DNA of 64,000 nt from Thioalkalivibrio sp. ALJ21 (GTDB lineage: Bacteria > Pseudomonadota > Gammaproteobacteria > Ectothiorhodospirales > Ectothiorhodospiraceae): NCBI RefSeq assembly GCF_000378605.1, contig NZ_KB905156.1:849209-913208 (forward strand). Reading direction: 5' to 3'. The notes beneath the pieces were generated by a model. That model was not told the DNA's origin and searched no databases. It saw only the letters and a list, made by a program, of their open reading frames with translations. The position numbers were made by a program, and so were the translations under genes. Of this stretch, positions 1-64,000 are shown in pieces. How positions within the stretch are numbered: position 1 is the first letter of the stretch; each line of letters starts with the position of its first letter.

Positions 1-1544
1 TCGCCAACAACCTCAACCAAGTGTTGCAGGGTGGCGCGGCCGCGGCCACCGCGATCGAGCGCTTCGAGCGTGATGCCACGCTGTACGGGCGTGTGCTCGA
101 CGGCCTGATCGAGGGCTTCGAGCCCCTGGGCATCGAGCGTGTTAACGACGCCGAGACCCAGCGCATGTTGCAGGAGATCGCGACCTTGTTCATTGCCTTC
201 AGCGAGGCGGTCGAAGGGGTGCTGGATACCTCGTCGCAGATCTTCGAGATCAACGCCGCGGCCTCGGCCGTCGAGGCCCGCTCGGGGGCGATGCTGGAGG
301 TGACTGGTGGCCTGGAAGTCGCCCTGAATCGGGAGGCCGAACAGGCGGGTGTGGTCGCCCTGGTCGGCTTTGCCCTGGGTGGTCTGGCGCTGTTGTTGCT
401 GATCGCGATGGGCCTGTTCCTGTATCGCGACACCAAGCGCGAACTGGCCGAGACCGAGGCGCAGAATGAACGTAACCAGCAGGCGATCCTGCGCCTGCTC
501 GACGAGATGATGAACCTCGCCGACGGGGACCTCACCGTCAACGCGACTGTGACCGAGGACTTCACCGGCGCGATCGCGGACTCGATGAACTACGCGATCG
601 AGAACTTGCGTACCCTGGTCGCGACCATCAACACGGTGGCGGCGGATATCAGCGAATCCTCGGCCGCCACCCGTTCGCAGGTGCTGGGGCTGGCCGAGAA
701 ATCCGAGGAGCAGGCCCGCGAGATCCAGCAGGCGAACGATGCGATCGACGAGGTGAGCCACTCGGTCGACAAGGTCGCGCAGGATGCCGGGCAGTCGGCC
801 CAGGTGGCACGAAACTCCGTGGAAATCGCATCCAAGGGGGCGGCCACGGTGCGCCGCTCGATCGAGGGGATGGACACCATCCGCGAGCAGATCCAGGAGA
901 CCGCGAAACGGATCAAGCGCCTGGGCGAATCCTCGCAGGAGATCGGCGACATCATCGGGCTGATCAACGACATCGCCGAACAGACCAACGTGCTTGCGTT
1001 GAACGCGGCGATCCAGGCATCCGCCGCAGGCGAGGCAGGTCGCGGGTTCGCGGTGGTGGCGGACGAGGTCCAGCGCCTCGCGGAGCGCTCTTCCGGGGCG
1101 ACGCGTCAGGTCGAGGGTCTGGTCAAGGCGATCCAGGCGGATACCAGCGAGGCGGTTTCGTCGATGGAACAAAGTACCGCCAACGTGGTGTCCGGGGCCG
1201 AGATGGCCCAGGCGGCGGGCGAGGCGCTGGCCGAGATCGAGCAGGTGTCTGCCGATCTGGCGGATCTGATCGACGGGATCGCGAACTCGGCACGCCAGCA
1301 GTCGGAGATGGCGCGCAACGTGACCTCGATCATGGGCCAGATCCGCGAGATCACCTCGGAGACCACTCAGGGTACCCAGTCCACCGCGGCCGCCATCGGC
1401 GATCTGGCGCAACTGTCCGCGCAGCTCCAGTCCTCGGTGTCGGACTTCAAGCTCCCCGACCCGACGCTACCCGAGCCTGGCGACGATACCGCCGAGCCCG
1501 ATGCGTCCTCCGAGGAAACCGTCCCGAACGAGCAGCGCGCCTGA
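1..1544 (+). CDS. pilJ: Methyl-accepting chemotaxis protein PilJ, 5' end outside the window
   Basis: Chemoreceptor of the type IV pilus (Chp) chemosensory system in the inner membrane. The reading frame is already open at base 3, so the N-terminus lies outside the window; a GTG at 21 is internal. What remains (about 514 codons) has a periplasmic helical sensor remnant, a transmembrane segment at about 356-425 ([15 protein letters not shown]), a HAMP-like linker and a long cytoplasmic signalling coiled coil. The hairpin tip carries the MCP signature around 940-1090 ([33 protein letters not shown]). PilJ-type identity is inferred from the gene immediately downstream (16 bp away), a ChpA-type multi-Hpt kinase, and from chpC. 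The acidic Pro/Glu-rich tail shows no CheR/CheB pentapeptide. Confident as MCP, somewhat less so as PilJ. Confidence 0.9.
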
Positions 1545-1559
1545 CGCCGGGCCGCAGAT

Positions 1560-4500
1560 ATGGCACCCAGCGCACTGAATTGGGTCCGCGACGAGCTCGA
1601 CAAGCTCTTTGTCGAACTCCAGGACGCCCTGCGGCGCTATGCCGAGGACCCTGCCTGTAGCGAGTGCCTCGATGAGGCCCGCGCGGGACTGGAGCAGATT
1701 CGCGGCACCCTGACCATGGTGCAGGTCGAGAGCGTGGTCCTGATCTGCGACGAGATGTTGCAGGTGATGGATCTGCAGCAGGGAGCCGAGCCGCCCAGCC
1801 CGGAGGCAACCGAGGCGCTCTTGCGCGCCGCGCTGCAGTTGCCCGACTACCTTGAGCAGGAGGGCGACTCGGAACTGCCTTCGCCGATGATCTTGGTCCC
1901 GTTGCTCAACGAGCTGCGTGCAGCGCGGGGCGCCACCTTGCTGATGGACGTCGCGGCCTTGATGCCGGATCTGCAGGTGGTGGACGACGGTCGAGTCGGG
2001 GCCGGTGGTGAGGCGCTACAGCCTGAGGAGCGCGCACGGCGGCTGCAAGAGGCCCGTCGCGGCTTTCAGCGCGAACTTCTCGAGTTGGTTCGCGGTGATG
2101 TGATCGCGGCGGCTCGCCGCCTGAAGCCCGTGGCACAGCAGATCGAGGAAATGGTCCCCCCGGGGGATCTCCGGCGCCTGTTCTGGATTACCGGTGGCAT
2201 CCTGGAGTCGCTCGCGGACGAGGGCCTCGAGGCCAGTACCGACATTCGCCGCCTGATCGGGCGTGTGGACCGCGAGCTCGGGCGATACCTGGGCATCCTC
2301 AGCGAGCATTGCGAATCGAACGACGATGGCTCGGAGCCCGATCACGCCATCCCGGATGACCTGATCAAGACCTTGCTGTTCCACATTGCGGGGTCAAGTT
2401 CCGATGGCGAACAGGCGCGCGCGGTGCGCGAAGTGTTCGGTCTGGACGCGCTGCAAGGCGACGACGGCGGAGGGGTCGGCCAGGCGGTCTATCAGAATCT
2501 GCGCGCCGCCCTGGAAGACGACCTGGCCGAGGTGCGCGAGCGTCTGGACGTGCTGATGCGTTCGGAACAGCGCGGCCAAGAGGAATTGGCCAGCCTGAGC
2601 GAACAGGTCGAGCGGATCGGCTCGACCCTGAGTCTGCTCGGTCTGGAGGCGGGCCAGCGCCACACCGATGCCCTGATGGAGGCCCTGACGCCGGAGCGGG
2701 CCGGGCAATCCGACGAACAGGTCGACATGGAATTGGCCGAGCATCTACTGGCACTGGAGTCGCTGCTCGAATCGGGCCTGCGTCGGCGTGCGGCCAGCGG
2801 CCCGCGTGCCGACTTTGATCGCCACCTGGCGGCGGCGGTCTACCAGGAGGCCCTGGTGGACGTGCGGCGCGTGCGCGATACCTTGCTCGGATACCTCTCC
2901 GGAGAAGGCGCGGATAACGGGCTGCACGAGGCCCGCAGCGCGCTGGAGCGGGTCGACGGTGCGATGTCGATCGGCGGTTTCGAGGCCCTGCAGGCCCTGT
3001 TGCAGCCGTTGATCCGCTATCTGGAGGCTCGTGCTGACGCCGGGCTGGCGGCACGGGACCTGGGTGAGGACGAGGTCGGGGCGCTGGCGGAAGTGTTGAG
3101 CTCGATCGAGCTGGCGCTGGAGTCCTCCGGGCAGCCCTGGCGCGAGCTGGATAGTGTCCATGAGCGGGGTGTGGCCGCACTGCAGCGTCTGGGCGCGATC
3201 TCCGGTGGCGATGCGGTCGAGCGCCCTGTTTCGCTTACCGATGTGTCCCTGGGTGCAAGCGGGGAAGAGCTTTCACCGGATGACGATGTTGAGGAGGTCA
3301 CGGGGCAGGAAGAGCCGCTGGCCGTTTTTGCTGAGGCCGAGGAGGATATTCCCGAGCCGGCGGCAGTATCCGAAGCCGCTCCGGCCCCGCCGGTGCATGT
3401 CTCGAGTGCAGAACGTTTGCACTACGACGAGTCCGTGTTGTCCTCGCAGGTTCGGGGGCCGGATATCGATCCCGAGATTCTCGATATCTTCCTCGAGGAG
3501 GCCGACGAGGAGATCGAAAGCCTCGGCGAGCAGTTCCCGCGCTGGCAGGCCGCGCCCTCCGACATGGATGCCCTGACGGTGATCCGTCGTTCCTTCCATA
3601 CGCTCAAGGGTTCCGGTCGCCTGGCGGGGGCCTTGCGTCTGGGGGAATTCGCCTGGGTCGTGGAGTCATTCCTGAATCGCCTGCTGGAAGGCGGGCAAGA
3701 GGCGGACTTCGCGACCATCCAGGCACTTGAGGATGCAATTGCGGTCCTGCCGGGCCTGGTGGCAGAAGTCCGTGACGATACCGGCCCGGATACCCCGGTA
3801 CTGGATATCGCGTTGCGCCTGCAGGCACTGCTGTCCGGCGAGATGGAGCCGGCGGAGGAATCCGCCGAGATGCCGGCCGGTGCCGAGGACGATTTTGCCG
3901 AGCTCGCGCGCAGCATGGAGGCCCTGGACTCTGCTGGCTCTGCCGAACCCGAATGGCCGGCAGCCCCCATTCCGGAGGCCCCGGAAGACCAACTGGAGGC
4001 GGCGGAGTCGCTGGACCTGGATGCACAGGAGCTGGAGGTGTCGCTGGATGCGCCCGAGGCTGCCCTCGAGTCGCCTATCCCTGCGGAATCCGCGCTGGAA
4101 ACAAAAGACGAAGCGCTCGAGCTGCCCGAGGACGCGGGCACCGACCCGCAACTCTGGCAGGTGTTCTCGGCCGAGGCCCGCACCCATCTGGCTACCCTTC
4201 GTGAATGGATCGACGCGTCCGGGAGCCGGCCTGACAGGGTGCCGAATCACGAGCTCGAGCGCGCACTGCATACCCTGAACGGGAGTGCCCGAACGGCCGA
4301 CATCCGCGGCATCTACGCCGTTTGCGGACCGTTCGAGCGCATCGTGCGCATCCATCGCGAGATGGAGTGGCCGCTGGCGGCGCGAGCCCAGACTCTGCTC
4401 GCCGAACTCGAGCGCTACGTGGCAGATGCAGTGGCCGACGAGCACCCTGACCCGGTCAAGACGGACGCACCACCCGAGTGGTCGCCCGAGGTCTACGAGC

Positions 4501-7070
4501 TCCTCGACCATGCGACCGCCGAGCAGTTGCTGCGTGCTGCCGACGAGGATGCTGCCGAGCAGGTCTCCGAGCCGCCACAGTCGGATGGGCTCGGATCGGC
4601 GCTCGAGCCACCGCAACCGGATGTCGAGTCCGCGACGCCTTTGACGCCCGAGCCAGCGGAGGCCGAAGCGGTGGGCGCCGAGCCCGGCGACGCCGGGCTG
4701 GCGGGCGAGCCGGATGCCGGGCTGGAGGTGGAGCTGGAGGAAGAGATCGATCCGGAGTTCGCCGAGGTATTCATCGAAGAGGCCCGCGATATCCTGGAGG
4801 CCGCGTTCGCGGCCCTGGCATCGTGGCGCGAGGCCGGCGGCCGTCCGGGGCCGGATCAGAATGCCTTCCAGCGCGAGGTGCATACGCTGAAGGGCAGTGC
4901 CCGGATGGCTGGTTTCGAGGTGGTCGGGGCGATTGCCCATGCCCTGGAAAGTGCCTTGGGCGTGGAGACCGAGACCGGACTGGAGCCCCGAGAAGGATTC
5001 TTCCGGCTGGTCGAGCGCGCATTGACCGATGTCCAGCACCTGGTCGAGCGCGGGGTCGGTAGCTGGCAGACGAACGAAGAGGCCAGCGAGACCCTGCCGG
5101 CCTTGCGCGACTGGGCATCCGGTGGTGGTGAAGAGTTCGAGAGCCAGCCGGCCCCCAGCCGTGAGGCCGAGGACGCGGAGCCCGCGGCCCTGCTGCCGGA
5201 CGACGAGCCGGAGACCGCCGCGCAGCCCGCGCCGATGGATGCACGCCGTATCCAGGACCAGGTACGCATGGATGCCGAGGTGCTGGATGCGCTGGTCAAT
5301 CATGCCGGTGAGCTTGCGACCTTCCATCGTCGCTTCGAGCAGACGGTGGGTCGTGTCGAAGGTCAGGTCGATGAACTGGAGCGGACGATCGCTCGCCTGC
5401 GCGAGCAGCTGCGCAAGCTCGAGATCGAGACCGAGGCGCAGATTCTGTTCCGGGTCGAGAAGGAGAGCGGTGATGAGGCGGTGGATTTCGATCCGCTGGA
5501 GATGGACCGCTATTCCGGCATTCAGCAGCTCTCGCGTGCGCTGGCCGAGAGTGTCAGTGACCTTGAGGCCCTGAAGCAGGACGTGGGTGACGAGCTGCAG
5601 AATGCTGGCGGTATCCTGCTGCAGCAGCGTCGCGTGGGGACTGATCTCCAGGACCAGCTGATGCGCCAGCGCATGGTGCGCTTCGCGCGTATGGCCCCGC
5701 GTCTGCGGCGTGTGGTACGCCAGGCCGGCGACGACATGGGCAAGTCGGTCCGTGTGGAGTTTTCCGGGCAGGGGGCCGAGCTCGACCGCGCATTGCTGGA
5801 ACGGCTGGTCGCCCCGCTCGAGCACCTGCTGCGCAATGCAATTGCGCACGGGATTGAGGACAGCGAGGCGCGTCGCGCGGCCGGCAAGGCGGAAACGGGC
5901 CAGATCGTGGTGTCGCTCGAGCAGTCAGGCAGCGAGATCCGCTTGCAAGTGACGGACGATGGCGCCGGGATCGATGCCCATGCTATCCGCACGCGCGCCG
6001 TGGAGCGCGGGCTGCTGACCGCCGATGCCGAGATTACCGATGCCCAGGCCCTGCAGTTGATCCTGCAGTCCGGGTTCTCCACCGCCACGGAAGTGTCGCA
6101 GGTGGCCGGTCGCGGGGTGGGGCTGGACGTGGTGAACAGCGACGTCAAGCAACTGGGCGGCACCCTGGAGATCGATTCGACGCCCGGACGAGGCTCGCGC
6201 TTTACCATGCGGTTGCCGTTTACGCTGGCGATCTCGCAGGCATTGCTGGTGCAGGTGGGCGAGGAGATCTTCGCCGTGCCCATGGCGTCCGTGGAGGGCG
6301 TCGTGCGGGCGCATGCCGAAGAGGTCGTGGCCGGCGGCGACGGGCATGTGAGCTATCCCTACGCCGGTCAGGACTACGCCGTGCGTGCCCTGGGTGACCT
6401 GATGGGGGTTGAGACGCAGGCCAGTGCCAGCCATCTGCCGGACCACGCGTTCCCGCTGTTGCTGGTGCGCGCCGACGATCAGCGCGTGGCGTTGCGGATC
6501 GACGGGTTGCTGGGGAGCCAGGAAGTGGTTGTGAAATCGGTCGGCCCGGTACTGAGCCGTATACCCGGGGTCGCTGGTGCCACCCTGCAGGGCGATGGCT
6601 CGGTCATGCTGATCCTCGACCTGAGCATGCTGGTCCGGTTCGCGGCGGCCACGGCGGGCACTGTCGAGGCGGGCGTGCCGACGGAGATTGCCGGTGCCCC
6701 GCGTATCATGGTCGTGGATGACTCGATCACCATCCGCAAGGTTACCGCGCGTCTGCTCGCCCGCCATGGGTACGATGTGGTCACGGCCCGCGATGGTCTC
6801 GATGCCGTGACGATGCTGGAGGAGCGGCGACCGCAGCTGATCCTGCTGGATGTGGAGATGCCGCGCATGGACGGGTTCGAGTTCGCCGCCCATGTCCGCG
6901 ATCATCCGGAGCTGAGCCAGGTCCCGATTATCATGATCACGTCGCGCAGTGGCACGAAGCATCGCGAACGCGCCTCGCGGCTGGGCGTCAATGGCTATCT
7001 GGGCAAGCCGTACCTGGAGAATGACCTGCTGGACGAAATCCGGCGTCACCTTGAGGAGGTTCCCGCATGA
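1560..7070 (+). CDS. chpA: ChpA/PilL-type hybrid chemosensory histidine kinase
   Basis: Very large (1836 aa) CheA-like kinase that would phosphorylate pilus response regulators under PilJ control. Order of domains: two N-terminal Hpt-like helical domains without the histidine (around residues 40-75 and 440-500), then three Hpt domains with phosphorylatable His at about 680 (FHTLKGSGR), 904 (LHTLNGSAR, Lys replaced by Asn) and 1108 (VHTLKGSARMAG). These are separated by long acidic Pro/Ala/Glu linkers. A dimerisation helix lies around 1240-1400. The ATPase has its N box at Asn1426, G1 DDGAGID at about 1466-1472 and a GRGVGLDVV motif. A CheW-like domain follows, then a C-terminal receiver with Asp1720/1721 and phospho-acceptor Asp1764. 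The architecture matches Pseudomonas ChpA. The stop overlaps the chpC start (ATGA). Confidence 0.95.
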   Translation: MAPSALNWVRDELDKLFVELQDALRRYAEDPACSECLDEARAGLEQIRGTLTMVQVESVVLICDEMLQVMDLQQGAEPPSPEATEALLRAALQLPDYLEQEGDSELPSPMILVPLLNELRAARGATLLMDVAALMPDLQVVDDGRVGAGGEALQPEERARRLQEARRGFQRELLELVRGDVIAAARRLKPVAQQIEEMVPPGDLRRLFWITGGILESLADEGLEASTDIRRLIGRVDRELGRYLGILSEHCESNDDGSEPDHAIPDDLIKTLLFHIAGSSSDGEQARAVREVFGLDALQGDDGGGVGQAVYQNLRAALEDDLAEVRERLDVLMRSEQRGQEELASLSEQVERIGSTLSLLGLEAGQRHTDALMEALTPERAGQSDEQVDMELAEHLLALESLLESGLRRRAASGPRADFDRHLAAAVYQEALVDVRRVRDTLLGYLSGEGADNGLHEARSALERVDGAMSIGGFEALQALLQPLIRYLEARADAGLAARDLGEDEVGALAEVLSSIELALESSGQPWRELDSVHERGVAALQRLGAISGGDAVERPVSLTDVSLGASGEELSPDDDVEEVTGQEEPLAVFAEAEEDIPEPAAVSEAAPAPPVHVSSAERLHYDESVLSSQVRGPDIDPEILDIFLEEADEEIESLGEQFPRWQAAPSDMDALTVIRRSFHTLKGSGRLAGALRLGEFAWVVESFLNRLLEGGQEADFATIQALEDAIAVLPGLVAEVRDDTGPDTPVLDIALRLQALLSGEMEPAEESAEMPAGAEDDFAELARSMEALDSAGSAEPEWPAAPIPEAPEDQLEAAESLDLDAQELEVSLDAPEAALESPIPAESALETKDEALELPEDAGTDPQLWQVFSAEARTHLATLREWIDASGSRPDRVPNHELERALHTLNGSARTADIRGIYAVCGPFERIVRIHREMEWPLAARAQTLLAELERYVADAVADEHPDPVKTDAPPEWSPEVYELLDHATAEQLLRAADEDAAEQVSEPPQSDGLGSALEPPQPDVESATPLTPEPAEAEAVGAEPGDAGLAGEPDAGLEVELEEEIDPEFAEVFIEEARDILEAAFAALASWREAGGRPGPDQNAFQREVHTLKGSARMAGFEVVGAIAHALESALGVETETGLEPREGFFRLVERALTDVQHLVERGVGSWQTNEEASETLPALRDWASGGGEEFESQPAPSREAEDAEPAALLPDDEPETAAQPAPMDARRIQDQVRMDAEVLDALVNHAGELATFHRRFEQTVGRVEGQVDELERTIARLREQLRKLEIETEAQILFRVEKESGDEAVDFDPLEMDRYSGIQQLSRALAESVSDLEALKQDVGDELQNAGGILLQQRRVGTDLQDQLMRQRMVRFARMAPRLRRVVRQAGDDMGKSVRVEFSGQGAELDRALLERLVAPLEHLLRNAIAHGIEDSEARRAAGKAETGQIVVSLEQSGSEIRLQVTDDGAGIDAHAIRTRAVERGLLTADAEITDAQALQLILQSGFSTATEVSQVAGRGVGLDVVNSDVKQLGGTLEIDSTPGRGSRFTMRLPFTLAISQALLVQVGEEIFAVPMASVEGVVRAHAEEVVAGGDGHVSYPYAGQDYAVRALGDLMGVETQASASHLPDHAFPLLLVRADDQRVALRIDGLLGSQEVVVKSVGPVLSRIPGVAGATLQGDGSVMLILDLSMLVRFAAATAGTVEAGVPTEIAGAPRIMVVDDSITIRKVTARLLARHGYDVVTARDGLDAVTMLEERRPQLILLDVEMPRMDGFEFAAHVRDHPELSQVPIIMITSRSGTKHRERASRLGVNGYLGKPYLENDLLDEIRRHLEEVPA

Positions 7071-7558
7071 GCGAGGAGACCCGCGAGCCGTCGGTCGAAT
7101 CGGTGATCGTGCAGCTGGACACCGGGTCCATCCTGTTGCCGCGTAGCGCCTTTCTCGAGGTCACCACCCGGGCAGGTGCCGTGCAGACTGATCACGAGCA
7201 TGCGGACATCCCCTGGCTGGAGCCCACGCTGATCTGGCAGGACGTCCAGGTGCCCGTGGTCAATGTCCACCGTCTGTTGTATCCCGAACACCCAGCCGAG
7301 GATGCGCAGCGCCGGTTTACCCGCTTGCTGGTCATGCAGGCGATTACCCAACCGGACCGACTGCCATTCTATGCGCTGGAGGTACGTGGCACGCCACATC
7401 CGGTGCGCATCACGCCGCAAAACATCTATGCCGTTGACGAGGCGGACGCCTCTCCGTGGGCGTGGAAGGTAAAGGCGTCGGGAGTGACCAGCCACCTGTT
7501 GCGGCTCGATGCGATCGAGGATCGCCTGCTCGAGCTTTCACAGCCGGAAGCGGTATAA
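7067..7558 (+). CDS. chpC: CheW-like adaptor ChpC
   Basis: 163-residue protein with a CheW-type fold (residues about 12-155), including the LPRSAFLEVT stretch near the N-terminus. It is translationally coupled to chpA by a 4-bp ATGA overlap. ChpC in Pseudomonas is a second CheW-like adaptor linking chemoreceptor to ChpA. The position directly after chpA and the single CheW domain support ChpC rather than PilI, which precedes pilJ. The gene is the last of the cluster here; no chpB methylesterase or chpD follows, because the next gene is convergent rsmE 12 bp away. Confidence 0.85.
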   Translation: MSEETREPSVESVIVQLDTGSILLPRSAFLEVTTRAGAVQTDHEHADIPWLEPTLIWQDVQVPVVNVHRLLYPEHPAEDAQRRFTRLLVMQAITQPDRLPFYALEVRGTPHPVRITPQNIYAVDEADASPWAWKVKASGVTSHLLRLDAIEDRLLELSQPEAV

Positions 7559-7570
7559 GCGTGCTGGTCC

Positions 7571-8338
7571 CTAGGTGAGGGCGGCCCCACCGTCGAGGTC
7601 CCCGAGCTTCCATTGCACCAGGGTCAAAAGGCTGATCGCGGCCGTCTCCGTGCGCAGGGTGCGGGGGCCCATGGCGACCGGTTGAAACCCGGCGTTGCGC
7701 GCCTGGATGCGTTCCTCGTCAGTCAGTCCCCCCTCGGGTCCGATCAGTATCCGTACCCGCCCGGATGTGCCCCCCTTCCCGAACGAGTCGAGTGCCCCGG
7801 ACAGGGGCGGCCCCTGCTCGTCCGCGACCAGGTCGAGGGCAGGTGAGCTGGCGTCCAGGGCCTCGTCCAGTGTGGCGGGTGGCGCCAGAAGTGGTAGCTC
7901 GTTACGGCCGCACTGTTCGGCCGCAGCCTGGATGATCCCGGCCCAGTGGGCCTGGCGCTTCTCCAGCCCTCGGTGGGCGGCGGCCGAACGGCTGCGCTCG
8001 CAAAGCACGGGCCGGATCACGCTGATACCCAGCTCCACCGCCTTCTGTACCGCCAGGTCCATGTGGTCTCCGCGGGCAATACCCTGGAGCAGTTCAATGG
8101 GGCGGGCGGGTGTGGTGGGGGCGGCGGCGCGGTCGCCCAGGTGGAAGGTGCCGGAGCGACGTCCGGTGACCTCCAGGCGGGCGTGGAATTCGTTGCCCTG
8201 GCCGTCGAACACCCGGCAGGCAGCATCGTTCTTGAGACGCAGGACATTGGTGGCGTAGTGCAGCCGGTCCTGCGACGCGGGAATAGACTGCCCCGCGGCC
8301 AGATCCGTGTCGTTGATCAGAAGCCGGGGGCAGCGCAT
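7571..8338 (-). CDS. rsmE: 16S rRNA m3U1498 methyltransferase RsmE
   Basis: SPOUT-class methyltransferase of 255 aa, near the usual family size of about 240-250. It methylates N3 of U1498 in 16S rRNA using SAM. The N-terminal PUA-like RNA-binding part contains HYATNVLRLK, and the C-terminal knotted domain has RILIGPEGGLTDEE and LGPRTLRTETA-like motifs (here MGPRTLRTETAAI) that form the SAM pocket. It lies 6 bp downstream of metF on the same strand, so it is probably the last gene of the metK-ahcY-metF transcription unit, and converges with chpC. Confidence 0.95.
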   Translation of the reverse strand: MRCPRLLINDTDLAAGQSIPASQDRLHYATNVLRLKNDAACRVFDGQGNEFHARLEVTGRRSGTFHLGDRAAAPTTPARPIELLQGIARGDHMDLAVQKAVELGISVIRPVLCERSRSAAAHRGLEKRQAHWAGIIQAAAEQCGRNELPLLAPPATLDEALDASSPALDLVADEQGPPLSGALDSFGKGGTSGRVRILIGPEGGLTDEERIQARNAGFQPVAMGPRTLRTETAAISLLTLVQWKLGDLDGGAALT

Positions 8339-8344
8339 CGGGCG

Positions 8345-9199
8345 TTACCGACGGTTGTCCAGGTCCAGGTTCTTCCAGATGGTCTCGGTCGGACCGGCCT
8401 GGTTCATGGAGTAGAAGTGGATCCCCGGTGCGCCCTTGTCGAGGACGTCGTCGGTCAGGCGCGTGGCGATCTCGATCCCGAATTTGCGGATCGACTCCTT
8501 GTCGTCGCCATAGGCCTCCATGCGCTTGCGGATGTAGCGCGGGATCTCGGCCCCGCACATCTCGGAGAAGCGCACGATCTGGGTGTAGTTGGTGATCGGC
8601 ATGATCCCGACAATGATCGGGATGGTGATGCCCATCTTCTCCACCCGCTCCATGAAGGCCTCGTAGGCATCCACGTTGTAGAAGTACTGGGTGATCGCGG
8701 CGTCGGCGCCGGCGTCCACCTTGGTCTTGAAGTTCTCCAGGTCCTTCTCGGCGTTCGGGGCCTGCGGATGGAACTCCGGATAGGCCGCGACCTCGATCTT
8801 GAACTGGCCGCCGAACTCGGCGCGCACGAACTCGACCAGTTCGGAGGCATAGCGGAAGTCGCCGCCGGAGTTCTTGGTCCCGGACGGCAGGTCGCCGCGC
8901 AGCGCGACAATGCGGTTGACGCCGATGTCGCGGTAGGTCGACAGCAGCTCGTGCAGCTCGGTCTTGGTCGAGGAGATGCAGGAGACGTGCGGGGCGGCCG
9001 GGATGCCGTCCTTATTGATGATGTCCTTGACCGTTTCCAGGGTGCGGTCGCGGGTCGAGCCGCCGGCACCAAAGGTCACGGAGTAGAACTCGGGCTTCAG
9101 GGCGCCCAGACGCTTGCGGGCCTTGGCCAGCCGTTCGGCCCCGGCCTCGTCCTTGGGCGGGAAGAATTCAACGCTGAAGACGCGTTTTTGGGTAGACAT
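8345..9199 (-). CDS. metF: 5,10-methylenetetrahydrofolate reductase MetF
   Basis: FAD-dependent reductase making 5-methyl-THF for methionine synthesis; 284 aa, typical of bacterial MetF (about 290-300). The N-terminal VEFFPPK motif with catalytic Glu, VTFGAGGS (flavin/folate region), and the RGD and ITQYFY motifs (AAITQYFYNVDAY) are all present in a single TIM-barrel domain without the eukaryotic regulatory domain. A clear GGAGG Shine-Dalgarno precedes the ATG at 9199. It lies downstream of ahcY, separated by a terminator-like hairpin (9213-9250). Confidence 0.95.
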   Translation of the reverse strand: MSTQKRVFSVEFFPPKDEAGAERLAKARKRLGALKPEFYSVTFGAGGSTRDRTLETVKDIINKDGIPAAPHVSCISSTKTELHELLSTYRDIGVNRIVALRGDLPSGTKNSGGDFRYASELVEFVRAEFGGQFKIEVAAYPEFHPQAPNAEKDLENFKTKVDAGADAAITQYFYNVDAYEAFMERVEKMGITIPIIVGIMPITNYTQIVRFSEMCGAEIPRYIRKRMEAYGDDKESIRKFGIEIATRLTDDVLDKGAPGIHFYSMNQAGPTETIWKNLDLDNRR

Positions 9200-9212
9200 G
9201 TTTGTCCTCCAG

Positions 9213-9250
9213 ACAAAAAGAAGGCGGACCGCACGAACATGCGGCCCGCC
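9213..9250 (-). terminator. Terminator-like hairpin between ahcY and metF
   Basis: On the minus strand an 11-bp stem (GGCGGGCCGCA / TGCGGTCCGCC, one G-T wobble) with a 6-nt loop is followed by TTCTTTTT. It ends about 14 nt before the metF start codon and just ahead of its GGAGG. It can act as the ahcY terminator, or as a partial terminator/attenuator setting metF level. Confidence 0.8.
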
Positions 9251-9294
9251 CCGGCGTTCACATTAACAACGAATTGAAATGTGAGGCTGGCCGA

Positions 9295-10707
9295 TCAGTA
9301 GCGGTAGTGTTCCGGCTTGAACGGGCCATCCACCGGCAGACCCAGGTACTTGGCCTGTTCGTCGGTCAGACGGGTCAGGTTGGCACCCAGCTTCTTCAGG
9401 TGCAGCTGCGCGACCTTCTCGTCCAGGTGCTTCGGCAGCACGTAGACGTTCTTGTCGTACTGGTCACCCTTCGTCCACAGCTCGATCTGGGCCAGGGTCT
9501 GGTTGGTGAAGGAGTTGGACATCACGAAGCTCGGATGGCCGGTGCCGCAGCCCAGGTTCACCAGGCGGCCTTCGGCCAGCATGATGATCCGGTTGCCGTT
9601 CGGCAGGATGATGTGGTCAACCTGCGGCTTGATGTTCTCCCACTCGTACTTGCGCATCGCGGCCACGGCGATCTCGGAGTCGAAGTGACCGATGTTGCAG
9701 ACGATGGCCTGATCCTTCATGCGGGTCATGTGATCTTCGGTGATCACGTCCTTGTTACCGGTGGCGGTAACGAAGATCTCGGCCTTGTCGGCGGCCTCGT
9801 CCATCGTGACCACGCGGAAGCCTTCCATCGAGGCCTGCAGGGCGCAGATCGGGTCGATCTCGGTGATCCACACGGTGGCACCGAGGCCGGCCAGCGACTG
9901 GGCGGCACCCTTGCCGACGTCACCGTAACCGGCGACCACGGCGATCTTGCCCGCGATCATTACGTCGGTGGCGCGCTTGATGGAGTCCACGGTGGACTCG
10001 CGGCAGCCGTACAGGTTGTCGAACTTGGACTTGGTGACCGAGTCGTTGACGTTGATCGCCGGGAAGGCCAGCTCGCCGTCCTTCGCCATCTGGTACAGGC
10101 GATGGACACCGGTGGTGGTCTCTTCGGTCACGCCCTTGATCTTGGCGAGCTGCTCGGAGTACCAGTTCGGCTGCTTGGCCAGGCGATCCTTGATCGAGGC
10201 AAACAGGGCGATCTCTTCTTCGTTCTCCGGGTTGGAAATGACGGACTGGTCCTTCTCGGCCTTGGCACCGATGTGCAGGAGCAGCGTGGCGTCACCGCCG
10301 TCGTCCAGGATCATGTTGGCGCCGCCGTCGAATTCGAAGATGCGGTGGCAGTAGTCCCAGTACTCTTCCAGGGTCTCGCCCTTCACGGCGAAGACCGGGG
10401 TGCCGTTGTCGGCAATCGCGGCCGCGGCGTGGTCCTGGGTGGAGTAGATGTTGCACGAGGCCCAGCGCACGTCGGCGCCCAGGGCTTCCAGGGTCTGGAT
10501 CAGCACCGCGGTCTGGATGGTCATGTGCAGGGAGCCGGCAATCTTGGCGCCCTTCAGCGGCTTGGAGGCCGCGAACTCTTCGCGGGTCTGGATCAGACCG
10601 GGCATTTCGGTCTCGGCGATCGCAATTTCCTTGCGGCCGAATTCGGCAAGGTTGATGTCCTTGACGACGTAATCGGTCGTTTTCTTGTCGTTCATCACAG
10701 CATTCAT
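9295..10707 (-). CDS. ahcY: S-adenosylhomocysteine hydrolase AhcY (SahH)
   Basis: NAD-dependent enzyme that splits S-adenosylhomocysteine, the by-product of all SAM methylations, into adenosine and homocysteine. It is 470 aa, the length of the long bacterial form. The NAD-binding GYGDVGKG motif, the substrate-region [13 protein letters not shown] and the C-terminal KPEHYRY ending of the family are all visible. The start ATG at 10707 has GGAGAAG eight bases upstream. A SAH riboswitch occupies its leader, so expression should rise when SAH accumulates. Located between metK and metF on the same strand. Confidence 0.98.
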
Positions 10708-10732
10708 GGATCAACTTCTCCGGTTATCTGGA

Positions 10733-10811
10733 TGAGCGCCGTGTTCACGTTTCAGGGGGACATCCGGCTGAGCCTGACGGTTAAACCGCTGCAGCGCTCC
10801 TCAGCCGGATG
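10733..10811 (-). promoter_or_regulatory. SAH riboswitch in the ahcY leader
   Basis: Read on the minus strand, the leader contains the P1 arm ATCCGGCTG(A) (10810-10801), the conserved core GGAGCGCTGCA, a short P2 hairpin (CGGTTTAACCG), AGGCT, and the closing P1 arm CAGCCGGAT (10770-10762). About 22 nt later comes GGCGCTC (10740-10734), which can pair with the GAGCGC of the core as the class-defining pseudoknot. This matches the SAH riboswitch consensus found upstream of ahcY in beta- and gammaproteobacteria. It ends about 25 nt before the ahcY start, consistent with control near the ribosome-binding site. Confidence 0.93.
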
Positions 10812-10840
10812 GGTATTTCGCTTACCAAATAGGGGTCTGT

Positions 10841-12013
10841 TTAGAGGCCCGCCATCTTCTTGAGTTCCTCGGCCTTGTCGGTGCGCTCCCAGGGGAGGTC
10901 GACGTCTTCGCGGCCGAAGTGACCATAGGCGGCGGTCGCCTTGTAGATCGGGCGCAGCAGATCCATCATCTGGATCAGGCCCCACGGGCGCAGATCAAAC
11001 ACTTCGCGCACGAAGCCTTCGATCTTGCGATCGTCGACCTTGCCGGTGCCGAAGGTGTCGACGGTGATCGAGGTCGGCTCGGCCACGCCGATGGCGTAGG
11101 AGACCTGGATCTCGCACTTGTCGGCCAGGCCGGCGGCGACGATGTTCTTGGCCACGTAGCGGCCGGCGTAGGCAGCGGAACGGTCCACCTTGGACGGGTC
11201 CTTGCCGGAGAACGCGCCACCACCGTGACGGGCCATGCCGCCGTAGGTGTCGACGATAATCTTGCGGCCGGTCAGGCCGGCGTCACCCACCGGGCCCCCG
11301 ATCTCGAACTTGCCGGTCGGGTTGATGTGGATCTTGTCATCCGAGACCTGGCTCAGCCATTCGTTCGGCAGCACCTTCTTGAAGATCTCTTCGTAGATCG
11401 CTTCCTTCAGGTCCTTCTGCGAGATGTCCGGGCTGTGCTGGGTGGACAGGACCACCGCGTCCAGGCCGGCCGGCTTGCCGTCTTCATAGCGCAGCGAGAC
11501 CTGGGACTTGGCGTCCGGGCGCAGCCACGGCAGCTTGCCGCTCTTCATCAGTTCGGACTGGATGCGCACCATCTTGTGGGCGTAGAAGATCGGGGCGGGC
11601 ATCAGCGTATCGGTTTCGCGCGCGGCGTAGCCGAACATCAGGCCCTGGTCACCGGCGCCCTGGGTGGCGCGGTCGGAGACGTCGCGGTCCACACCCATGG
11701 CGATGTCCTGGGACTGTTCACCCAGCACGTTCAGCACGGCGCAGGTCTTGCCGTCGAAGCCGACGTCGGAATCGTTATAGCCGATCTCGCAGACGGTCTC
11801 GCGCACCAGCTTTTCGTAGTCGATCTGCGCGCCGGTGGTGATCTCGCCCAGCAGCATGACCATGCCGGTCTTGGTGGCGGTCTCGCAGGCGATACGCGCA
11901 TGCGGGTCCTGCTCGATGATGGCGTCGACGATGGTGTCGGAGACCAGGTCGGCCATCTTGTCGGGATGGCCCGCGGAAACCGATTCCGAGGTGAAGATGT
12001 AATCGTTGGACAT
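10841..12013 (-). CDS. metK: S-adenosylmethionine synthetase MetK
   Basis: Makes SAM from methionine and ATP; 390 aa from the ATG at 12013 ([19 protein letters not shown]). This start matches the family N-terminus and is preceded by AAAGGAA; an in-frame ATG 42 bp upstream would add a basic, non-conserved stretch. Signature motifs include [12 protein letters not shown] (P-loop-like/hexapeptide region), [16 protein letters not shown] and the C-terminal [11 protein letters not shown]. Heads the metK-ahcY-metF-rsmE minus-strand group and diverges from tkt. Its leader holds a 9-bp inverted repeat (12029-12063). Confidence 0.98.
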
Positions 12014-12028
12014 TAGGCGTTCCTTTGT

Positions 12029-12063
12029 GGGTCGTTTCGATTTAGTTTTGCGCAAAACGACCC
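12029..12063 (-). promoter_or_regulatory. Inverted repeat in the metK leader
   Basis: A perfect 9-bp inverted repeat, GGGTCGTTT ... AAACGACCC, with a 17-nt loop ends about 15 nt upstream of the metK ATG, just before the AAAGGAA ribosome-binding site. It has no U-tract. It resembles no SAM riboswitch core that I recognise, so its role as a leader hairpin or operator is open. Confidence 0.45.
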
Positions 12064-12065
12064 GT

Positions 12066-12095
12066 ACTGTAACGCAACTCGACGAGATTTTCTAA
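12066..12095 (-). promoter_or_regulatory. Possible metK promoter
   Basis: On the minus strand, TTAGAA and TACAGT are separated by 18 bp. The -10 ends at 12066, so transcription would begin around 12058-12062, at the edge of the leader inverted repeat. The -35 is a poor match; prediction by eye only. Confidence 0.3.
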
Positions 12096-12371
12096 GCCCC
12101 CCTCCCGGTGTTTGTGGGGCCCCGGGGCGCGCGAATCCCGTCGAGACCGCGTTCTGGTGCGCCCTGGCACCGACTTGCCCCGATCGCGGAAAGTGGCCAA
12201 AATGCATCGCCTTTGCTGGGGCTGCTCGGGCCATTCCGTGTCTTTGAGCGCCGGCAGGATCTGTGTGCCCTCGATCGGTCGACCTGTCCGGGTCTGGCCG
12301 CCGCTGGCGCCCCGCGCCGCTGATCGCCGCCAGCCGAACCCAACACTATTTCGAAAGAGCAGGAGTTCAGC
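12096..12371. other. Divergent metK-tkt intergenic region
   Basis: About 275 bp upstream of tkt with no credible gene. A GC-rich part (12107-12130) is followed by a less biased stretch before AGCAGGAG at the tkt start. Promoters for tkt must lie here but none stands out convincingly; I see no clear CbbR-type (T-N11-A) cluster. Confidence 0.5.
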
Positions 12372-15421
<3,050 letters not shown>

Positions 15422-15427
15422 GGCCTG

Positions 15428-15458
15428 ACGGCCGGGTCCTCGCGGGCCCGGCCGTTTT
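15428..15458 (+). terminator. Intrinsic terminator after gapA (first)
   Basis: A perfect 9-bp GC-rich stem, ACGGCCGGG ... CCCGGCCGT, with a 10-nt loop is followed by TTTT. It begins 7 bases after the gapA stop codon. Confidence 0.85.
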
Positions 15459-15485
15459 CCTTGCCCCGGGTTGACCGGGGACCAG

Positions 15486-15534
15486 AGGCCTGGGGCGAGC
15501 CCCAAACGGGGCTCGCCCGAAGCCTTTTTCTTTT
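15486..15534 (+). terminator. Second hairpin with T-tract between gapA and pgk
   Basis: An 11-bp perfect stem, GGGCGAGCCCC / GGGGCTCGCCC, with an AAAC loop, extended by AGGC/GCCT, is followed by TTTTTCTTTT. It is a strong intrinsic terminator or attenuator. It ends about 25 nt before the pgk start, so any pgk transcript from gapA must pass it. Confidence 0.85.
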
Positions 15535-15559
15535 CAACCGAATTTCGAGAGGTACTCCC

Positions 15560-16738
15560 ATGTCTGTCATCAAGATGACCGATCTCGACCTGAATGGCCG
15601 CCGTGTGCTGGTGCGCCAGGACCTGAACGTGCCGGTGAAAGGCGGCAAGGTCACCTCCGACGCGCGTATCCGTGCGAGCCTGGAGACCGTGCAGAAGGCG
15701 CTGGACGCCGGCGCCGCGGTGATGCTGATGTCGCACCTGGGCCGCCCGACCGAGGGCGAGTTCTCCGAAGAGGATTCCCTGGCCCCGGTCGCCGAGCACA
15801 TGGCCGGTCTGCTGGGCCGCGAGGTGCGTCTGTTGCGGGACTACCTCGACGGCGTGGACGCCAAGCCGGGCGAGGTCATCCTGCTCGAAAACGTCCGCTT
15901 CAATGCGGGCGAGAAGAAGGACGACGAGGCGCTGGCGAAGAAGTACGCGGCCCTGTGCGACGTGTTCGTGATGGATGCCTTCGGTACGGCCCACCGCGCC
16001 CAGGCCTCGACCCATGGCGTGGCGAAGTTTGCCCCGCAGGCCTGCGCCGGGCCGCTGCTGGCCAAGGAACTCGAAGCCCTGGGCAAGGCCCTGGAGACCC
16101 CGAAGCGCCCGCTGGTGGCCATCGTCGGCGGCTCCAAGGTCTCGACCAAGCTGACCGTGCTGGAGTCGCTGTCCAGCGTGGTGGATCAGCTGATCGTCGG
16201 CGGCGGTATCGCCAACACCTTCATCGCGGCCCAGGGCCACGGTGTTGGCAAGTCGCTGTACGAGGCCGATCTGGTCGACGAGTCCAAGCGCCTGATGGAG
16301 GCCGCCCGCGCCAAGGGCGGCGAGATCCCGGTACCGACCGACGTGACCGTGGGCAAGGAATTCTCCGAGTCGACCTCGGCCGAGACCAAGTCTGTCGATG
16401 CCGTGGCCGATGACGACATGATCTTCGACGTCGGCCCCGAGACCGCGGCGACCTACGCCGAGGCCCTGCGCAACGCCGGCACCATCGTCTGGAACGGCCC
16501 GGTCGGCGTGTTCGAGTTCGACCAGTTCGCCGCCGGTACCAAGGCCCTGGGCGAGGCCATTGCCGAGAGCAATGCGTTCTCCATCGCCGGTGGTGGCGAC
16601 ACCCTGGCCGCGATCGACAAGTACAACCTGGCCGATCGCATCAGCTACATCTCCACCGGTGGTGGTGCCTTCCTCGAATTCCTGGAAGGCAAGACCCTGC
16701 CGGCCGTCGCCATCCTGGAAGAGCGCGCCCGCGGCTGA
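15560..16738 (+). CDS. pgk: Phosphoglycerate kinase
   Basis: Interconverts 3-phosphoglycerate and 1,3-bisphosphoglycerate with ATP; 392 aa, standard bacterial length. The start at ATG 15560 gives [20 protein letters not shown], preceded by GAGAGG; a longer in-frame extension back to 15461 would run through the upstream terminator hairpin and is rejected. Motifs: RQDLNVP, the substrate-binding [18 protein letters not shown], the hinge [12 protein letters not shown], nucleotide-site GPVGVFE and C-terminal [14 protein letters not shown]. Followed 37 bp later by pyk. Confidence 0.98.
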
Positions 16739-16747
16739 TGCCCGGCG

Positions 16748-16769
16748 CGCTCTCCGCTGACGGAGAGCG
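16748..16769 (+). promoter_or_regulatory. Hairpin overlapping the pyk ribosome-binding site
   Basis: Nine-base perfect stem CGCTCTCCG / CGGAGAGCG with a CTGA loop between pgk and pyk. The 3' arm contains GGAGAG, the only Shine-Dalgarno-like sequence for the pyk ATG at 16776 (8 nt away), so the stem would mask it. There is no T-tract. Confidence 0.5.
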
Positions 16770-16775
16770 ACGCGG

Positions 16776-18206
16776 ATGAGACGTACCAAGATCGTGGCCA
16801 CCCTCGGGCCGGCCACGGATACCGACGAGGCCATGGAGGCCATCATTCGGGCCGGCGTGGATGTGGTTCGGCTGAACTTCTCGCATGGCGACCCCGATGA
16901 CCATCGTGCCCGCCTCGCACGCCTGCGCGCCGCGGCGGATCGCGCGGGCCGTTGCGTCGGCGTCCTCGGCGATCTGCAGGGCCCGAAGATCCGCATCGAC
17001 CGCTTTCGCGAAGGCCGGGTCCAGCTCCAGGAGGGTGCATCCTTCGCGCTGGACGGAGACCTGGATCGCGACGCCGGGGATGGGACCCAGGTCGGGCTGA
17101 CCTACAAGGAGTTGCCGCAGGACGTGCGTCCCGACGACATCCTGCTGCTGGATGACGGACGCATTGTGCTCAAGGTGGCCGCCGTCAACGGGGCGCGCAT
17201 CGAGACGACCGTCGTGGTCGGGGGCGAGTTGTCCAACAACAAGGGCATCAACCGCCAGGGCGGCGGCCTGTCCGCCCCCGCGATCACCGACAAGGACCGC
17301 GAGGATATCCGTCTGGCGGCCGAGCTGCAGGTGGACTACCTGGCCGTCTCCTTCCCGCGTTCCGCGCAGGACCTGCACCTGGCGCGCAGCCTGCTGAAGG
17401 ACGCCGGCTGGGAGGCCGGGATCTGCGCGAAGATCGAGCGTTCCGAGGCCCTGGAGGTGATCGACGAGATCATCGCGGCCTCCGAGGTGATCATGATCGC
17501 GCGCGGGGACCTCGGCGTGGAGATTGGTGATGCCGAGCTGCCCGGCGTGCAGAAGACCCTGATCTCGCGGGCGCGCACCCTCAATCGTCTGGTCATCACG
17601 GCGACCCAGATGATGGAGACCATGATCCAGAACCCGATCCCGACGCGAGCCGAGGTCTTCGACGTGGCCAACGCGGTGCTCGACGGCACGGACGCGGTGA
17701 TGCTCTCCGGCGAGACCGCGACGGGTCGCTATCCGGCGCGCGTGGTCGAGAGCATGGACCGAATCTGCGAGGCCGCCGAGCGTCAGCGCGCCGCGCGCCA
17801 GTCGGATCACCGCATGGATTCGACCTTTGGCCGCGTGGACGAGGCCATCGCGATGGCCACGATGTACACGGCCAATCACCTGGACGTGGCGGCCATTGCT
17901 GCGCTGACCGAATCCGGTTCCACGGCCCTTTGGATGTCGCGTATCAGCTCCGGTATCCCGATCTACGCGCTCACCCAGCACGAGTCCACCAGCCGCCGTA
18001 TGACGCTCTATCGCGGGGTGTATCCCCGGATCCTGGAGCCGATCCCCGAAAGCCACGAGAGCCTGAACCGTGAGGCGGTCAACTTGCTCCGGGCCGAGGG
18101 CGTCGTGCAGGATGGCGGGCTGGTTATCATTACCAAGGGTGATTTGCAGGGCGAGCATGGCGGCACCAATGCCATGAAGATCGTGCGCGTTGGTGACGAG
18201 CTGTGA
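16776..18206 (+). CDS. pyk: Pyruvate kinase
   Basis: Converts phosphoenolpyruvate and ADP to pyruvate and ATP; 476 aa, typical of bacterial type. Motifs in order: N-terminal RRTKIVATLGPAT, LNFSHG, LGDLQGPKIR, the B-domain, active-site IMIARGDLGVEIG, TATQMMETMI and DGTDAVMLSGETATGRYP, then the C-terminal regulatory domain. It sits between pgk and fba, 69 bp before fba. The GGAGAG ribosome-binding site lies inside a small hairpin (16748-16769). Confidence 0.97.
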   Translation: MRRTKIVATLGPATDTDEAMEAIIRAGVDVVRLNFSHGDPDDHRARLARLRAAADRAGRCVGVLGDLQGPKIRIDRFREGRVQLQEGASFALDGDLDRDAGDGTQVGLTYKELPQDVRPDDILLLDDGRIVLKVAAVNGARIETTVVVGGELSNNKGINRQGGGLSAPAITDKDREDIRLAAELQVDYLAVSFPRSAQDLHLARSLLKDAGWEAGICAKIERSEALEVIDEIIAASEVIMIARGDLGVEIGDAELPGVQKTLISRARTLNRLVITATQMMETMIQNPIPTRAEVFDVANAVLDGTDAVMLSGETATGRYPARVVESMDRICEAAERQRAARQSDHRMDSTFGRVDEAIAMATMYTANHLDVAAIAALTESGSTALWMSRISSGIPIYALTQHESTSRRMTLYRGVYPRILEPIPESHESLNREAVNLLRAEGVVQDGGLVIITKGDLQGEHGGTNAMKIVRVGDEL

Positions 18207-18275
18207 GCCGGCGCGGCCCCCTGGCAATCCCAAGATTTTTTACTACGTCAGTCCGATCCCGTTAAGGAGGAACCC

Positions 18276-19340
18276 ATGGCACTGATCTCCCTTCGCCAAC
18301 TGCTGGACCATGCCGCCGAGCATGGCTACGGCATGCCGGCCTACAACGCGAACAACATGGAACAGATCCATTCGATCATGGAAGCGGCCGCCGAGGTCGA
18401 CTCTCCAGTGATCATTCAGGCCTCGGCCGGTGCGCGCAAGTACGCCGGCGAGCCCTTCCTGCGTCGCATGATCGAGGCCGCCGCCGAGCAGTACCCGGAT
18501 ATCCCGATCGTCCTGCACCAGGACCACGGCTCCGAGCCCGCGGTCTGCCTGCGCTCGATCCAGTCCGGCTTCACCTCGGTGATGATGGACGGCTCGCTGA
18601 TGCCCGACATGAAGACTCCGGCCAGCTACGACTACAACCGTGACGTGACCGCCAAGGTCGCCGAGATGGCGCATTCCTGCGGCGTGTCCGTGGAAGGCGA
18701 ACTGGGCTGCCTGGGTTCCCTGGAAACCGGCATGGCCGGTGAGGAAGACGGCTCCGGTGCCGAAGGCAAGCTGTCCCACGACCAGCTGCTGACCGATCCG
18801 GACGAGGCGGCCGACTTCGTGAAGAACACCAAGTGCGACGCCCTGGCGATCGCCATCGGTACCTCGCACGGCGCCTACAAGTTCACCCGTCCGCCGACCG
18901 GCGACATCCTCGCCATCGAGCGCATCAAGGAGATCCACAACCGCATCCCGGACACCCATCTGGTCATGCACGGTTCGTCCTCGGTGCCGCAGGAATGGCT
19001 GCAGATCATCAACAACTACGGCGGCGACATGGGCGAGACCTATGGCGTGCCGGTTGAAGAGATCCAGGAAGGCATCAAGCACGGCGTGCGCAAGGTCAAT
19101 ATCGACACCGACCTGCGCATGGCCTCCACCGGCGCGGTGCGCAAGTTCCTGGCGGAAAACCCGAAGGAATTCGATCCGCGCAAATTCCTGAAGGCCTCCA
19201 CCGCGGCCATGAAGGACATCTGCAAGGCCCGCTTTGAGGCCTTCGGTTGCGCCGGCATGGCGTCCAAGATCAAGCCGGTCTCGCTGGACGACATGGTCGC
19301 TCGCTACAAGAGCGGCGAGCTGGATCCCAAGGTCAACTGA
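18276..19340 (+). CDS. fba: Class II fructose-bisphosphate aldolase (Calvin-cycle subtype)
   Basis: Zinc-dependent aldolase, 354 aa, matching the long class II form (CbbA/Fba) common in autotrophic proteobacteria. Zinc and substrate motifs: YNANNMEQ near the N-terminus, HQDHG (about residues 87-91), [14 protein letters not shown] with a zinc His, [10 protein letters not shown], and [18 protein letters not shown] sits 6 bases before the ATG. It closes the tkt-gapA-pgk-pyk-fba cluster and is followed by a textbook terminator. It acts in glycolysis and in Calvin-cycle regeneration of FBP and sedoheptulose bisphosphate. Confidence 0.97.
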
Positions 19341-19359
19341 TCTGCGGATCGCAGCACGG

Positions 19360-19387
19360 AAAAGGGGGCTTCGGCCCCCTTTTTTTA
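19360..19387 (+). terminator. Intrinsic terminator after fba
   Basis: GGGGGC-TTCG-GCCCCC, a six-base-pair stem with a UUCG tetraloop preceded by A's and followed by seven T's. It is 23 bases after the fba stop. Confidence 0.95.
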
Positions 19388-19431
19388 TGCGATCATGTCG
19401 CCAATTCCGAGCAATCCGGAGCGTTTATCCA

Positions 19432-20235
19432 ATGCAGCGACTGATCCATCTTTGCCTGACCGCGCTGGTGGTGGCTGCGCTGTCTGCCACTGCCCACGCC
19501 AACCCGTTCAGCCGCGAGGTTGACCCGCAGGACATCGTCGATCGGGCGAAGGTCACGCTGGAGCGTCTGGCAACGCACCCCGAATATGAACACCTGCAGG
19601 AAGACCTGCGTACCGCTCGAGGTGTCGTGATCTTTCCGCGTATCGGGCGTGGTGCCTTCCTGATCGGGGGCTCCGGGGGCATGGGTGTGTTCCTCGCCTG
19701 GGACGAGGACAAGGGCGACTACTCACCGGTTGCCTTTTATTCGCTGGGGTCGATCAGTTTTGGCATGCAGTTCGGGGGGGATGCCGCCGAGGTCGTGATG
19801 GTCGCACGTACCCAGGATGCAGTTGATTCGATGTTCGGTTCCGCCATTCGTCTCGGCGCCGACGCCTCCGTTGCCGCCGGTCCGGTCGGGGCCGGGCGTG
19901 GATCCACCCCGACGGCCGACTTTCTGACCTATTCCCGCTCGCGTGGGGCCTACCTGGGGATGAGCCTGTCCGGCTCGCGCCTGACCGTGCGCGACGACTT
20001 CAACGAGGCGTACTACGGCGAGGCGCAGCGGCCGGTTCATATCATCGAGAGCCGACGTGTGGATCACGCCGGGACGCGCGAGCTGCGTGATCTGCTGGCC
20101 TCGTTCCGTCAGTCCGGTGAGGCCGCCGAGCCGGAGAGCGGGAATGGTGCCGTGCGCCCGGATCAGACCCTGGACGAAGTGACGCCGGGCGAGGGCGGCA
20201 TCCGCCAGGACGACTTCCAGATCGAGAGCTTCTGA
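19432..20235 (+). CDS. Secreted SYLF/Ysc84-domain protein
   Basis: 267-aa protein from ATG 19432, with a Sec signal peptide (residues 1-22, ending ATAHA-N). It is followed by a SYLF (DUF500/Ysc84) domain at about residues 30-215, including ARGVVIFPRIGRGAFLIGGS and the glycine-rich second half with GAGRGSTP and LGMSLSGSRL. SYLF domains bind phosphoinositides/lipids in eukaryotes; in bacteria they are periplasmic proteins of unsettled function. The acidic 40-residue tail overlaps the 3' end of convergent bioD by 73 bp. No partner is suggested by the neighbours. Confidence 0.85.
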   Translation: MQRLIHLCLTALVVAALSATAHANPFSREVDPQDIVDRAKVTLERLATHPEYEHLQEDLRTARGVVIFPRIGRGAFLIGGSGGMGVFLAWDEDKGDYSPVAFYSLGSISFGMQFGGDAAEVVMVARTQDAVDSMFGSAIRLGADASVAAGPVGAGRGSTPTADFLTYSRSRGAYLGMSLSGSRLTVRDDFNEAYYGEAQRPVHIIESRRVDHAGTRELRDLLASFRQSGEAAEPESGNGAVRPDQTLDEVTPGEGGIRQDDFQIESF

Positions 20236-20879
20236 GTCGCGTCCTGCGGGGCTATCCCCTCCGGCAGCGACAGGATCGGCGCGGCCGTGTACCGGGTCAG
20301 CGCCCCGACGTTGTCCAGCAGCGGATCGGTATCGGCGCGGCGCCGGTTGAGCACGATCCCGGCCAGTGTCAGGCCGCGATGTTCCAGCGCCTCCAGCGTC
20401 AGCAGGCAGGTGTTCAGTACTCCCAGCCGGTCCTCGGCCACCAGCAGGACCGGAAAGCCCAGGGCCTGCGCCAGATCGGCATTCAGGCCGTCGGCACACA
20501 GCGGCGAATAGAACCCGCCCGCGCCCTCCACCAGTCGGGGGCCGCCACCCGGTGCCTCGCTGGCCCGGGCCAGTTCCGCGATCGTCAGCCGCACCCCCTG
20601 GCGCGCAGCGGCCTGATCGGGCGCCAGAGCATCGGGAAACCGCCAGGGTGTCACCTGCGCCACGGCCGTTGCGGGAAGGCCGGCCGCCGCGGTCAGGGCG
20701 GCGCCATCCTCGGGGAACAGCGTGCCGTCGCGCTCGGGGCAGCCAGATTCCACCGGCTTGCGTGGCTGCGGGTCCAGGCCTTCGGCGCGCCACGCTGCCA
20801 GCAGGGCGCAGCCAACGAAGGTCTTGCCGACCCCGGTGTCGCTCCCGGTAACAAACAGGCCCTGTGGCACGTCGTTCAT
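20163..20879 (-). CDS. bioD: Dethiobiotin synthetase BioD
   Basis: ATP-dependent ring closure in biotin synthesis; 238 aa. P-loop [12 protein letters not shown] at the N-terminus, RKPVESG with the catalytic Lys, and the [10 protein letters not shown] motif (about residue 115) are intact. The start overlaps the purC stop by ATGA, so it is translationally coupled to purC, an unusual partner since no other bio gene is in the window. The C-terminal roughly 24 residues lie in the region overlapping the SYLF gene and look non-conserved ([16 protein letters not shown]). Confidence 0.93.
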
Positions 20880-21772
20880 GCGTCGCGGGTCAGGCGTTCC
20901 AGGGCCTCGCGGTAGCGCGCAGCCGTTTGCTCCGCGACATCGGCCGGCAGCTCGGGTCCGGGGGCGGTCTTGTCCCAGTCCAGGGTCTCGAGATAGTCGC
21001 GCACGTACTGCTTGTCGAAGGACTCGGGACTGCGGCCTGGTGCATATTGGTCCGCCGGCCAGAAGCGCGACGAATCGGGCGTAAGGACCTCGTCGATCAG
21101 GTGCAGCGTCCCGTTCGCGTCTACCCCGAACTCGAACTTGGTGTCCGCGATGATGATCCCGCGCTCGGCCGCGTAGTCGCGCGCCATCGCGTAGATTGCC
21201 AGTGCGGCGTCGCGCACCTGTTGCGCCCGTTCCTCGCCGATCGTGTCCACTACGGTGGCGAAGTCGATGTTCGCGTCGTGATCTCCGACGGCGGCCTTGG
21301 TGCTGGGGGTGAAGATGGCCTCCGGCAGCTTCGAGGCCAGTTCCAGGCCGGCCGGCAACGGGATGCCGCAGACCGCGCCGCTGGCCTGATAGTCCTTCCA
21401 GCCGGACCCGATCAGGTAGCCGCGCACCACGGCCTCCACCGGCAGCGCCTCGAGCCGGCGAATTACCAGACTGCGACCCTCCAGTGGCGCCCGGATCGCC
21501 GGGTCGGGGACCGCCTGCTCCAGCGGGATGTCGGTCAGCTGGTTGGGGATGCCCAGCTCGCGTTCAACCTTGTGCATCCAGAACTCGGTAATCGCGGTCA
21601 GCATGCGCCCCTTGCCCGGGATCGCCGTGGGCAGGATCACGTCAAAGGCCGAGAGGCGGTCGGTCGTGACCATCAGCCAGTGGTCGGCGTCGACCGCGTA
21701 CAGGTCGCGCACCTTGCCGCGATGGACCCGTTCGAGATCGGGGATATGGCTTTCCAGCAGGGCGTCGCTCAT
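20876..21772 (-). CDS. purC: SAICAR synthetase PurC
   Basis: Phosphoribosylaminoimidazole-succinocarboxamide synthase, joining CAIR and aspartate with ATP in purine synthesis; 298 aa, the longer yeast-like form. Motifs: HRGKVRDLY near the N-terminus, [27 protein letters not shown], and the C-terminal [15 protein letters not shown] and [13 protein letters not shown]. Downstream of rimO (27 bp) and coupled to bioD. purE and purK lie elsewhere in the window (34.6-36.3 kb). Confidence 0.97.
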
Positions 21773-21799
21773 CAGTGCTTCCGTTCGGTCGGGTTGTGG

Positions 21800-23161
21800 T
21801 CAGTCGTCTGGCAGTTCGGCGATCAGGTCGTGCTCGTCGGTGTCGGTGATCGCGACCTCGATGAAGTCCCCGACATCCACCGACTCCGGGTCGATCCCGG
21901 CCACGCGAATCACGCCGTCGATCTCCGGGGCCTCCGCGGCGGAGCGGGCAATCACGGCCCCGTCCGCGTGCACTTCGTCGACCAGCACCACCGGCTGGCT
22001 GCCGATCCGGCGGCGGAGCCGCTCGGCGCTGATCCGGGCCTGTACGTCCATGAAGCGCGCCAGGCGCTCCTCGCGCACGGGCTCCGGCACCGGGTCCGGC
22101 AGGTCGTTGGCCGCAGCGCCCTCCACGGGCGAGTAGGCAAAGGCCCCGACACGATCGAGCTGCGCCTCGTGCAGGAACTCCAGCAGGGTCTCGAACTCGG
22201 CCTCGGTTTCGCCCGGAAAGCCCACGATAAAGGTCGAGCGCAGCGTCAGGTCGGGGACCTGCTCGCGCCAGCTCGCAATGCGTTCCAGTACGCGCTCGGC
22301 GGCAGCCGGGCGGCGCATCGCCTTGAGTACCCGGGGGTGGCCGTGCTGGAGCGGCATGTCCAGATACGGCAGGATCCCGCCGTCCTCGCCCGAGCCCATC
22401 AGCGGGATCAGCCGATCTACGTGCGGGTAGGGGTAGACGTAATGCAGGCGGACCCAGATGCCGAGCTGGCCCAGCGCCTCGGCCAGGTGGGCGATGTCGG
22501 AGCGGACCGGGCGCCCGTCATGGAAGCCGGTGCGGTACTTCACGTCCACGCCATAGGCCGAGGTGTCCTGCGAGATCACCAGGATCTCGCGCACTCCGGC
22601 TGCGGCCAGGCGCTCCGCTTCGGCCAGCACCTCGCCGATCGGGCGGCTGACCAGGTCGCCGCGCAGGCTGGGGATGATGCAGAAGCTGCAGCGGTGATTG
22701 CAGCCCTCGGAGATCTTCAGGTAGGCGTAGTGGCGCGGGGTCAGGCGGATCCCCTGCGGCGGCACCAGTGACTCGAACGGGGTCGCCGGCGGCGGCAGGT
22801 GTTCGTGCACCGCGCCCACGACTTCCTCGTAGGCATGCGGCCCGGTGACCGCGAGCACGCCCGGATGGGTCTCGTGGATGCGCTCGGCATCCTTGCCCAG
22901 GCATCCCGTGACGATTACCCGGCCGTTGGCATCCAGGGCCTCGCCGATCGCGTCCAGGGATTCGGCCACTGCATCGTCGATAAAGCCGCAGGTATTGACC
23001 ACGACGAGGTCCGCGCCGTCATAGTCGGCGGCGATCTCGTAGCCCTCGGCGCGCAGGCGCGTCAGAATCTGTTCGGAGTCGACCAGTGCCTTCGGGCAGC
23101 CGAGGCTGACAAAGCCTACGCGCTGCGCGTTGTCCGGAGACGGGATGTTGCTTTTATTCAC
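21800..23161 (-). CDS. rimO: Ribosomal protein S12 methylthiotransferase RimO
   Basis: Radical-SAM enzyme adding a methylthio group to the conserved Asp of ribosomal protein S12; 453 aa. The N-terminal UPF0004 domain begins [16 protein letters not shown], where the first of the auxiliary-cluster Cys residues lies. The radical-SAM CxxxCxxC is in [19 protein letters not shown] (about residues 150-170), and a C-terminal TRAM domain follows. The [11 protein letters not shown] sequence is diagnostic of RimO rather than MiaB. It diverges from rpmE across a 337-bp region and heads rimO-purC-bioD. Confidence 0.96.
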
Positions 23162-23342
23162 AGTACGTTATCGCCTTCTGGGAGCGGCTCCGGGTGCGCC
23201 CGGAGCCTGGTGCGTCAGCCGGTGTACTCCCGGATTGTTCTTTTGATTTAACGGGTTGCGTGGTCGGGTTGTCGGTCGGGGGCGGGTTGCGCTGCCCCTT
23301 CTGGCCCCGGTTGCTGCCGGCGCTGACAATTCGTCCACAAGG

Positions 23343-23351
23343 TTATCCACA
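23343..23351 (+). promoter_or_regulatory. Single consensus DnaA box
   Basis: TTATCCACA, a perfect match to the high-affinity DnaA box, sits between rimO and rpmE. GTCCACAAGG is immediately upstream as a weaker partner. No cluster, AT-rich DUE or dnaA/gidA context, so not an origin; DnaA could titrate or regulate here. Confidence 0.35.
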
Positions 23352-23433
23352 GGCCGTTTGGAATGCCTCGAAGGGGCGCTATCTTCAGGGGCTTGCGTCC
23401 ACAGGCTCCGCCTCCCGGCCTTTACACGGGACC

Positions 23434-23463
23434 TTGCAACAGCCCCGGGAAGGCGGCTATGCT
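23434..23463 (+). promoter_or_regulatory. Sigma-70-type promoter of rpmE
   Basis: TTGCAA and TATGCT separated by 18 bp, 36 bp upstream of the rpmE start codon. Good matches to -35 and -10 in an otherwise GC-rich context. Confidence 0.6.
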
Positions 23464-23498
23464 ATCGCACTTTTCGCCAGAACACGCGTGAGCCGACC

Positions 23499-23702
23499 AT
23501 GAAAGCCGACATTCATCCGAACTATCACAACGTCAAGGTCATCTGCAGCTGCGGCACGCAGTTCGAGACCCGCTCCACTCTCTCGAAGGACGAGATGCAC
23601 GTGGACGTGTGCTCGCAGTGCCATCCGTTCTACACCGGCAAGCAGAAGATCGTTGACACCGCCGGTCAGGTCGACAAGTTCAACCGCCGCTTCGCATTCT
23701 AG
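23499..23702 (+). CDS. rpmE: 50S ribosomal protein L31, zinc-binding form
   Basis: 67-aa ribosomal protein starting [18 protein letters not shown]. It keeps the zinc ligands as CSC (residues about 16-18) and [10 protein letters not shown] near residue 40, so it is the Zn-binding (C+) L31 rather than the zinc-independent paralogue used under zinc starvation. The stop codon TAG spans the left boundary of the structured repeat at 23701: its T is genomic and its AG are the first two bases of the element. Confidence 0.98.
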
Positions 23703-23970
23703 GGAGACGCTGGTCTAATCGCGCGTCCGCGCTCGAGTCGCTTTTGCGTGCGAACAAGGCGCGGTGACTGCCGTGCAGTCATTCTGCACAAAGGAACCGC
23801 AACGCCGTTCTCGCGCAAAAGCGGCCGAGCCCCTTCGGGGTTGGCACCCCAGGTTCCCCGATCCGGCGTTGCGGCCCTTACCGGTAGAACCACTACCGGC
23901 TGCGCACCGCGCCTTGTCTCGGAAAACCTGGGGTGTCAACGCGGACGTGCGATTAGACCAGCGTCTCCCT
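23701..23970 (-). repeat. Structured palindromic element, copy A (270 bp)
   Basis: Non-coding repeat bounded by 31-bp inverted repeats at 23701-23731 and 23940-23970 (30/31 complementary), flanked by TCT/AGA which extend the symmetry. Internally it carries the helix arms 23921-23939 and 23841-23859 and a hairpin with stem CCGGTAG/CTACCGG (23881-23899). A 13-bp inverted pair ACAAGGCGCGGTG / CACCGCGCCTTGT is also present. It lies in reverse orientation relative to copies B and C. No transposase gene or credible ORF lies inside. It separates rpmE from the SNase-like gene by only a few bases on each side. Confidence 0.92.
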
Positions 23971-23988
23971 AGAGTGCGTTCGCGCCCG

Positions 23989-24849
23989 ATGGCGCGAGGC
24001 GGTTTCTGGCGGGGCGTCCAGCGGATGCTCGTGCCAAGCAACGAGGGCGTCCTGCGGGGCGCCCTCGTTTGTTTGGTCGCGCTGTCGGCGTGGCTGCTCG
24101 CGCCGGTGGCCGCGGCGCAATGTGCGCTGGAGGACCACGATCCGCGCGATCTGCAGCGCGTGACGGTCGAGCGTGTGTGGGCGCCGGATGCCCTGGAACT
24201 GGAAGACGGGCGACACATCCGTCTGCTGGGTCTGGCACCGGCGGCCCCGCTTCCGCCGGTTGCGCCACAGCTGCTGCCAGTCGGCTTCGGGCTGGACTTG
24301 CGCGAGTCCCTGGAGGAACGCCTGCGCGGCGTCGATCAGCGCCTGGTGCTGTTGCCGGGGCGTCCGGCCCGCGACGCCTATGGCCGCCTGCGCATGCATG
24401 CCTGGATCGACGATGGGCCGCTGCCGGCGGCCAGCCTGATTGGGGATGGTCTGGCGATGCCGCGCCCCGGGCCGGAACCGGGGCCCCTGGACGAGTGCTA
24501 CTACGGGGCCGAGGCTGCGGCAAGGGAAGCGTCGCGAGGGCTCTGGCTGGAGCGGCTCGAGGCCTTCCCGGTCGGCTGGCTGGAGCCGCCGCGCGAGCGC
24601 TCGCAGGGGCGGCTGCGGGTCCAGGGCGAGGTGATCGACGTGCGGGTGCGCGACCCGCACTGGGTCCTGGTCCTGGACGGCCCACTGGATCTGCTGATCT
24701 CCGGGGATGACCGCGATTTTTTCGAGGATCTGGAACCACGCTCACTGCTGGGTAACACCGTTGTTGCACGCGGCGCGGTGTATCCTTGGAGGGAGCGAGG
24801 GCGGATGCGTATCCGCCACCCCTTTGATCTCGAGGTGCTTGATCCATGA
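23989..24849 (+). CDS. Exported SNase-like (thermonuclease-fold) protein, catalytically doubtful
   Basis: 286-aa protein from ATG 23989 (a GTG at 23974 or ATG at 24025 are alternatives). The hydrophobic segment ending VAAAQ (about residues 28-44) is a signal peptide or anchor. Residues about 55-195 resemble a staphylococcal-nuclease OB fold: ERVWAPDALELEDGRHIRLLGLAP corresponds to the strand with the metal and Arg site, and DAYGRLRMHAWI to the YGR motif. The usual Asp/Asn and Glu after the LLG motif are missing (LAPAAP), so nuclease activity is questionable. It begins 19 bp after repeat copy A and is coupled by ATGA to the M48 protease gene. Confidence 0.7.
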   Translation: MARGGFWRGVQRMLVPSNEGVLRGALVCLVALSAWLLAPVAAAQCALEDHDPRDLQRVTVERVWAPDALELEDGRHIRLLGLAPAAPLPPVAPQLLPVGFGLDLRESLEERLRGVDQRLVLLPGRPARDAYGRLRMHAWIDDGPLPAASLIGDGLAMPRPGPEPGPLDECYYGAEAAAREASRGLWLERLEAFPVGWLEPPRERSQGRLRVQGEVIDVRVRDPHWVLVLDGPLDLLISGDDRDFFEDLEPRSLLGNTVVARGAVYPWRERGRMRIRHPFDLEVLDP

Positions 24850-25703
24850 ACGCCCTGTCCCGCCTGTTTCCCCGTCGCTGGGCGGCGCTGGTCCTGACGC
24901 TGCTGATCGGCGCGGGCCTGGCCGTCGCGCTGCCGGGCTGTACCACCAACCCGGTCACCGGGCGCTCGCAGCTGATGCTCGTTTCCGAGAATCAGGCAAT
25001 CGACGCCTCGCGCACGGCCTATGTGGAGATGCTCGCCCCGGCGCGCGAGGAGGGGCGGGTGGACGCCGACCCCCAGATGACCGCGCGCGTACAGCAGATC
25101 ACCGAGCGCGTGGTGGCGCAGGCGGTCAAGTACCGCCCCGAGACCGCCGACTGGGATTGGGAGATTCGCGTGATCGAGGCGCCGGACACGGTCAATGCCT
25201 TCGCCATGGCGGGTGGCAAGATGGCGATCTACTCCGGCATCATCGATCAACTGGAACTGACCGACGACGAACTGGCGCAAATCATCGGCCACGAGATCGC
25301 CCATGCGCTGTCCGCGCACACGGCCGAGAAGATGTCGGTGGCCCTGGCCAGCAATCTCGCGGTAGCGGGCTATGCGATGACCGGCGACCGCTCGCCCGTG
25401 GCGCTGACTGGCGCCGCCCTGGGGGCTGCGCTCGCGGTACAGCTGCCGCACAGCCGCCGGATGGAGGCGGAGGCCGACCGCATCGGGATCGAACTGGCCG
25501 CGCGGGCTGGTTATGATCCGGACGCGGCCGCGAGCCTGTGGCGCAAGATGGCGGAACAGGCGAACGGGAGTCATCCGGTGTTCCTGAGTACGCACCCGGC
25601 GCCCGAGTCGCGCCAGCGCGACCTGACCCGCATGGCCGACGAGTTCCGGCCGCTGTACGAACAGGCCCGGCGCTCCTCGGTGCCGACCCACCCGGTCAAC
25701 TGA
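24846..25703 (+). CDS. M48-family metalloprotease lipoprotein (LoiP/YcaL-like)
   Basis: 285-aa zinc metallopeptidase of the cell envelope. The N-terminus has a lipobox LPGC (Cys32) followed by TTNPVTGRSQ, typical of the family. Active site HEIAHALSAH with zinc His149 and His153 and catalytic Glu150; the third ligand is probably the Glu of RRMEAEADRIG (about residue 206). Such proteases act in outer-membrane protein quality control. Start codon overlaps the SNase-like gene stop (ATGA). A 13-bp hairpin without T-tract follows the stop. Confidence 0.92.
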   Translation: MNALSRLFPRRWAALVLTLLIGAGLAVALPGCTTNPVTGRSQLMLVSENQAIDASRTAYVEMLAPAREEGRVDADPQMTARVQQITERVVAQAVKYRPETADWDWEIRVIEAPDTVNAFAMAGGKMAIYSGIIDQLELTDDELAQIIGHEIAHALSAHTAEKMSVALASNLAVAGYAMTGDRSPVALTGAALGAALAVQLPHSRRMEAEADRIGIELAARAGYDPDAAASLWRKMAEQANGSHPVFLSTHPAPESRQRDLTRMADEFRPLYEQARRSSVPTHPVN

Positions 25704-25704
25704 C

Positions 25705-25735
25705 GGGTTACGGGGCCGGAGCGGCCCCGTAACCC
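25705..25735. terminator. Perfect 13-bp hairpin after the M48 protease gene
   Basis: GGGTTACGGGGCC / GGCCCCGTAACCC with a GGAGC loop starts right after the stop codon. There is no T-run, so it may stabilise the 3' end or act only weakly as a terminator. Confidence 0.5.
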
Positions 25736-25778
25736 CGCTGTATTCTGACAGACACTGCTTGAAAGGCCCCGCCACACC

Positions 25779-26999
<1,221 letters not shown>

Positions 27000-27025
27000 A
27001 CCCACCTCCGTCAGACGAGGGAAGC

Positions 27026-27949
27026 ATGCAGAAAATCGCCATCATCGGAGCCGGACGCGTCGGCGAATCCACCGCCCAGTTCCTGGCCCGGCGCGATGTC
27101 GCCCGCGAGATCGCGTTGCTGGACGTGCGCGAGGGTGCGGCGGCCGGTGCGGCGCTGGATATCCAGGAGACCGCGCCCCTGCTGCGTTTCGATACGCGCC
27201 TGATCGGCAGTCACGGACCCTCGGTGATCGCCGGTGCGGAACTGGTGATTGTCACGGCCGGGCTGCCGCGCAAGCCGGGTATGTCGCGCTCCGATGTCCT
27301 GGACAAGAACGTCGAGATCCTCGACCAGATCCTGCAGGATATCCTTGTCCATGCCCCGCAGAGCCGCATCCTGGTGGTGTCCAACCCGGTGGACGTGCTG
27401 ACCTACCGCGCCTGGCAGAAGACCGGCTGGAGCCGCGATCGGATCTTCGGGCAGGCGGGGGTGCTGGATACCTCGCGCATGGAGGCCTTCATCGCCCTGG
27501 AGACGGGGCTTTCCACCCACGACATCCAGGCACTGGTGCTGGGTGGTCATGGCGATGCGATGGTGCCGCTGCTGCGCTATTCCAGTGTCAATGGCGTGCC
27601 GCTGCACCACTTCATGGACCAGGCGAAGCTCGACAACATCGTCGAGCGTACCCGCCACGGGGGTGCCGAGATTCTCGCCCTGAAACAGACCTCCAGCGCC
27701 TATGGCGCGCCCGCCGCGGCCATCGCCGAGATGGTCGAGGCGATCGCCGTGGATCGCCGGCGCGTGCTGCCGACCGTGGCCCTGCTGGAAGGTGAGTACG
27801 GGGAACGCGACGTGGCCATGGGCGTGCCCTGCATCCTCGGCCAGGGCGGCATGGAACGGGTGATCGAGCTGGAACTGGACGCGGATGAACGCGCGGCCTT
27901 CGACCAGTCCATCGCCGGGGTGCGCAAGGACCTTGAACGCCTGCACTGA
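27026..27949 (+). CDS. mdh: Malate dehydrogenase (LDH-like type)
   Basis: 307-aa NAD-dependent dehydrogenase. N-terminal GAGRVGESTAQFLA, Asp at the end of the second strand (LLDVREG), TAGLPRKPGMSR (mobile loop; Arg pair as in malate- rather than lactate-specific members), SNPVDVLTYRA, and the catalytic LGGHGDAMVPL. It belongs to the tetrameric LDH-like MDH group rather than the E. coli-type dimer. TCAGACGAGGGAAG precedes the ATG. The downstream exonuclease-like frame starts inside its 3' end. Confidence 0.95.
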   Translation: MQKIAIIGAGRVGESTAQFLARRDVAREIALLDVREGAAAGAALDIQETAPLLRFDTRLIGSHGPSVIAGAELVIVTAGLPRKPGMSRSDVLDKNVEILDQILQDILVHAPQSRILVVSNPVDVLTYRAWQKTGWSRDRIFGQAGVLDTSRMEAFIALETGLSTHDIQALVLGGHGDAMVPLLRYSSVNGVPLHHFMDQAKLDNIVERTRHGGAEILALKQTSSAYGAPAAAIAEMVEAIAVDRRRVLPTVALLEGEYGERDVAMGVPCILGQGGMERVIELELDADERAAFDQSIAGVRKDLERLH

Positions 27950-28880
27950 GTCGCACCCGGGGCCGCCGCGCCCGACCCTGACGCTGGTCGACTCCAGCAT
28001 CTTTGTCTTTCGTGCCTGGTTCGCGCGCGGGCTGGACCCGGATCCTCTCGGACGTCCGGGCGGGGCCGTGCACGGGCTGGTGCATTCGCTCTGCCAGTGG
28101 CTGCCCGCCTGCGCCCCGGGCCCGATCGCCTTTTGTTTCGACGAGAGCCTGCGCCAGGGTTTTCGCCATCGGCTCGACCCCACCTACAAGGCCCACCGCC
28201 CGCCGGCGCCACCGGAACTGCGCGAGCAGTTCACGTGTATCCGGGAGCTTCTCGGTCAACTCGGCTTCCGGACCCTGGCCCATCCCGAGTACGAGGCCGA
28301 CGACCTGATCGCCAGCCTGGCGCGTGCCGGCCGGACCGCGGGCTGTCGCATCGAGGTCAAGAGCGCGGACAAGGACCTGACCCAGGTCATCCTCGGTGAC
28401 CAGGACCGGATGCATGATCCGGAGCGCGGGACCGCGCTGGATCGCCGCGCGATCGAGAAGCGCTTTCGCATCCGTCCGGAACAGGTTGCCGACATGCTCG
28501 CCCTGGCGGGCGATGCCAGCGACAACATCCCGGGTATCGAGGGCGTGGGCCCCAGGACCGCGGCGCGAATCCTTCGCCGCCTGGGCGACTTGGGAACGGT
28601 GCTGGCCGAACCGCCGGCCGTGGCACGCTGCAATATCCGCCGGGCCGACGTGGTGGCCGCGCGCATTGCCGAGCAGGCGGACCGGCTGCGCTTGTCGCGC
28701 CGTCTGACCGGGCTGGTGGACCGCATCCCCGACCTGCCGGGGATCGAGGCCCTGAGCCCTACCGGGCCGAAACCCGATGCCGCGCGCTGGCTCGCGGAAC
28801 TCGGGGTGGCGCGCGATTATCATGGTCGCCTGCTGGCGGCCGCCGGTGCCTGGCGGTCCACGACCCCGGAGATTGCATGA
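27885..28880 (+). CDS. 5'-3' exonuclease, DNA polymerase I N-domain family
   Basis: Stand-alone flap/5'-3' exonuclease related to Pol I N-terminal domain and E. coli ExoIX (Xni). Acidic metal sites visible: LTLVDSSIFVFRAW near the start, CFDE, EYEADDLIASLA, KSADKDLTQ, and the helix-hairpin-helix GDASDNIPGIEGVGPRTAARIL. The start is uncertain: ATG 27885 lies 65 bp inside mdh and gives a non-conserved leader. TTG 27933 would give about 315 aa and a family-like N-terminus soon after. The stop overlaps the next start (ATGA). Confidence 0.85.
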   Translation: MNARPSTSPSPGCARTLNACTESHPGPPRPTLTLVDSSIFVFRAWFARGLDPDPLGRPGGAVHGLVHSLCQWLPACAPGPIAFCFDESLRQGFRHRLDPTYKAHRPPAPPELREQFTCIRELLGQLGFRTLAHPEYEADDLIASLARAGRTAGCRIEVKSADKDLTQVILGDQDRMHDPERGTALDRRAIEKRFRIRPEQVADMLALAGDASDNIPGIEGVGPRTAARILRRLGDLGTVLAEPPAVARCNIRRADVVAARIAEQADRLRLSRRLTGLVDRIPDLPGIEALSPTGPKPDAARWLAELGVARDYHGRLLAAAGAWRSTTPEIA

Positions 28881-29542
28881 GCCCACGTTCTGTTCTCTAC
28901 GCCATCCTTGCCGCGGGCCTGGTGTGGCTGCTGCTGGTCAGTGCGCAGGTGCAGGCGCATCCGCATGCCTGGATCGACCTGGAGATCACGCTGGAACGCG
29001 ATGGCGAGGGGCGCATCAGCCACATGCTGCATCGCTGGCGCTTCGACCCGACCTACGGGCAGTACCTCTACGAGGACGCCCTGGCGCATCAGGAGGGCGC
29101 GACCGAAGACGAGAAGCTGCAGGCGCTCGCCCGCGAGATCCTCGGCAACCTCGAGGAATACGAGTGGTACAGCCATGTCGAGGCCGGCGGGCGCGAGGTG
29201 GACGTCGTTGCCGAGCCCGATCCGTCCATGCGCATGGAAGAGGGGCTGCTGTTCTTCCGTTTCCGCCTGGCGCTGGACGAGCCAGTCGATGTGGGTTCCG
29301 AGACCCTGGCGTACAAGGTCTACGATCCGACCTATTTCATCGAGCTCCTGCACGAGGAGCCGGCCGGTACGCGCATCATCGAGGCCGACGGGCTCGCGGC
29401 CGCGGGCTGCAGTGCAGAGCTGGAGCGCCCCCGCCCGGATCCCCAACTCGTCGCCAAGGCCATGATGCTCGATTACGGGGCCACGGTGGACTATGACCTG
29501 GGACGCCATTTCGCCCAGCGCGTAACCGTGCGCTGCGATTAA
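28877..29542 (+). CDS. Exported DUF1007 family protein
   Basis: 221-aa protein with a signal peptide (hydrophobic residues 7-28, ending VQAHPHAW). The mature N-terminus [12 protein letters not shown] is the DUF1007 hallmark, and the histidines suggest metal binding. In other bacteria DUF1007 genes often neighbour nickel/cobalt (NicO/RcnA-type) exporters, but none is seen here. It is coupled on both sides: ATGA with the exonuclease gene and TAATG with rluE. Function unproven. Confidence 0.85.
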
Positions 29543-30084
29543 TGTCCCGAATCGTGTTGTTCCACAAGCCCTGGGGCGTGCTGCCGCAGTTCACCGACCT
29601 GGAAGGGCGCCCCACGCTGGCGGATTACATCGACATCCCCGGGGTCTACCCGGCCGGGCGGCTGGACCGCGACAGCGAGGGGCTGATGGTGCTGACCGAC
29701 GACGGGCGTCTGAATGCGCGGCTGACCCAGCCGCGCCACAAGACCAGCAAGACCTACTGGGTCCAGGTGGAGGGCGAGCCCGATGACGCCGCCCTGGAGG
29801 CCCTGCGCACCGGGGTGGACCTGAAGGACGGCCGCACGCAGCCGGCGAAGGTCGAGCGCATGGCTCCGCCCGATCTGCCGGAGCGCGACCCGCCCGTACG
29901 CTTTCGCAAGTCCATCCCGACGACCTGGCTCGCGCTGACGCTGCACGAGGGCCGCAACCGCCAGGTGCGGCGCATGACCGCCGCGGTAGGGTATCCGACC
30001 CTGCGCCTGGTGCGTTACCGGGTAGCCTCCTGGACCCTGGATGGCCTGGAACGCGGGGACTATTCCGTGATCGAACGCGGGTGA
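29542..30084 (+). CDS. rluE: 23S rRNA pseudouridine synthase RluE
   Basis: 180-aa RsuA-family pseudouridine synthase; E. coli RluE makes Psi2457 in 23S rRNA. Catalytic motif [10 protein letters not shown] with the nucleophilic Asp (about residue 41), LPQFTD near the N-terminus, [13 protein letters not shown], and the C-terminal [14 protein letters not shown]. There is no N-terminal S4 domain, as for RluE rather than RsuA/RluB. Start ATG shares its A with the upstream TAA. Confidence 0.92.
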
Positions 30085-30226
30085 TACCGGTCACGGGTTC
30101 TATGCTCGAGGATCGCGGGATTGTCGCGGAATGCGGCCCGGCCGGTGCGAAATCACCACAAGGCCATTGCGCCTGCTACAGGTCGTGCGGAATATGAACG
30201 GATCAGACAAGCGAGAACGCAATCCG

Positions 30227-32287
30227 ATGCGCCTGCCCAGGATACTCACCACGGGTCTGACCGGTCTGGTCATGGCCTTCGCCGCCGGGGCCCCGGCGGC
30301 TAACCCGGCCCCGACGGGGATGGTCTTCGAACGCAGCCTGTTCCTGCATGCCGAACGCGCCCTGAGCCGCGGCGACATGACGGCCTATCGCAATGCCCGC
30401 AGCACGCTCGAGGGTTATCCGCTGACGCCCTACCTGGATCATCGCGAATTGGCGCGCGACCTGGGGCGCGCGGACCCCGATGCCGTGCGTGCCTTTATCG
30501 AAGAGCACGACGACACCCCGCTGGCCGGCCAGTTGCGCAGCAACTACCTCTCGTATCTGGCTCGCGAAGAGGAGTGGTCACGGTATATCGACTTTGCCGA
30601 CGATGGCCGCGACCTCTCCGTTACGCAGGACTGCCAGCGGCGCAAGGCACTGATCGAGACCGGCAACACCTCGGCGGCGATCGAGGATATGGACTCGATC
30701 TGGCTGCACGGCCAGTCCCGCCCCAGTGCCTGTGATCCGGCGCTTAAGGCCTGGCGCGATGCCGGCGGGTTGACGGACGAACTGGCCTGGGAGCGTTTCG
30801 CCCTGGCGATGCAGGCGCGCCAGACCGGGCTCGCGAGCTACCTGCGCCGCTACCTGGCCAGCGCCGATCGCGACTGGGCGGAGCGCTGGCTGGAGCTCGA
30901 GTCGCGGCCGTCACGGGTGGTCGAGGTCGACTTCCGCGCGGACGATCACCGCTCGGCCGAGGCCATGCTGGAACAGGCGTTCAAGCGCTGGATTCCGCAG
31001 GACCTGGATGCGGCCCTGAAGGGCTGGGAGGAGCGTGGCGAGCGCCTGGGATTCCCGGCCGAGACGGCCCGCGAGATCGAACATGCGCTTGCGCTGCGTC
31101 TCGCCCTGCGTTTCCGCTCCGAGACGCTGGAGTTCATGGAGGGCCTGGACACCGAGGTCTTCGACGACCAGCTGCGCCAGTGGCAGGTACGCGCCGCACT
31201 CCATGATGGCGATTGGGAGACGGTCAAAAGCGCGATCCGCTCCATGGGCCGCGATGCCCGCGACGAAACCGCCTGGCAGTACTGGTACGCGCGGGCGCTG
31301 GAGCAGCTGGGCGATGCCGAGGAGGCGCGCTTTTTCTACGAGCGGGCGGCGCGCGAGCGCAATTTCCACGGGTTCCTGGCCGCCGATCGTCTGGGCCAGC
31401 CTTACCGCATTGCGCACCAGCCCCTGCAACTGGCCAATGGCGCGCGCGAATCGATCATGGAGCGCCCGTCCATGCAGCGCATGCGCGAACTGGTGGCGCT
31501 GGATCGCTACGCCGAGGCGCGCCGCGAGTGGACCCGCACGGTGGCCAACATGGAACCGCCCGAGCTCGAGGCTGCGGCTGCCGAGTTCGCCGACTGGAAC
31601 TGGTACGACCGGGCGATCTTCACCATCGCGCGGGCCCGCAACTGGGACGATATCGAGCTGCGCTTCCCGCTGGCCTTCGATTCCGTGATCGTCCCGGGCG
31701 CGGAAAAACAGGGCATCGACCCGGCCTGGGCGATGGCGATCGCCCGCCAGGAGAGCGCCTTTTTGCACGACGTGCGCTCCGGGGCCGGTGCGCTGGGGGT
31801 CATGCAGATCATGCCGGCGACCGGGCGCTCGATCGCCTCCAGCGCCGGGGTCCGGGTCAACTCCGATTGGGACATCCTCGACCCAGCGACCAATGCGACG
31901 CTGGGGACCTATTACCTGCGGCGCAACCTGGATCGCTTTGGCGGGCACAGCCTGCTGTCCACGGCGGCCTACAACGCCGGGGCGCATCGCGTGCGCTCCT
32001 GGCTGCCGGACGACGGCGAGATGGACGCCGATATCTGGGCCGAGCTGATCCCGTTCTCGGAGACCCGCGATTATGTGCGCCGGGTATATGCCTACCAGAT
32101 CGTCTATGCGGTGCGTCTGGGGCAGGACCCGCCGTCGCTGTCGCAGCTGCTGTTTCCGGTGACGCCAGAGTCCAAACTCGCGGCGAGCCGCGAGGATCAC
32201 CTCCGGGCATTGCGCAACATGCGCGAGGATCTCGCGCTCGGCCGCGCCTTCTGCGACGCGCCCGGCTACACCGAAAACGCCTGCTGA
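30227..32287 (+). CDS. slt: Soluble lytic murein transglycosylase Slt
   Basis: Periplasmic enzyme cleaving the MurNAc-GlcNAc bond to give anhydromuropeptides. The start chosen, ATG 30227, gives 686 aa opening with a signal peptide (MRLPRILTTGLTGLVMAFAA...AANP); ATG 30194 is an alternative. A long superhelical (U-L) domain of about 480 residues is followed by the catalytic SLT domain: AIARQESAFLHD with catalytic Glu, GALGVMQIMPATG, and TAAYNAGAHRV. Length and order match E. coli Slt70. Last gene before the palindromic repeat region. Confidence 0.93.
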   Translation: MRLPRILTTGLTGLVMAFAAGAPAANPAPTGMVFERSLFLHAERALSRGDMTAYRNARSTLEGYPLTPYLDHRELARDLGRADPDAVRAFIEEHDDTPLAGQLRSNYLSYLAREEEWSRYIDFADDGRDLSVTQDCQRRKALIETGNTSAAIEDMDSIWLHGQSRPSACDPALKAWRDAGGLTDELAWERFALAMQARQTGLASYLRRYLASADRDWAERWLELESRPSRVVEVDFRADDHRSAEAMLEQAFKRWIPQDLDAALKGWEERGERLGFPAETAREIEHALALRLALRFRSETLEFMEGLDTEVFDDQLRQWQVRAALHDGDWETVKSAIRSMGRDARDETAWQYWYARALEQLGDAEEARFFYERAARERNFHGFLAADRLGQPYRIAHQPLQLANGARESIMERPSMQRMRELVALDRYAEARREWTRTVANMEPPELEAAAAEFADWNWYDRAIFTIARARNWDDIELRFPLAFDSVIVPGAEKQGIDPAWAMAIARQESAFLHDVRSGAGALGVMQIMPATGRSIASSAGVRVNSDWDILDPATNATLGTYYLRRNLDRFGGHSLLSTAAYNAGAHRVRSWLPDDGEMDADIWAELIPFSETRDYVRRVYAYQIVYAVRLGQDPPSLSQLLFPVTPESKLAASREDHLRALRNMREDLALGRAFCDAPGYTENAC

Positions 32288-32313
32288 CGGGCCGGGGCTG
32301 CTTCGCACGTTAC

Positions 32314-32602
32314 GTTGAGGCTGGCCTTGGTTCGGCACCCGGTGTTTACGTGCCTTCGGTCCACATACTGCCGTGCGCTCACTCGCGAGCGCGCCGCGAG
32401 GTACTTTCTTGCTTGCCCAAGAAAGTATCCAAAGAAGGGCACCCGGATTCCGCCCTGGGACCTTGCTCCAGGGCCCTCGGGCCGGCGGCGCTGAAACTCG
32501 CTTCGCTCAGACAGTCAGCGCCCCCGTTTCTATTTTGAATCGTCCGTCCCGAGGACCCTTCCGCAAGGGGCTTCATGCGGGGGGAGAAGGTCAAGACAAC
32601 GG
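32314..32602 (+). repeat. Left arm of a large inverted repeat
   Basis: Starts GTTGAGGCTGGCCTTGGTTC and includes a 10-bp hairpin TACTTTCTTG / CAAGAAAGTA (32402-32427) and CTGAAACTCGCTTCGCTCAG, a sequence met in dispersed repeats of GC-rich gammaproteobacteria. It matches the reverse complement of 32831-33100 with substitutions and small gaps; the similarity is strongest at 32314-32360 and 32480-32522 and weaker towards 32602. Confidence 0.85.
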
Positions 32603-32711
32603 CGATCCAGACGTTCGTGGCAATGGTTGAAGGCTAGGTGTTCCGACATCCTGGGCACGCGCGGCCTTCGGCCCTGGCGTGCCGCGCCCGCCAGCGGGCG
32701 CCAGATCCCAT

Positions 32712-32748
32712 CGTAGGATGCGGATGAGCGCAGCGAATCGCATCAGGG
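32712..32748 (-). repeat. Short intergenic palindrome, left member of inverted pair
   Basis: Palindrome with arms GATGCG / CGCATC and loop core GAGCGCAGCGA. Its reverse complement aligns with 32761-32798, including compensating changes in the stem (ATGCG/CGCAT versus GTGCG/CGCAC). Confidence 0.75.
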
Positions 32749-32760
32749 TTGCGCCGACGC

Positions 32761-32798
32761 TGGGATGGTGCGTTTCGCTGCGCTCAACGCACCCTACG
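32761..32798 (+). repeat. Short intergenic palindrome, right member of inverted pair
   Basis: Stem GGTGCGT / ACGCACC around TTCGCTGCGCTCA, followed by CTACG. This resembles a palindromic unit widely scattered between genes of gammaproteobacteria. It pairs in inverted orientation with 32712-32748. Confidence 0.75.
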
Positions 32799-32830
32799 GC
32801 GTAAGGGATAGCCAGAAGCGCTGGAACACG

Positions 32831-33100
32831 ACTGGTTTTGACCTACCCTCCCGATATGAGCCCCTTGTGGAGGGCGTGACAGGCCGGGAGAAGGCGCTGA
32901 CTGTCTGAGCGAAGCGAGTTTCAGCGCCGCCGGCCTGGCGCGTCCGGAGCAAGGTTCCTGGGCGAATCCCGGGCGTGTTTCTTGGTTACTTCTTTGCACG
33001 AGCAAAGAAGTAACTCGGGGTGCGCTGCCGAGACAGCGCAGGCTGGCGGCCGGACGAAGGCACCGTAAACACCGGATGCCGAACCAGGGCCAGCCTCAAC
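32831..33100 (-). repeat. Right arm of the large inverted repeat
   Basis: Inverted copy of 32314-32602. It has its own perfect 12-bp hairpin TTACTTCTTTGC / GCAAAGAAGTAA (32986-33013), different in sequence from that of the left arm yet equally paired, and ends CCAGGGCCAGCCTCAAC. Confidence 0.85.
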
Positions 33101-33122
33101 AGGGCAGGCGGGTAGGGCGACG

Positions 33123-33503
33123 CTAGCGAATGATGTCCTCGCGCATCCGGCTGGCGATGCCCTCGGCCAGCTGCTGCCACTCGGCCGCCAGTGGCGCCTC
33201 CAGGTGCTCCTCGGTGGTCGCCTTGAAATGCCGCATCCAGACCGCCAGATCGGCCTCGGTCAGGTTCATCGGGGCATGCTTGCCGACCATGTCGATCGTG
33301 GGCGGCTGCTCCAGGCGTCCGCCCAGGTTCATGTACCAGAAATCCGAGATGCGCCGGACATGGGACTCGAAGTCCTGGATGCGCTCGAAGTGGTGCCCGA
33401 TCTCCGGGTCGCTGGACAGGCGGCGATAGAAGTCGTCGATGACCGCGCGGATACGGTCGGCGCCGATCTTGTCGCATAGAGGTTCGAGTTTGCGAAAGGC
33501 CAT
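33123..33503 (-). CDS. Truncated haemoglobin, group III-like
   Basis: 126-aa globin with the 2-on-2 fold. IDDFYRRLSSDPEIGHHFE carries the B-helix Tyr/Phe region, DFESHVRRISDFWYMNLGG contains the proximal-region His and conserved Trp, and HFKATTEEHL the C-terminal helices. The start ATG 33503 (MAFRKLEPLCDKIG) has AGGAG nine bases upstream; an in-frame ATG 30 bp earlier is less likely. Group III proteins are thought to bind O2/NO or peroxide; the role here is unknown. Convergent with the repeat region, divergent from the fructosamine kinase-like gene. Confidence 0.88.
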   Translation of the reverse strand: MAFRKLEPLCDKIGADRIRAVIDDFYRRLSSDPEIGHHFERIQDFESHVRRISDFWYMNLGGRLEQPPTIDMVGKHAPMNLTEADLAVWMRHFKATTEEHLEAPLAAEWQQLAEGIASRMREDIIR

Positions 33504-33573
33504 GGGTGAGTCTCCTGACGAATCCCGCGGCAACCGTTAACCTGCCTTCTGGAAAGCAAGCCGGATACCGAGG

Positions 33574-34485
33574 ATGAACCGATTGGATTCTGCGGGCCCT
33601 GACGCCATCACGGCGGCGGTGGCCCAGTGCATCACGGACCATACCGCAAGCGCGTTCGAGCCGACAGGAAGCCAGGCCTGTTCCGGGGGTTCGATCAATC
33701 AGGCCCAGCGCGTGACCGGGACCGATGGCCGGACGTATTTCGTGAAGCTCAACCGGGGCGCGATGGCCGAGGCGATGTTTGCGGCCGAGGCGCGCGGGCT
33801 CGAGGAACTGGCCCGCTGCGAGCGGGTGAAGATCCCCGCAGTGATCGGTACGGGCAAGGCGGAGGGTGTCTGCTTTATCGTGCTGGAGGAGCTGGACCTG
33901 GGTGGCCGGCGCGACGGGGTCGCGCTGGGCCACGGGGTGGCCGACATGCACATGAAGATGGCGGCGCGCTTCGGGCTGGATCACGACAACTACATCGGCT
34001 CGACGCCGCAGTCGAACCGCCAGCACGATGACTGGGTGTCGTTCTATCGCGACGAGCGCCTGGGATTCCAGCGCGGCCTGGCGCGCGAGCGCGGGGCCGC
34101 ACATTCGCTGATCCAGGCGCTGGAGTCGCTGGAAGCGAATCTGAGCGGGTTCTTCAGTGACTACCGGCCCGGGCCGTCACTGCTGCACGGGGACCTGTGG
34201 AGTGGCAACTGGGGCTTCCAGGCCGATGGCACGACGGTGCTGTTCGATCCGGCCGTGTACTACGGCGATCCGGAGGCGGATCTGGCGATGATGGAGCTGT
34301 TCGGTCATCCCGGGCAGGACTTCTTCGACGCCTACGAGGAGATGCGCCCGGTCGATGCTGGTTACCCGGTGCGCAAGACGCTCTACAACCTCTACCACAT
34401 CCTGAACCACGATCACCTGTTTGGCGGGGGCTATGGTTCCCAGGCCGAGCATATGATCCGCCAGTTGCTGGCGGAGCTTGGATGA
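33574..34485 (+). CDS. Fructosamine-3-kinase family protein
   Basis: 303-aa aminoglycoside-phosphotransferase-like kinase. ATP-site features: GGSINQAQRV (P-loop-like), YFVKLNRG with the catalytic Lys, EARGLEEL. Brenner motif LLHGDLWSGNWGF with catalytic Asp (about residue 207) and metal-binding LFDPAVYYGDPEADLAM. The HGDLWSGN sequence is typical of bacterial FN3K/YniA-type kinases that repair glycated amines. Starts 70 bp from the divergent haemoglobin gene. Confidence 0.92.
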   Translation: MNRLDSAGPDAITAAVAQCITDHTASAFEPTGSQACSGGSINQAQRVTGTDGRTYFVKLNRGAMAEAMFAAEARGLEELARCERVKIPAVIGTGKAEGVCFIVLEELDLGGRRDGVALGHGVADMHMKMAARFGLDHDNYIGSTPQSNRQHDDWVSFYRDERLGFQRGLARERGAAHSLIQALESLEANLSGFFSDYRPGPSLLHGDLWSGNWGFQADGTTVLFDPAVYYGDPEADLAMMELFGHPGQDFFDAYEEMRPVDAGYPVRKTLYNLYHILNHDHLFGGGYGSQAEHMIRQLLAELG

Positions 34486-34588
34486 GCACCGCACGAGATG
34501 CGGATCGAGGGCTGTCAGCCCGGGGCTGTGAGGATTCGGCCTCATCGCGGGCTTGTCGCCCCGGGGCGGGGCGGCTAAGGTTCCGTCC

Positions 34589-35104
34589 ATGACGGCCAAC
34601 AAAGACAATACCGCTGCGCGCGTGGGCGTGGTGATGGGCAGCACCTCCGACTGGGCGACGATGGAACGCGCGGTGGACGTGCTGGAGGAACTGGGCGTGC
34701 CCTACGAGGCGCGCGTGGTCTCCGCCCACCGCACCCCGGATCTCCTGTTCGAATATGCCGAACAGGCCCGCGAACGGGGCCTGGCCGCGATTATTGCCGG
34801 GGCCGGCGGTGCCGCGCACCTGCCCGGGATGCTGGCCGCCAAGACCTCGGTGCCGGTGCTTGGCGTGCCGGTCGCTTCGCGCCATCTGAAGGGGCAGGAC
34901 TCGTTGCTGTCGATCGTACAGATGCCGAAGGGGATCCCGGTCGCGACCTTCGCCATAGGCGAGGCCGGCGCGGCCAATGCCGCCTTGTTTGCCGCCGCGA
35001 TGCTCGCCAACTCCGACCCCGCCCTGTGCGAACGTCTGGACGCCTTCCGCCGCGCGCAGCGCGATACGGTGCTCAACCAGATCCTGCCTCCGGCCGCATC
35101 ATGA
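34589..35104 (+). CDS. purE: N5-CAIR mutase PurE
   Basis: Class I PurE, 171 aa from ATG 34589, converting N5-CAIR to CAIR. Substrate loop [23 protein letters not shown] with the catalytic His, and [13 protein letters not shown] are intact. Translation is coupled to purK by ATGA (35101-35104), the usual gammaproteobacterial purEK arrangement. Confidence 0.97.
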
Positions 35105-36264
35105 TCCTGCCTCCCGCCACACTGGGGCTGCTCGGCGGCGGGCAGCTCGGCCGTTACTTTGTGCGGGCTGCGCGCGAGATGGGCTATGCGGTCTGGGTGC
35201 TGGACCCCGACCCGCACAGCCCCGCCGGACAGGTCGCCACGCGCCATCTTTGCCAGCCCTACGAGGATGCGGAGACACTGTCGGCCCTGGCCGGCCAGTG
35301 CGCGGTGATTACCTGCGAGTTCGAGAACATCCCGCGCCCGGCACTGGAGTGGCTGGAGGCCAATGTCTGTCTGCGGCCCGGGCTTTGCGCGCTGGGCGTG
35401 GCCCAGGATCGGCTGGAGGAAAAGCGCTTCCTCGCCGAGATCGGGGTGGCAGTCGCTCCCTGGCGCCCGGTCACGGCCGGTGGCGATGGTGGCGAGGATA
35501 CCTCCGGTGCGCCGTCCTTCCCGGCGATCCTGAAGACCGCCCGGCTGGGGTACGACGGCAAGGGCCAGCGCCCCATGGATCACATGGGCGACCTGGCCGC
35601 CGCGCACGCAGAGCTCGGTGGCGTGGACTGCGTGCTCGAGGAGCGGGTGCAGCTCGAACGTGAATTGTCGGTCGTTGTGGCGCGCACGGCGGATGGTCGC
35701 AGCGAGGCCTTCCCGGTGGCCGAAAATGTACACCGCGACGGCATCCTGCACCTGAGCCGGGTGCCGGCGCGTGTCGACGAGGACCTGTCCGGCCGCGCGG
35801 TGGCGATCGCGCAGCTGATTGCCGATCGCCTGGACTATTGTGGCGTGCTGGCGGTCGAGTTCTTCCTGACGATGGGTGGAGAGCTGCTGGTCAACGAGAT
35901 CGCCCCGCGCCCTCACAACACCGGCCATTACACGCTGGATGCCTGCACTGTCTCCCAGTTCGAACAGCAGGTGCGCGCGATCTGTGGTCTGGGGCTCGCC
36001 CCGGCGCGCCTGACCACCCCGGTGGCCATGGTCAATCTGCTGGGGGATTTGTGGCCCGCGGACGGCCGCCCTGACTGGTCCAGCGTGCTGGAGACCGGGC
36101 GTGCCCGCCTGCATCTGTATGGCAAGAGCGAGGCGCGGGCGGGTCGCAAGATGGGGCACCTGAGCGTGCTGGGCCTGCCTGGGGAGGAGGATGCGATGGC
36201 CCCGACGTCCACCGCCGAGGGGCTGTGGCAGGAGCTGGCGCGGGCGGCAGGGGTGTCCACGTGA
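35101..36264 (+). CDS. purK: N5-carboxyaminoimidazole ribonucleotide synthetase PurK
   Basis: ATP-grasp enzyme carboxylating AIR to N5-CAIR; 387 aa. The start overlaps the purE stop and yields [20 protein letters not shown], the family N-terminus. ATP-grasp motifs: [46 protein letters not shown], and a [12 protein letters not shown] active-site region. It ends with a GTGA overlap onto the methyltransferase gene. Confidence 0.97.
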
Positions 36265-36878
36265 GCGAGGCATTCCCGGATTCCCGTTCGCGCCGGGCGC
36301 GCCAGGCGGAGCTCAAACGCGACCTCGAATTCGCCGATACCCTGGCGGGCGAGCCCCTGCGCTTTCGTACGACCTGGGGACTTTTTTCGCCGCGCCGGAT
36401 TGACGATGGCACGCGCATGCTGCTGGATCGCATCGAGGTGCAACCGGATGACGATTGCCTGGACCTGGGCTGTGGCTATGGCCCGATCGGCCTGACCCTG
36501 GCACGCAAGGCCCCGCAGGGCACAACGACGCTGGTGGATACCAATTTTCTGGCGGTCGAATACAGTCGGCGCAACGCCGAGCTCAACGGCATCACCAACG
36601 TCGAGTGCATGAACAGCAACGGTTTTGCCCAGATCCGCGACCGGCACTTCGATCTCGTGGCCTCGAACCTGCCGGCCAAGGTGGGCCGGGAGATGCTCTA
36701 CACCTACCTGCTGGATGCCCACGAGCAGATGAACCCCGGTGGCCGCATCTATGTCGTAACCATTACCGGGTTGCGGCGGTTTATCGAGAAGGGGTTCAAG
36801 GAAGTGTTCGGCAACTACGACAAGGTCAAGCAGGGCCGCGAATATACCGTCGCGGCCGCCGAACGCGAGCCCGACTGA
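36261..36878 (+). CDS. Class I SAM-dependent methyltransferase (MTS/RsmC-like domain)
   Basis: 205 aa from a GTG overlapping the purK stop (GTGA). SAM-binding motif I DLGCGYGPIGL (about residues 68-78), acidic VDTN at motif II, and motif IV as ASNLPAK where RsmC/RlmG-type enzymes have N-P-P-[FY]. The altered NLPA makes the base-methylation target uncertain. The phrase FRTTWGLFSPRRIDDGTRML near the N-terminus resembles the RsmC-family pre-SAM strand. Target could be rRNA or a small molecule; context (purEK) does not resolve it. Confidence 0.78.
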   Translation: MSEAFPDSRSRRARQAELKRDLEFADTLAGEPLRFRTTWGLFSPRRIDDGTRMLLDRIEVQPDDDCLDLGCGYGPIGLTLARKAPQGTTTLVDTNFLAVEYSRRNAELNGITNVECMNSNGFAQIRDRHFDLVASNLPAKVGREMLYTYLLDAHEQMNPGGRIYVVTITGLRRFIEKGFKEVFGNYDKVKQGREYTVAAAEREPD

Positions 36879-36880
36879 CC

Positions 36881-37546
36881 ATGGTCGAGGGGGCGGGCGA
36901 ACTCCCGGTTGCGCTCCGAGTGCTGTCCGCCCTGCTTCTGGGGACGGGGCTGCTGATCATGCTGCGGCGCATGCCCTGGGAGGCATTTTTTGTTCCCGGT
37001 CGCACGCAGCTCTTTGTGATTGCCACGCTGTGTCTGCTGCTGATCTGGGGTCTGCGCGCACAGACCCTGGAGGGCCTGGCGCTGCACTTTCTCGGCATGG
37101 CCACGATCACGCTGATGTTTGGCTGGCAGCTGGCGATCCTGATGGTGTTTCTGGTGGTCGCGGGGCTGGCCCTGCTGGGGGCGCTGCCGCTTGCGGCCTT
37201 TCCGCTGACGGTCTTGCTGGCGGGCGTGCTGCCGGTGGCCGTGACCTGGGGCCTGCTGCGGGCGACCGAGGCCTGGCTTCCCCGTCACATGTTCATCTAC
37301 CTGTACGGGGTCGCGTTCCTCGGCGGGGCCCTGACGGTGGCGGCCACGGTGCTGAGCTCGGCGGTGATCTACGGGCTGTTCACCGACCTGGCCTGGGGCG
37401 ATATCTACCGCGATTACGTGCGCTATCTGGCCCTGCTCGTGCTGCCCGAGGCCGTCCTCAACGGCATGGTGGTGACCGGCCTGGTGATGGTGCGCCCGGA
37501 GTGGCTGGCGACCTGGTCGGACGAGCGCTACGTGCACGGGCGCTGA
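36881..37546 (+). CDS. Integral membrane protein of the CbiM/ECF-permease-like (COG3235) type
   Basis: 221-aa protein with about six transmembrane segments and almost no soluble domain. Features seen in this group: GLRAQTLEGLALHFLG with TLMFGW, LLAGVLPVAVTWGLL, LPRHMFIYLYG, and the C-terminal LPEAVLNGMVVTGLVMVRPEW. Related proteins are annotated as ECF-type transporter permeases for metals or vitamins, but the substrate is unknown and no ECF ATPase is adjacent. Begins 2 bp after the methyltransferase stop. Confidence 0.65.
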   Translation: MVEGAGELPVALRVLSALLLGTGLLIMLRRMPWEAFFVPGRTQLFVIATLCLLLIWGLRAQTLEGLALHFLGMATITLMFGWQLAILMVFLVVAGLALLGALPLAAFPLTVLLAGVLPVAVTWGLLRATEAWLPRHMFIYLYGVAFLGGALTVAATVLSSAVIYGLFTDLAWGDIYRDYVRYLALLVLPEAVLNGMVVTGLVMVRPEWLATWSDERYVHGR

Positions 37547-37680
37547 CCGCGGGGCGCGACGGAATCGGCATATCCCTATCGGTTTTTATGTTAATGCACC
37601 GTTCAGGGAAGCCCTGCTAACGTTCGCTTCACGATGGGGCGCAACCCCGTTGGTGAGCTGCAAACGAGGAGACCACAACA

Positions 37681-38004
37681 ATGAAAATCAAGCTGTTCGT
37701 TCTGGCCGGGATCGCAGGGAGTGTGCTGATGCTGTCCTCCGCCGCGCAGGCGGCCGACATCCAGGCTGGCCAGTCCAAGTACCAGTCCACCTGCCTGAGC
37801 TGCCATGGGGCCGAAGGCAAGGGTCAGGCGATCTTCCCCGCGCTGGCCGGTCGTGACGCCGAGTACGTAACCGACAAGCTCGAGCGCTACCGCGCCGGTG
37901 AAGAGATCGGTTCCCATACCGGTCTGATGCGCCCGCATGCCCAGGCGCTGAGCGATGACGACATCGCCAACGTGGCCGCCTTCATCGAGTCCGAATTCAA
38001 CTGA
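37681..38004 (+). CDS. Class I c-type cytochrome, periplasmic
   Basis: 107 aa with a signal peptide (residues 1-23, SAAQA-AD) and one haem motif CLSCHG (about residue 39). The distal ligand is probably the Met of GLMRPHAQAL. It resembles small c553/c4-half-type cytochromes that carry electrons to terminal oxidases. A 134-bp leader and a GC-rich hairpin terminator make it monocistronic. Confidence 0.92.
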   Translation: MKIKLFVLAGIAGSVLMLSSAAQAADIQAGQSKYQSTCLSCHGAEGKGQAIFPALAGRDAEYVTDKLERYRAGEEIGSHTGLMRPHAQALSDDDIANVAAFIESEFN

Positions 38005-38031
38005 TTCGGGCTACCGCGAAGCGGCAAGCCG

Positions 38032-38059
38032 ACGGGCCGGGGTTTCCCCGGCCCGTTTG
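38032..38059 (+). terminator. Hairpin terminator after the cytochrome gene
   Basis: Perfect 11-bp stem ACGGGCCGGGG / CCCCGGCCCGT with a TTT loop; only a short T-run follows. It lies 28 bp after the stop codon. Confidence 0.7.
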
Positions 38060-38184
38060 CGTTGGAGGGCCTGTCGTATGCGCCGCCTTTTGCCTGGCAT
38101 GGCGGCATCCGGTAAAGTTCCGCGGTTCCGAGAGCGTGGCCGATGGTCGGTCCCGCTATCCCAGAGATTCCTGCGAGGCTTCCC

Positions 38185-38874
38185 ATGGCACAACCCGATT
38201 TCATTGCCCCGTCCATCCTCTCCGCCGACTTCGCCCGTCTGGGCGAGGAAGTCGACAACGTCCTGGCCTCCGGCGCGGACATCGTCCACTTCGACGTGAT
38301 GGACAACCACTATGTGCCGAACCTGACCATCGGCCCGCTGGTCTGCGATGCCCTGCGCAAGCACGGCGTTACCGCGCCGATCGACGTGCACCTGATGGTC
38401 AAGCCGGTGGACCGCATCATCCCGGACTTCGCCCAGGCCGGTGCCAGCTACATCACCTTCCACCCGGAGGCCTCCGATCATATCGACCGCACCCTGCAGC
38501 TGATTCACTCCGAGGGCTGCAAGGCGGGGCTGGTGTTCAACCCGGCTACCCCGCTGTCCTACCTGGAATACGTGATGGACAAGGTCGACATGATCCTGCT
38601 GATGTCGGTGAACCCGGGCTTTGGCGGCCAGAAATTCATTCCGGCCACCCTCGACAAGCTGCGCGCCGCACGCAAGATGATCGACGAATCCGGGCGTGAC
38701 ATCCGCCTCGAGATCGACGGCGGCGTGAAGGCCGACAACATCCGCGAGATCAAGGCCGCGGGTGCCGATACCTTCGTCGCCGGTTCCGCGATCTTCGGCG
38801 CGTCCAGCGACTCCGACGCGAACCGCTACAACAGCATCATCCAGCAGATGCGCGACGAACTGGCCAAGGCCTGA
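38185..38874 (+). CDS. rpe: Ribulose-phosphate 3-epimerase
   Basis: 229-aa TIM barrel interconverting ribulose-5-P and xylulose-5-P in the pentose phosphate and Calvin cycles. [32 protein letters not shown] (metal/substrate site), [17 protein letters not shown] and EIDGGVK are conserved. The ATG at 38185 is the start that matches the family. 25 bp upstream of gph, as in many proteobacteria. Confidence 0.98.
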
Positions 38875-38899
38875 TTCGCCACATCCGACGGAGACCGGG

Positions 38900-39583
38900 A
38901 TGTCCCTCAAGCGCCCCCGCATGATCCTGATCGACCTGGACGGCACGCTGATCGACAGCGTGCCGGACCTGGCCTATAGCGTGGATGCCATGATGCGCGA
39001 GCTGGGCCTGCCCGAGCGCGGCGAGGCGGCCGTGCGCAACTGGGTCGGCAACGGGGTGGAACGGCTGGTCAAGCGGGCGCTGATCAATGCGCTCGACGGC
39101 GAACCGGACCCGGAGGCCTTCGAGCGCGCACTACCCGTCTTCATGCGCATCTACCAGGAGAACACCGCCGGGCGCTCGCCGCTGTACCCGGGGGTGCGCG
39201 AGGGGCTGGACCAGTTGAAGGCCGCCGGTTACCGCCTGGGCTGCGTGACCAACAAGGCCGAGCGCTTCACCGTGCCACTGCTGCGCGAAAAGGGCATCCT
39301 CGACGACTTCGAGATCGTGGTCGCCGGCGACGCCCTGCCGCAGAAAAAGCCCGACCCGGCGCCGCTGCTGCACGCGGCGAAGGAACTGGGTGTCGACCCC
39401 TCCGAGTCGCTGATGGTCGGGGACTCGAAGAGCGACGTGAAGGCGGCGCGCGCGGCTGGCTTCCAGATCGTTTGCATGACCTACGGCTACAATCACGGCG
39501 ACGATATCCGCGACGAGCACCCCGACGCGGTACTCGACCGCCTGGATGAACTGCCGGAGCTGCTGCCTGCCCGGGCGGCCTGA
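38900..39583 (+). CDS. gph: Phosphoglycolate phosphatase Gph (CbbZ-like)
   Basis: 227-aa HAD-superfamily hydrolase removing 2-phosphoglycolate, a by-product of Rubisco oxygenation and of DNA repair. HAD motif I LIDLDGTLIDSVPDL (nucleophile Asp about residue 12), motif II VTNKAE, motif III QKKPDP, motif IV VGDSKSDVKAA. Sits in the conserved rpe-gph-trpE order; GGAGAC precedes the start. Confidence 0.95.
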   Translation: MSLKRPRMILIDLDGTLIDSVPDLAYSVDAMMRELGLPERGEAAVRNWVGNGVERLVKRALINALDGEPDPEAFERALPVFMRIYQENTAGRSPLYPGVREGLDQLKAAGYRLGCVTNKAERFTVPLLREKGILDDFEIVVAGDALPQKKPDPAPLLHAAKELGVDPSESLMVGDSKSDVKAARAAGFQIVCMTYGYNHGDDIRDEHPDAVLDRLDELPELLPARAA

Positions 39584-39675
39584 GGATGATCGCAATGGAC
39601 CGGACAATGGGGCGATGGCGAAACGGCGACTGACCGTTCGCGCCGTCTGCCCCTCTCTTGTCAGGAACCCTTGTG

Positions 39676-41163
39676 ATGACCCCCGAACAGTTCGACGCAC
39701 TGGCCCGCGAGGGCTACAACCGCATCCCGCTGGTGCGCGAGGTCCTGGCGGATCTCGAGACCCCGCTGTCCATCTTTCTTAAGCTGGCCAACCGGCCGTA
39801 TTCCTACCTGTTCGAATCGGTGCAGGGCGGGGAGCGCTGGGGCCGTTACTCCTTTATCGGCCTGCCGGCGCGAACCCGGGTGCGGGTGCACGGCCATGAC
39901 ATCACGGTGGAGACCGACGGTGACGTGGTCGAGCAAACCACCGAGACTGACCCGCTGGCCTGGATCGAGGCCTACCAGGCGCGCTTCAAGGTCGCCGAGC
40001 TGCCGGGCCTGCCGCGCTTCACCGGCGGCCTGGTCGGCTACTTCGGCTTCGAGACCGTACGCCTGATCGAGCCGCGTCTGGAAGGCCCGGAAAAGCCCGA
40101 TGCCCTGGGGCTGCCGGACATCCTGCTGATGGTCTCCGAGGAGGTCGTGGTCTACGACAACCTTTCCGGGCGGCTGTATCTGGTGGTGCATGCCGATACC
40201 TCGCGCCCCGACGGGCAGGCCGTGGCGGCCGAACGTCTCGACGAGCTGGAGAGCCGGATCGGCGAGCCGCTGGTGCCGCCGGAGGACCCGCCGCACCCGC
40301 ACGCGGTGCCGGAGTATGTGCCGGGCTGGTCGGCCGAGGGTTTCAAGGCGGCCGTGGCGCGGGCGCAGGAATACATCATGGACGGCGACGTGATGCAGGT
40401 CGTCCTGGCGCAGCGCATGAGCGTGCCGTTCTCGGCACCCCCGTTGGATCTCTACCGTGCGCTGCGGGCGCTGAACCCGTCGCCCTACATGTACTACCTG
40501 GACCTGGACGACCACCACGTGGTCGGCGCCTCGCCGGAGATCCTGGTGCGGCTGGAGGATGACCGCGTGACCGTGCGTCCGATCGCCGGGACCCGCCCGC
40601 GCGGGCGTACCGAGGAGGAGGACCGCGCGCTGGAGGTCGAGCTGCTGGCGGACCCGAAGGAGCGCGCCGAACACCTGATGCTGATCGACCTCGGGCGCAA
40701 CGACGTCGGCCGAGTCTGCGAGATTGGCTCGGTGGAGGTGACCGACACCATGAGCATCGAGCGCTACTCGCACGTGATGCACATCGTCTCCAATGTGGAG
40801 GGGCAGCTTGCTCCGGGGCACTCGACGATGGACGTGCTGCGCGCGACCTTCCCGGCCGGCACGGTCTCCGGCGCGCCGAAGATCCGCGCGCTGGAGATCA
40901 TCGACGAGCTGGAGCCGGTCAAGCGCGGGCCGTATTCCGGTGCGGTCGGTTACCTTTCCTGGTCCGGCAACATGGATACCGCGATCGCAATCCGCACGGC
41001 GGTGCTGCACGACGGCGAACTGCACATCCAGGCCGGCGCCGGGGTGGTGCATGACTCGGTGCCCGAGAACGAGTGGCAGGAGACCCTGAACAAGGGGCGC
41101 GCGGTCGTACGGGCGGCCGAACTGGCGCTGGGCGGGTTGGGGCCGCGCAGGCACCGTGGCTGA
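39676..41163 (+). CDS. trpE: Anthranilate synthase component I TrpE
   Basis: 495 aa from ATG 39676, which has AGGAA about eight bases upstream; TTG/GTG codons just before it are in frame but less likely. Chorismate-binding core with [57 protein letters not shown], and [18 protein letters not shown]. The N-terminal tryptophan-feedback LxxS-type motif is partly visible ([20 protein letters not shown]). Followed after 7 bp by a small reading frame and then trpG. Confidence 0.97.
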
Positions 41164-41170
41164 GGGCGTG

Positions 41171-41281
41171 ATGACCGACGCAGAACGGGCAGCGCAAGCG
41201 CGGTTGTCGGGCACGCCGGGCGCACTCGCGCTAGTCTGCGATCTGTACCGGTACGGTGCGGCGGAGGGACTCCCGGCATGA
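41171..41281 (+). CDS. Possible 36-codon small gene between trpE and trpG
   Basis: ATG 41171, seven bases after the trpE stop, opens a 36-codon frame ([20 protein letters not shown]...) that ends with TGA sharing ATGA with the trpG start. GAGGG precedes the ATG. The tight coupling and correct spacing suggest it is translated, perhaps only to deliver ribosomes to trpG. No similarity recognised; a chance frame in GC-rich DNA is possible. Confidence 0.35.
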
Positions 41282-41871
41282 TCCTGATGATCGACAACTA
41301 CGACTCGTTCACCTTCAATCTGGTCCAGTATCTGGGCGAGCTGGGGGCGGAGGTCGAGGTGCACCGCAACGACCAGATCACGCCCGACCAGGTCGCCGAG
41401 CTGGCGCCTGCCGGGATCATGATCTCGCCCGGCCCCTGCACCCCGAATGAGGCGGGTGTGTCCATGGAGGTGATCCGCCGCTTTGCCGGGCAGGTCCCGA
41501 TCCTCGGGGTCTGTCTCGGACATCAGGCGATTGGCCAGGTATTCGGCGGGCGCGTGGTGCGGGCCCGCGAGATCATGCACGGCAAGACCTCCCCGGTGCA
41601 TCACACCGGGGTAGGGGTCTTTGCGGGCCTCGAGAATCCGCTGGAGGCCACGCGCTATCACTCCCTGGTGGTGGAGTCGGCCTCGCTGCCCGATTGCCTG
41701 GAGGTCACCGCCTGGACCGAGCGCGAGGACGGTACCCGCGACGAGATCATGGGCCTGCGCCACCGTGAACTGGACGTCGAGGGCGTGCAGTTCCACCCCG
41801 AATCCATCCTGACCCGGCAGGGGCACGAGCTCCTCGACAACTTTCTGCGCCGCCTGCCCCAGCCGGCGTGA
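41278..41871 (+). CDS. trpG: Anthranilate synthase component II TrpG (glutamine amidotransferase)
   Basis: 197-aa class I glutamine amidotransferase supplying ammonia to TrpE, possibly also to Pab[20 protein letters not shown] at the N-terminus, [12 protein letters not shown], nucleophile in [16 protein letters not shown] (Cys about 79), and HPESILT with the His-Glu dyad. The stop lies 5 bp before repeat copy B; without that insertion trpD would be expected next. Confidence 0.97.
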
Positions 41872-41875
41872 GCGG

Positions 41876-42159
41876 AGGGAAGCACTGGTCAATGTACGCA
41901 CCCGCGTTGGTGCCCCATGTTTTCCGAGACCAGGAGCACCGTGCAGCGGGTAGTGGTTCTACCCGTAAGCGGCGCAACGCAGGATCGGGGAACATGGGGC
42001 TCCAACCCCACAAGCTATTCAATGCGGGGGCTCGGCCGCTTTTGCGCGCGCACGGCGTTGCGGCTCCCTTGTGCAGAATGACTGCACGGCGGTCCCCGCG
42101 CCTTGTTCGCACGCAAAAGCGACTCGAGCGCGGGCGCGTACATTGACCAGTGCTTCCCT
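41876..42159 (+). repeat. Structured palindromic element, copy B (284 bp)
   Basis: 31-bp terminal inverted repeats at 41876-41906 and 42129-42159 (30/31 complementary). Internal helix arms at 41907-41925 and 41987-42005 (18 of 19 paired counting G-T), and a hairpin CGGGTAG / CTACCCG with TGGTT loop at 41947-41965. A central stretch around 42010-42026 has a 14-nt longer loop than copy C. Same orientation as copy C. It begins 5 bp after trpG and overlaps the probable MFS start codon. Confidence 0.93.
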
Positions 42160-43342
42160 AGAACGCCGCACCCGGCTGCGTTTCGCGCTGCTGGTCGCAC
42201 CCCTGGCGCTACTGGCGCCGTTCTCGCTGGATACCTACCTGCCGTCGTTCCCGGCGATGGCCGCGGACCTGTCCGTCGACGGTGCGGCGATGCAGGCGAC
42301 GCTGTCCTCCTACCTGGTCGCCTTTGCCCTGGCCACTCTGGTGGCCGGGCCGCTGTCGGATGCCTTTGGCCGGCGTCCGGTCGTGCTGTGGGCTCTGGTG
42401 GCCTATGTCGCGACATCCGCGCTGCTGGTGGTGGCGGTGGAGTACTGGCAGGTGGTCGGGCTGCGTGTCGGTCAGGGCTTCGCGGCGGCGGCGGGCGTCG
42501 TCGTGAGCCGTGCCCTGGTGCGCGACCGTTTCGACCCCATTGATGCGCGGCGTGTATTCGCGATTGTGACGATCATGTTCGCGATGGGGCCTGCGATTGC
42601 GCCCATCCTGGGCGGCTATCTGCAATCCGCGTTCGGCTGGCGCTCGGTGTTTGCGTTCCTGGTGCTCTACGGGGTCGTGCTGCTGCTGGCCGCGCGTCTG
42701 TGGCTGCCGGAGACCCTGCCCCCGGTCGGGCGCGTGTCCAGCCGGCCGCGGCTGGTGCTCGGGCGCTATGCGGGCACCCTGCGCAATGTGCAGTTCCTGC
42801 AGCCGGTGCTGGTGCATACCACCCTGTTCGGGGCCAAGTTCCTGTTCGTCGCGGCCTCGCCCGCGCTGATCTATGTCCATCTCGGAGGCGGCGAGCGCGA
42901 TTTCTGGTGGCTGTTCGCGCCCATGGTGGTCGGGCTGATGCTGGGGGGCGTGGCCTCCGGCTGGAGTGCCGGGCGTGTGGCGCCCGAGGTCACGGTACGC
43001 ATCGGCTTGTTGCTCACCGGGATTTCACTGGCACTGGTGGGCTGGGCGGCGCTGGACCCGGAGCCCTCGGTGGCGGCGGTGACCCTGCCGTTTGCCCTGT
43101 ACAGCTTTGCCCTGGCCTTGGGGATGCCCTCGCTGACCCTGCTGGCGCTGGACTGCTATCCGGGCGCGCGCGGCATGGCCTCGGCGATGCAGGCCTTTAT
43201 CCAGCTCGGGTTTGCAGCCCTGCTCACGCTCTTCGTGGTCGACTGGCTGGATGACGTCCTGCTGCACCTGGTCGCCGGAGCGGCGGTCATCTGGCTCTTT
43301 GCTGCCCTCGTCTGGTTTGGTGGAGGATTAGGGAAACGTTGA
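42143..43342 (+). CDS. MFS multidrug efflux transporter, Bcr/CflA type
   Basis: 399 aa from TTG 42143, the start giving a family-like N-terminus (TSASLERRTRLRFALLVAPL); the ATG at 42071 would lie wholly within the repeat and add a stretch copied from it. About 12 transmembrane segments. Bcr/CflA hallmarks: LAPFSLDTYLPSFPAMAADL in helix 1, LSDAFGRRPVVLWALVAY (loop 2-3 motif A), and ILGGYLQSAFGWRSVFAFL. Both ends are in repeats: the start in the right terminal repeat of copy B and the stop (GGG AAA CGT TGA) in the left terminal repeat of copy C. It interrupts trpG and trpD. Confidence 0.88.
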   Translation: MTSASLERRTRLRFALLVAPLALLAPFSLDTYLPSFPAMAADLSVDGAAMQATLSSYLVAFALATLVAGPLSDAFGRRPVVLWALVAYVATSALLVVAVEYWQVVGLRVGQGFAAAAGVVVSRALVRDRFDPIDARRVFAIVTIMFAMGPAIAPILGGYLQSAFGWRSVFAFLVLYGVVLLLAARLWLPETLPPVGRVSSRPRLVLGRYAGTLRNVQFLQPVLVHTTLFGAKFLFVAASPALIYVHLGGGERDFWWLFAPMVVGLMLGGVASGWSAGRVAPEVTVRIGLLLTGISLALVGWAALDPEPSVAAVTLPFALYSFALALGMPSLTLLALDCYPGARGMASAMQAFIQLGFAALLTLFVVDWLDDVLLHLVAGAAVIWLFAALVWFGGGLGKR

Positions 43343-43599
43343 CCCCTATGCACACTCGCGTTGGTACCCCAGGTTTTCCGAGACTAGGCGCGGTGCGCAG
43401 CCGGTAGTGGTTCTACCGGCAAGGGCCGCAACGCAGGATCGGGGAACCTGGGGTGCCAACCCCGAAGGGGCTCGGCCGCTTTTGCGCGGGAACAGCGTTG
43501 CGGCTCCCTTGTGCAGAATGATTGCACGGCAGTCACCGCGCCTTGTTCGCACGCAAAAGCGACTCGAGCGCGAGTGTGCATAGGGGTCAGCGTTTCCCT
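43330..43599 (+). repeat. Structured palindromic element, copy C (270 bp)
   Basis: 31-bp terminal inverted repeats at 43330-43360 and 43569-43599 (30/31). Internal helix arms 43361-43379 and 43441-43459 pair over all 19 positions if G-T is allowed. The hairpin CCGGTAG/CTACCGG is at 43401-43419. Smaller stems CCCC-GAA-GGGG (43460-43470) and GTGCA/TGCAC (43511-43527). Further complementary pairs: AGGCGCGGTG (43386) with CACCGCGCCT (43534), and GCTTTTGCG (43478) with CGCAAAAGC (43552). Its first 13 bases include the MFS stop codon. Confidence 0.93.
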
Positions 43600-43663
43600 G
43601 GTTCGTGCCGCGCGGGAGCGGGCGTTACACTAGCGCTCCCGATTCCCCGACAGGAGCAGCCCT

Positions 43664-44701
43664 GTGACCGTGCAGCAAGCCATAGCGGCCCTGATCGAAC
43701 GCCAGAACCTGGACGAGGCGGCGATGACCGCCGTGATGCAGGCAGTAATGACCGGCGAGGCCACCGATGCCCAGATTGGCGGGCTGCTGGTGGCCCTGCG
43801 CATGAAGGGCGAGACCATCGAGGAGATTCGTGCGGCGGCCGGCGTGATGCGCGAGCTGGCCACACGCGTGGATGTCCCGCGGACCGGACTGGTCGATACC
43901 TGCGGCACCGGCGGCGATGCCTCCGGCACCTTCAATATCTCCACCGCCTCGGCGCTGGTCGCGGCGGCCGGTGGCGTGCGGGTGGCCAAGCACGGCAACC
44001 GTTCGGTGTCGTCGAAGTCCGGCTCCGCGGACGTGCTGGAGCATCTGGGGATTCATCTCGGGCTGTCGCCGGAGGCGGTCGGGTCCTGCATTGAGGACGT
44101 CGGCGTCGGCTTCCTGTTTGCCCCGGCCCATCATGGCGCGATGAAGCACGCGATCGGCCCGCGCAAGGAGCTGGGTGTGCGCACGCTGTTCAACGTGCTG
44201 GGTCCGCTGACCAACCCCGCCGGGGCACCGAATCAGGTGCTGGGCGTGTTCTCCGATGCCTGGGTGCGGCCGCTGGCCGAGGCCCTGAAGGGGCTGGGCA
44301 GCGAGCATGTGCTGGTGGTGCATGCCGAGGACGGGCTGGACGAGATCAGTATCGGTGCCCCGACGCGTGTGGCGGAGCTGAAGGATGGCACGATCGAGGA
44401 GTACACCGTGGTGCCCGAGGACTTCGGCCTGGCACGGAGCGGGCTGGACGCGATCCGGGTCGACAGCGTGGAGGCCTCGGCCGCGATGCTGCGCGGGGTA
44501 CTGGAGGGGCAGGCCGGCGCGGCCCGCGATATCGTCCTGCTGAACGCCGGGGCCGCGATCTACGCCGGCGGGGGCGCCGAGTCGCTGGCCGCGGGTGTTG
44601 GCCGCGCGGCCGAGGCGATCGATTCGGGTGCCGCCCGCGAGCGCCTGGAGCGGCTGCAGGCGACCAGTGCGCGATTGACCAACCAAGGAGCAGGAACCTG
44701 A
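43664..44701 (+). CDS. trpD: Anthranilate phosphoribosyltransferase TrpD
   Basis: 345 aa from GTG 43664, with AGGAG eight bases upstream. Transfers phosphoribosyl to anthranilate. PRPP-site [39 protein letters not shown], and [20 protein letters not shown] are canonical. It begins 64 bp after repeat copy C, so it has been separated from trpG by the MFS cassette. Overlaps trpC by one base (TGATG). Confidence 0.97.
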
Positions 44702-45507
44702 TGACTGACGTCCCGGACATCCTCAAGCGGATCCTCGAGCGCAAGCGCGAGGAGCTGAAGGAACGCGAGGCCTTCTGGCCGCTGCGCGAGCTGCGTGGCT
44801 GGATGGGCTCGGCCCCGGAGCCGCGCGGGTTCCGAGCTGCGCTGCAGCGCGATATCGATGCCGGGCGCGCGGCCGTGATCGCGGAGATCAAGAAGGCCAG
44901 CCCCAGTCAGGGCCAGATCAGCCCGAACTTCAATCCCGAGGCCTTTGCCCGCAGCTACGAGGAACACGGGGCCACCTGCTTGTCGGTGCTGACCGATGTG
45001 GATTTCTTCAAGGGGCGCGACGGGGATCTGCGTGATGCGCGCGTGGCCTGCAAGCTGCCGATCCTGCGCAAGGACTTCGTGATCGACCTCTATCAGGTCT
45101 ACGAGGCGCGGGTGCTGGGGGCGGACTGCGTGCTGCTGATCGCCGCCGCGCTGGATGACACCGCGCTGCACGAACTGTACTTCCTGACCCGCGAGCTGGG
45201 CATGGATGCCCTGGTCGAGGTGCACGATGCCGAAGAGCTCGAGCGCGCGAAGAAGGTCGGCGCGGACCTGATCGGCATCAACAACCGCGACCTGCGTACT
45301 TTCGAGACGCGCCTGGAGACCACGCTGGAGTTGAAAGATCAGGTGCCGGACTCGGCGCTACTGGTTACCGAGAGCGGCATCCATACCCGCGAGGATGTGG
45401 CGCGCATGCAGGAGGCGGAGGTGAATGCCTTCCTCGTGGGCGAGGCCTTTATGCGGACCGAGGATCCGGGGCTGGCGCTGGGCCGGCTGTTCCGCGGCGA
45501 GGACTGA
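44701..45507 (+). CDS. trpC: Indole-3-glycerol phosphate synthase TrpC
   Basis: 268-aa TIM barrel without a fused TrpF domain. IAEIKKASPSQG, VLTDVDFFKG, LRKDFVIDLYQ, EVHDAEEL, IGINNRDLRTF and TESGIHTREDV follow the family order, with catalytic Lys/Glu residues present. Start shares its A with the trpD stop. Convergent with crp, 83 bp away. Confidence 0.97.
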   Translation: MTDVPDILKRILERKREELKEREAFWPLRELRGWMGSAPEPRGFRAALQRDIDAGRAAVIAEIKKASPSQGQISPNFNPEAFARSYEEHGATCLSVLTDVDFFKGRDGDLRDARVACKLPILRKDFVIDLYQVYEARVLGADCVLLIAAALDDTALHELYFLTRELGMDALVEVHDAEELERAKKVGADLIGINNRDLRTFETRLETTLELKDQVPDSALLVTESGIHTREDVARMQEAEVNAFLVGEAFMRTEDPGLALGRLFRGED

Positions 45508-45590
45508 ACCCGCGGCCTGTCGTCCGTGGTTTGCTTGCCGGCGCGGCGCCCGCCCGCGTTCGCTGCGGGCAGGCTTCCGCCCGGATGCCT

Positions 45591-46244
45591 TCAGCGGGTG
45601 CCGAATACCACAATGGTCTTGCCGTGGGCGGTGATCAGCCCGCGCTCCTCCAGGTCCTTCAGGACACGCCCGGCCATTTCGCGCGAGCAACCGACGATGC
45701 GCGCGATCTCCTGGCGGGTGATGCGCAGCTGCATGCCATCCGGGTGGGTCATGGCGTCGGGCTGGCGTGCGAGATCCAGCAGGGTGTGGGCAATGCGGCC
45801 GGTAACGTCGACAAAGGCCAGGTCCATTACCTTGCGCGAGGTCTGACGCAGGCGGGTGGCGATCTGGCTGGTCAGCAGCATCAGGATCTCCGGGTCGCGC
45901 TGCACGATCTCGCGGAACTGGGTGTAGGGGATCTCGGCCGTCTCGGTGTCTTCGCGAGTGACGACCGTGGCCGAACGCGGGTCATCCTCGAACATGCCGA
46001 GTTCGCCGAAGAACTCGCCCTTGTTCAGGTAGGCCAGTACGAGTTCGTGACCGTTGTTCTCGCCCAACACGGAAACGGAACCGCTGACGACGTAGTACAA
46101 CGTATCCGGTACCGTGCCGGAGTGAATGATCGTCGTGCGCTTGCGGTAGTGCCGACGATGGCAGTAACCGAGGAAGCGCTCCAGTGCCGGCGACGGCTGC
46201 GCCGGGCGATAGACGAACGGATTATTCATAGTCATGGCATCCAT
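45591..46244 (-). CDS. crp: cAMP-binding transcription regulator, CRP/Vfr type
   Basis: 217 aa. The cyclic-nucleotide pocket GEFFGELGMFEDDPRSATVV (about residues 72-92) keeps Glu, Arg and Ser ligands of cAMP. The C-terminal winged helix has TRQEIARIVGCSREMAGRVL (about residues 170-190), very close to the CRP recognition helix, which reads the TGTGA half-site. Near-universal partner of the trpDC end in this order: trpC, crp (convergent), osmC family, speD, as in Pseudomonas (trpC-vfr-PA0653-speD). Exact start among the clustered ATGs (46244, 46235, 46229) is uncertain. Confidence 0.95.
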   Translation of the reverse strand: MDAMTMNNPFVYRPAQPSPALERFLGYCHRRHYRKRTTIIHSGTVPDTLYYVVSGSVSVLGENNGHELVLAYLNKGEFFGELGMFEDDPRSATVVTREDTETAEIPYTQFREIVQRDPEILMLLTSQIATRLRQTSRKVMDLAFVDVTGRIAHTLLDLARQPDAMTHPDGMQLRITRQEIARIVGCSREMAGRVLKDLEERGLITAHGKTIVVFGTR

Positions 46245-46451
46245 GGCTTTTACGTCTCGCTTGTTGAGGACGGTTTTCAGTTTAATTCAGCCCTCCGCGA
46301 GCGGGACCCGGGTGTCGGGATCGAGTCACAAAATCCATCGACCAGCATTTGATTTTGTGCCTTGCATCTCAAAGTTCATGCATTTTTTGTTGAGTATAGG
46401 CCACACAGGGCCTTCCAAACGGGCCGAAATTGTGGGCAAAAGGAGACGCGT

Positions 46452-46880
46452 ATGCAGGTCAGGGTGAAATGGCTGGAGCAGGTAGCGTTTGTCGGCGAGA
46501 CCGGCAGCGGCCATGCCATCGTGATGGACGGACCCCCGGATTCCGGTGGTCGTAACCTGGGTGCTCGCCCGATGGAGATGCTGTTGCTGGGGCTGGGTGG
46601 ATGCACCAGTTTCGATGTCGTGGCGATGCTCAAGAAGGGGCGCCAGGAGGTCCTCGACTGCGAGGTCACGGTGGACGGTACGCGGGCCGAGACGGTGCCC
46701 AAGGTGTTCACCGACATCCACGTGCACTTTCGGGTCTACGGCCACGGCCTGTCCGAGAAGCAGGTGGGGCGGGCGGTGGAGCTGTCCGCGGAGAAGTACT
46801 GCTCGGCCTCGCTGATGCTGGGGGCTGCGGCCCGGGTTACCCACGATTTCGAGATCGTCGAGGGTCCCGCGCCCCGTTGA
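46452..46880 (+). CDS. OsmC/YhfA-family protein
   Basis: 142-aa OsmC-fold protein (peroxiredoxin-like dimers). GLGGCTSFDVVAMLKKGRQ with the first conserved Cys (about residue 50) and EKYCSASLMLGA with the second (about residue 118) form the redox pair. AGGAGACG precedes the ATG at 46452. It is divergent from crp, like yhfA/crp of E. coli. Substrate not known; organic hydroperoxide reductase activity is possible for the fold. Confidence 0.9.
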   Translation: MQVRVKWLEQVAFVGETGSGHAIVMDGPPDSGGRNLGARPMEMLLLGLGGCTSFDVVAMLKKGRQEVLDCEVTVDGTRAETVPKVFTDIHVHFRVYGHGLSEKQVGRAVELSAEKYCSASLMLGAAARVTHDFEIVEGPAPR

Positions 46881-46991
46881 GACACCCGCGCGGGCGGCGG
46901 GAATTTTCGCGAATAGGCGCGGCGTGTTTCCCTGACGCCCCGGGACGTCTACAATCCGCCGTTCCCTGCGCACCGGGCAAGAGGAAACGCC

Positions 46992-47801
46992 ATGCCCCGT
47001 CACAAGAAGCAGATCAAGCTCCACGGGTTCAACAACCTGACCAAGAGCCTGAGCTTCAACATCTACGATATCTGCTACGCCTCCGGCGAACGCCATCGCG
47101 ACGAGTACATCGCGTACATCGACGAGGCGTACAACGCCCAGCGTCTGACGCAGATCCTGACGGACGTGGCCCACCTGATCGGGGCCAACATCCTGGACAT
47201 CTCGCGCCAGGACTACGACCCGCAGGGCGCCTCGGTGACGATGCTGATCTCCGAGGAGCCGGTGGCGACCGAGATGATCGGCTACACCGAAGGCCCGGGT
47301 CCGCTGCCGGAGACGGTGGTCGGCCACCTCGACAAGAGCCATATCACGGTCCATACCTACCCGGAGGCCCATCCGGAGGGCGGAATCGCGACCTTCCGCG
47401 CGGATATCGATGTCTCCACCTGTGGCCGCATCTCCCCGCTGCGCGCGCTGAACTACCTGATCCACAGCTTCGAGTCGGACATCGTGATCATGGACTACCG
47501 CGTGCGCGGCTTTACCCGCGACGTGCGTGGCAAGAAGCACTTTATCGATCACAAGATCAACTCCATCCAGGACTTCCTCTCGCGCGATACCAAGGAGAAG
47601 TACCAGATGGTGGACGTGAACGTGTACCAGGAGTACCTGTTCCACACCAAGATGGTGCTCAAGGATTTCGATCTCGACAGCTACCTGTTCGGCCTGGGCA
47701 AGGATGACTACTCGGCCAAGGAGGCCAAGCGCATCGCCAAGCTGCTCAAGCACGAGATGATGGAGATCTTCTACGGCAAGAACATGAGCCGCCCTGCCTG
47801 A
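46992..47801 (+). CDS. speD: S-adenosylmethionine decarboxylase proenzyme SpeD
   Basis: 269-aa Escherichia-type SAMDC giving decarboxylated SAM for spermidine synthesis. Autocleavage site in [14 protein letters not shown], with Ser116 as the residue that becomes the pyruvoyl group. Other conserved blocks: [34 protein letters not shown], and [20 protein letters not shown] precedes the ATG. speE is not nearby. Confidence 0.97.
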
Positions 47802-47909
47802 TACGCGATACCGCGTTCCTTGACCGGCGCGGCAGCATCGCCTGGAGACACCCGCGGCGGGCGCTCCATCTGGCACACTGTCCGGACCTGTCCGCGAACC
47901 GGAGGTCCC

Positions 47910-48302
47910 ATGTCCAGTCGTGCACCCGCGATCGATGCCCACCCGGCGATGTTTCGCAATCACCCGTTCGGTTTCATTTTCAGCGTCCTGCTGATTGCCG
48001 CCTTTGGCCTGGGGCTGTTGATCCTGCTGTGGTGGTATCTGCAGACGCGCTCGGTCCGCCTGCGCATCGATGCCGATCAGGTGCACCTGGAAGAGGGTCT
48101 GCTCAGCAAGTCCCATGTGGACCTGGATATCGGACAGATCCGTACCGTGAAGGTCGACCAGAGCTTCTGGAACCGGATCTTCCGGGTCGGCGAGATTGCG
48201 GTGTACACCACCGGCGACAACCCGGAGTTCCGCGTCAGTGGTATCCCGGACCCCCACCGCGTACGGGACTATGTGCGCGATCGTCGCGAGGCGGCTGCGT
48301 GA
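47910..48302 (+). CDS. Membrane protein with PH-like (bPH2) domain
   Basis: 130 aa from ATG 47910 (GGAGG seven bases before). One transmembrane segment (about residues 20-42, IFSVLLIAAFGLGLLILLWW), then a bacterial PH-like domain: VRLRIDADQVHLEEGLLSKSHVDLDIGQIRTV and a second half ending GIPDPHRVRDYV. Similar small YdbS/YdbT-type proteins are of unknown role. Overlaps the next gene by GTGA. Confidence 0.75.
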   Translation: MSSRAPAIDAHPAMFRNHPFGFIFSVLLIAAFGLGLLILLWWYLQTRSVRLRIDADQVHLEEGLLSKSHVDLDIGQIRTVKVDQSFWNRIFRVGEIAVYTTGDNPEFRVSGIPDPHRVRDYVRDRREAAA

Positions 48303-48622
48303 GCGCCGGCGATCGCCGCGACGGCCGCCTGGCCCTGCGCATCCTGCTGGGGACCTCGGCCCTGGCCGCATTGCTGGTGGCGTTGATCGTGCTGGGCGCG
48401 GCCGTCACCCTGCCGGGGCTGTCCGAGTGGGTCGCGACCACCTTCGACGACGGCATGGGGCTGCAGATGGCGGCCCTGGTGGCCGCGATCGTCTCGGTGC
48501 TGGTCATGCTGGTGTTCGCGCTGGCAGCCGGGGAGGGGCTGATTGGCGAATTGCAGTTCATGATCCCCGGCTTTTTCTTGTTCTTTGTCTTTTTCTGGCT
48601 GCTGCTGGCCTGGATTTTCTGA
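48299..48622 (+). CDS. Small three-helix membrane protein
   Basis: 107 aa from GTG 48299, coupled by GTGA to the PH-domain gene. Three hydrophobic segments (about residues 15-37, 52-74 and 84-107). The last is very Phe-rich (GFFLFFVFFWLLLAWIF) and ends at the C-terminus. No recognised family; it may form a unit with the PH-domain protein. Confidence 0.6.
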   Translation: MSAGDRRDGRLALRILLGTSALAALLVALIVLGAAVTLPGLSEWVATTFDDGMGLQMAALVAAIVSVLVMLVFALAAGEGLIGELQFMIPGFFLFFVFFWLLLAWIF

Positions 48623-48661
48623 ACCGACCGGCGAGCGGTCCCGTCACGGAGTACTTAACGC

Positions 48662-50215
48662 GTGAGCAATCAGCAAGACGCCGACCCCAATGCCCCGCAC
48701 CGCCTGACGCTGCGGCCGACGCGGATGGAGGACTACGATGACATCCGCGAGATCATGGAGCGGGTCTACCACGACCTCGACGGGGCCTGGAGCGAGGCCC
48801 AGTTTCGGTCACAGATCTCCCGTTTTCCGGAAGGACAGATCTGCATCGAGGACAAGGGCAAGGTGGTGGCCGCGGCGATCAGCCTGATTGTCGAGTACAA
48901 GCGCTTCGGTGACCAGCACAGCTACTGGCAGATCACCGGAAACGGGTTCCTGACCACCCATGACCCGGATGGCGACACCCTGTACGGCGTCGATATCTTT
49001 GTCCACCCCGACTATCGCGGCCTGCGCCTCGGGCGCCGTCTGTATGACGCGCGCAAGGAGCTGTGCCAGAAGCTCAATCTGCGCGCGATCGTGGCCGGTG
49101 GGCGCATCCCGGGCTACGAGCAGTATCGGGACGAGCTGACCCCGCAGCAGTACGTGGAGAAGGTCAAGAACCACGAGATCACCGACCCAATCCTGACCTT
49201 TCAGCTGGCCAACGACTTCCACGTTCGCAAGATCATCACCAACTACCTCCCGGACGACGAGAAATCCGGCGCCTACGCGACCCTGATCGAGTGGCTGAAC
49301 ATCTACTACGAGGAGAAGGAGAAGCTGATCGGCGGCAGCCGCTCGGACGTGCGCATCGGCGTGGTCCAGTGGCAGATGCGCCCGACGCCGGATCTCGACT
49401 CGCTGTTTCAGCAGGTCGAATACTTCGTGGATGCCGTCTCCGGCTACCGCTCCGACTGCGTGCTGTTCCCGGAGTTCTTCAATGGCCCGCTGATGGGCGC
49501 GTTCAACCAGGAGTACCCGGCCGAGGCCGTGCGGCACCTGGCCGAATACACCGAGCAGATCCGCGAGGAGATGGTGCGCCTGGCGCTCGCCTACAACATC
49601 AACATCGTCGCCGGGTCGATGCCCGAGTACAGCGACGAGGTCCTGCGCAATGTCTCCTACCTGTGTCGGCGCGACGGGACCTGGGACCGCCAGTACAAGG
49701 TGCATGTCACCCCCGACGAGGTGGCCTACTGGGGGCTGCAGGGTGGGGACGAGGTGCATGTGTTCGACACCGACTTCGGCAAGATCGGCATCCTGATCTG
49801 CTACGACGTGGAGTTCCCGGAGCTGCCCCGAGTGATGGCCGAGAAGGGACTTCAGATCCTGTTCGTGCCGTTCTGGACCGATACCAAGAATGCCTACCTG
49901 CGGGTGCGCCGCTGCGCCCAGGCGCGGGCCATCGAGAACGAGTGCTATGTGGTGATGTCGGGCTCGGTCGGCAACCTCCCCAGGGTCGAGAACATGGACA
50001 TGCAGTACTCGCAGGCGGCGGTGTTCACACCGTCCGACTTCGCGTTCCCGCATGACGCGGTGGCCGCGGAGGCGACGCCGAATACCGAGATGACCCTGAT
50101 TGTCGATCTCGACCTCGACAACCTGAAGGAGCTGCGCAACCACGGCTCGGTGCGCAACCTGCGCGATCGGCGGCGGGATCTCTATGCGGTCCAGTGGAAG
50201 TCGAAGCCCGTTTGA
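48662..50215 (+). CDS. Fusion of GNAT acetyltransferase and nitrilase-family amidohydrolase
   Basis: 517 aa from GTG 48662 (GGAG upstream). Residues about 15-190: GNAT fold with acetyl-CoA loop VHPDYRGLRLGRRLYDAR. Residues about 230-515: carbon-nitrogen hydrolase with Glu (LFPEFFNG), Lys (RQYKVHVTPDE) and Cys (GILICYDVEFPE) of the catalytic triad. The two-domain fusion occurs across bacteria and is presumed to act on an acylated amine or amide, but the substrate is not established. Confidence 0.93.
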   Translation: MSNQQDADPNAPHRLTLRPTRMEDYDDIREIMERVYHDLDGAWSEAQFRSQISRFPEGQICIEDKGKVVAAAISLIVEYKRFGDQHSYWQITGNGFLTTHDPDGDTLYGVDIFVHPDYRGLRLGRRLYDARKELCQKLNLRAIVAGGRIPGYEQYRDELTPQQYVEKVKNHEITDPILTFQLANDFHVRKIITNYLPDDEKSGAYATLIEWLNIYYEEKEKLIGGSRSDVRIGVVQWQMRPTPDLDSLFQQVEYFVDAVSGYRSDCVLFPEFFNGPLMGAFNQEYPAEAVRHLAEYTEQIREEMVRLALAYNINIVAGSMPEYSDEVLRNVSYLCRRDGTWDRQYKVHVTPDEVAYWGLQGGDEVHVFDTDFGKIGILICYDVEFPELPRVMAEKGLQILFVPFWTDTKNAYLRVRRCAQARAIENECYVVMSGSVGNLPRVENMDMQYSQAAVFTPSDFAFPHDAVAAEATPNTEMTLIVDLDLDNLKELRNHGSVRNLRDRRRDLYAVQWKSKPV

Positions 50216-50359
50216 GCGGCGCGCAAAAAACGTGACCCGGTTCTCGTCGGGCCGCAGCGTGCGCTGGCGCCGGGGCGGGTGCATGCGTAACCTTCAGAGC
50301 GGGACTCGAGTCCGGCCGTGCAGGGAAGCGCGGCACGTGACGTGCCCCGGGGGACTTTG

Positions 50360-51652
50360 ATGACTGAACAACAATCGGCAACGACCCGCACCGCCATCCT
50401 GGTGGTGGATGATTCCAAGGTGATCCGGATCGCCCTGCAGCGCATCCTGCAGGGTGAGCGTGTGGTCTACGAGGCGGCGGACGGCGAAGAGGCCTGGTCG
50501 CTCCTGCAGCGCAATGCCGATATCGGTCTGGTGCTGACGGACTTGTCCATGCCGGGGCTGGATGGCCAGGACCTGTTGCTGCGCATTCGCGATGGCGCCG
50601 AAGGGCTCCCGGCCGATCTTCCGGTGGCCATCATCACCGGCCAGGAAAGCGACGAGGAAGCCAGTCGCGAATGGCTGCAACTGGGCGCCAACGCCGTGTT
50701 GATGAAGCCCTTTGTGCCCGGTCGTGTGCGCGAGGTGGTCAATGAGCTGCTGCCGCTGACCCCTGGGGGTGGCGGTGACCAGCTCCTGCGGCAGGAAGTG
50801 GACAGGCTGCGGCGCGAGTTGATGCTCCGCCAGCAATCCGCCAGTGAGCGCGAGGCGCAGCGCGAGATCGAACGCCTGCGTGCCGCGCTGAGCGAGGCGC
50901 GCGACGAGGCGACGGCGGCCTTGCAGCGCGCCGAGGAAAGCGAAGGCCAGCTGGCCGAGCTGCAGGCGGCCGAGCTGATCGCGGGCGAAGACCCGGGCGA
51001 AGAGACGGCCACTCCGGACTCGCCCGAGCAGGTCGAGGAGCTGGAAATACTACGTGCCCGGGTGCGCGAGTTCGAGAACGAGAATATCCGGCTGGACCAC
51101 GAGCTGGTGGAGCTGGACCGCTTGCGCGAGACCGTGCAGAAGGAGCGGGATCAGGCCCTGGAAGAGGCGTCCCGGCTGCGTCAGGAGCGCAATCAGCAGT
51201 GCGAGCGTGCCGCCGCAGCCGAGCGGGCACGGGCCGATCTGGAGGCCCGCTGTTCCGAGCAGGATGGCTCCTCCTCGGCCCTTGCCGAGCGGCTGGCCCG
51301 TCGCGAACAGGAGCTGGAGGAGGCGCGCGAACGCAATCAGACCCTGCGAGCGCGCATCCGCGAACTGGAGCTGGGGGCGACGCCGGATCCGGCTGCGTCT
51401 CTTTCGGGGCAGGAACGTGACGCTCCCGCTGCGGGCGGGGAGACGCATGAACCGCTGGTGGCCCGTACCAACGAACCGATGTCGCCCGCACCGGCCCTGG
51501 CGGCCGATACGCCCGCAGCCAGGCCTTCATCGCGCAAGCGCCGCAGTCGTCCGGCGCCTTCTCGCGGCTGGCGCTGGCTGAAGCTGGCGATCCTGATCAT
51601 GGTGGCCGTGGTGGTGGGGCTTGGGACCCTGATCTTCTTCCGCAACTTCTGA
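50360..51652 (+). CDS. Receiver-domain protein with coiled coil and C-terminal membrane anchor
   Basis: 430 aa from ATG 50360. Residues 10-130: CheY-like receiver with ILVVDDSKVIRIAL, phospho-acceptor Asp61 (LVLTDLSMPGLDG), Thr in IITGQES and Lys in VLMKPF. Residues about 145-345 form a long, Glu/Arg/Gln-rich coiled coil, then a Pro/Ala/Ser linker and an Arg-rich stretch. A single transmembrane helix follows at about 405-427 (LKLAILIMVAVVVGLGTLIF), ending at the C-terminus. No output domain. No kinase adjacent; function unknown. Confidence 0.85.
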   Translation: MTEQQSATTRTAILVVDDSKVIRIALQRILQGERVVYEAADGEEAWSLLQRNADIGLVLTDLSMPGLDGQDLLLRIRDGAEGLPADLPVAIITGQESDEEASREWLQLGANAVLMKPFVPGRVREVVNELLPLTPGGGGDQLLRQEVDRLRRELMLRQQSASEREAQREIERLRAALSEARDEATAALQRAEESEGQLAELQAAELIAGEDPGEETATPDSPEQVEELEILRARVREFENENIRLDHELVELDRLRETVQKERDQALEEASRLRQERNQQCERAAAAERARADLEARCSEQDGSSSALAERLARREQELEEARERNQTLRARIRELELGATPDPAASLSGQERDAPAAGGETHEPLVARTNEPMSPAPALAADTPAARPSSRKRRSRPAPSRGWRWLKLAILIMVAVVVGLGTLIFFRNF

Positions 51653-51680
51653 TCGGCTCGGCGGGACCGGGTAGCGTGAA

Positions 51681-51715
51681 TCGAGCGTGGCGGGCAACGA
51701 GCCCGCCACGCTCGA
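51681..51715. terminator. 15-bp perfect hairpin between convergent genes
   Basis: TCGAGCGTGGCGGGC / GCCCGCCACGCTCGA with an AACGA loop. It lies between the receiver-protein gene (+) and the dienelactone hydrolase gene (-) and may stop both transcripts. T-tracts are absent. Confidence 0.55.
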
Positions 51716-51734
51716 GCACTGCCAGATCCTCGAA

Positions 51735-52514
51735 CTACATGCGTTCCAGGGCGCTCAGCAGGTGCTTCCAGGAGTCGCGGTCAGCCCGTTCGTCGTAGCC
51801 CACTGGCATGTCGAATTTCTCGGCGATTTCGTCGGCCCCGGGGTTGGTGAAACTGTGCACCACACCGGAGAAGTCGACAAAGGTATAGGTGGCCTCGGCG
51901 TTGTCCATCTCCTCGCGGAAGTCCGCCACCTGCTCCGGCGGAACCATCGGGTCGGCCGCACCGTTGAACACCAGGACCTCGGCCGTGACGTCGCCCGTGC
52001 CGGCCGGGTGGTCGGTTACCAGTGCGCCGTGGAAGCTGGCAACCAGGGCCAGGTCCATGCCGGCGCGTGCGGCCTCCAGCACCACCGTGCCGCCGAAGCA
52101 GTAGCCGACCGCCGCCAGTGCCTGGTCGGCTGTGGCATCGTGCTCCTTGAGCCAGTCATGGGCGGCCTCGAAGCGGCCCAGCATCAGGTCGCGGTTGCCG
52201 CGAATCTGTCCTGCGAACTCCCCCGCCTCGGATGGGTGGTCGGCTCTCTTGCCGCTGCCGTACATGTCCAGTGCGAAGGCGGCATAGCCCTCGCGTGCCA
52301 GTTGCTCGGCCCGGTCGCGGGCGTATTCGTTGTGGCCCCACCATTCATGGACCACCAGGACGCCCGGGTGGGGGCCGTCGCTATCGGGATAGGCGAGATA
52401 GCCGGTCATCTCCTCGCCATCATGTTCGTAGGTGACCTCCTCGGTCTGGATGCCGGCCAGCGCCAGGCCGGGGAGGGTAAAGGCCAGTAGTGCAGCGGTC
52501 AGTCGAAACGCCAT
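51735..52514 (-). CDS. Exported dienelactone hydrolase family protein
   Basis: 259 aa from ATG 52514 (GGAGG upstream). Signal peptide MAFRLTAALLAFTLPGLALA-G. Alpha/beta-hydrolase with Cys nucleophile in GYCFGGTV (about residue 145), acid in GAADPMVP, and His in VVHSFTNP. HEWWGHNEYARDRAEQLARE is a family hallmark. The natural ester is unknown; the signal peptide places it in the periplasm. Confidence 0.9.
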   Translation of the reverse strand: MAFRLTAALLAFTLPGLALAGIQTEEVTYEHDGEEMTGYLAYPDSDGPHPGVLVVHEWWGHNEYARDRAEQLAREGYAAFALDMYGSGKRADHPSEAGEFAGQIRGNRDLMLGRFEAAHDWLKEHDATADQALAAVGYCFGGTVVLEAARAGMDLALVASFHGALVTDHPAGTGDVTAEVLVFNGAADPMVPPEQVADFREEMDNAEATYTFVDFSGVVHSFTNPGADEIAEKFDMPVGYDERADRDSWKHLLSALERM

Positions 52515-52673
52515 GGGACAACCTCCATTGTGGGGTGCAAGCAACCATTAGTGACCCGAGTACCTGATTATGGTTCGTTCCGCCGCGATTTGCCCGCGCT
52601 TCGTTTCCCTGACGGGAGGCATGGGGCTACAGTAGACACAGCGGGGCGTGCGGCCCTGTTATGGAGAACCAGG

Positions 52674-53555
52674 ATGTCCGAGATGCACGCAACGGAGAGC
52701 CTCGAGGCGCGCGTCCAGTCGGCCGACAAGCTGCTGGCGATGCCGCAGGTCGTGTTCGAGGTCGCGCGCCTGCTGGAGGATGACACCAGTACCCCGGGAC
52801 AGATCGCCGCGACCCTGGGGCGTGACCCCGGTCTGGTAGCCCTCGTTCTGCGCCTGGCCAACAGCCCGGCGTACGCACAGACGCGCAGCGTTGATACCGT
52901 GGAACGGGCGGTGAGCCTGCTCGGACGCGACACCCTTAAGCGTCTGGTCGTCGCCGGTGCGATCACCCGCGCGACCGGCAGCATCCCCGACCAGGAGCGT
53001 CTGCCGCTGGAGGTGTTCTGGCGCCATTCCGCCTACTGTGCGGTCATCGCCCGCCACCTGGCCGACCGGGTTCTGCCGCGCCAGGCCGGTAGCGTCTTTC
53101 TCGCCGGGCTGCTACATGACCTGGGCAAGCTCTTGCTGTTCACCCAGTCGCCGGAGGCGGCGCACCGTGCGTTTCTCTCCAGCCTGGATATCGGGACGGG
53201 CCCGAGTCCACAGCGGGCCGAGCGCGAGCAGCTGGGTTTCGACCACGCGGAGCTGGGCGGGGCGCTGGCCGCCCACTGGGGGCTGCCGGAGGGGCTGGTG
53301 GCCTGCGTGGCCGGACACCACCACCCGCAGTCAGCGCCCGAGGGGCACCGGTTGGCGGTGATGCTGGTGCATCTCGCCAATACGGGGGCCCACCTGGCCG
53401 AGATTGATTCGCGCGACTGGGCCGATGCCCCACCGGTGGACGAGGGTGTCTGGCAGGCCGTCGGGCTGGAGCCGGAGGACCTGCTGCGGGCCGTGGAGGC
53501 GGCCCAGCACGAGATCGTGGATGTCGAGGCGCTTTGTGCGCCAGGCCCGGAGTGA
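52674..53555 (+). CDS. HDOD-domain signalling protein
   Basis: 293 aa from ATG 52674. HDOD domain (about residues 20-220): LPQV-like QVVFEVARLLED, ILRLANSPAYA-like LRLANSPAYAQTRS, and LLHDLGKLLLF, with further His residues in VAGHHHPQSAP. HD signature residues are partly kept. Members link to cyclic-di-GMP or chemotaxis signalling, but no output domain is attached. Confidence 0.88.
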   Translation: MSEMHATESLEARVQSADKLLAMPQVVFEVARLLEDDTSTPGQIAATLGRDPGLVALVLRLANSPAYAQTRSVDTVERAVSLLGRDTLKRLVVAGAITRATGSIPDQERLPLEVFWRHSAYCAVIARHLADRVLPRQAGSVFLAGLLHDLGKLLLFTQSPEAAHRAFLSSLDIGTGPSPQRAEREQLGFDHAELGGALAAHWGLPEGLVACVAGHHHPQSAPEGHRLAVMLVHLANTGAHLAEIDSRDWADAPPVDEGVWQAVGLEPEDLLRAVEAAQHEIVDVEALCAPGPE

Positions 53556-53591
53556 TGCGAACCTTGGTGTGCTGCGGGCGGTCCTAGAGGC

Positions 53592-54164
53592 ATGAACCTT
53601 CTGCGTCACTTTTCTGCGCTGACCACCTTGCTGCTGGGTGGATTGCTTGTGGGCTGTGCGAGCATCCCCGAAGGGATCGAGCCCCTGCCGGAGGAGCCCC
53701 TGACCCGCGCCGAGGTCCTCGCCGACCCCGAGGCGACCAAGGGTCAGGCGGTGGTCTGGGGCGGTGTCATTGCAAAGGTCGAAAACACCCGGGATGGCAC
53801 CCGGCTCGAGGTGGTAGCGCGCCCGCTCAATCGCGAGGCTCGTCCGCGCGAGGTCGACCAATCGGAGGGCCGGTTCCGTGCCTATATCGACGACTTCCTC
53901 GATCCCCAGGTGTACGAGGAGGGGCGCGAGGTCACGGTGCGCGGCCGGCTGGATGGCATAGAGGACGGCTCGATTGGCGAGTTCGATTATCGCTTCGTCC
54001 GTATCGATGCACAGACGGTACACCTGTGGGCCAAGCGCCCCCCGCCGCGCGATCCGTACTACTACGATCCTTGGGGCCCGCCGGGCTATATGGGCCCGTA
54101 CTGGCGGCCGCACCCCTACCACTGGCGTCACGACCCCTGGCGATATGATCCCTGGTACTGGTAA
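53592..54164 (+). CDS. Slp-family outer-membrane lipoprotein, first copy
   Basis: 190 aa. Lipobox LLVGC with Cys22 after a hydrophobic signal. Slp-type beta domain at about residues 45-150 (VVWGGVIAKVENTRDGTRLEVVA, GRFRAYIDDFLDP, REVTVRGRLDGIEDGSIGEF). The C-terminal tail (about 40 residues) is rich in Tyr, Pro, Trp and His. E. coli Slp is a starvation-inducible outer-membrane lipoprotein. Its stop falls within the second copy (20-bp overlap). Confidence 0.9.
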   Translation: MNLLRHFSALTTLLLGGLLVGCASIPEGIEPLPEEPLTRAEVLADPEATKGQAVVWGGVIAKVENTRDGTRLEVVARPLNREARPREVDQSEGRFRAYIDDFLDPQVYEEGREVTVRGRLDGIEDGSIGEFDYRFVRIDAQTVHLWAKRPPPRDPYYYDPWGPPGYMGPYWRPHPYHWRHDPWRYDPWYW

Positions 54165-54660
54165 CACATGGCGCACCCGGGTCGCTGCGCTGGCGCTGGT
54201 GTTTGCGCCGGTGCTGCTGGCGGGCTGCGCCTCCGGCCCGCTGGACATCCCCGATGCGGTGGGTGATCCGGTGCCCCCGCGCAGCGTGACGGCCGACAAC
54301 CTGCCCGCCGAGGACCAGGTCTGGGGCGGGGTGATTGCCCGCGTCGACAACCGTGCGGACAGCACGGTACTCGAGGTGGTCAGCTACCCGCTGCAGCGCC
54401 AGGAACCCCAGACACGGCAGGCCAACACAGGGCGTTTTCGCCTCAAGCTCGATGGTTTTGCCGACCCGGTCGACTACCGCCCGGGGCGGCGCGTGACGGC
54501 GGTGGGGACGGTATCGGGGACCGAGGAAGGCTCGATCGGGGAGCTGGCCTACGTCTTCCCGCTGCTGGATGCCTACTCGGTCCATCTGTGGCCAGACCCG
54601 GAGCCCCCGAGGCCGTCGTCGGGCGTGCGTTTCGGGATCGGTATCGGGATTGGCCTCTAG
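54145..54660 (+). CDS. Slp-family outer-membrane lipoprotein, second copy
   Basis: 171 aa; the start ATG 54145 lies inside the end of the first copy. Lipobox VLLAGC with Cys28. It repeats the domain plan of its neighbour: VWGGVIARVDNRADSTVLEV, GRFRLKLDGFADP and a G-T-EEGSIGEL block. It lacks the Tyr/Trp/Pro-rich tail and ends in alternating Gly-Ile. A tandem duplication followed by divergence explains both. Confidence 0.88.
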   Translation: MIPGTGNTWRTRVAALALVFAPVLLAGCASGPLDIPDAVGDPVPPRSVTADNLPAEDQVWGGVIARVDNRADSTVLEVVSYPLQRQEPQTRQANTGRFRLKLDGFADPVDYRPGRRVTAVGTVSGTEEGSIGELAYVFPLLDAYSVHLWPDPEPPRPSSGVRFGIGIGIGL

Positions 54661-54732
54661 CGCGTCTCTGGAAAGACTTCCCGAAGCGGTATCAAAATCC
54701 ACAAGGCATGTTCAAACACGAGGAGTCGCTCG

Positions 54733-55731
54733 ATGCGAGCCATCGTTTTCGACGAGCCCGGTGGGGCGGATGTCCTGGAACTGAGGGAGGTCCCCGAGCC
54801 CGAGCTTGAAGGGACTGACGACGTAAAGATTCGACTGCTGGCGGCGGGGGTGAATCCCGTCGACACCAAGGTTCGGACGCGGGGCATGCTGGTGCCCGGT
54901 GCGCCACGCAACACGCCCGGCTGTGACGGCGTCGGCGTGGTCGAGTCCTGCGCCAGTGGTGTGCGCCATGTCCGACCGGGGCAGCGCGTGGCCTTTTGCT
55001 TTGGTGGCGTGGGGGCGGACCCGGGTACCTATGCCGAGCAGGTTGTGGTCCCGGAGGCGGCCGTGGTGCCGGTGCCGGCCGCGGTGACGGACCTGCAGGC
55101 CGCGGCGCTGCCGCTGACCTGGCTCACGGCCTGGGAGGCGTTGTTCGAACGCGCCGATCTGCAGCGCGGGCAGACCGTACTGGTGCATGCCGCTGCCGGC
55201 GGGGTGGGGCAGATGGCCGTGCAGATCGCGCGCGCGGCCGGGGCCCGCGTCCTGGGGCTGGTGCGGCGCGAGGAGGCGCAGTGTCTGGTCACCGGCCTGG
55301 GCGGCGACGTGGTCGACCTGACCCGGCCCGATGCCGAGGAAGCGATCCGGGGCTACACCGACGGTCGCGGTTTCGACATCGTGCTGGATACCGTGGGCGG
55401 GCCGGTCTTTCGCGACGGGCTGGCACAGGTGGCCTACGGCGGTGACCTGGTGACCCTTCTGGCGCCGCCGGACGACGTGGACTGGAATGCGGCGCGCCTG
55501 AGCAACCCCAGCATCAGCCTGGAGCTGATGCTGACCCCGATGCTGGAAGGGGATCGTCGGCGCCTGAAGCACCAGGCCACGCTGGTGGCCGAGGGGCTCG
55601 CGCGCCTGGCCAGCGGGCGCCTGCAGGTCAACGTGGAGGACAGCCTGCCACTGGCCGAGGCGGCCGAGGCGCACCGGCGCATCGAGGCCGGCGGGCGTCG
55701 CGGCAAGCTGGTCCTGCGGATCCCGGAGTAG
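54733..55731 (+). CDS. Quinone oxidoreductase-like MDR protein
   Basis: 332-aa medium-chain dehydrogenase/reductase without the catalytic zinc ligands of alcohol dehydrogenases. GVNPVDTKVRTRG, CDGVGVVESC, LTWLTAWEALFERA, and the NADPH motif VHAAAGGVGQMAVQIARAAGA are present. Likely NADPH-dependent reduction of quinones or enones. Its stop is one base from the convergent TraB gene stop. Confidence 0.92.
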   Translation: MRAIVFDEPGGADVLELREVPEPELEGTDDVKIRLLAAGVNPVDTKVRTRGMLVPGAPRNTPGCDGVGVVESCASGVRHVRPGQRVAFCFGGVGADPGTYAEQVVVPEAAVVPVPAAVTDLQAAALPLTWLTAWEALFERADLQRGQTVLVHAAAGGVGQMAVQIARAAGARVLGLVRREEAQCLVTGLGGDVVDLTRPDAEEAIRGYTDGRGFDIVLDTVGGPVFRDGLAQVAYGGDLVTLLAPPDDVDWNAARLSNPSISLELMLTPMLEGDRRRLKHQATLVAEGLARLASGRLQVNVEDSLPLAEAAEAHRRIEAGGRRGKLVLRIPE

Positions 55732-55732
55732 A

Positions 55733-56947
55733 TTAGCTACCGAACAGGTGGCTGAACACGCGCGCGCCACCGATATAGGTGCCGGCCGCGGAGCCGAGCG
55801 TTGTTAGCAGGAAAACCAGCAGCACGCGCGAGACCCGGTTGCGCCACCAGCCCCGCGGGGTGGTGGTGTCCTGACGCAGGCGCGCAAAATCGTCGACCCG
55901 TGGTTTGCGCAGAAACAGCTCGGCCGCGGCTGCGACAAAGCCCACGCCGATGGTCGGGTTCAGGGAGGTCAGGGGTGCAGCCAGCGCCGCCGTGAGTACG
56001 GTCAGCGGATGTGCCAGCGCGATAATCGCGCCAATGGCGGCCAGGCCGCCGTTGATCATCACCCAGTCCATCACCATTTGCAGGCCGATGTCCGGGTTGC
56101 GCAGGAAACCGATTACGAAGCCGGTCAGGATCACGCCGACGATCACCCACGGCAGGATCTTGGGCCAGCGCGCTTTGGGGGGTGGCTGGTCGAGGGAGTC
56201 CAGGATGGCATCGGGCGGCGTCAGTTCGTCTTCCGCCTGGGTCGCGATCCCGGACAGGTGCCCGGCACCGACCACGGCGAGGATGCGGCGGTGGTTGCCG
56301 GACTCGGCCAGGCGCCGCAGGTGGGCCGCCATGTACTGGTCGCGCTCATGGATCAGCGTGCGATAGAGGTCCTCCGACTGTTCGGCGAATTCGCTGAAGG
56401 TGGACTCCAGCATGTCGCCTTCCTTCAGCCGTTCGATCTCCGATTCGTCGATTTTCTCGCGCGAGAGAACCGAGCCGAACAGCCCGCCGACCAGGCCCAT
56501 GCGCTGCCACCAGGGCACGGCGCGGTAGGTGCGGCGCAACGTCAGGCCGAGGTCGCGGTCGATCAGCGCCAGCGGCAGGCCGCGATCCAGCGCCACATCC
56601 ATTGCCGCGCGCATCTCGGCACCCGGCTCGATTCCGTACTGTTCCGCCAGGCGCTGCTGATAGGCGCCCAGGGCCAGGCTCGCGGCGATCATCGGGGCCT
56701 GCCCCTGGCGCATCACGCTGAACAGGTCCATGCGCCCGACCGCATCGGGATCCAGCATCGCGCGCTGGCGGCTCTCGCACAGTTCGATGGCCACCGCATC
56801 GAACTCGCCGGTGTCCACGAGGGCACGCACCTTGTCGGCGCTGGCGCGCGATACATGCGCGGTGCCCAGTACCACGACCTCGGTATCGCCCAGCTGCAGG
56901 ACGCGGTGGGGTTCGTCGGTGATCAGCTCGTGGACAGAAGCACTCAT
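55733..56947 (-). CDS. TraB/GumN-domain membrane protein
   Basis: 404 aa. TraB domain (residues about 15-240) begins LGTAHVSRASADKVRAL, with AIELCESRQRAML and VVGAGHLSGI (conserved GxxH). The C-terminal half holds about four transmembrane segments (around 265-400). Members resemble the pheromone-shutdown TraB family and mitochondrial TRABD proteins; a peptidase-like role is proposed but unproven for bacteria. Confidence 0.88.
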   Translation of the reverse strand: MSASVHELITDEPHRVLQLGDTEVVVLGTAHVSRASADKVRALVDTGEFDAVAIELCESRQRAMLDPDAVGRMDLFSVMRQGQAPMIAASLALGAYQQRLAEQYGIEPGAEMRAAMDVALDRGLPLALIDRDLGLTLRRTYRAVPWWQRMGLVGGLFGSVLSREKIDESEIERLKEGDMLESTFSEFAEQSEDLYRTLIHERDQYMAAHLRRLAESGNHRRILAVVGAGHLSGIATQAEDELTPPDAILDSLDQPPPKARWPKILPWVIVGVILTGFVIGFLRNPDIGLQMVMDWVMINGGLAAIGAIIALAHPLTVLTAALAAPLTSLNPTIGVGFVAAAAELFLRKPRVDDFARLRQDTTTPRGWWRNRVSRVLLVFLLTTLGSAAGTYIGGARVFSHLFGS

Positions 56948-57028
56948 CGCAGGGGGTGGTTCCGGTTAGGCGGGCGCGGCAATCCTAGCAGGGTCGCCGC
57001 ATGGCGACGACCTGCCAGGTTGTGGATA

Positions 57029-58183
57029 TCAGGACTCCGACTCCTCGTCCCCCTCGGCATCCTCGGCATCCTCGGTGTCGGGGATGGGGGAGGCCTCCGG
57101 GTCGACCGGCGCCGGGGCCTCGGGGATGCGCAGGGTGTCCAGACGTTCAAGTACGCGCAGGGCCCGCTCGCGCGCGGTGGCCAGCCCGGAATGACTGGGG
57201 GCCAGCGCAAGTCCTTCTTCCCAGGTGTTGACCGCCTCCTGGATCTGGCCGGCCGTGTACTGGCGGCGACCTTCTTCCAACAGGTGCTCGGCGCGCTGGT
57301 CGCGCTGTTCGCGCCACTCCTCGCACAGGGAGATGCGCGCCCGCTGGGCGGCCTGGTCGGGGCCGGAGGCATCTTCGTCCAGCCGGATGTCGCCACTACG
57401 GCACCACTGAGCTGCCCGCTGCAATTCGCCGGCCTGCAGTGCCTGGCGCAGCTGCGCGTTGATCGCGGACAGGCGTTCGGCCTGCTCTTCGCGGTCCTTG
57501 TCTTCCTCGCGTGTGCGCATCTCTTCCTGGAGTTCGCGGATACGGGCGGCCCGTTCGCTGACCGGGGATAAATCCTGTGCCAGGCGCAGCAGGTCCAGGC
57601 GCTCGCGCCCCTCGCTGTCGTCGGCATACTGCTCCAGGGCCTCGGCCAGGGCGGGGGCCCGTTCGCTCAGGGCGTCCGGATCCGCAGGCAGCTGATCGGT
57701 ATCCGGAACCAGGGGGCGCATAATTTCCAGCAGGCGTAGTTGCTGAACCAGGTTGCGGGCCTCGAGGACATCGTGGCGCTGCTGCAGGGTGCGCAGGCCG
57801 ACCTGGCGCTGGCGTTCGAGCTGGTCAATGAAGCGGGCACGCTCCTCGCTCTCGGGCAGGCGGGACTCGGCGTCTTCCAGGATTCCCAGGGCCTCCGCGA
57901 CCGCACCCTCGGCGGAAACAGCCCGTGCGTCCTTCATGGCCTGTTCCGCTGCTTCCTGTGCCATGATCTCGATCTGCTCGCGGCGCGAGGCCCATTCGGC
58001 GGCTGGCTCGGGGTCGTGCTCTTCGATCAGCTCCAGGGCGCGCTGGTACTCGCCTTCCTCGACGGCGGCTTCAATCTGGTCTTCCGCCGTCATGAAGGGC
58101 TGCATGCCGGCACAGCCCTGGAAAAAAAGCAGGGCGAGGGTGGCCAGCAGCAGGCCCAGTCGCGTGCCGGGGAGCCTCATCAA
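57029..58183 (-). CDS. Helical repeat lipoprotein coupled to a class III cyclase
   Basis: 384 aa; signal with lipobox LFFQGC (Cys24). The rest is strongly helical and charged (Glu/Arg/Gln), with TPR-like pairs such as YQRALELIEEHDPEP and LEEGRRQYTAGQIQEAVNTW near residue 330, and an acidic tail. The start overlaps the cyclase stop (ATGATG region at 58180-58183), so it is made with the cyclase. No named family recognised; a scaffold or sensor partner is plausible. Confidence 0.75.
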   Translation of the reverse strand: MMRLPGTRLGLLLATLALLFFQGCAGMQPFMTAEDQIEAAVEEGEYQRALELIEEHDPEPAAEWASRREQIEIMAQEAAEQAMKDARAVSAEGAVAEALGILEDAESRLPESEERARFIDQLERQRQVGLRTLQQRHDVLEARNLVQQLRLLEIMRPLVPDTDQLPADPDALSERAPALAEALEQYADDSEGRERLDLLRLAQDLSPVSERAARIRELQEEMRTREEDKDREEQAERLSAINAQLRQALQAGELQRAAQWCRSGDIRLDEDASGPDQAAQRARISLCEEWREQRDQRAEHLLEEGRRQYTAGQIQEAVNTWEEGLALAPSHSGLATARERALRVLERLDTLRIPEAPAPVDPEASPIPDTEDAEDAEGDEESES

Positions 58184-59577
58184 TGGGCGTCCGCCACCGC
58201 GAGGATACGAATCACCTCGGCGGGTTCGCTGACGCCGTGTAACTCGTGCGTCCCCCAGTGTTCGGTTTCAAACTGCCCTTTCACCTGCTCATGCTCCATG
58301 AAGCACTGCGTGGTTACCATGCCGGCGGATGGCGCGACCGTGACCAGGCGAGCCGCCACGTTGACGGTGTCGCCGACCACGGTGAATTGCATGCGATCCT
58401 GTGCGCCCATGTTGCCGGCCAGCATCTCGCCCGCGTTCAAGCCAATGCGGAATTCGACGCGTTCCTCGCCCCGGGCCTCGCGTTCGGCGTTGATCGCGGC
58501 GACCGTTTCCAGCAACGCGAGTCCGGTTCGTGCGGCCGTCTGGCGATGGTTTTCGTCACCGCCGAGGCCAAACACCGCCATGGTACAGTCGCCCATGTAC
58601 TTGTCTACCGTCCCACCGTGACGGGCAATACATTCCGCCATCGGACCGAAGAATTCATTCAGCATGCGGCCGAGTTCTTCCGGGGTGCAGCGTTCCGACA
58701 GCGCGGTATAGCCCTTGATGTCCGCGAACAGCACCGAGCCCTCGACCGCCCGCCCTCCGAGCTCGATCCGGTCGAGATTCTCCAGGATGTCCTGCGCGAT
58801 CGCGTCGGAGACATAACGGCGCAGGGCCGATTCGACCTGGTCCTTGCGCAGCAGGTCCTGGGCCATGTTGTTGAAGGCGTCGGTCAGCTGGGCGATCTCG
58901 TCTTCGTGCACCATCGGCAGGGGCCGCCCGTGCTCGTCGACTGGATGGCGTATGCGTTCGCGCATGGCATGTGCCAGGCGCTCCAGCGGACGCACCAGGC
59001 GCTTGCTGATGTCGATCGCCAGGATCAGGCTGAGCAGAAAGACCCCGATCGCCGTCGCAATCCCCGCATTGATGGTGTTGCGGATCAGTTCCTGCATGGG
59101 CGTCGTGTCGATGTGCGCCTCGATGTACCCGACCTGGACATCCTGGAAGTGCACCTCGCGCTGGTAGGGCTCTACCGGGCCCGCCAGTGGCCACACCCCC
59201 TCGCTGATGCCTCCCCCGGGGGAAGGCGGGGTGCCAGCCGAGGCGATCACGCCGCGATCGATGGCGTAGGCGGTGACCGACTCGACGCGCCCGTCTTCGA
59301 CCAGCGAGTTCAGCAGGGTCTCCAGGGTCAGGTAGTCCTCGGCCAGCATCAGTTCGGCCGAGGTGCGGGCGACGGGCGCCAGGGTCAGCTCGGCCTGGGC
59401 CTGGATCTGGTTGTTGAGGACATTGGTGACCTGGTTCAGCACCACCACCGAAAGGGTGCCGATGCCCAGCAGGGTGAGGATGGCGACGACCGCGACGATC
59501 TTCCAGGCGATGGGGAGATAGCGTGGGGTGAAATCCCCCGCCGACAAACGCCCGTTGTTTGGCTTTCGAGATTTCAC
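58180..59577 (-). CDS. Membrane-bound class III nucleotidyl cyclase with HAMP domain
   Basis: 465 aa from GTG 59577, sharing GTGA with the inositol-phosphatase gene stop. Two transmembrane helices (about 18-40 and 178-200) flank a periplasmic sensor of about 135 residues. HAMP follows at about 200-255, then the catalytic domain: LFADIKGYTALSE with metal Asp (about 286), VDKYMGDCTMAVFG with base-recognition Lys and second metal Asp (about 330), and VGDTVNVAARL with the transition-state Asn/Arg. The Lys...Asp pair favours ATP, so it is predicted to make cAMP. It is followed by a lipoprotein gene. Confidence 0.93.
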   Translation of the reverse strand: MKSRKPNNGRLSAGDFTPRYLPIAWKIVAVVAILTLLGIGTLSVVVLNQVTNVLNNQIQAQAELTLAPVARTSAELMLAEDYLTLETLLNSLVEDGRVESVTAYAIDRGVIASAGTPPSPGGGISEGVWPLAGPVEPYQREVHFQDVQVGYIEAHIDTTPMQELIRNTINAGIATAIGVFLLSLILAIDISKRLVRPLERLAHAMRERIRHPVDEHGRPLPMVHEDEIAQLTDAFNNMAQDLLRKDQVESALRRYVSDAIAQDILENLDRIELGGRAVEGSVLFADIKGYTALSERCTPEELGRMLNEFFGPMAECIARHGGTVDKYMGDCTMAVFGLGGDENHRQTAARTGLALLETVAAINAEREARGEERVEFRIGLNAGEMLAGNMGAQDRMQFTVVGDTVNVAARLVTVAPSAGMVTTQCFMEHEQVKGQFETEHWGTHELHGVSEPAEVIRILAVADAH

Positions 59578-60407
59578 GAGTTGGACGCCATGGAGAGCTG
59601 TCGGCGTGGGGCGGTCCACGCCCGCCATTGATCGAACAACGCGGCCGAACGGGCCGCGATGGCCGAGCGCTTGTCCAGGGAACGGCCAAACGCGGCCTCT
59701 CCCTCAAGATTGCTCATCGTGCCGCCGGCGCGGGCCAGCATCAGGGTCCCGGCGGCGCTGTCCCACAGGGCTTGCCCTCCATGCAGGTACAGATCGGCGC
59801 GCCCGGCCGCCAACCAGGCCCATTCCAGGGCGCAAGCCCCCAGGTTGCGCTGCGAGCGGTAGGGGGCGTCGGTGGCCATGGCTGCCGCAAGGCCGGGGCC
59901 CAGACGCTTGTAGTCGACGAGGGCGATGGCCTTGTCCAGGCGGCTGGCCGGGGCGCGGGCGGCTGCCGGGGGAGGCGCATCGTTCAGCAGCAGGGGCCCG
60001 TCTTCTCTTGCGGTAAAGAGTTCGTCCCGTACCGGGTCGTAGGTCGCCCCGTGGGTGACGCGGTCGCCCTCGATGCGCGCAATCGAGATCGCGAAAAAGG
60101 GCATGCCGCCGGCGAAGTTACTGGTGCCGTCCAGCGGGTCGACCAGCCAGAAGGCGGGTGCCTGGTCGAGTACGCGGGCCTGCTCCTGCCGCGATTGCTC
60201 CTCGCTCAGTACGGGTTCGCCTGCGATCGCGGTCCCCAGCAGGTCGCGCAGTCGTGCATCGACGGCATGGTCGGCCTGCGTGATCACCGAGCCATCGGCC
60301 TTGTAGTCCACCGCGATCCCGGCCTCGAAGCGAGGTAGCAGCTCGCTCTGGCCAACAGAACGGAGCTCTCCGGCGAGTTGATTGAATGCATTTATGCTGA
60401 TGGACAT
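59574..60407 (-). CDS. Inositol monophosphatase family protein
   Basis: 277-aa Mg-dependent phosphatase of the IMPase/CysQ/FBPase superfamily. GEPVLSEEQ with metal Glu, VDPLDGTSNFAGG with two metal Asp, and LWDSAAGTLML with the C-terminal Asp are all in place. Substrate is uncertain among inositol phosphate, PAP/PAPS and histidinol phosphate; the GTGA-coupled downstream cyclase gives no clue. Confidence 0.88.
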   Translation of the reverse strand: MSISINAFNQLAGELRSVGQSELLPRFEAGIAVDYKADGSVITQADHAVDARLRDLLGTAIAGEPVLSEEQSRQEQARVLDQAPAFWLVDPLDGTSNFAGGMPFFAISIARIEGDRVTHGATYDPVRDELFTAREDGPLLLNDAPPPAAARAPASRLDKAIALVDYKRLGPGLAAAMATDAPYRSQRNLGACALEWAWLAAGRADLYLHGGQALWDSAAGTLMLARAGGTMSNLEGEAAFGRSLDKRSAIAARSAALFDQWRAWTAPRRQLSMASNS

Positions 60408-60467
60408 GGGACGTCGAGTGCAGGGCGGTCGTCGGCAAGAAATGGAATGTGGGTATCATACCCGTCC

Positions 60468-60821
60468 ATGACGGCTTTGCTGATAATCCTCGCCCTGGTT
60501 CTGGTGGCCTTTTACGTGAACGACTCCTGGCGCACCCACGAACGGGTGCGGCAGATCGCGCGGCGCAGTTGCGAGCAGGCCGGCGTACAGTTGCTGGATG
60601 GCAGCGTGGTACGCACGCGCCAGTCCATTCGACGCCGGCCCGGAGGCCTGGCCTGGTGGCGGCAATACCGCTTTGAATTCGCTACCGATGGGGCCAGCCG
60701 ACATGTCGGCGAGATCTCGCTGGACGGCCGTCGCCTGCGCCATGTCACCCTCGACCTGCCTGATGACGGGCGCCTGGTGGATGGCGATAACGGTGCGGGG
60801 CATCGAGGCCCCGAACGATGA
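60468..60821 (+). CDS. DUF3301 membrane-anchored small protein
   Basis: 117 aa from ATG 60468, with an N-terminal transmembrane helix (LLIILALVLVAFYV) followed by about 95 cytoplasmic residues containing RRSCEQAGVQLLDGSV and RRPGGLAWWRQYRFEF, typical of DUF3301. Overlaps oxyR by ATGA. Role unknown. Confidence 0.82.
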   Translation: MTALLIILALVLVAFYVNDSWRTHERVRQIARRSCEQAGVQLLDGSVVRTRQSIRRRPGGLAWWRQYRFEFATDGASRHVGEISLDGRRLRHVTLDLPDDGRLVDGDNGAGHRGPER

Positions 60822-61759
60822 CGCTGAGCGAGCTGCGCTATGTCGTTGCGGTGGCCGACCGACGCCATTTTGGTCGAGCGGCCGAGGCTTGTCATGTCAG
60901 TCAGCCGTCTTTGTCCGTCGCCATTCGCAAACTTGAAGATGAACTGGGGGTTACGCTGTTCGAGCGTGGCCGTGGCGAGGTCAGCGTGACCCCGGCCGGC
61001 GAGCAAATCGTGACCCAGGCCCGCCGGGTGCTGACCGAGGTGGAGCATCTGCGTGCGGTGGCGGTGCAAAGTCAGGACCAGCTGGCGGGTCCCCTGCGAC
61101 TCGGGGCCATCTACACCATTGGCCCGTACCTGCTGCCCGAGCTGATCCCGGTGCTGCGCGAGCGCGCACCCAGAATGCCGCTGGTGATCGAAGAGAACTA
61201 CACCGACCGATTGCGCGAGCGACTGAAGCACGGCGAACTGGACGCGATCATCATTTCGTTGCCGTTCGAAGAGCCGGGGGTGGTCACGCTGCCGCTGTAC
61301 GACGAGCCCTTCGTCGCTGTGCTGCCGGGCGGTCACCCCCTGCAGGACAAGAAGACGCTGACCCTCGAGGACATGGCGGATGCCACCTTGCTGATGCTCG
61401 GTGCCGGGCATTGCTTCCGTGATCAGGTGCTGGAGCGCTGCCCCGCCTGCCAGAGGACGGTCACCGCCGACGGCAGTACGCCACGCAATATGGAGGGCTC
61501 CTCGCTGGAGACCATTCGCCATATGGTGGCCTCGGGTATGGGCGTGACCATTCTGCCGTGTACTGCGGTGGGGGCCGATCGCTACGCCCAGCGCCTGCTG
61601 GCCGTGCGTCGATTCGAGGACCCGGCGCCCAGCCGCCGGGTGGCGCTGGCCTGGCGTACCAGTTTCCCGCGGCCGGAGGCGATCGAGGCCCTGCGCCAGG
61701 CCATCCTGGCCACGGCGCTCACCTGTGTGGATTTCATTCAGCCCGGCGAGAACCCCTGA
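60818..61759 (+). CDS. oxyR: Peroxide sensor OxyR
   Basis: LysR-type regulator, 313 aa. The N-terminal helix-turn-helix is HFGRAAEACHVSQPSLSVAI. The redox pair sits exactly as in E. coli OxyR: Cys199 in GAGHCFRDQ and Cys208 in LERCPAC, which form a disulfide on peroxide exposure and switch on katG/ahpC-type genes. The substrate-binding domain retains the usual LLPELIPVL and VLPGGHPL phrases. No catalase gene adjoins it. ATGA-coupled to the DUF3301 gene. Confidence 0.95.
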   Translation: MTLSELRYVVAVADRRHFGRAAEACHVSQPSLSVAIRKLEDELGVTLFERGRGEVSVTPAGEQIVTQARRVLTEVEHLRAVAVQSQDQLAGPLRLGAIYTIGPYLLPELIPVLRERAPRMPLVIEENYTDRLRERLKHGELDAIIISLPFEEPGVVTLPLYDEPFVAVLPGGHPLQDKKTLTLEDMADATLLMLGAGHCFRDQVLERCPACQRTVTADGSTPRNMEGSSLETIRHMVASGMGVTILPCTAVGADRYAQRLLAVRRFEDPAPSRRVALAWRTSFPRPEAIEALRQAILATALTCVDFIQPGENP

Positions 61760-61778
61760 GTACAGCTTCGGTTGTGGG

Positions 61779-62702
61779 TCAGTTGCCCGCCAGGACGCGA
61801 TTGCGTCCGGACTGCTTGGCGGCGTACAGCGCTTCGTCGGCCTTCTGATAGAGGGCCTGCAGCGTGGTGCTGCGGCCCACGCTCGCGACTCCGATGCTGG
61901 CGGTGACCTTGACCATGCCCTCGCTTTGCAGGGCTGATGCATCATCGGCGGTCGCGGTGGCGCGGATACTCGCAATCGCCGTGCGGATGCGTTCCGCGCA
62001 CTCCATGGCGCAGGCCAGGTCGGCCCCCGGCAAGACGGCCAGGAATTCCTCTCCGCCCATACGCACCAGCAGGTCTGACTGCCGTGTGGCCGTACGCAGC
62101 GTGTCCGCTACGCGGCGCAGTAGCTCGTCGCCCACCGCATGGCCGTAGTCGTCGTTGATGCGCTTGAAGTGGTCCAGGTCGATGGCCAGCACGGACAGTG
62201 GGCGGTCCTGCCGGCGGCAGTCGGCCAGCCACTTGGCGCCCTGGATCTCGAAGGCGCGGCGGTTGCCCAGCCCTGTGAGTTCGTCGCTCTCCAGGTTGGA
62301 CATCAGCCGCCGGAACCGGTGGGCATTGTGCAGGGCGGGGGCTGCCAGCCCGAGCAGCGCCTCGATCTGCTGCTGTTCTGCATCACTGAAACGGCGTCCG
62401 CGCATCAGAATCAAGGAGCCCATGGTGGCGCCGTTGTAGCTAAGCCCGTATTCGATGCGGTGGCGGTCATCCTCGCCGCCCGACCAGGACTGGTCGTCGC
62501 CATCGGTGTAGAAGATCCACCCGGAATGCTGCAGGAGGGTATGGAGCTGTTCTTGCAGGCGCTGAAGGACGGCGTCGAATTCCAGTGTCGCGGTCAGGGA
62601 CTGGACGAAGGCCAGCGCGTCAAATGGGGCCTCGGGGTGCTCGGTGGATTTCCCCTTGCCCGATACCAGGCGCAGATTCCCTGCGTTTCCGTCGCGATTC
62701 AT
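61779..62702 (-). CDS. Diguanylate cyclase (GGDEF domain)
   Basis: 307 aa from ATG 62702, with GCGAGG seven bases upstream. The N-terminal part (about residues 25-135) is a divergent GAF-like sensor; the C-terminal GGDEF domain has its active site as GGEEF (216-220). An RxxD inhibitory site (RQSD) lies five residues upstream of it, so the protein should make and be feedback-inhibited by cyclic-di-GMP. Convergent with oxyR, 19 bp apart. Confidence 0.92.
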   Translation of the reverse strand: MNRDGNAGNLRLVSGKGKSTEHPEAPFDALAFVQSLTATLEFDAVLQRLQEQLHTLLQHSGWIFYTDGDDQSWSGGEDDRHRIEYGLSYNGATMGSLILMRGRRFSDAEQQQIEALLGLAAPALHNAHRFRRLMSNLESDELTGLGNRRAFEIQGAKWLADCRRQDRPLSVLAIDLDHFKRINDDYGHAVGDELLRRVADTLRTATRQSDLLVRMGGEEFLAVLPGADLACAMECAERIRTAIASIRATATADDASALQSEGMVKVTASIGVASVGRSTTLQALYQKADEALYAAKQSGRNRVLAGN

Positions 62703-62961
62703 GGCAGCCTCGCCGTATCCAAAAGTCTTGGGGTCAAGATAAAGCGAATTTTGTGCCACTTAATGAAAGGCTTTAATAAACAGAATGATGGATCTATTCG
62801 CTTGGGCGCGGTGACAGAAAATCGGCGCCTGTCTGCCGGGGTGGCAAGGCAGAGCCGCCTCCGGCGGCAAAGGGTGGCAAAAAATTGACGCATGGATCGG
62901 GAGGGGCTTTAAACGCGAACCCCCGTGTGTGTGCGGGTAACCGTTTCCCTACACTACGCCC

Positions 62962-64000
<1,039 letters not shown>

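What the first reader, a model, noticed from the sequence alone, without database searches (positions are those of the whole stretch)
23701..43599. Three-copy structured element whose ends co-vary: conserved as pairing, not as sequence
Copies at 23701-23970, 41876-42159 and 43330-43599 each have 31-bp terminal inverted repeats complementary at 30 of 31 positions. The terminal sequences themselves differ strongly between copies: I count 21/31 (A-B) and 19/31 (A-C). The changes at one end are mirrored at the other. The internal 19-bp helix has at least two compensating pairs between copies B and C (A-T to G-C, and G-C to T-A), and the 7-bp hairpin has one (C-G to G-C). By contrast, the single-stranded TGGTT loop is unchanged. 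This pattern points to selection on a folded RNA or single-stranded DNA, or to end-to-end copying during replication. It is unlike ordinary MITEs, whose ends are fixed by transposase recognition.
Basis: partly seen in the sequence, partly recalled or inferred. Interest (0 to 1): 0.87.

Follow-up and report, generated by a model that had tools for sequence, protein, structure and literature searches.

The report
Self-mirroring miniature transposon family
The three repeats are copies of a small parasitic DNA element that lacks its own enzyme, fits an IS5-type jumping gene found in sister species, and folds back on itself so that a change in one arm tends to be copied into the other, which can be mistaken for selection on a folded RNA.

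Summary
The elements belong to a family with at least 51 copies in this genome, found in 16 of 30 genomes of the genus (apparently Thioalkalivibrio) and 0 of 17 others of the order. It is a MITE of the IS5 family: ends GGRARCRCTGA, 4-bp target duplications, two clean empty sites. A matching 1.2-kb IS was found in five sister genomes; no DDE_Tnp_1 match in this one. What is unusual: of 145 distinct copies, 124 carry the downstream-type IS end at both termini, 19 the upstream type, none one of each, 2 unscored. At orthologous sites arms mostly change one side at a time and are sometimes re-matched; 3 of 24 sites are inverted in place; a 297-bp copy corresponds to a 24-bp palindrome. G·U and A·C mismatches balance in the outer 20 pairs, though not at positions 21 and 23. 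Best explanation: DNA template switching, or inverted-repeat recombination, on a palindromic MITE. New variant of a known kind.

The parts
23703..23968 (-). Copy A, 266 bp, upstream-IS-end type at both arms (type 2: GGAGACGCTGGTCTAATCGC)
   Evidence: strand defined by the GTTGG-left orientation used for the family
23699..23702 (.). CTAG, left target-site duplication of copy A; TAG is the stop codon of the preceding ORF (23256-23702)
23969..23972 (.). CTAG, right target-site duplication of copy A
41878..42157 (+). Copy B, 280 bp, downstream-IS-end type at both arms; the orthologous copies in two sister genomes are 310 bp, with two extra tip modules
42158..42161 (.). CTAG at the right end of copy B; the left counterpart is not a match (GGAG, 41874-41877)
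43332..43597 (+). Copy C, 266 bp; same site occupied in two sister genomes, inverted in one of them (L074)
43328..43331 (.). TTAG, left flank of copy C; the right flank is CTGG (43598-43601), read as a decayed duplication
43332..43360 (+). Left arm of copy C; the ORF 42071-43342 runs into it and uses a stop codon inside it
43569..43597 (-). Right arm of copy C

Best explanation
The repeats are a palindromic MITE of an IS5-family insertion sequence. SHOWN: an IS (about 1.2 kb, DDE transposase) in sister genomes has the same GGRARCRCTGAT ends and 4-bp flanking duplications; two orthologous empty sites show insertion with a 4-bp duplication (CTAG, CAAG); by a nearest-of-two rule each scored MITE copy carries the same type of IS end at both termini; arms differ between copies but mostly match within a copy; copies are found inverted at the same site, a hairpin tip occurs in both orientations, and a full-length copy corresponds to a 24-bp near-palindrome at the same site in another genome. 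INFERRED: the IS5 transposase, supplied by a resident or transient IS, moves the MITE, recognising only the outer ~11 bp. Because the whole element folds on itself, DNA synthesis can switch from one arm to the other (or inverted-repeat recombination can act). This copies mutations from arm to arm, inverts the segment between the arms, and sometimes deletes the middle. Just inside the recognised end each locus therefore carries a private, mirrored sequence. Exchange among the many copies mixes the core.
For: Empty sites: own L040:2507-2786 v L147 (CTAG) and own L038 v L140 (CAAG), flanks overlapping by exactly 4 bp. Exact 4-bp flank matches in 33 of 126 copies (orthologues counted apart) v mean 17.4, maximum 28, in 1000 re-pairings. 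IS: eight copies in five genomes (G010 one, G012 two, G021 one, G022 one, G029 three); of the seven with both flanks in view, five have identical 4-bp flanks (ctag twice, gtag, ttaa, taag), two do not. The L188 protein scores 319 bits to NF033581 IS5 family (cut-off 140) and has Pfam DUF772 + DDE_Tnp_1. MITE end type 1 matches the IS downstream end, type 2 the upstream end, exactly over 17-18 bp in the best copies; 124 copies 1/1, 19 copies 2/2, 2 unscored at one arm, 0 hybrids of 145. Positions 13 and 14 are paired in 131 and 133 of 145 copies v 61 and 64 expected if the arms were independent. Orthologous sites: of 480 position-pairs 453 unchanged, 23 changed in one arm, 4 in both; three of the four end matched, at three sites, one with an intermediate (own G/G, G025 T/G, G004 T/T). 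In-place inversion at 3 of 24 sites. Tip 3 inverted in 4 of the 28 copies caught by two patterns. L172 297 bp v own L061 24 bp. Template switching gives both arm homogenisation and spacer inversion (PMC8604942).
Against: No DDE_Tnp_1 match was found in this genome, nor in G004 or G025 (no other transposase family but Y1_Tnp was searched), so present mobility here is not shown. Only 33 of 126 copies keep an exact target duplication, and several other candidate empty sites were not clean (extra or missing bases). Within orthologous sites one-sided changes outnumber two-sided ones 23 to 4 (3 of the 23 come from one indel; one of the 4 is left as a G/A mismatch), so in-situ correction is slow and some matching may be made at transposition instead. 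Two of the three mirrored sites could also be conversion by another copy. Template switching and recombination between inverted repeats leave the same traces and were not separated. Flips could also come from excision and reinsertion. That the 24-bp palindrome is the derived state is inferred.
Confidence: 0.8

Rival explanations
1. The element is a structured non-coding RNA (or a terminator or mRNA-stabilising structure) whose folding is under selection; compensatory changes are fixed because they keep the fold.
For: Very stable three-way-junction fold of copy C; 26 of 104 pairs with double changes; TGGTT loop in 29 of 30 aligned copies; plus strand folds slightly better in 89 of 145 copies, minus in 55; over 29 arm positions 117 mismatches would be G·U on the minus strand v 44 on the plus strand; inner stems of mid-length copies carry 379 G·U read as plus v 310 read as minus; tandem neighbours run with the element 36 times, against it 18 times.
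Against: These hints point to opposite strands. The 117 v 44 imbalance is nearly all positions 21 and 23 (19 and 56 copies with one shared mismatch); positions 1-20 alone give 32 v 36 by hand tally, and 13 v 10 and 10 v 10. Inner stems of short copies give 372 v 368. Tip 3 occurs inverted, whole elements are inverted in place at 3 of 24 sites, and 16 of 24 orthologous sites differ in length by 10 bp or more, mostly tip modules. No Rfam family at the gathering threshold.
Confidence: 0.08
2. Ends are re-copied from one another during transposition itself (a hairpin or single-stranded intermediate repaired from one arm), so each new insertion starts perfectly mirrored and then decays.
For: The arm sequence is largely stable between orthologues (outer 20 alignment columns of the left arm 2.2% divergence) but differs 20.5% between paralogues, as if set before or at insertion; no hybrid of the two IS ends among 145 copies.
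Against: Mirrored change with the copy staying at the same site is seen at three orthologous sites, once with an intermediate, so no transposition is needed; the transposase is a DDE enzyme, for which a foldback intermediate would be unusual (recalled, not tested).
Confidence: 0.2
3. The mirroring, flips and core exchange are due to RecA-dependent recombination and ectopic gene conversion among the copies rather than polymerase template switching.
For: In 32 of 46 orthologous pairs the core is closer to a paralogue in at least one of the two genomes than to its orthologue (one orthologue is compared with many paralogues, which favours this); 16 of 24 orthologous sites differ in length by 10 bp or more.
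Against: Conversion from other copies would homogenise the arms between loci, yet the arms are the most locus-specific part; single-base mirrored changes and inversion of a tip on a short stem seem too short for RecA homology (inference).
Confidence: 0.25
4. A REP/REPIN-like element moved by a Y1 (HUH) RAYT transposase.
For: The genome has two Y1_Tnp matches, and REPs are palindromic.
Against: Four-base target duplications and a matching DDE IS; the Y1 locus L101 carries unrelated GTAGGAG... repeats.
Confidence: 0.02

Closest known systems
IS5-family MITEs (non-autonomous IS5 derivatives)
   Same: Terminal repeats and target duplication shared with an IS5-family element found in sister genomes; no transposase of its own; dispersed, many copies.
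   Different: Both ends are of one IS-end type rather than one of each; the arms are mirrored for ~30 bp although the sequence inside bp 11 differs between copies; almost the whole element folds on itself.
Arm homogenisation and spacer inversion of inverted repeats by template switching (PMC8604942 abstract and passages; PMC8794818 passages)
   Same: Arm homogenisation, loop or spacer inversion, one mechanism making 'compensatory' changes without selection.
   Different: In the passages read it concerns short inverted repeats in yeast genes and RNA genes; here it appears to act on a whole transposon family, including inversion of a ~200-bp interior.
REPs / REPINs with RAYTs (PMC3733652, passages; PMC3116915, listing)
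   Same: Palindromic, non-coding, many copies per genome.
   Different: No GTAG tag, no link to the Y1 locus examined, 4-bp target duplications, DDE transposase partner.
QMITE, Chunjie and other bacterial MITEs (review PMC10969869, passages)
   Same: TIRs, direct repeats, stable stem-loop if transcribed, size variants.
   Different: The passages read do not mention arm mirroring, in-place inversion or reduction to a 22-26-bp palindrome.

Membership tests
[quoted passage not shown]
[quoted passage not shown]
   two clean 4-bp sites, other candidates not clean; 33 of 126 exact flank matches v 17.4 expected
IS5-family derivative | An autonomous-type IS5-family element with the same ends and target | tested here: met
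   in five sister genomes, not found in this genome
IS5-family derivative | Mobilised in trans by that transposase | not testable with these tools
   inferred from ends and target only
IS5-family derivative | One IS end at each terminus (simple internal-deletion derivative) | tested here: not met
   0 of 145 copies carry one of each end type (2 unscored at one arm); so not a simple internal-deletion derivative, which does not bear on mobilisation
Structured non-coding RNA | Strand-specific tolerance of G·U over A·C in helices | tested here: inconclusive
   balanced in the outer 20 pairs (13 v 10, 10 v 10) and in inner stems of short copies (372 v 368), 379 v 310 in mid-length copies; 117 v 44 over 29 positions through two shared mismatches
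Structured non-coding RNA | Match to a curated RNA family | tested here: not met
   Rfam gathering threshold, whole window; only an SAH riboswitch elsewhere
Structured non-coding RNA | Transcript | not testable with these tools
   no RNA data
REP/REPIN | GTAG tag and linkage to a RAYT gene | tested here: not met
   Y1 locus L101 carries other, GTAG-type repeats; the second locus L102 shows no such ends by eye

The most novel reading that the evidence does not exclude
A transposon whose ends are self-templating: because the whole element is a foldback palindrome, damage or mutation in one transposase-binding end is rewritten from the other, so the element keeps both ends functional and can swap both ends together between the two end types of its parent IS while keeping its core (at least 4 end-type changes on a core tree without support values, v 15 or more with shuffled labels). 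Palindromy would be an adaptation of a parasite that has no enzyme of its own, and its decay product is a 22-26-bp palindrome.
Probability: 0.25. Interest if true: 0.7.

Novelty: new variant of a known kind. Interest (0 to 1): 0.5.

Why it matters
Covariation of paired bases is treated as strong sequence evidence for a functional RNA. Here a mobile DNA family with about 50 scored copies in one genome shows strong covariation that is better explained by copying between DNA arms, and the G·U v A·C balance, in-place flips and orthologue comparison offer a way to tell the two apart. With dozens of copies at shared sites in sister genomes, the family would let rates of arm correction, inversion and reduction be measured in natural bacterial populations.

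Tried and rejected
RNA-family membership (none). Y1/HUH mobilisation (different repeats). A guide-like role for the variable tip loops was looked at by listing outer arms beside the three tips: some loops resemble the arm sequence by eye, but no consistent match was seen and no test was run, so it is dropped. Position relative to genes: 54 tandem, 32 divergent, 32 convergent of 118 scored, close to chance, with tandem genes co-directed with the element 36 v 18; crude ORF calls, orthologues counted apart. Folding energy: plus better by a mean of 1.5 of about 176 kcal/mol, too small to argue from. The 64-bp palindrome at L044 v the 281-bp copy in L168 was first taken as a second collapse, but the relative holds ~350 extra flanking bases there, so it is not a clean case. 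A Drosophila Galileo paper (PMC4168063, passages) was checked for TIR homogenisation and had nothing on it. The covariance-model and pair-count tools were not used because DNA search found the family directly.

Rows dropped before counts: L001, L006, L033 (duplicates of window copies or of L040), L082 and L059 (no clear end), L040:6590-6691 (no end found); copies of 250 bp or less and identical sequences were left out of the 145 distinct copies; arm pairs matching at under 22 of 29 were left out of the mismatch tally; orthologous pairs without both flanks matched were left out, except those at copy B. In one search, 33 of the 80 fetched IS loci were examined and 20 gave ends with exact 4-bp duplications; the two Thioalkalivibrio loci gave none under that rule. 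The loose first control (best 28 of 31) had not excluded the copies themselves; one search repeats it with them excluded.

Rivals two and three overlap with the best explanation, so the odds do not sum to one.
Full report
OBSERVATION. The three copies exist as described: 31-bp arms complementary at 30 of 31 in each, arms differing between copies at about a third of positions. Outside the copies, 300,000 random placements in the window never exceeded 20 of 31. Copy C folds far better than shuffled sequence on either strand.

CENSUS. A DNA search of the own genome with copy C, which scored 40 of 72 candidates, returned 40 places aligned over 216-299 bases and three short ones. A core 22-mer gave 47 places with up to 3 mismatches and none for the reversed control. 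The family is in 16 of 30 genomes of the genus and in 0 of 17 other genomes of the order. In a wider set of 58 genomes one genome of another family gave a single marginal hit, E 2.2e-4. Most full copies fall into length classes near 266, 280, 295 and 310 bp because three hairpin tips each occur in a short form or in a form about 15 bp longer.

ENDS AND TARGET. The outer bases GGRARCRCTGA are near-fixed across 145 distinct copies. Flanks are rich in CTAG, TTAA and CTAA. Two orthologous empty sites show a 4-bp duplication exactly: CTAG (own L040:2507 v L147) and CAAG (own L038 v L140); other candidate empty sites in that call had extra or missing bases. Over 126 copies, orthologues counted apart, 33 have identical 4-bp flanks (21 CTAG, 8 TTAA), against a mean of 17.4 and a maximum of 28 in 1000 random re-pairings.

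PARTNER. This genome has no DDE_Tnp_1 match. In the genus, eight ~1.2-kb elements in five genomes carry an open DDE_Tnp_1 frame between GGAAACRCTGATCAATGG and GGARACRCTGATTTAATCC or near variants; of the seven with both flanks in view five have identical 4-bp flanks and two do not. Only two of the proteins were translated whole, and one of these looks shortened in the middle. The L188 protein scores 319 bits to NCBIfam IS5 model NF033581 (cut-off 140) and has DUF772 plus DDE_Tnp_1. All five genomes carry the MITE. Of 33 of these loci examined, 20 gave inverted GG...CC ends with exact 4-bp duplications, mostly starting GGAARCRCTGA. The genus name rests on the ALJ24 hits.

WHAT IS ODD. In the IS the two ends diverge after about 12 bp. 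In the MITE they do not: by a nearest-of-two rule on arm positions 15-20, 124 of 145 copies carry the downstream type (GATCAATG) at both termini, 19 the upstream type (GATTTAATC) at both, 2 were left unscored at one arm, and none has one of each. On a tree of the core the end type changes at least 4 times, against 15 or more for shuffled labels; the core recombines and the tree has no support values, so this is a hint that both ends have been replaced together more than once.

HOW THE ARMS EVOLVE. Positions 12-19 are paired in 131-145 of 145 copies against 61-136 expected if arms were independent. At 24 sites occupied in at least two of three genomes, 453 of 480 arm position-pairs are unchanged, 23 changed in one arm (3 of these from one indel) and 4 in both. 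Three of the four end matched, at three sites; the fourth leaves a G/A mismatch. One is caught halfway: own G/G, G025 T/G, G004 T/T. Copy C itself shows a mirrored C-to-A difference in G004. So change is mostly one-sided, and re-matching happens but is slow. The left arm's outer 20 columns diverge 2.2% between orthologues and 20.5% between paralogues, whereas in 32 of 46 orthologous pairs the core is closer to a paralogue in at least one of the two genomes.

FLIPS, TIPS AND REDUCTION. At 3 of 24 orthologous sites the element is inverted between genomes, copy C among them. Tip 3 is in the opposite orientation in 4 of the 28 copies caught by two patterns. Length differs by 10 bp or more at 16 of 24 sites, mostly through tip modules. 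A 297-bp copy in G025 corresponds to a 24-bp near-palindrome of the two ends in this genome; that the short form is derived is inferred. The 22-bp palindrome of the ends (up to 2 mismatches) occurs in 15 genomes, all carriers (one carrier, G024, has none), and in none of the 14 non-carriers; most were not traced to a full-length orthologue.

RNA OR DNA. Selection on an RNA should tolerate G·U but not A·C on the transcribed strand. In the outer 20 pairs the counts are 13 v 10 (57 short copies) and 10 v 10 (51 mid-length copies). In inner stems the G·U load read as plus v minus strand is 372 v 368 in short and 379 v 310 in mid-length copies; that count is biased because each strand's structure was chosen by folding. 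Over all 29 arm positions of 145 copies (poorly aligned arm pairs left out), 117 mismatches would be G·U on the minus strand, 44 on the plus strand and 44 neither; the excess is nearly all positions 21 and 23, where 19 and 56 copies share one mismatch, which I read as inherited. The plus strand folds slightly better in 89 copies, the minus in 55. Rfam gives nothing here. Genes around the elements are tandem 54, divergent 32, convergent 32, and tandem ones run with the element 36 v 18 (crude). These weak hints disagree on the strand, so I do not take them as a case for an RNA, but they do not close the question.

MECHANISM. Template switching between arms of an inverted repeat is reported to cause both arm homogenisation and spacer inversion (PMC8604942, abstract and passages) and can create compensatory changes (PMC8794818, passages). 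That pair of signatures is what is seen. Recombination between inverted repeats and re-copying at transposition are not excluded.

NOVELTY. Seven searches of the open-licence PubMed Central library, on MITEs, IS5, Thioalkalivibrio, palindromes, arm homogenisation and template switching, listed no paper whose title or abstract start describes this family or a bacterial MITE with these dynamics; several lists were cut (for example 12 of 590), and ISfinder was not available. I file it as a new variant of IS5-related MITEs.

Noticed in passing
window 10727-10808 (-): SAH riboswitch above the Rfam gathering score (56.3 v 37 bits).
   Followed up: no
L101 (own genome C1 around 1011737-1011967): A Y1 (RAYT-like) transposase gene surrounded by GTAGGAG... 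palindromes, a REP-like family unrelated to the finding; GTAG REPs in Thioalkalivibrio are mentioned in PMC3733652 (passages).
   Followed up: partly
L067:1079-1254; related pieces in L041, L045, L052: A second repeat of about 176 bp with the same kind of ends (GGAAACGCCGAT... and GGAAGCGCTGAA...), apparently absent at the orthologous place in L130; possibly another MITE of the same IS.
   Followed up: partly
flanks of copies: Common imperfect flanks are CCAG on the left (14 of 126) and CTGG on the right (10 of 126); if they come from CTAG, the change with the adjoining G is CTAGG to CCAGG, which looks like very-short-patch (Vsr-type) repair bias (recalled, not tested).
   Followed up: no
L176:1002-1311 and 1316-2515 (G029): MITE-type ends and the autonomous-type IS sit side by side with one CTAG between them.
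   Followed up: no
window 23700-23702 and 43340-43342: Copy A's target duplication contains the stop codon of the upstream ORF (by eye ribosomal protein L31), and copy C supplies the stop codon of the upstream ORF (by eye an MFS transporter) from inside its left arm.
   Followed up: no
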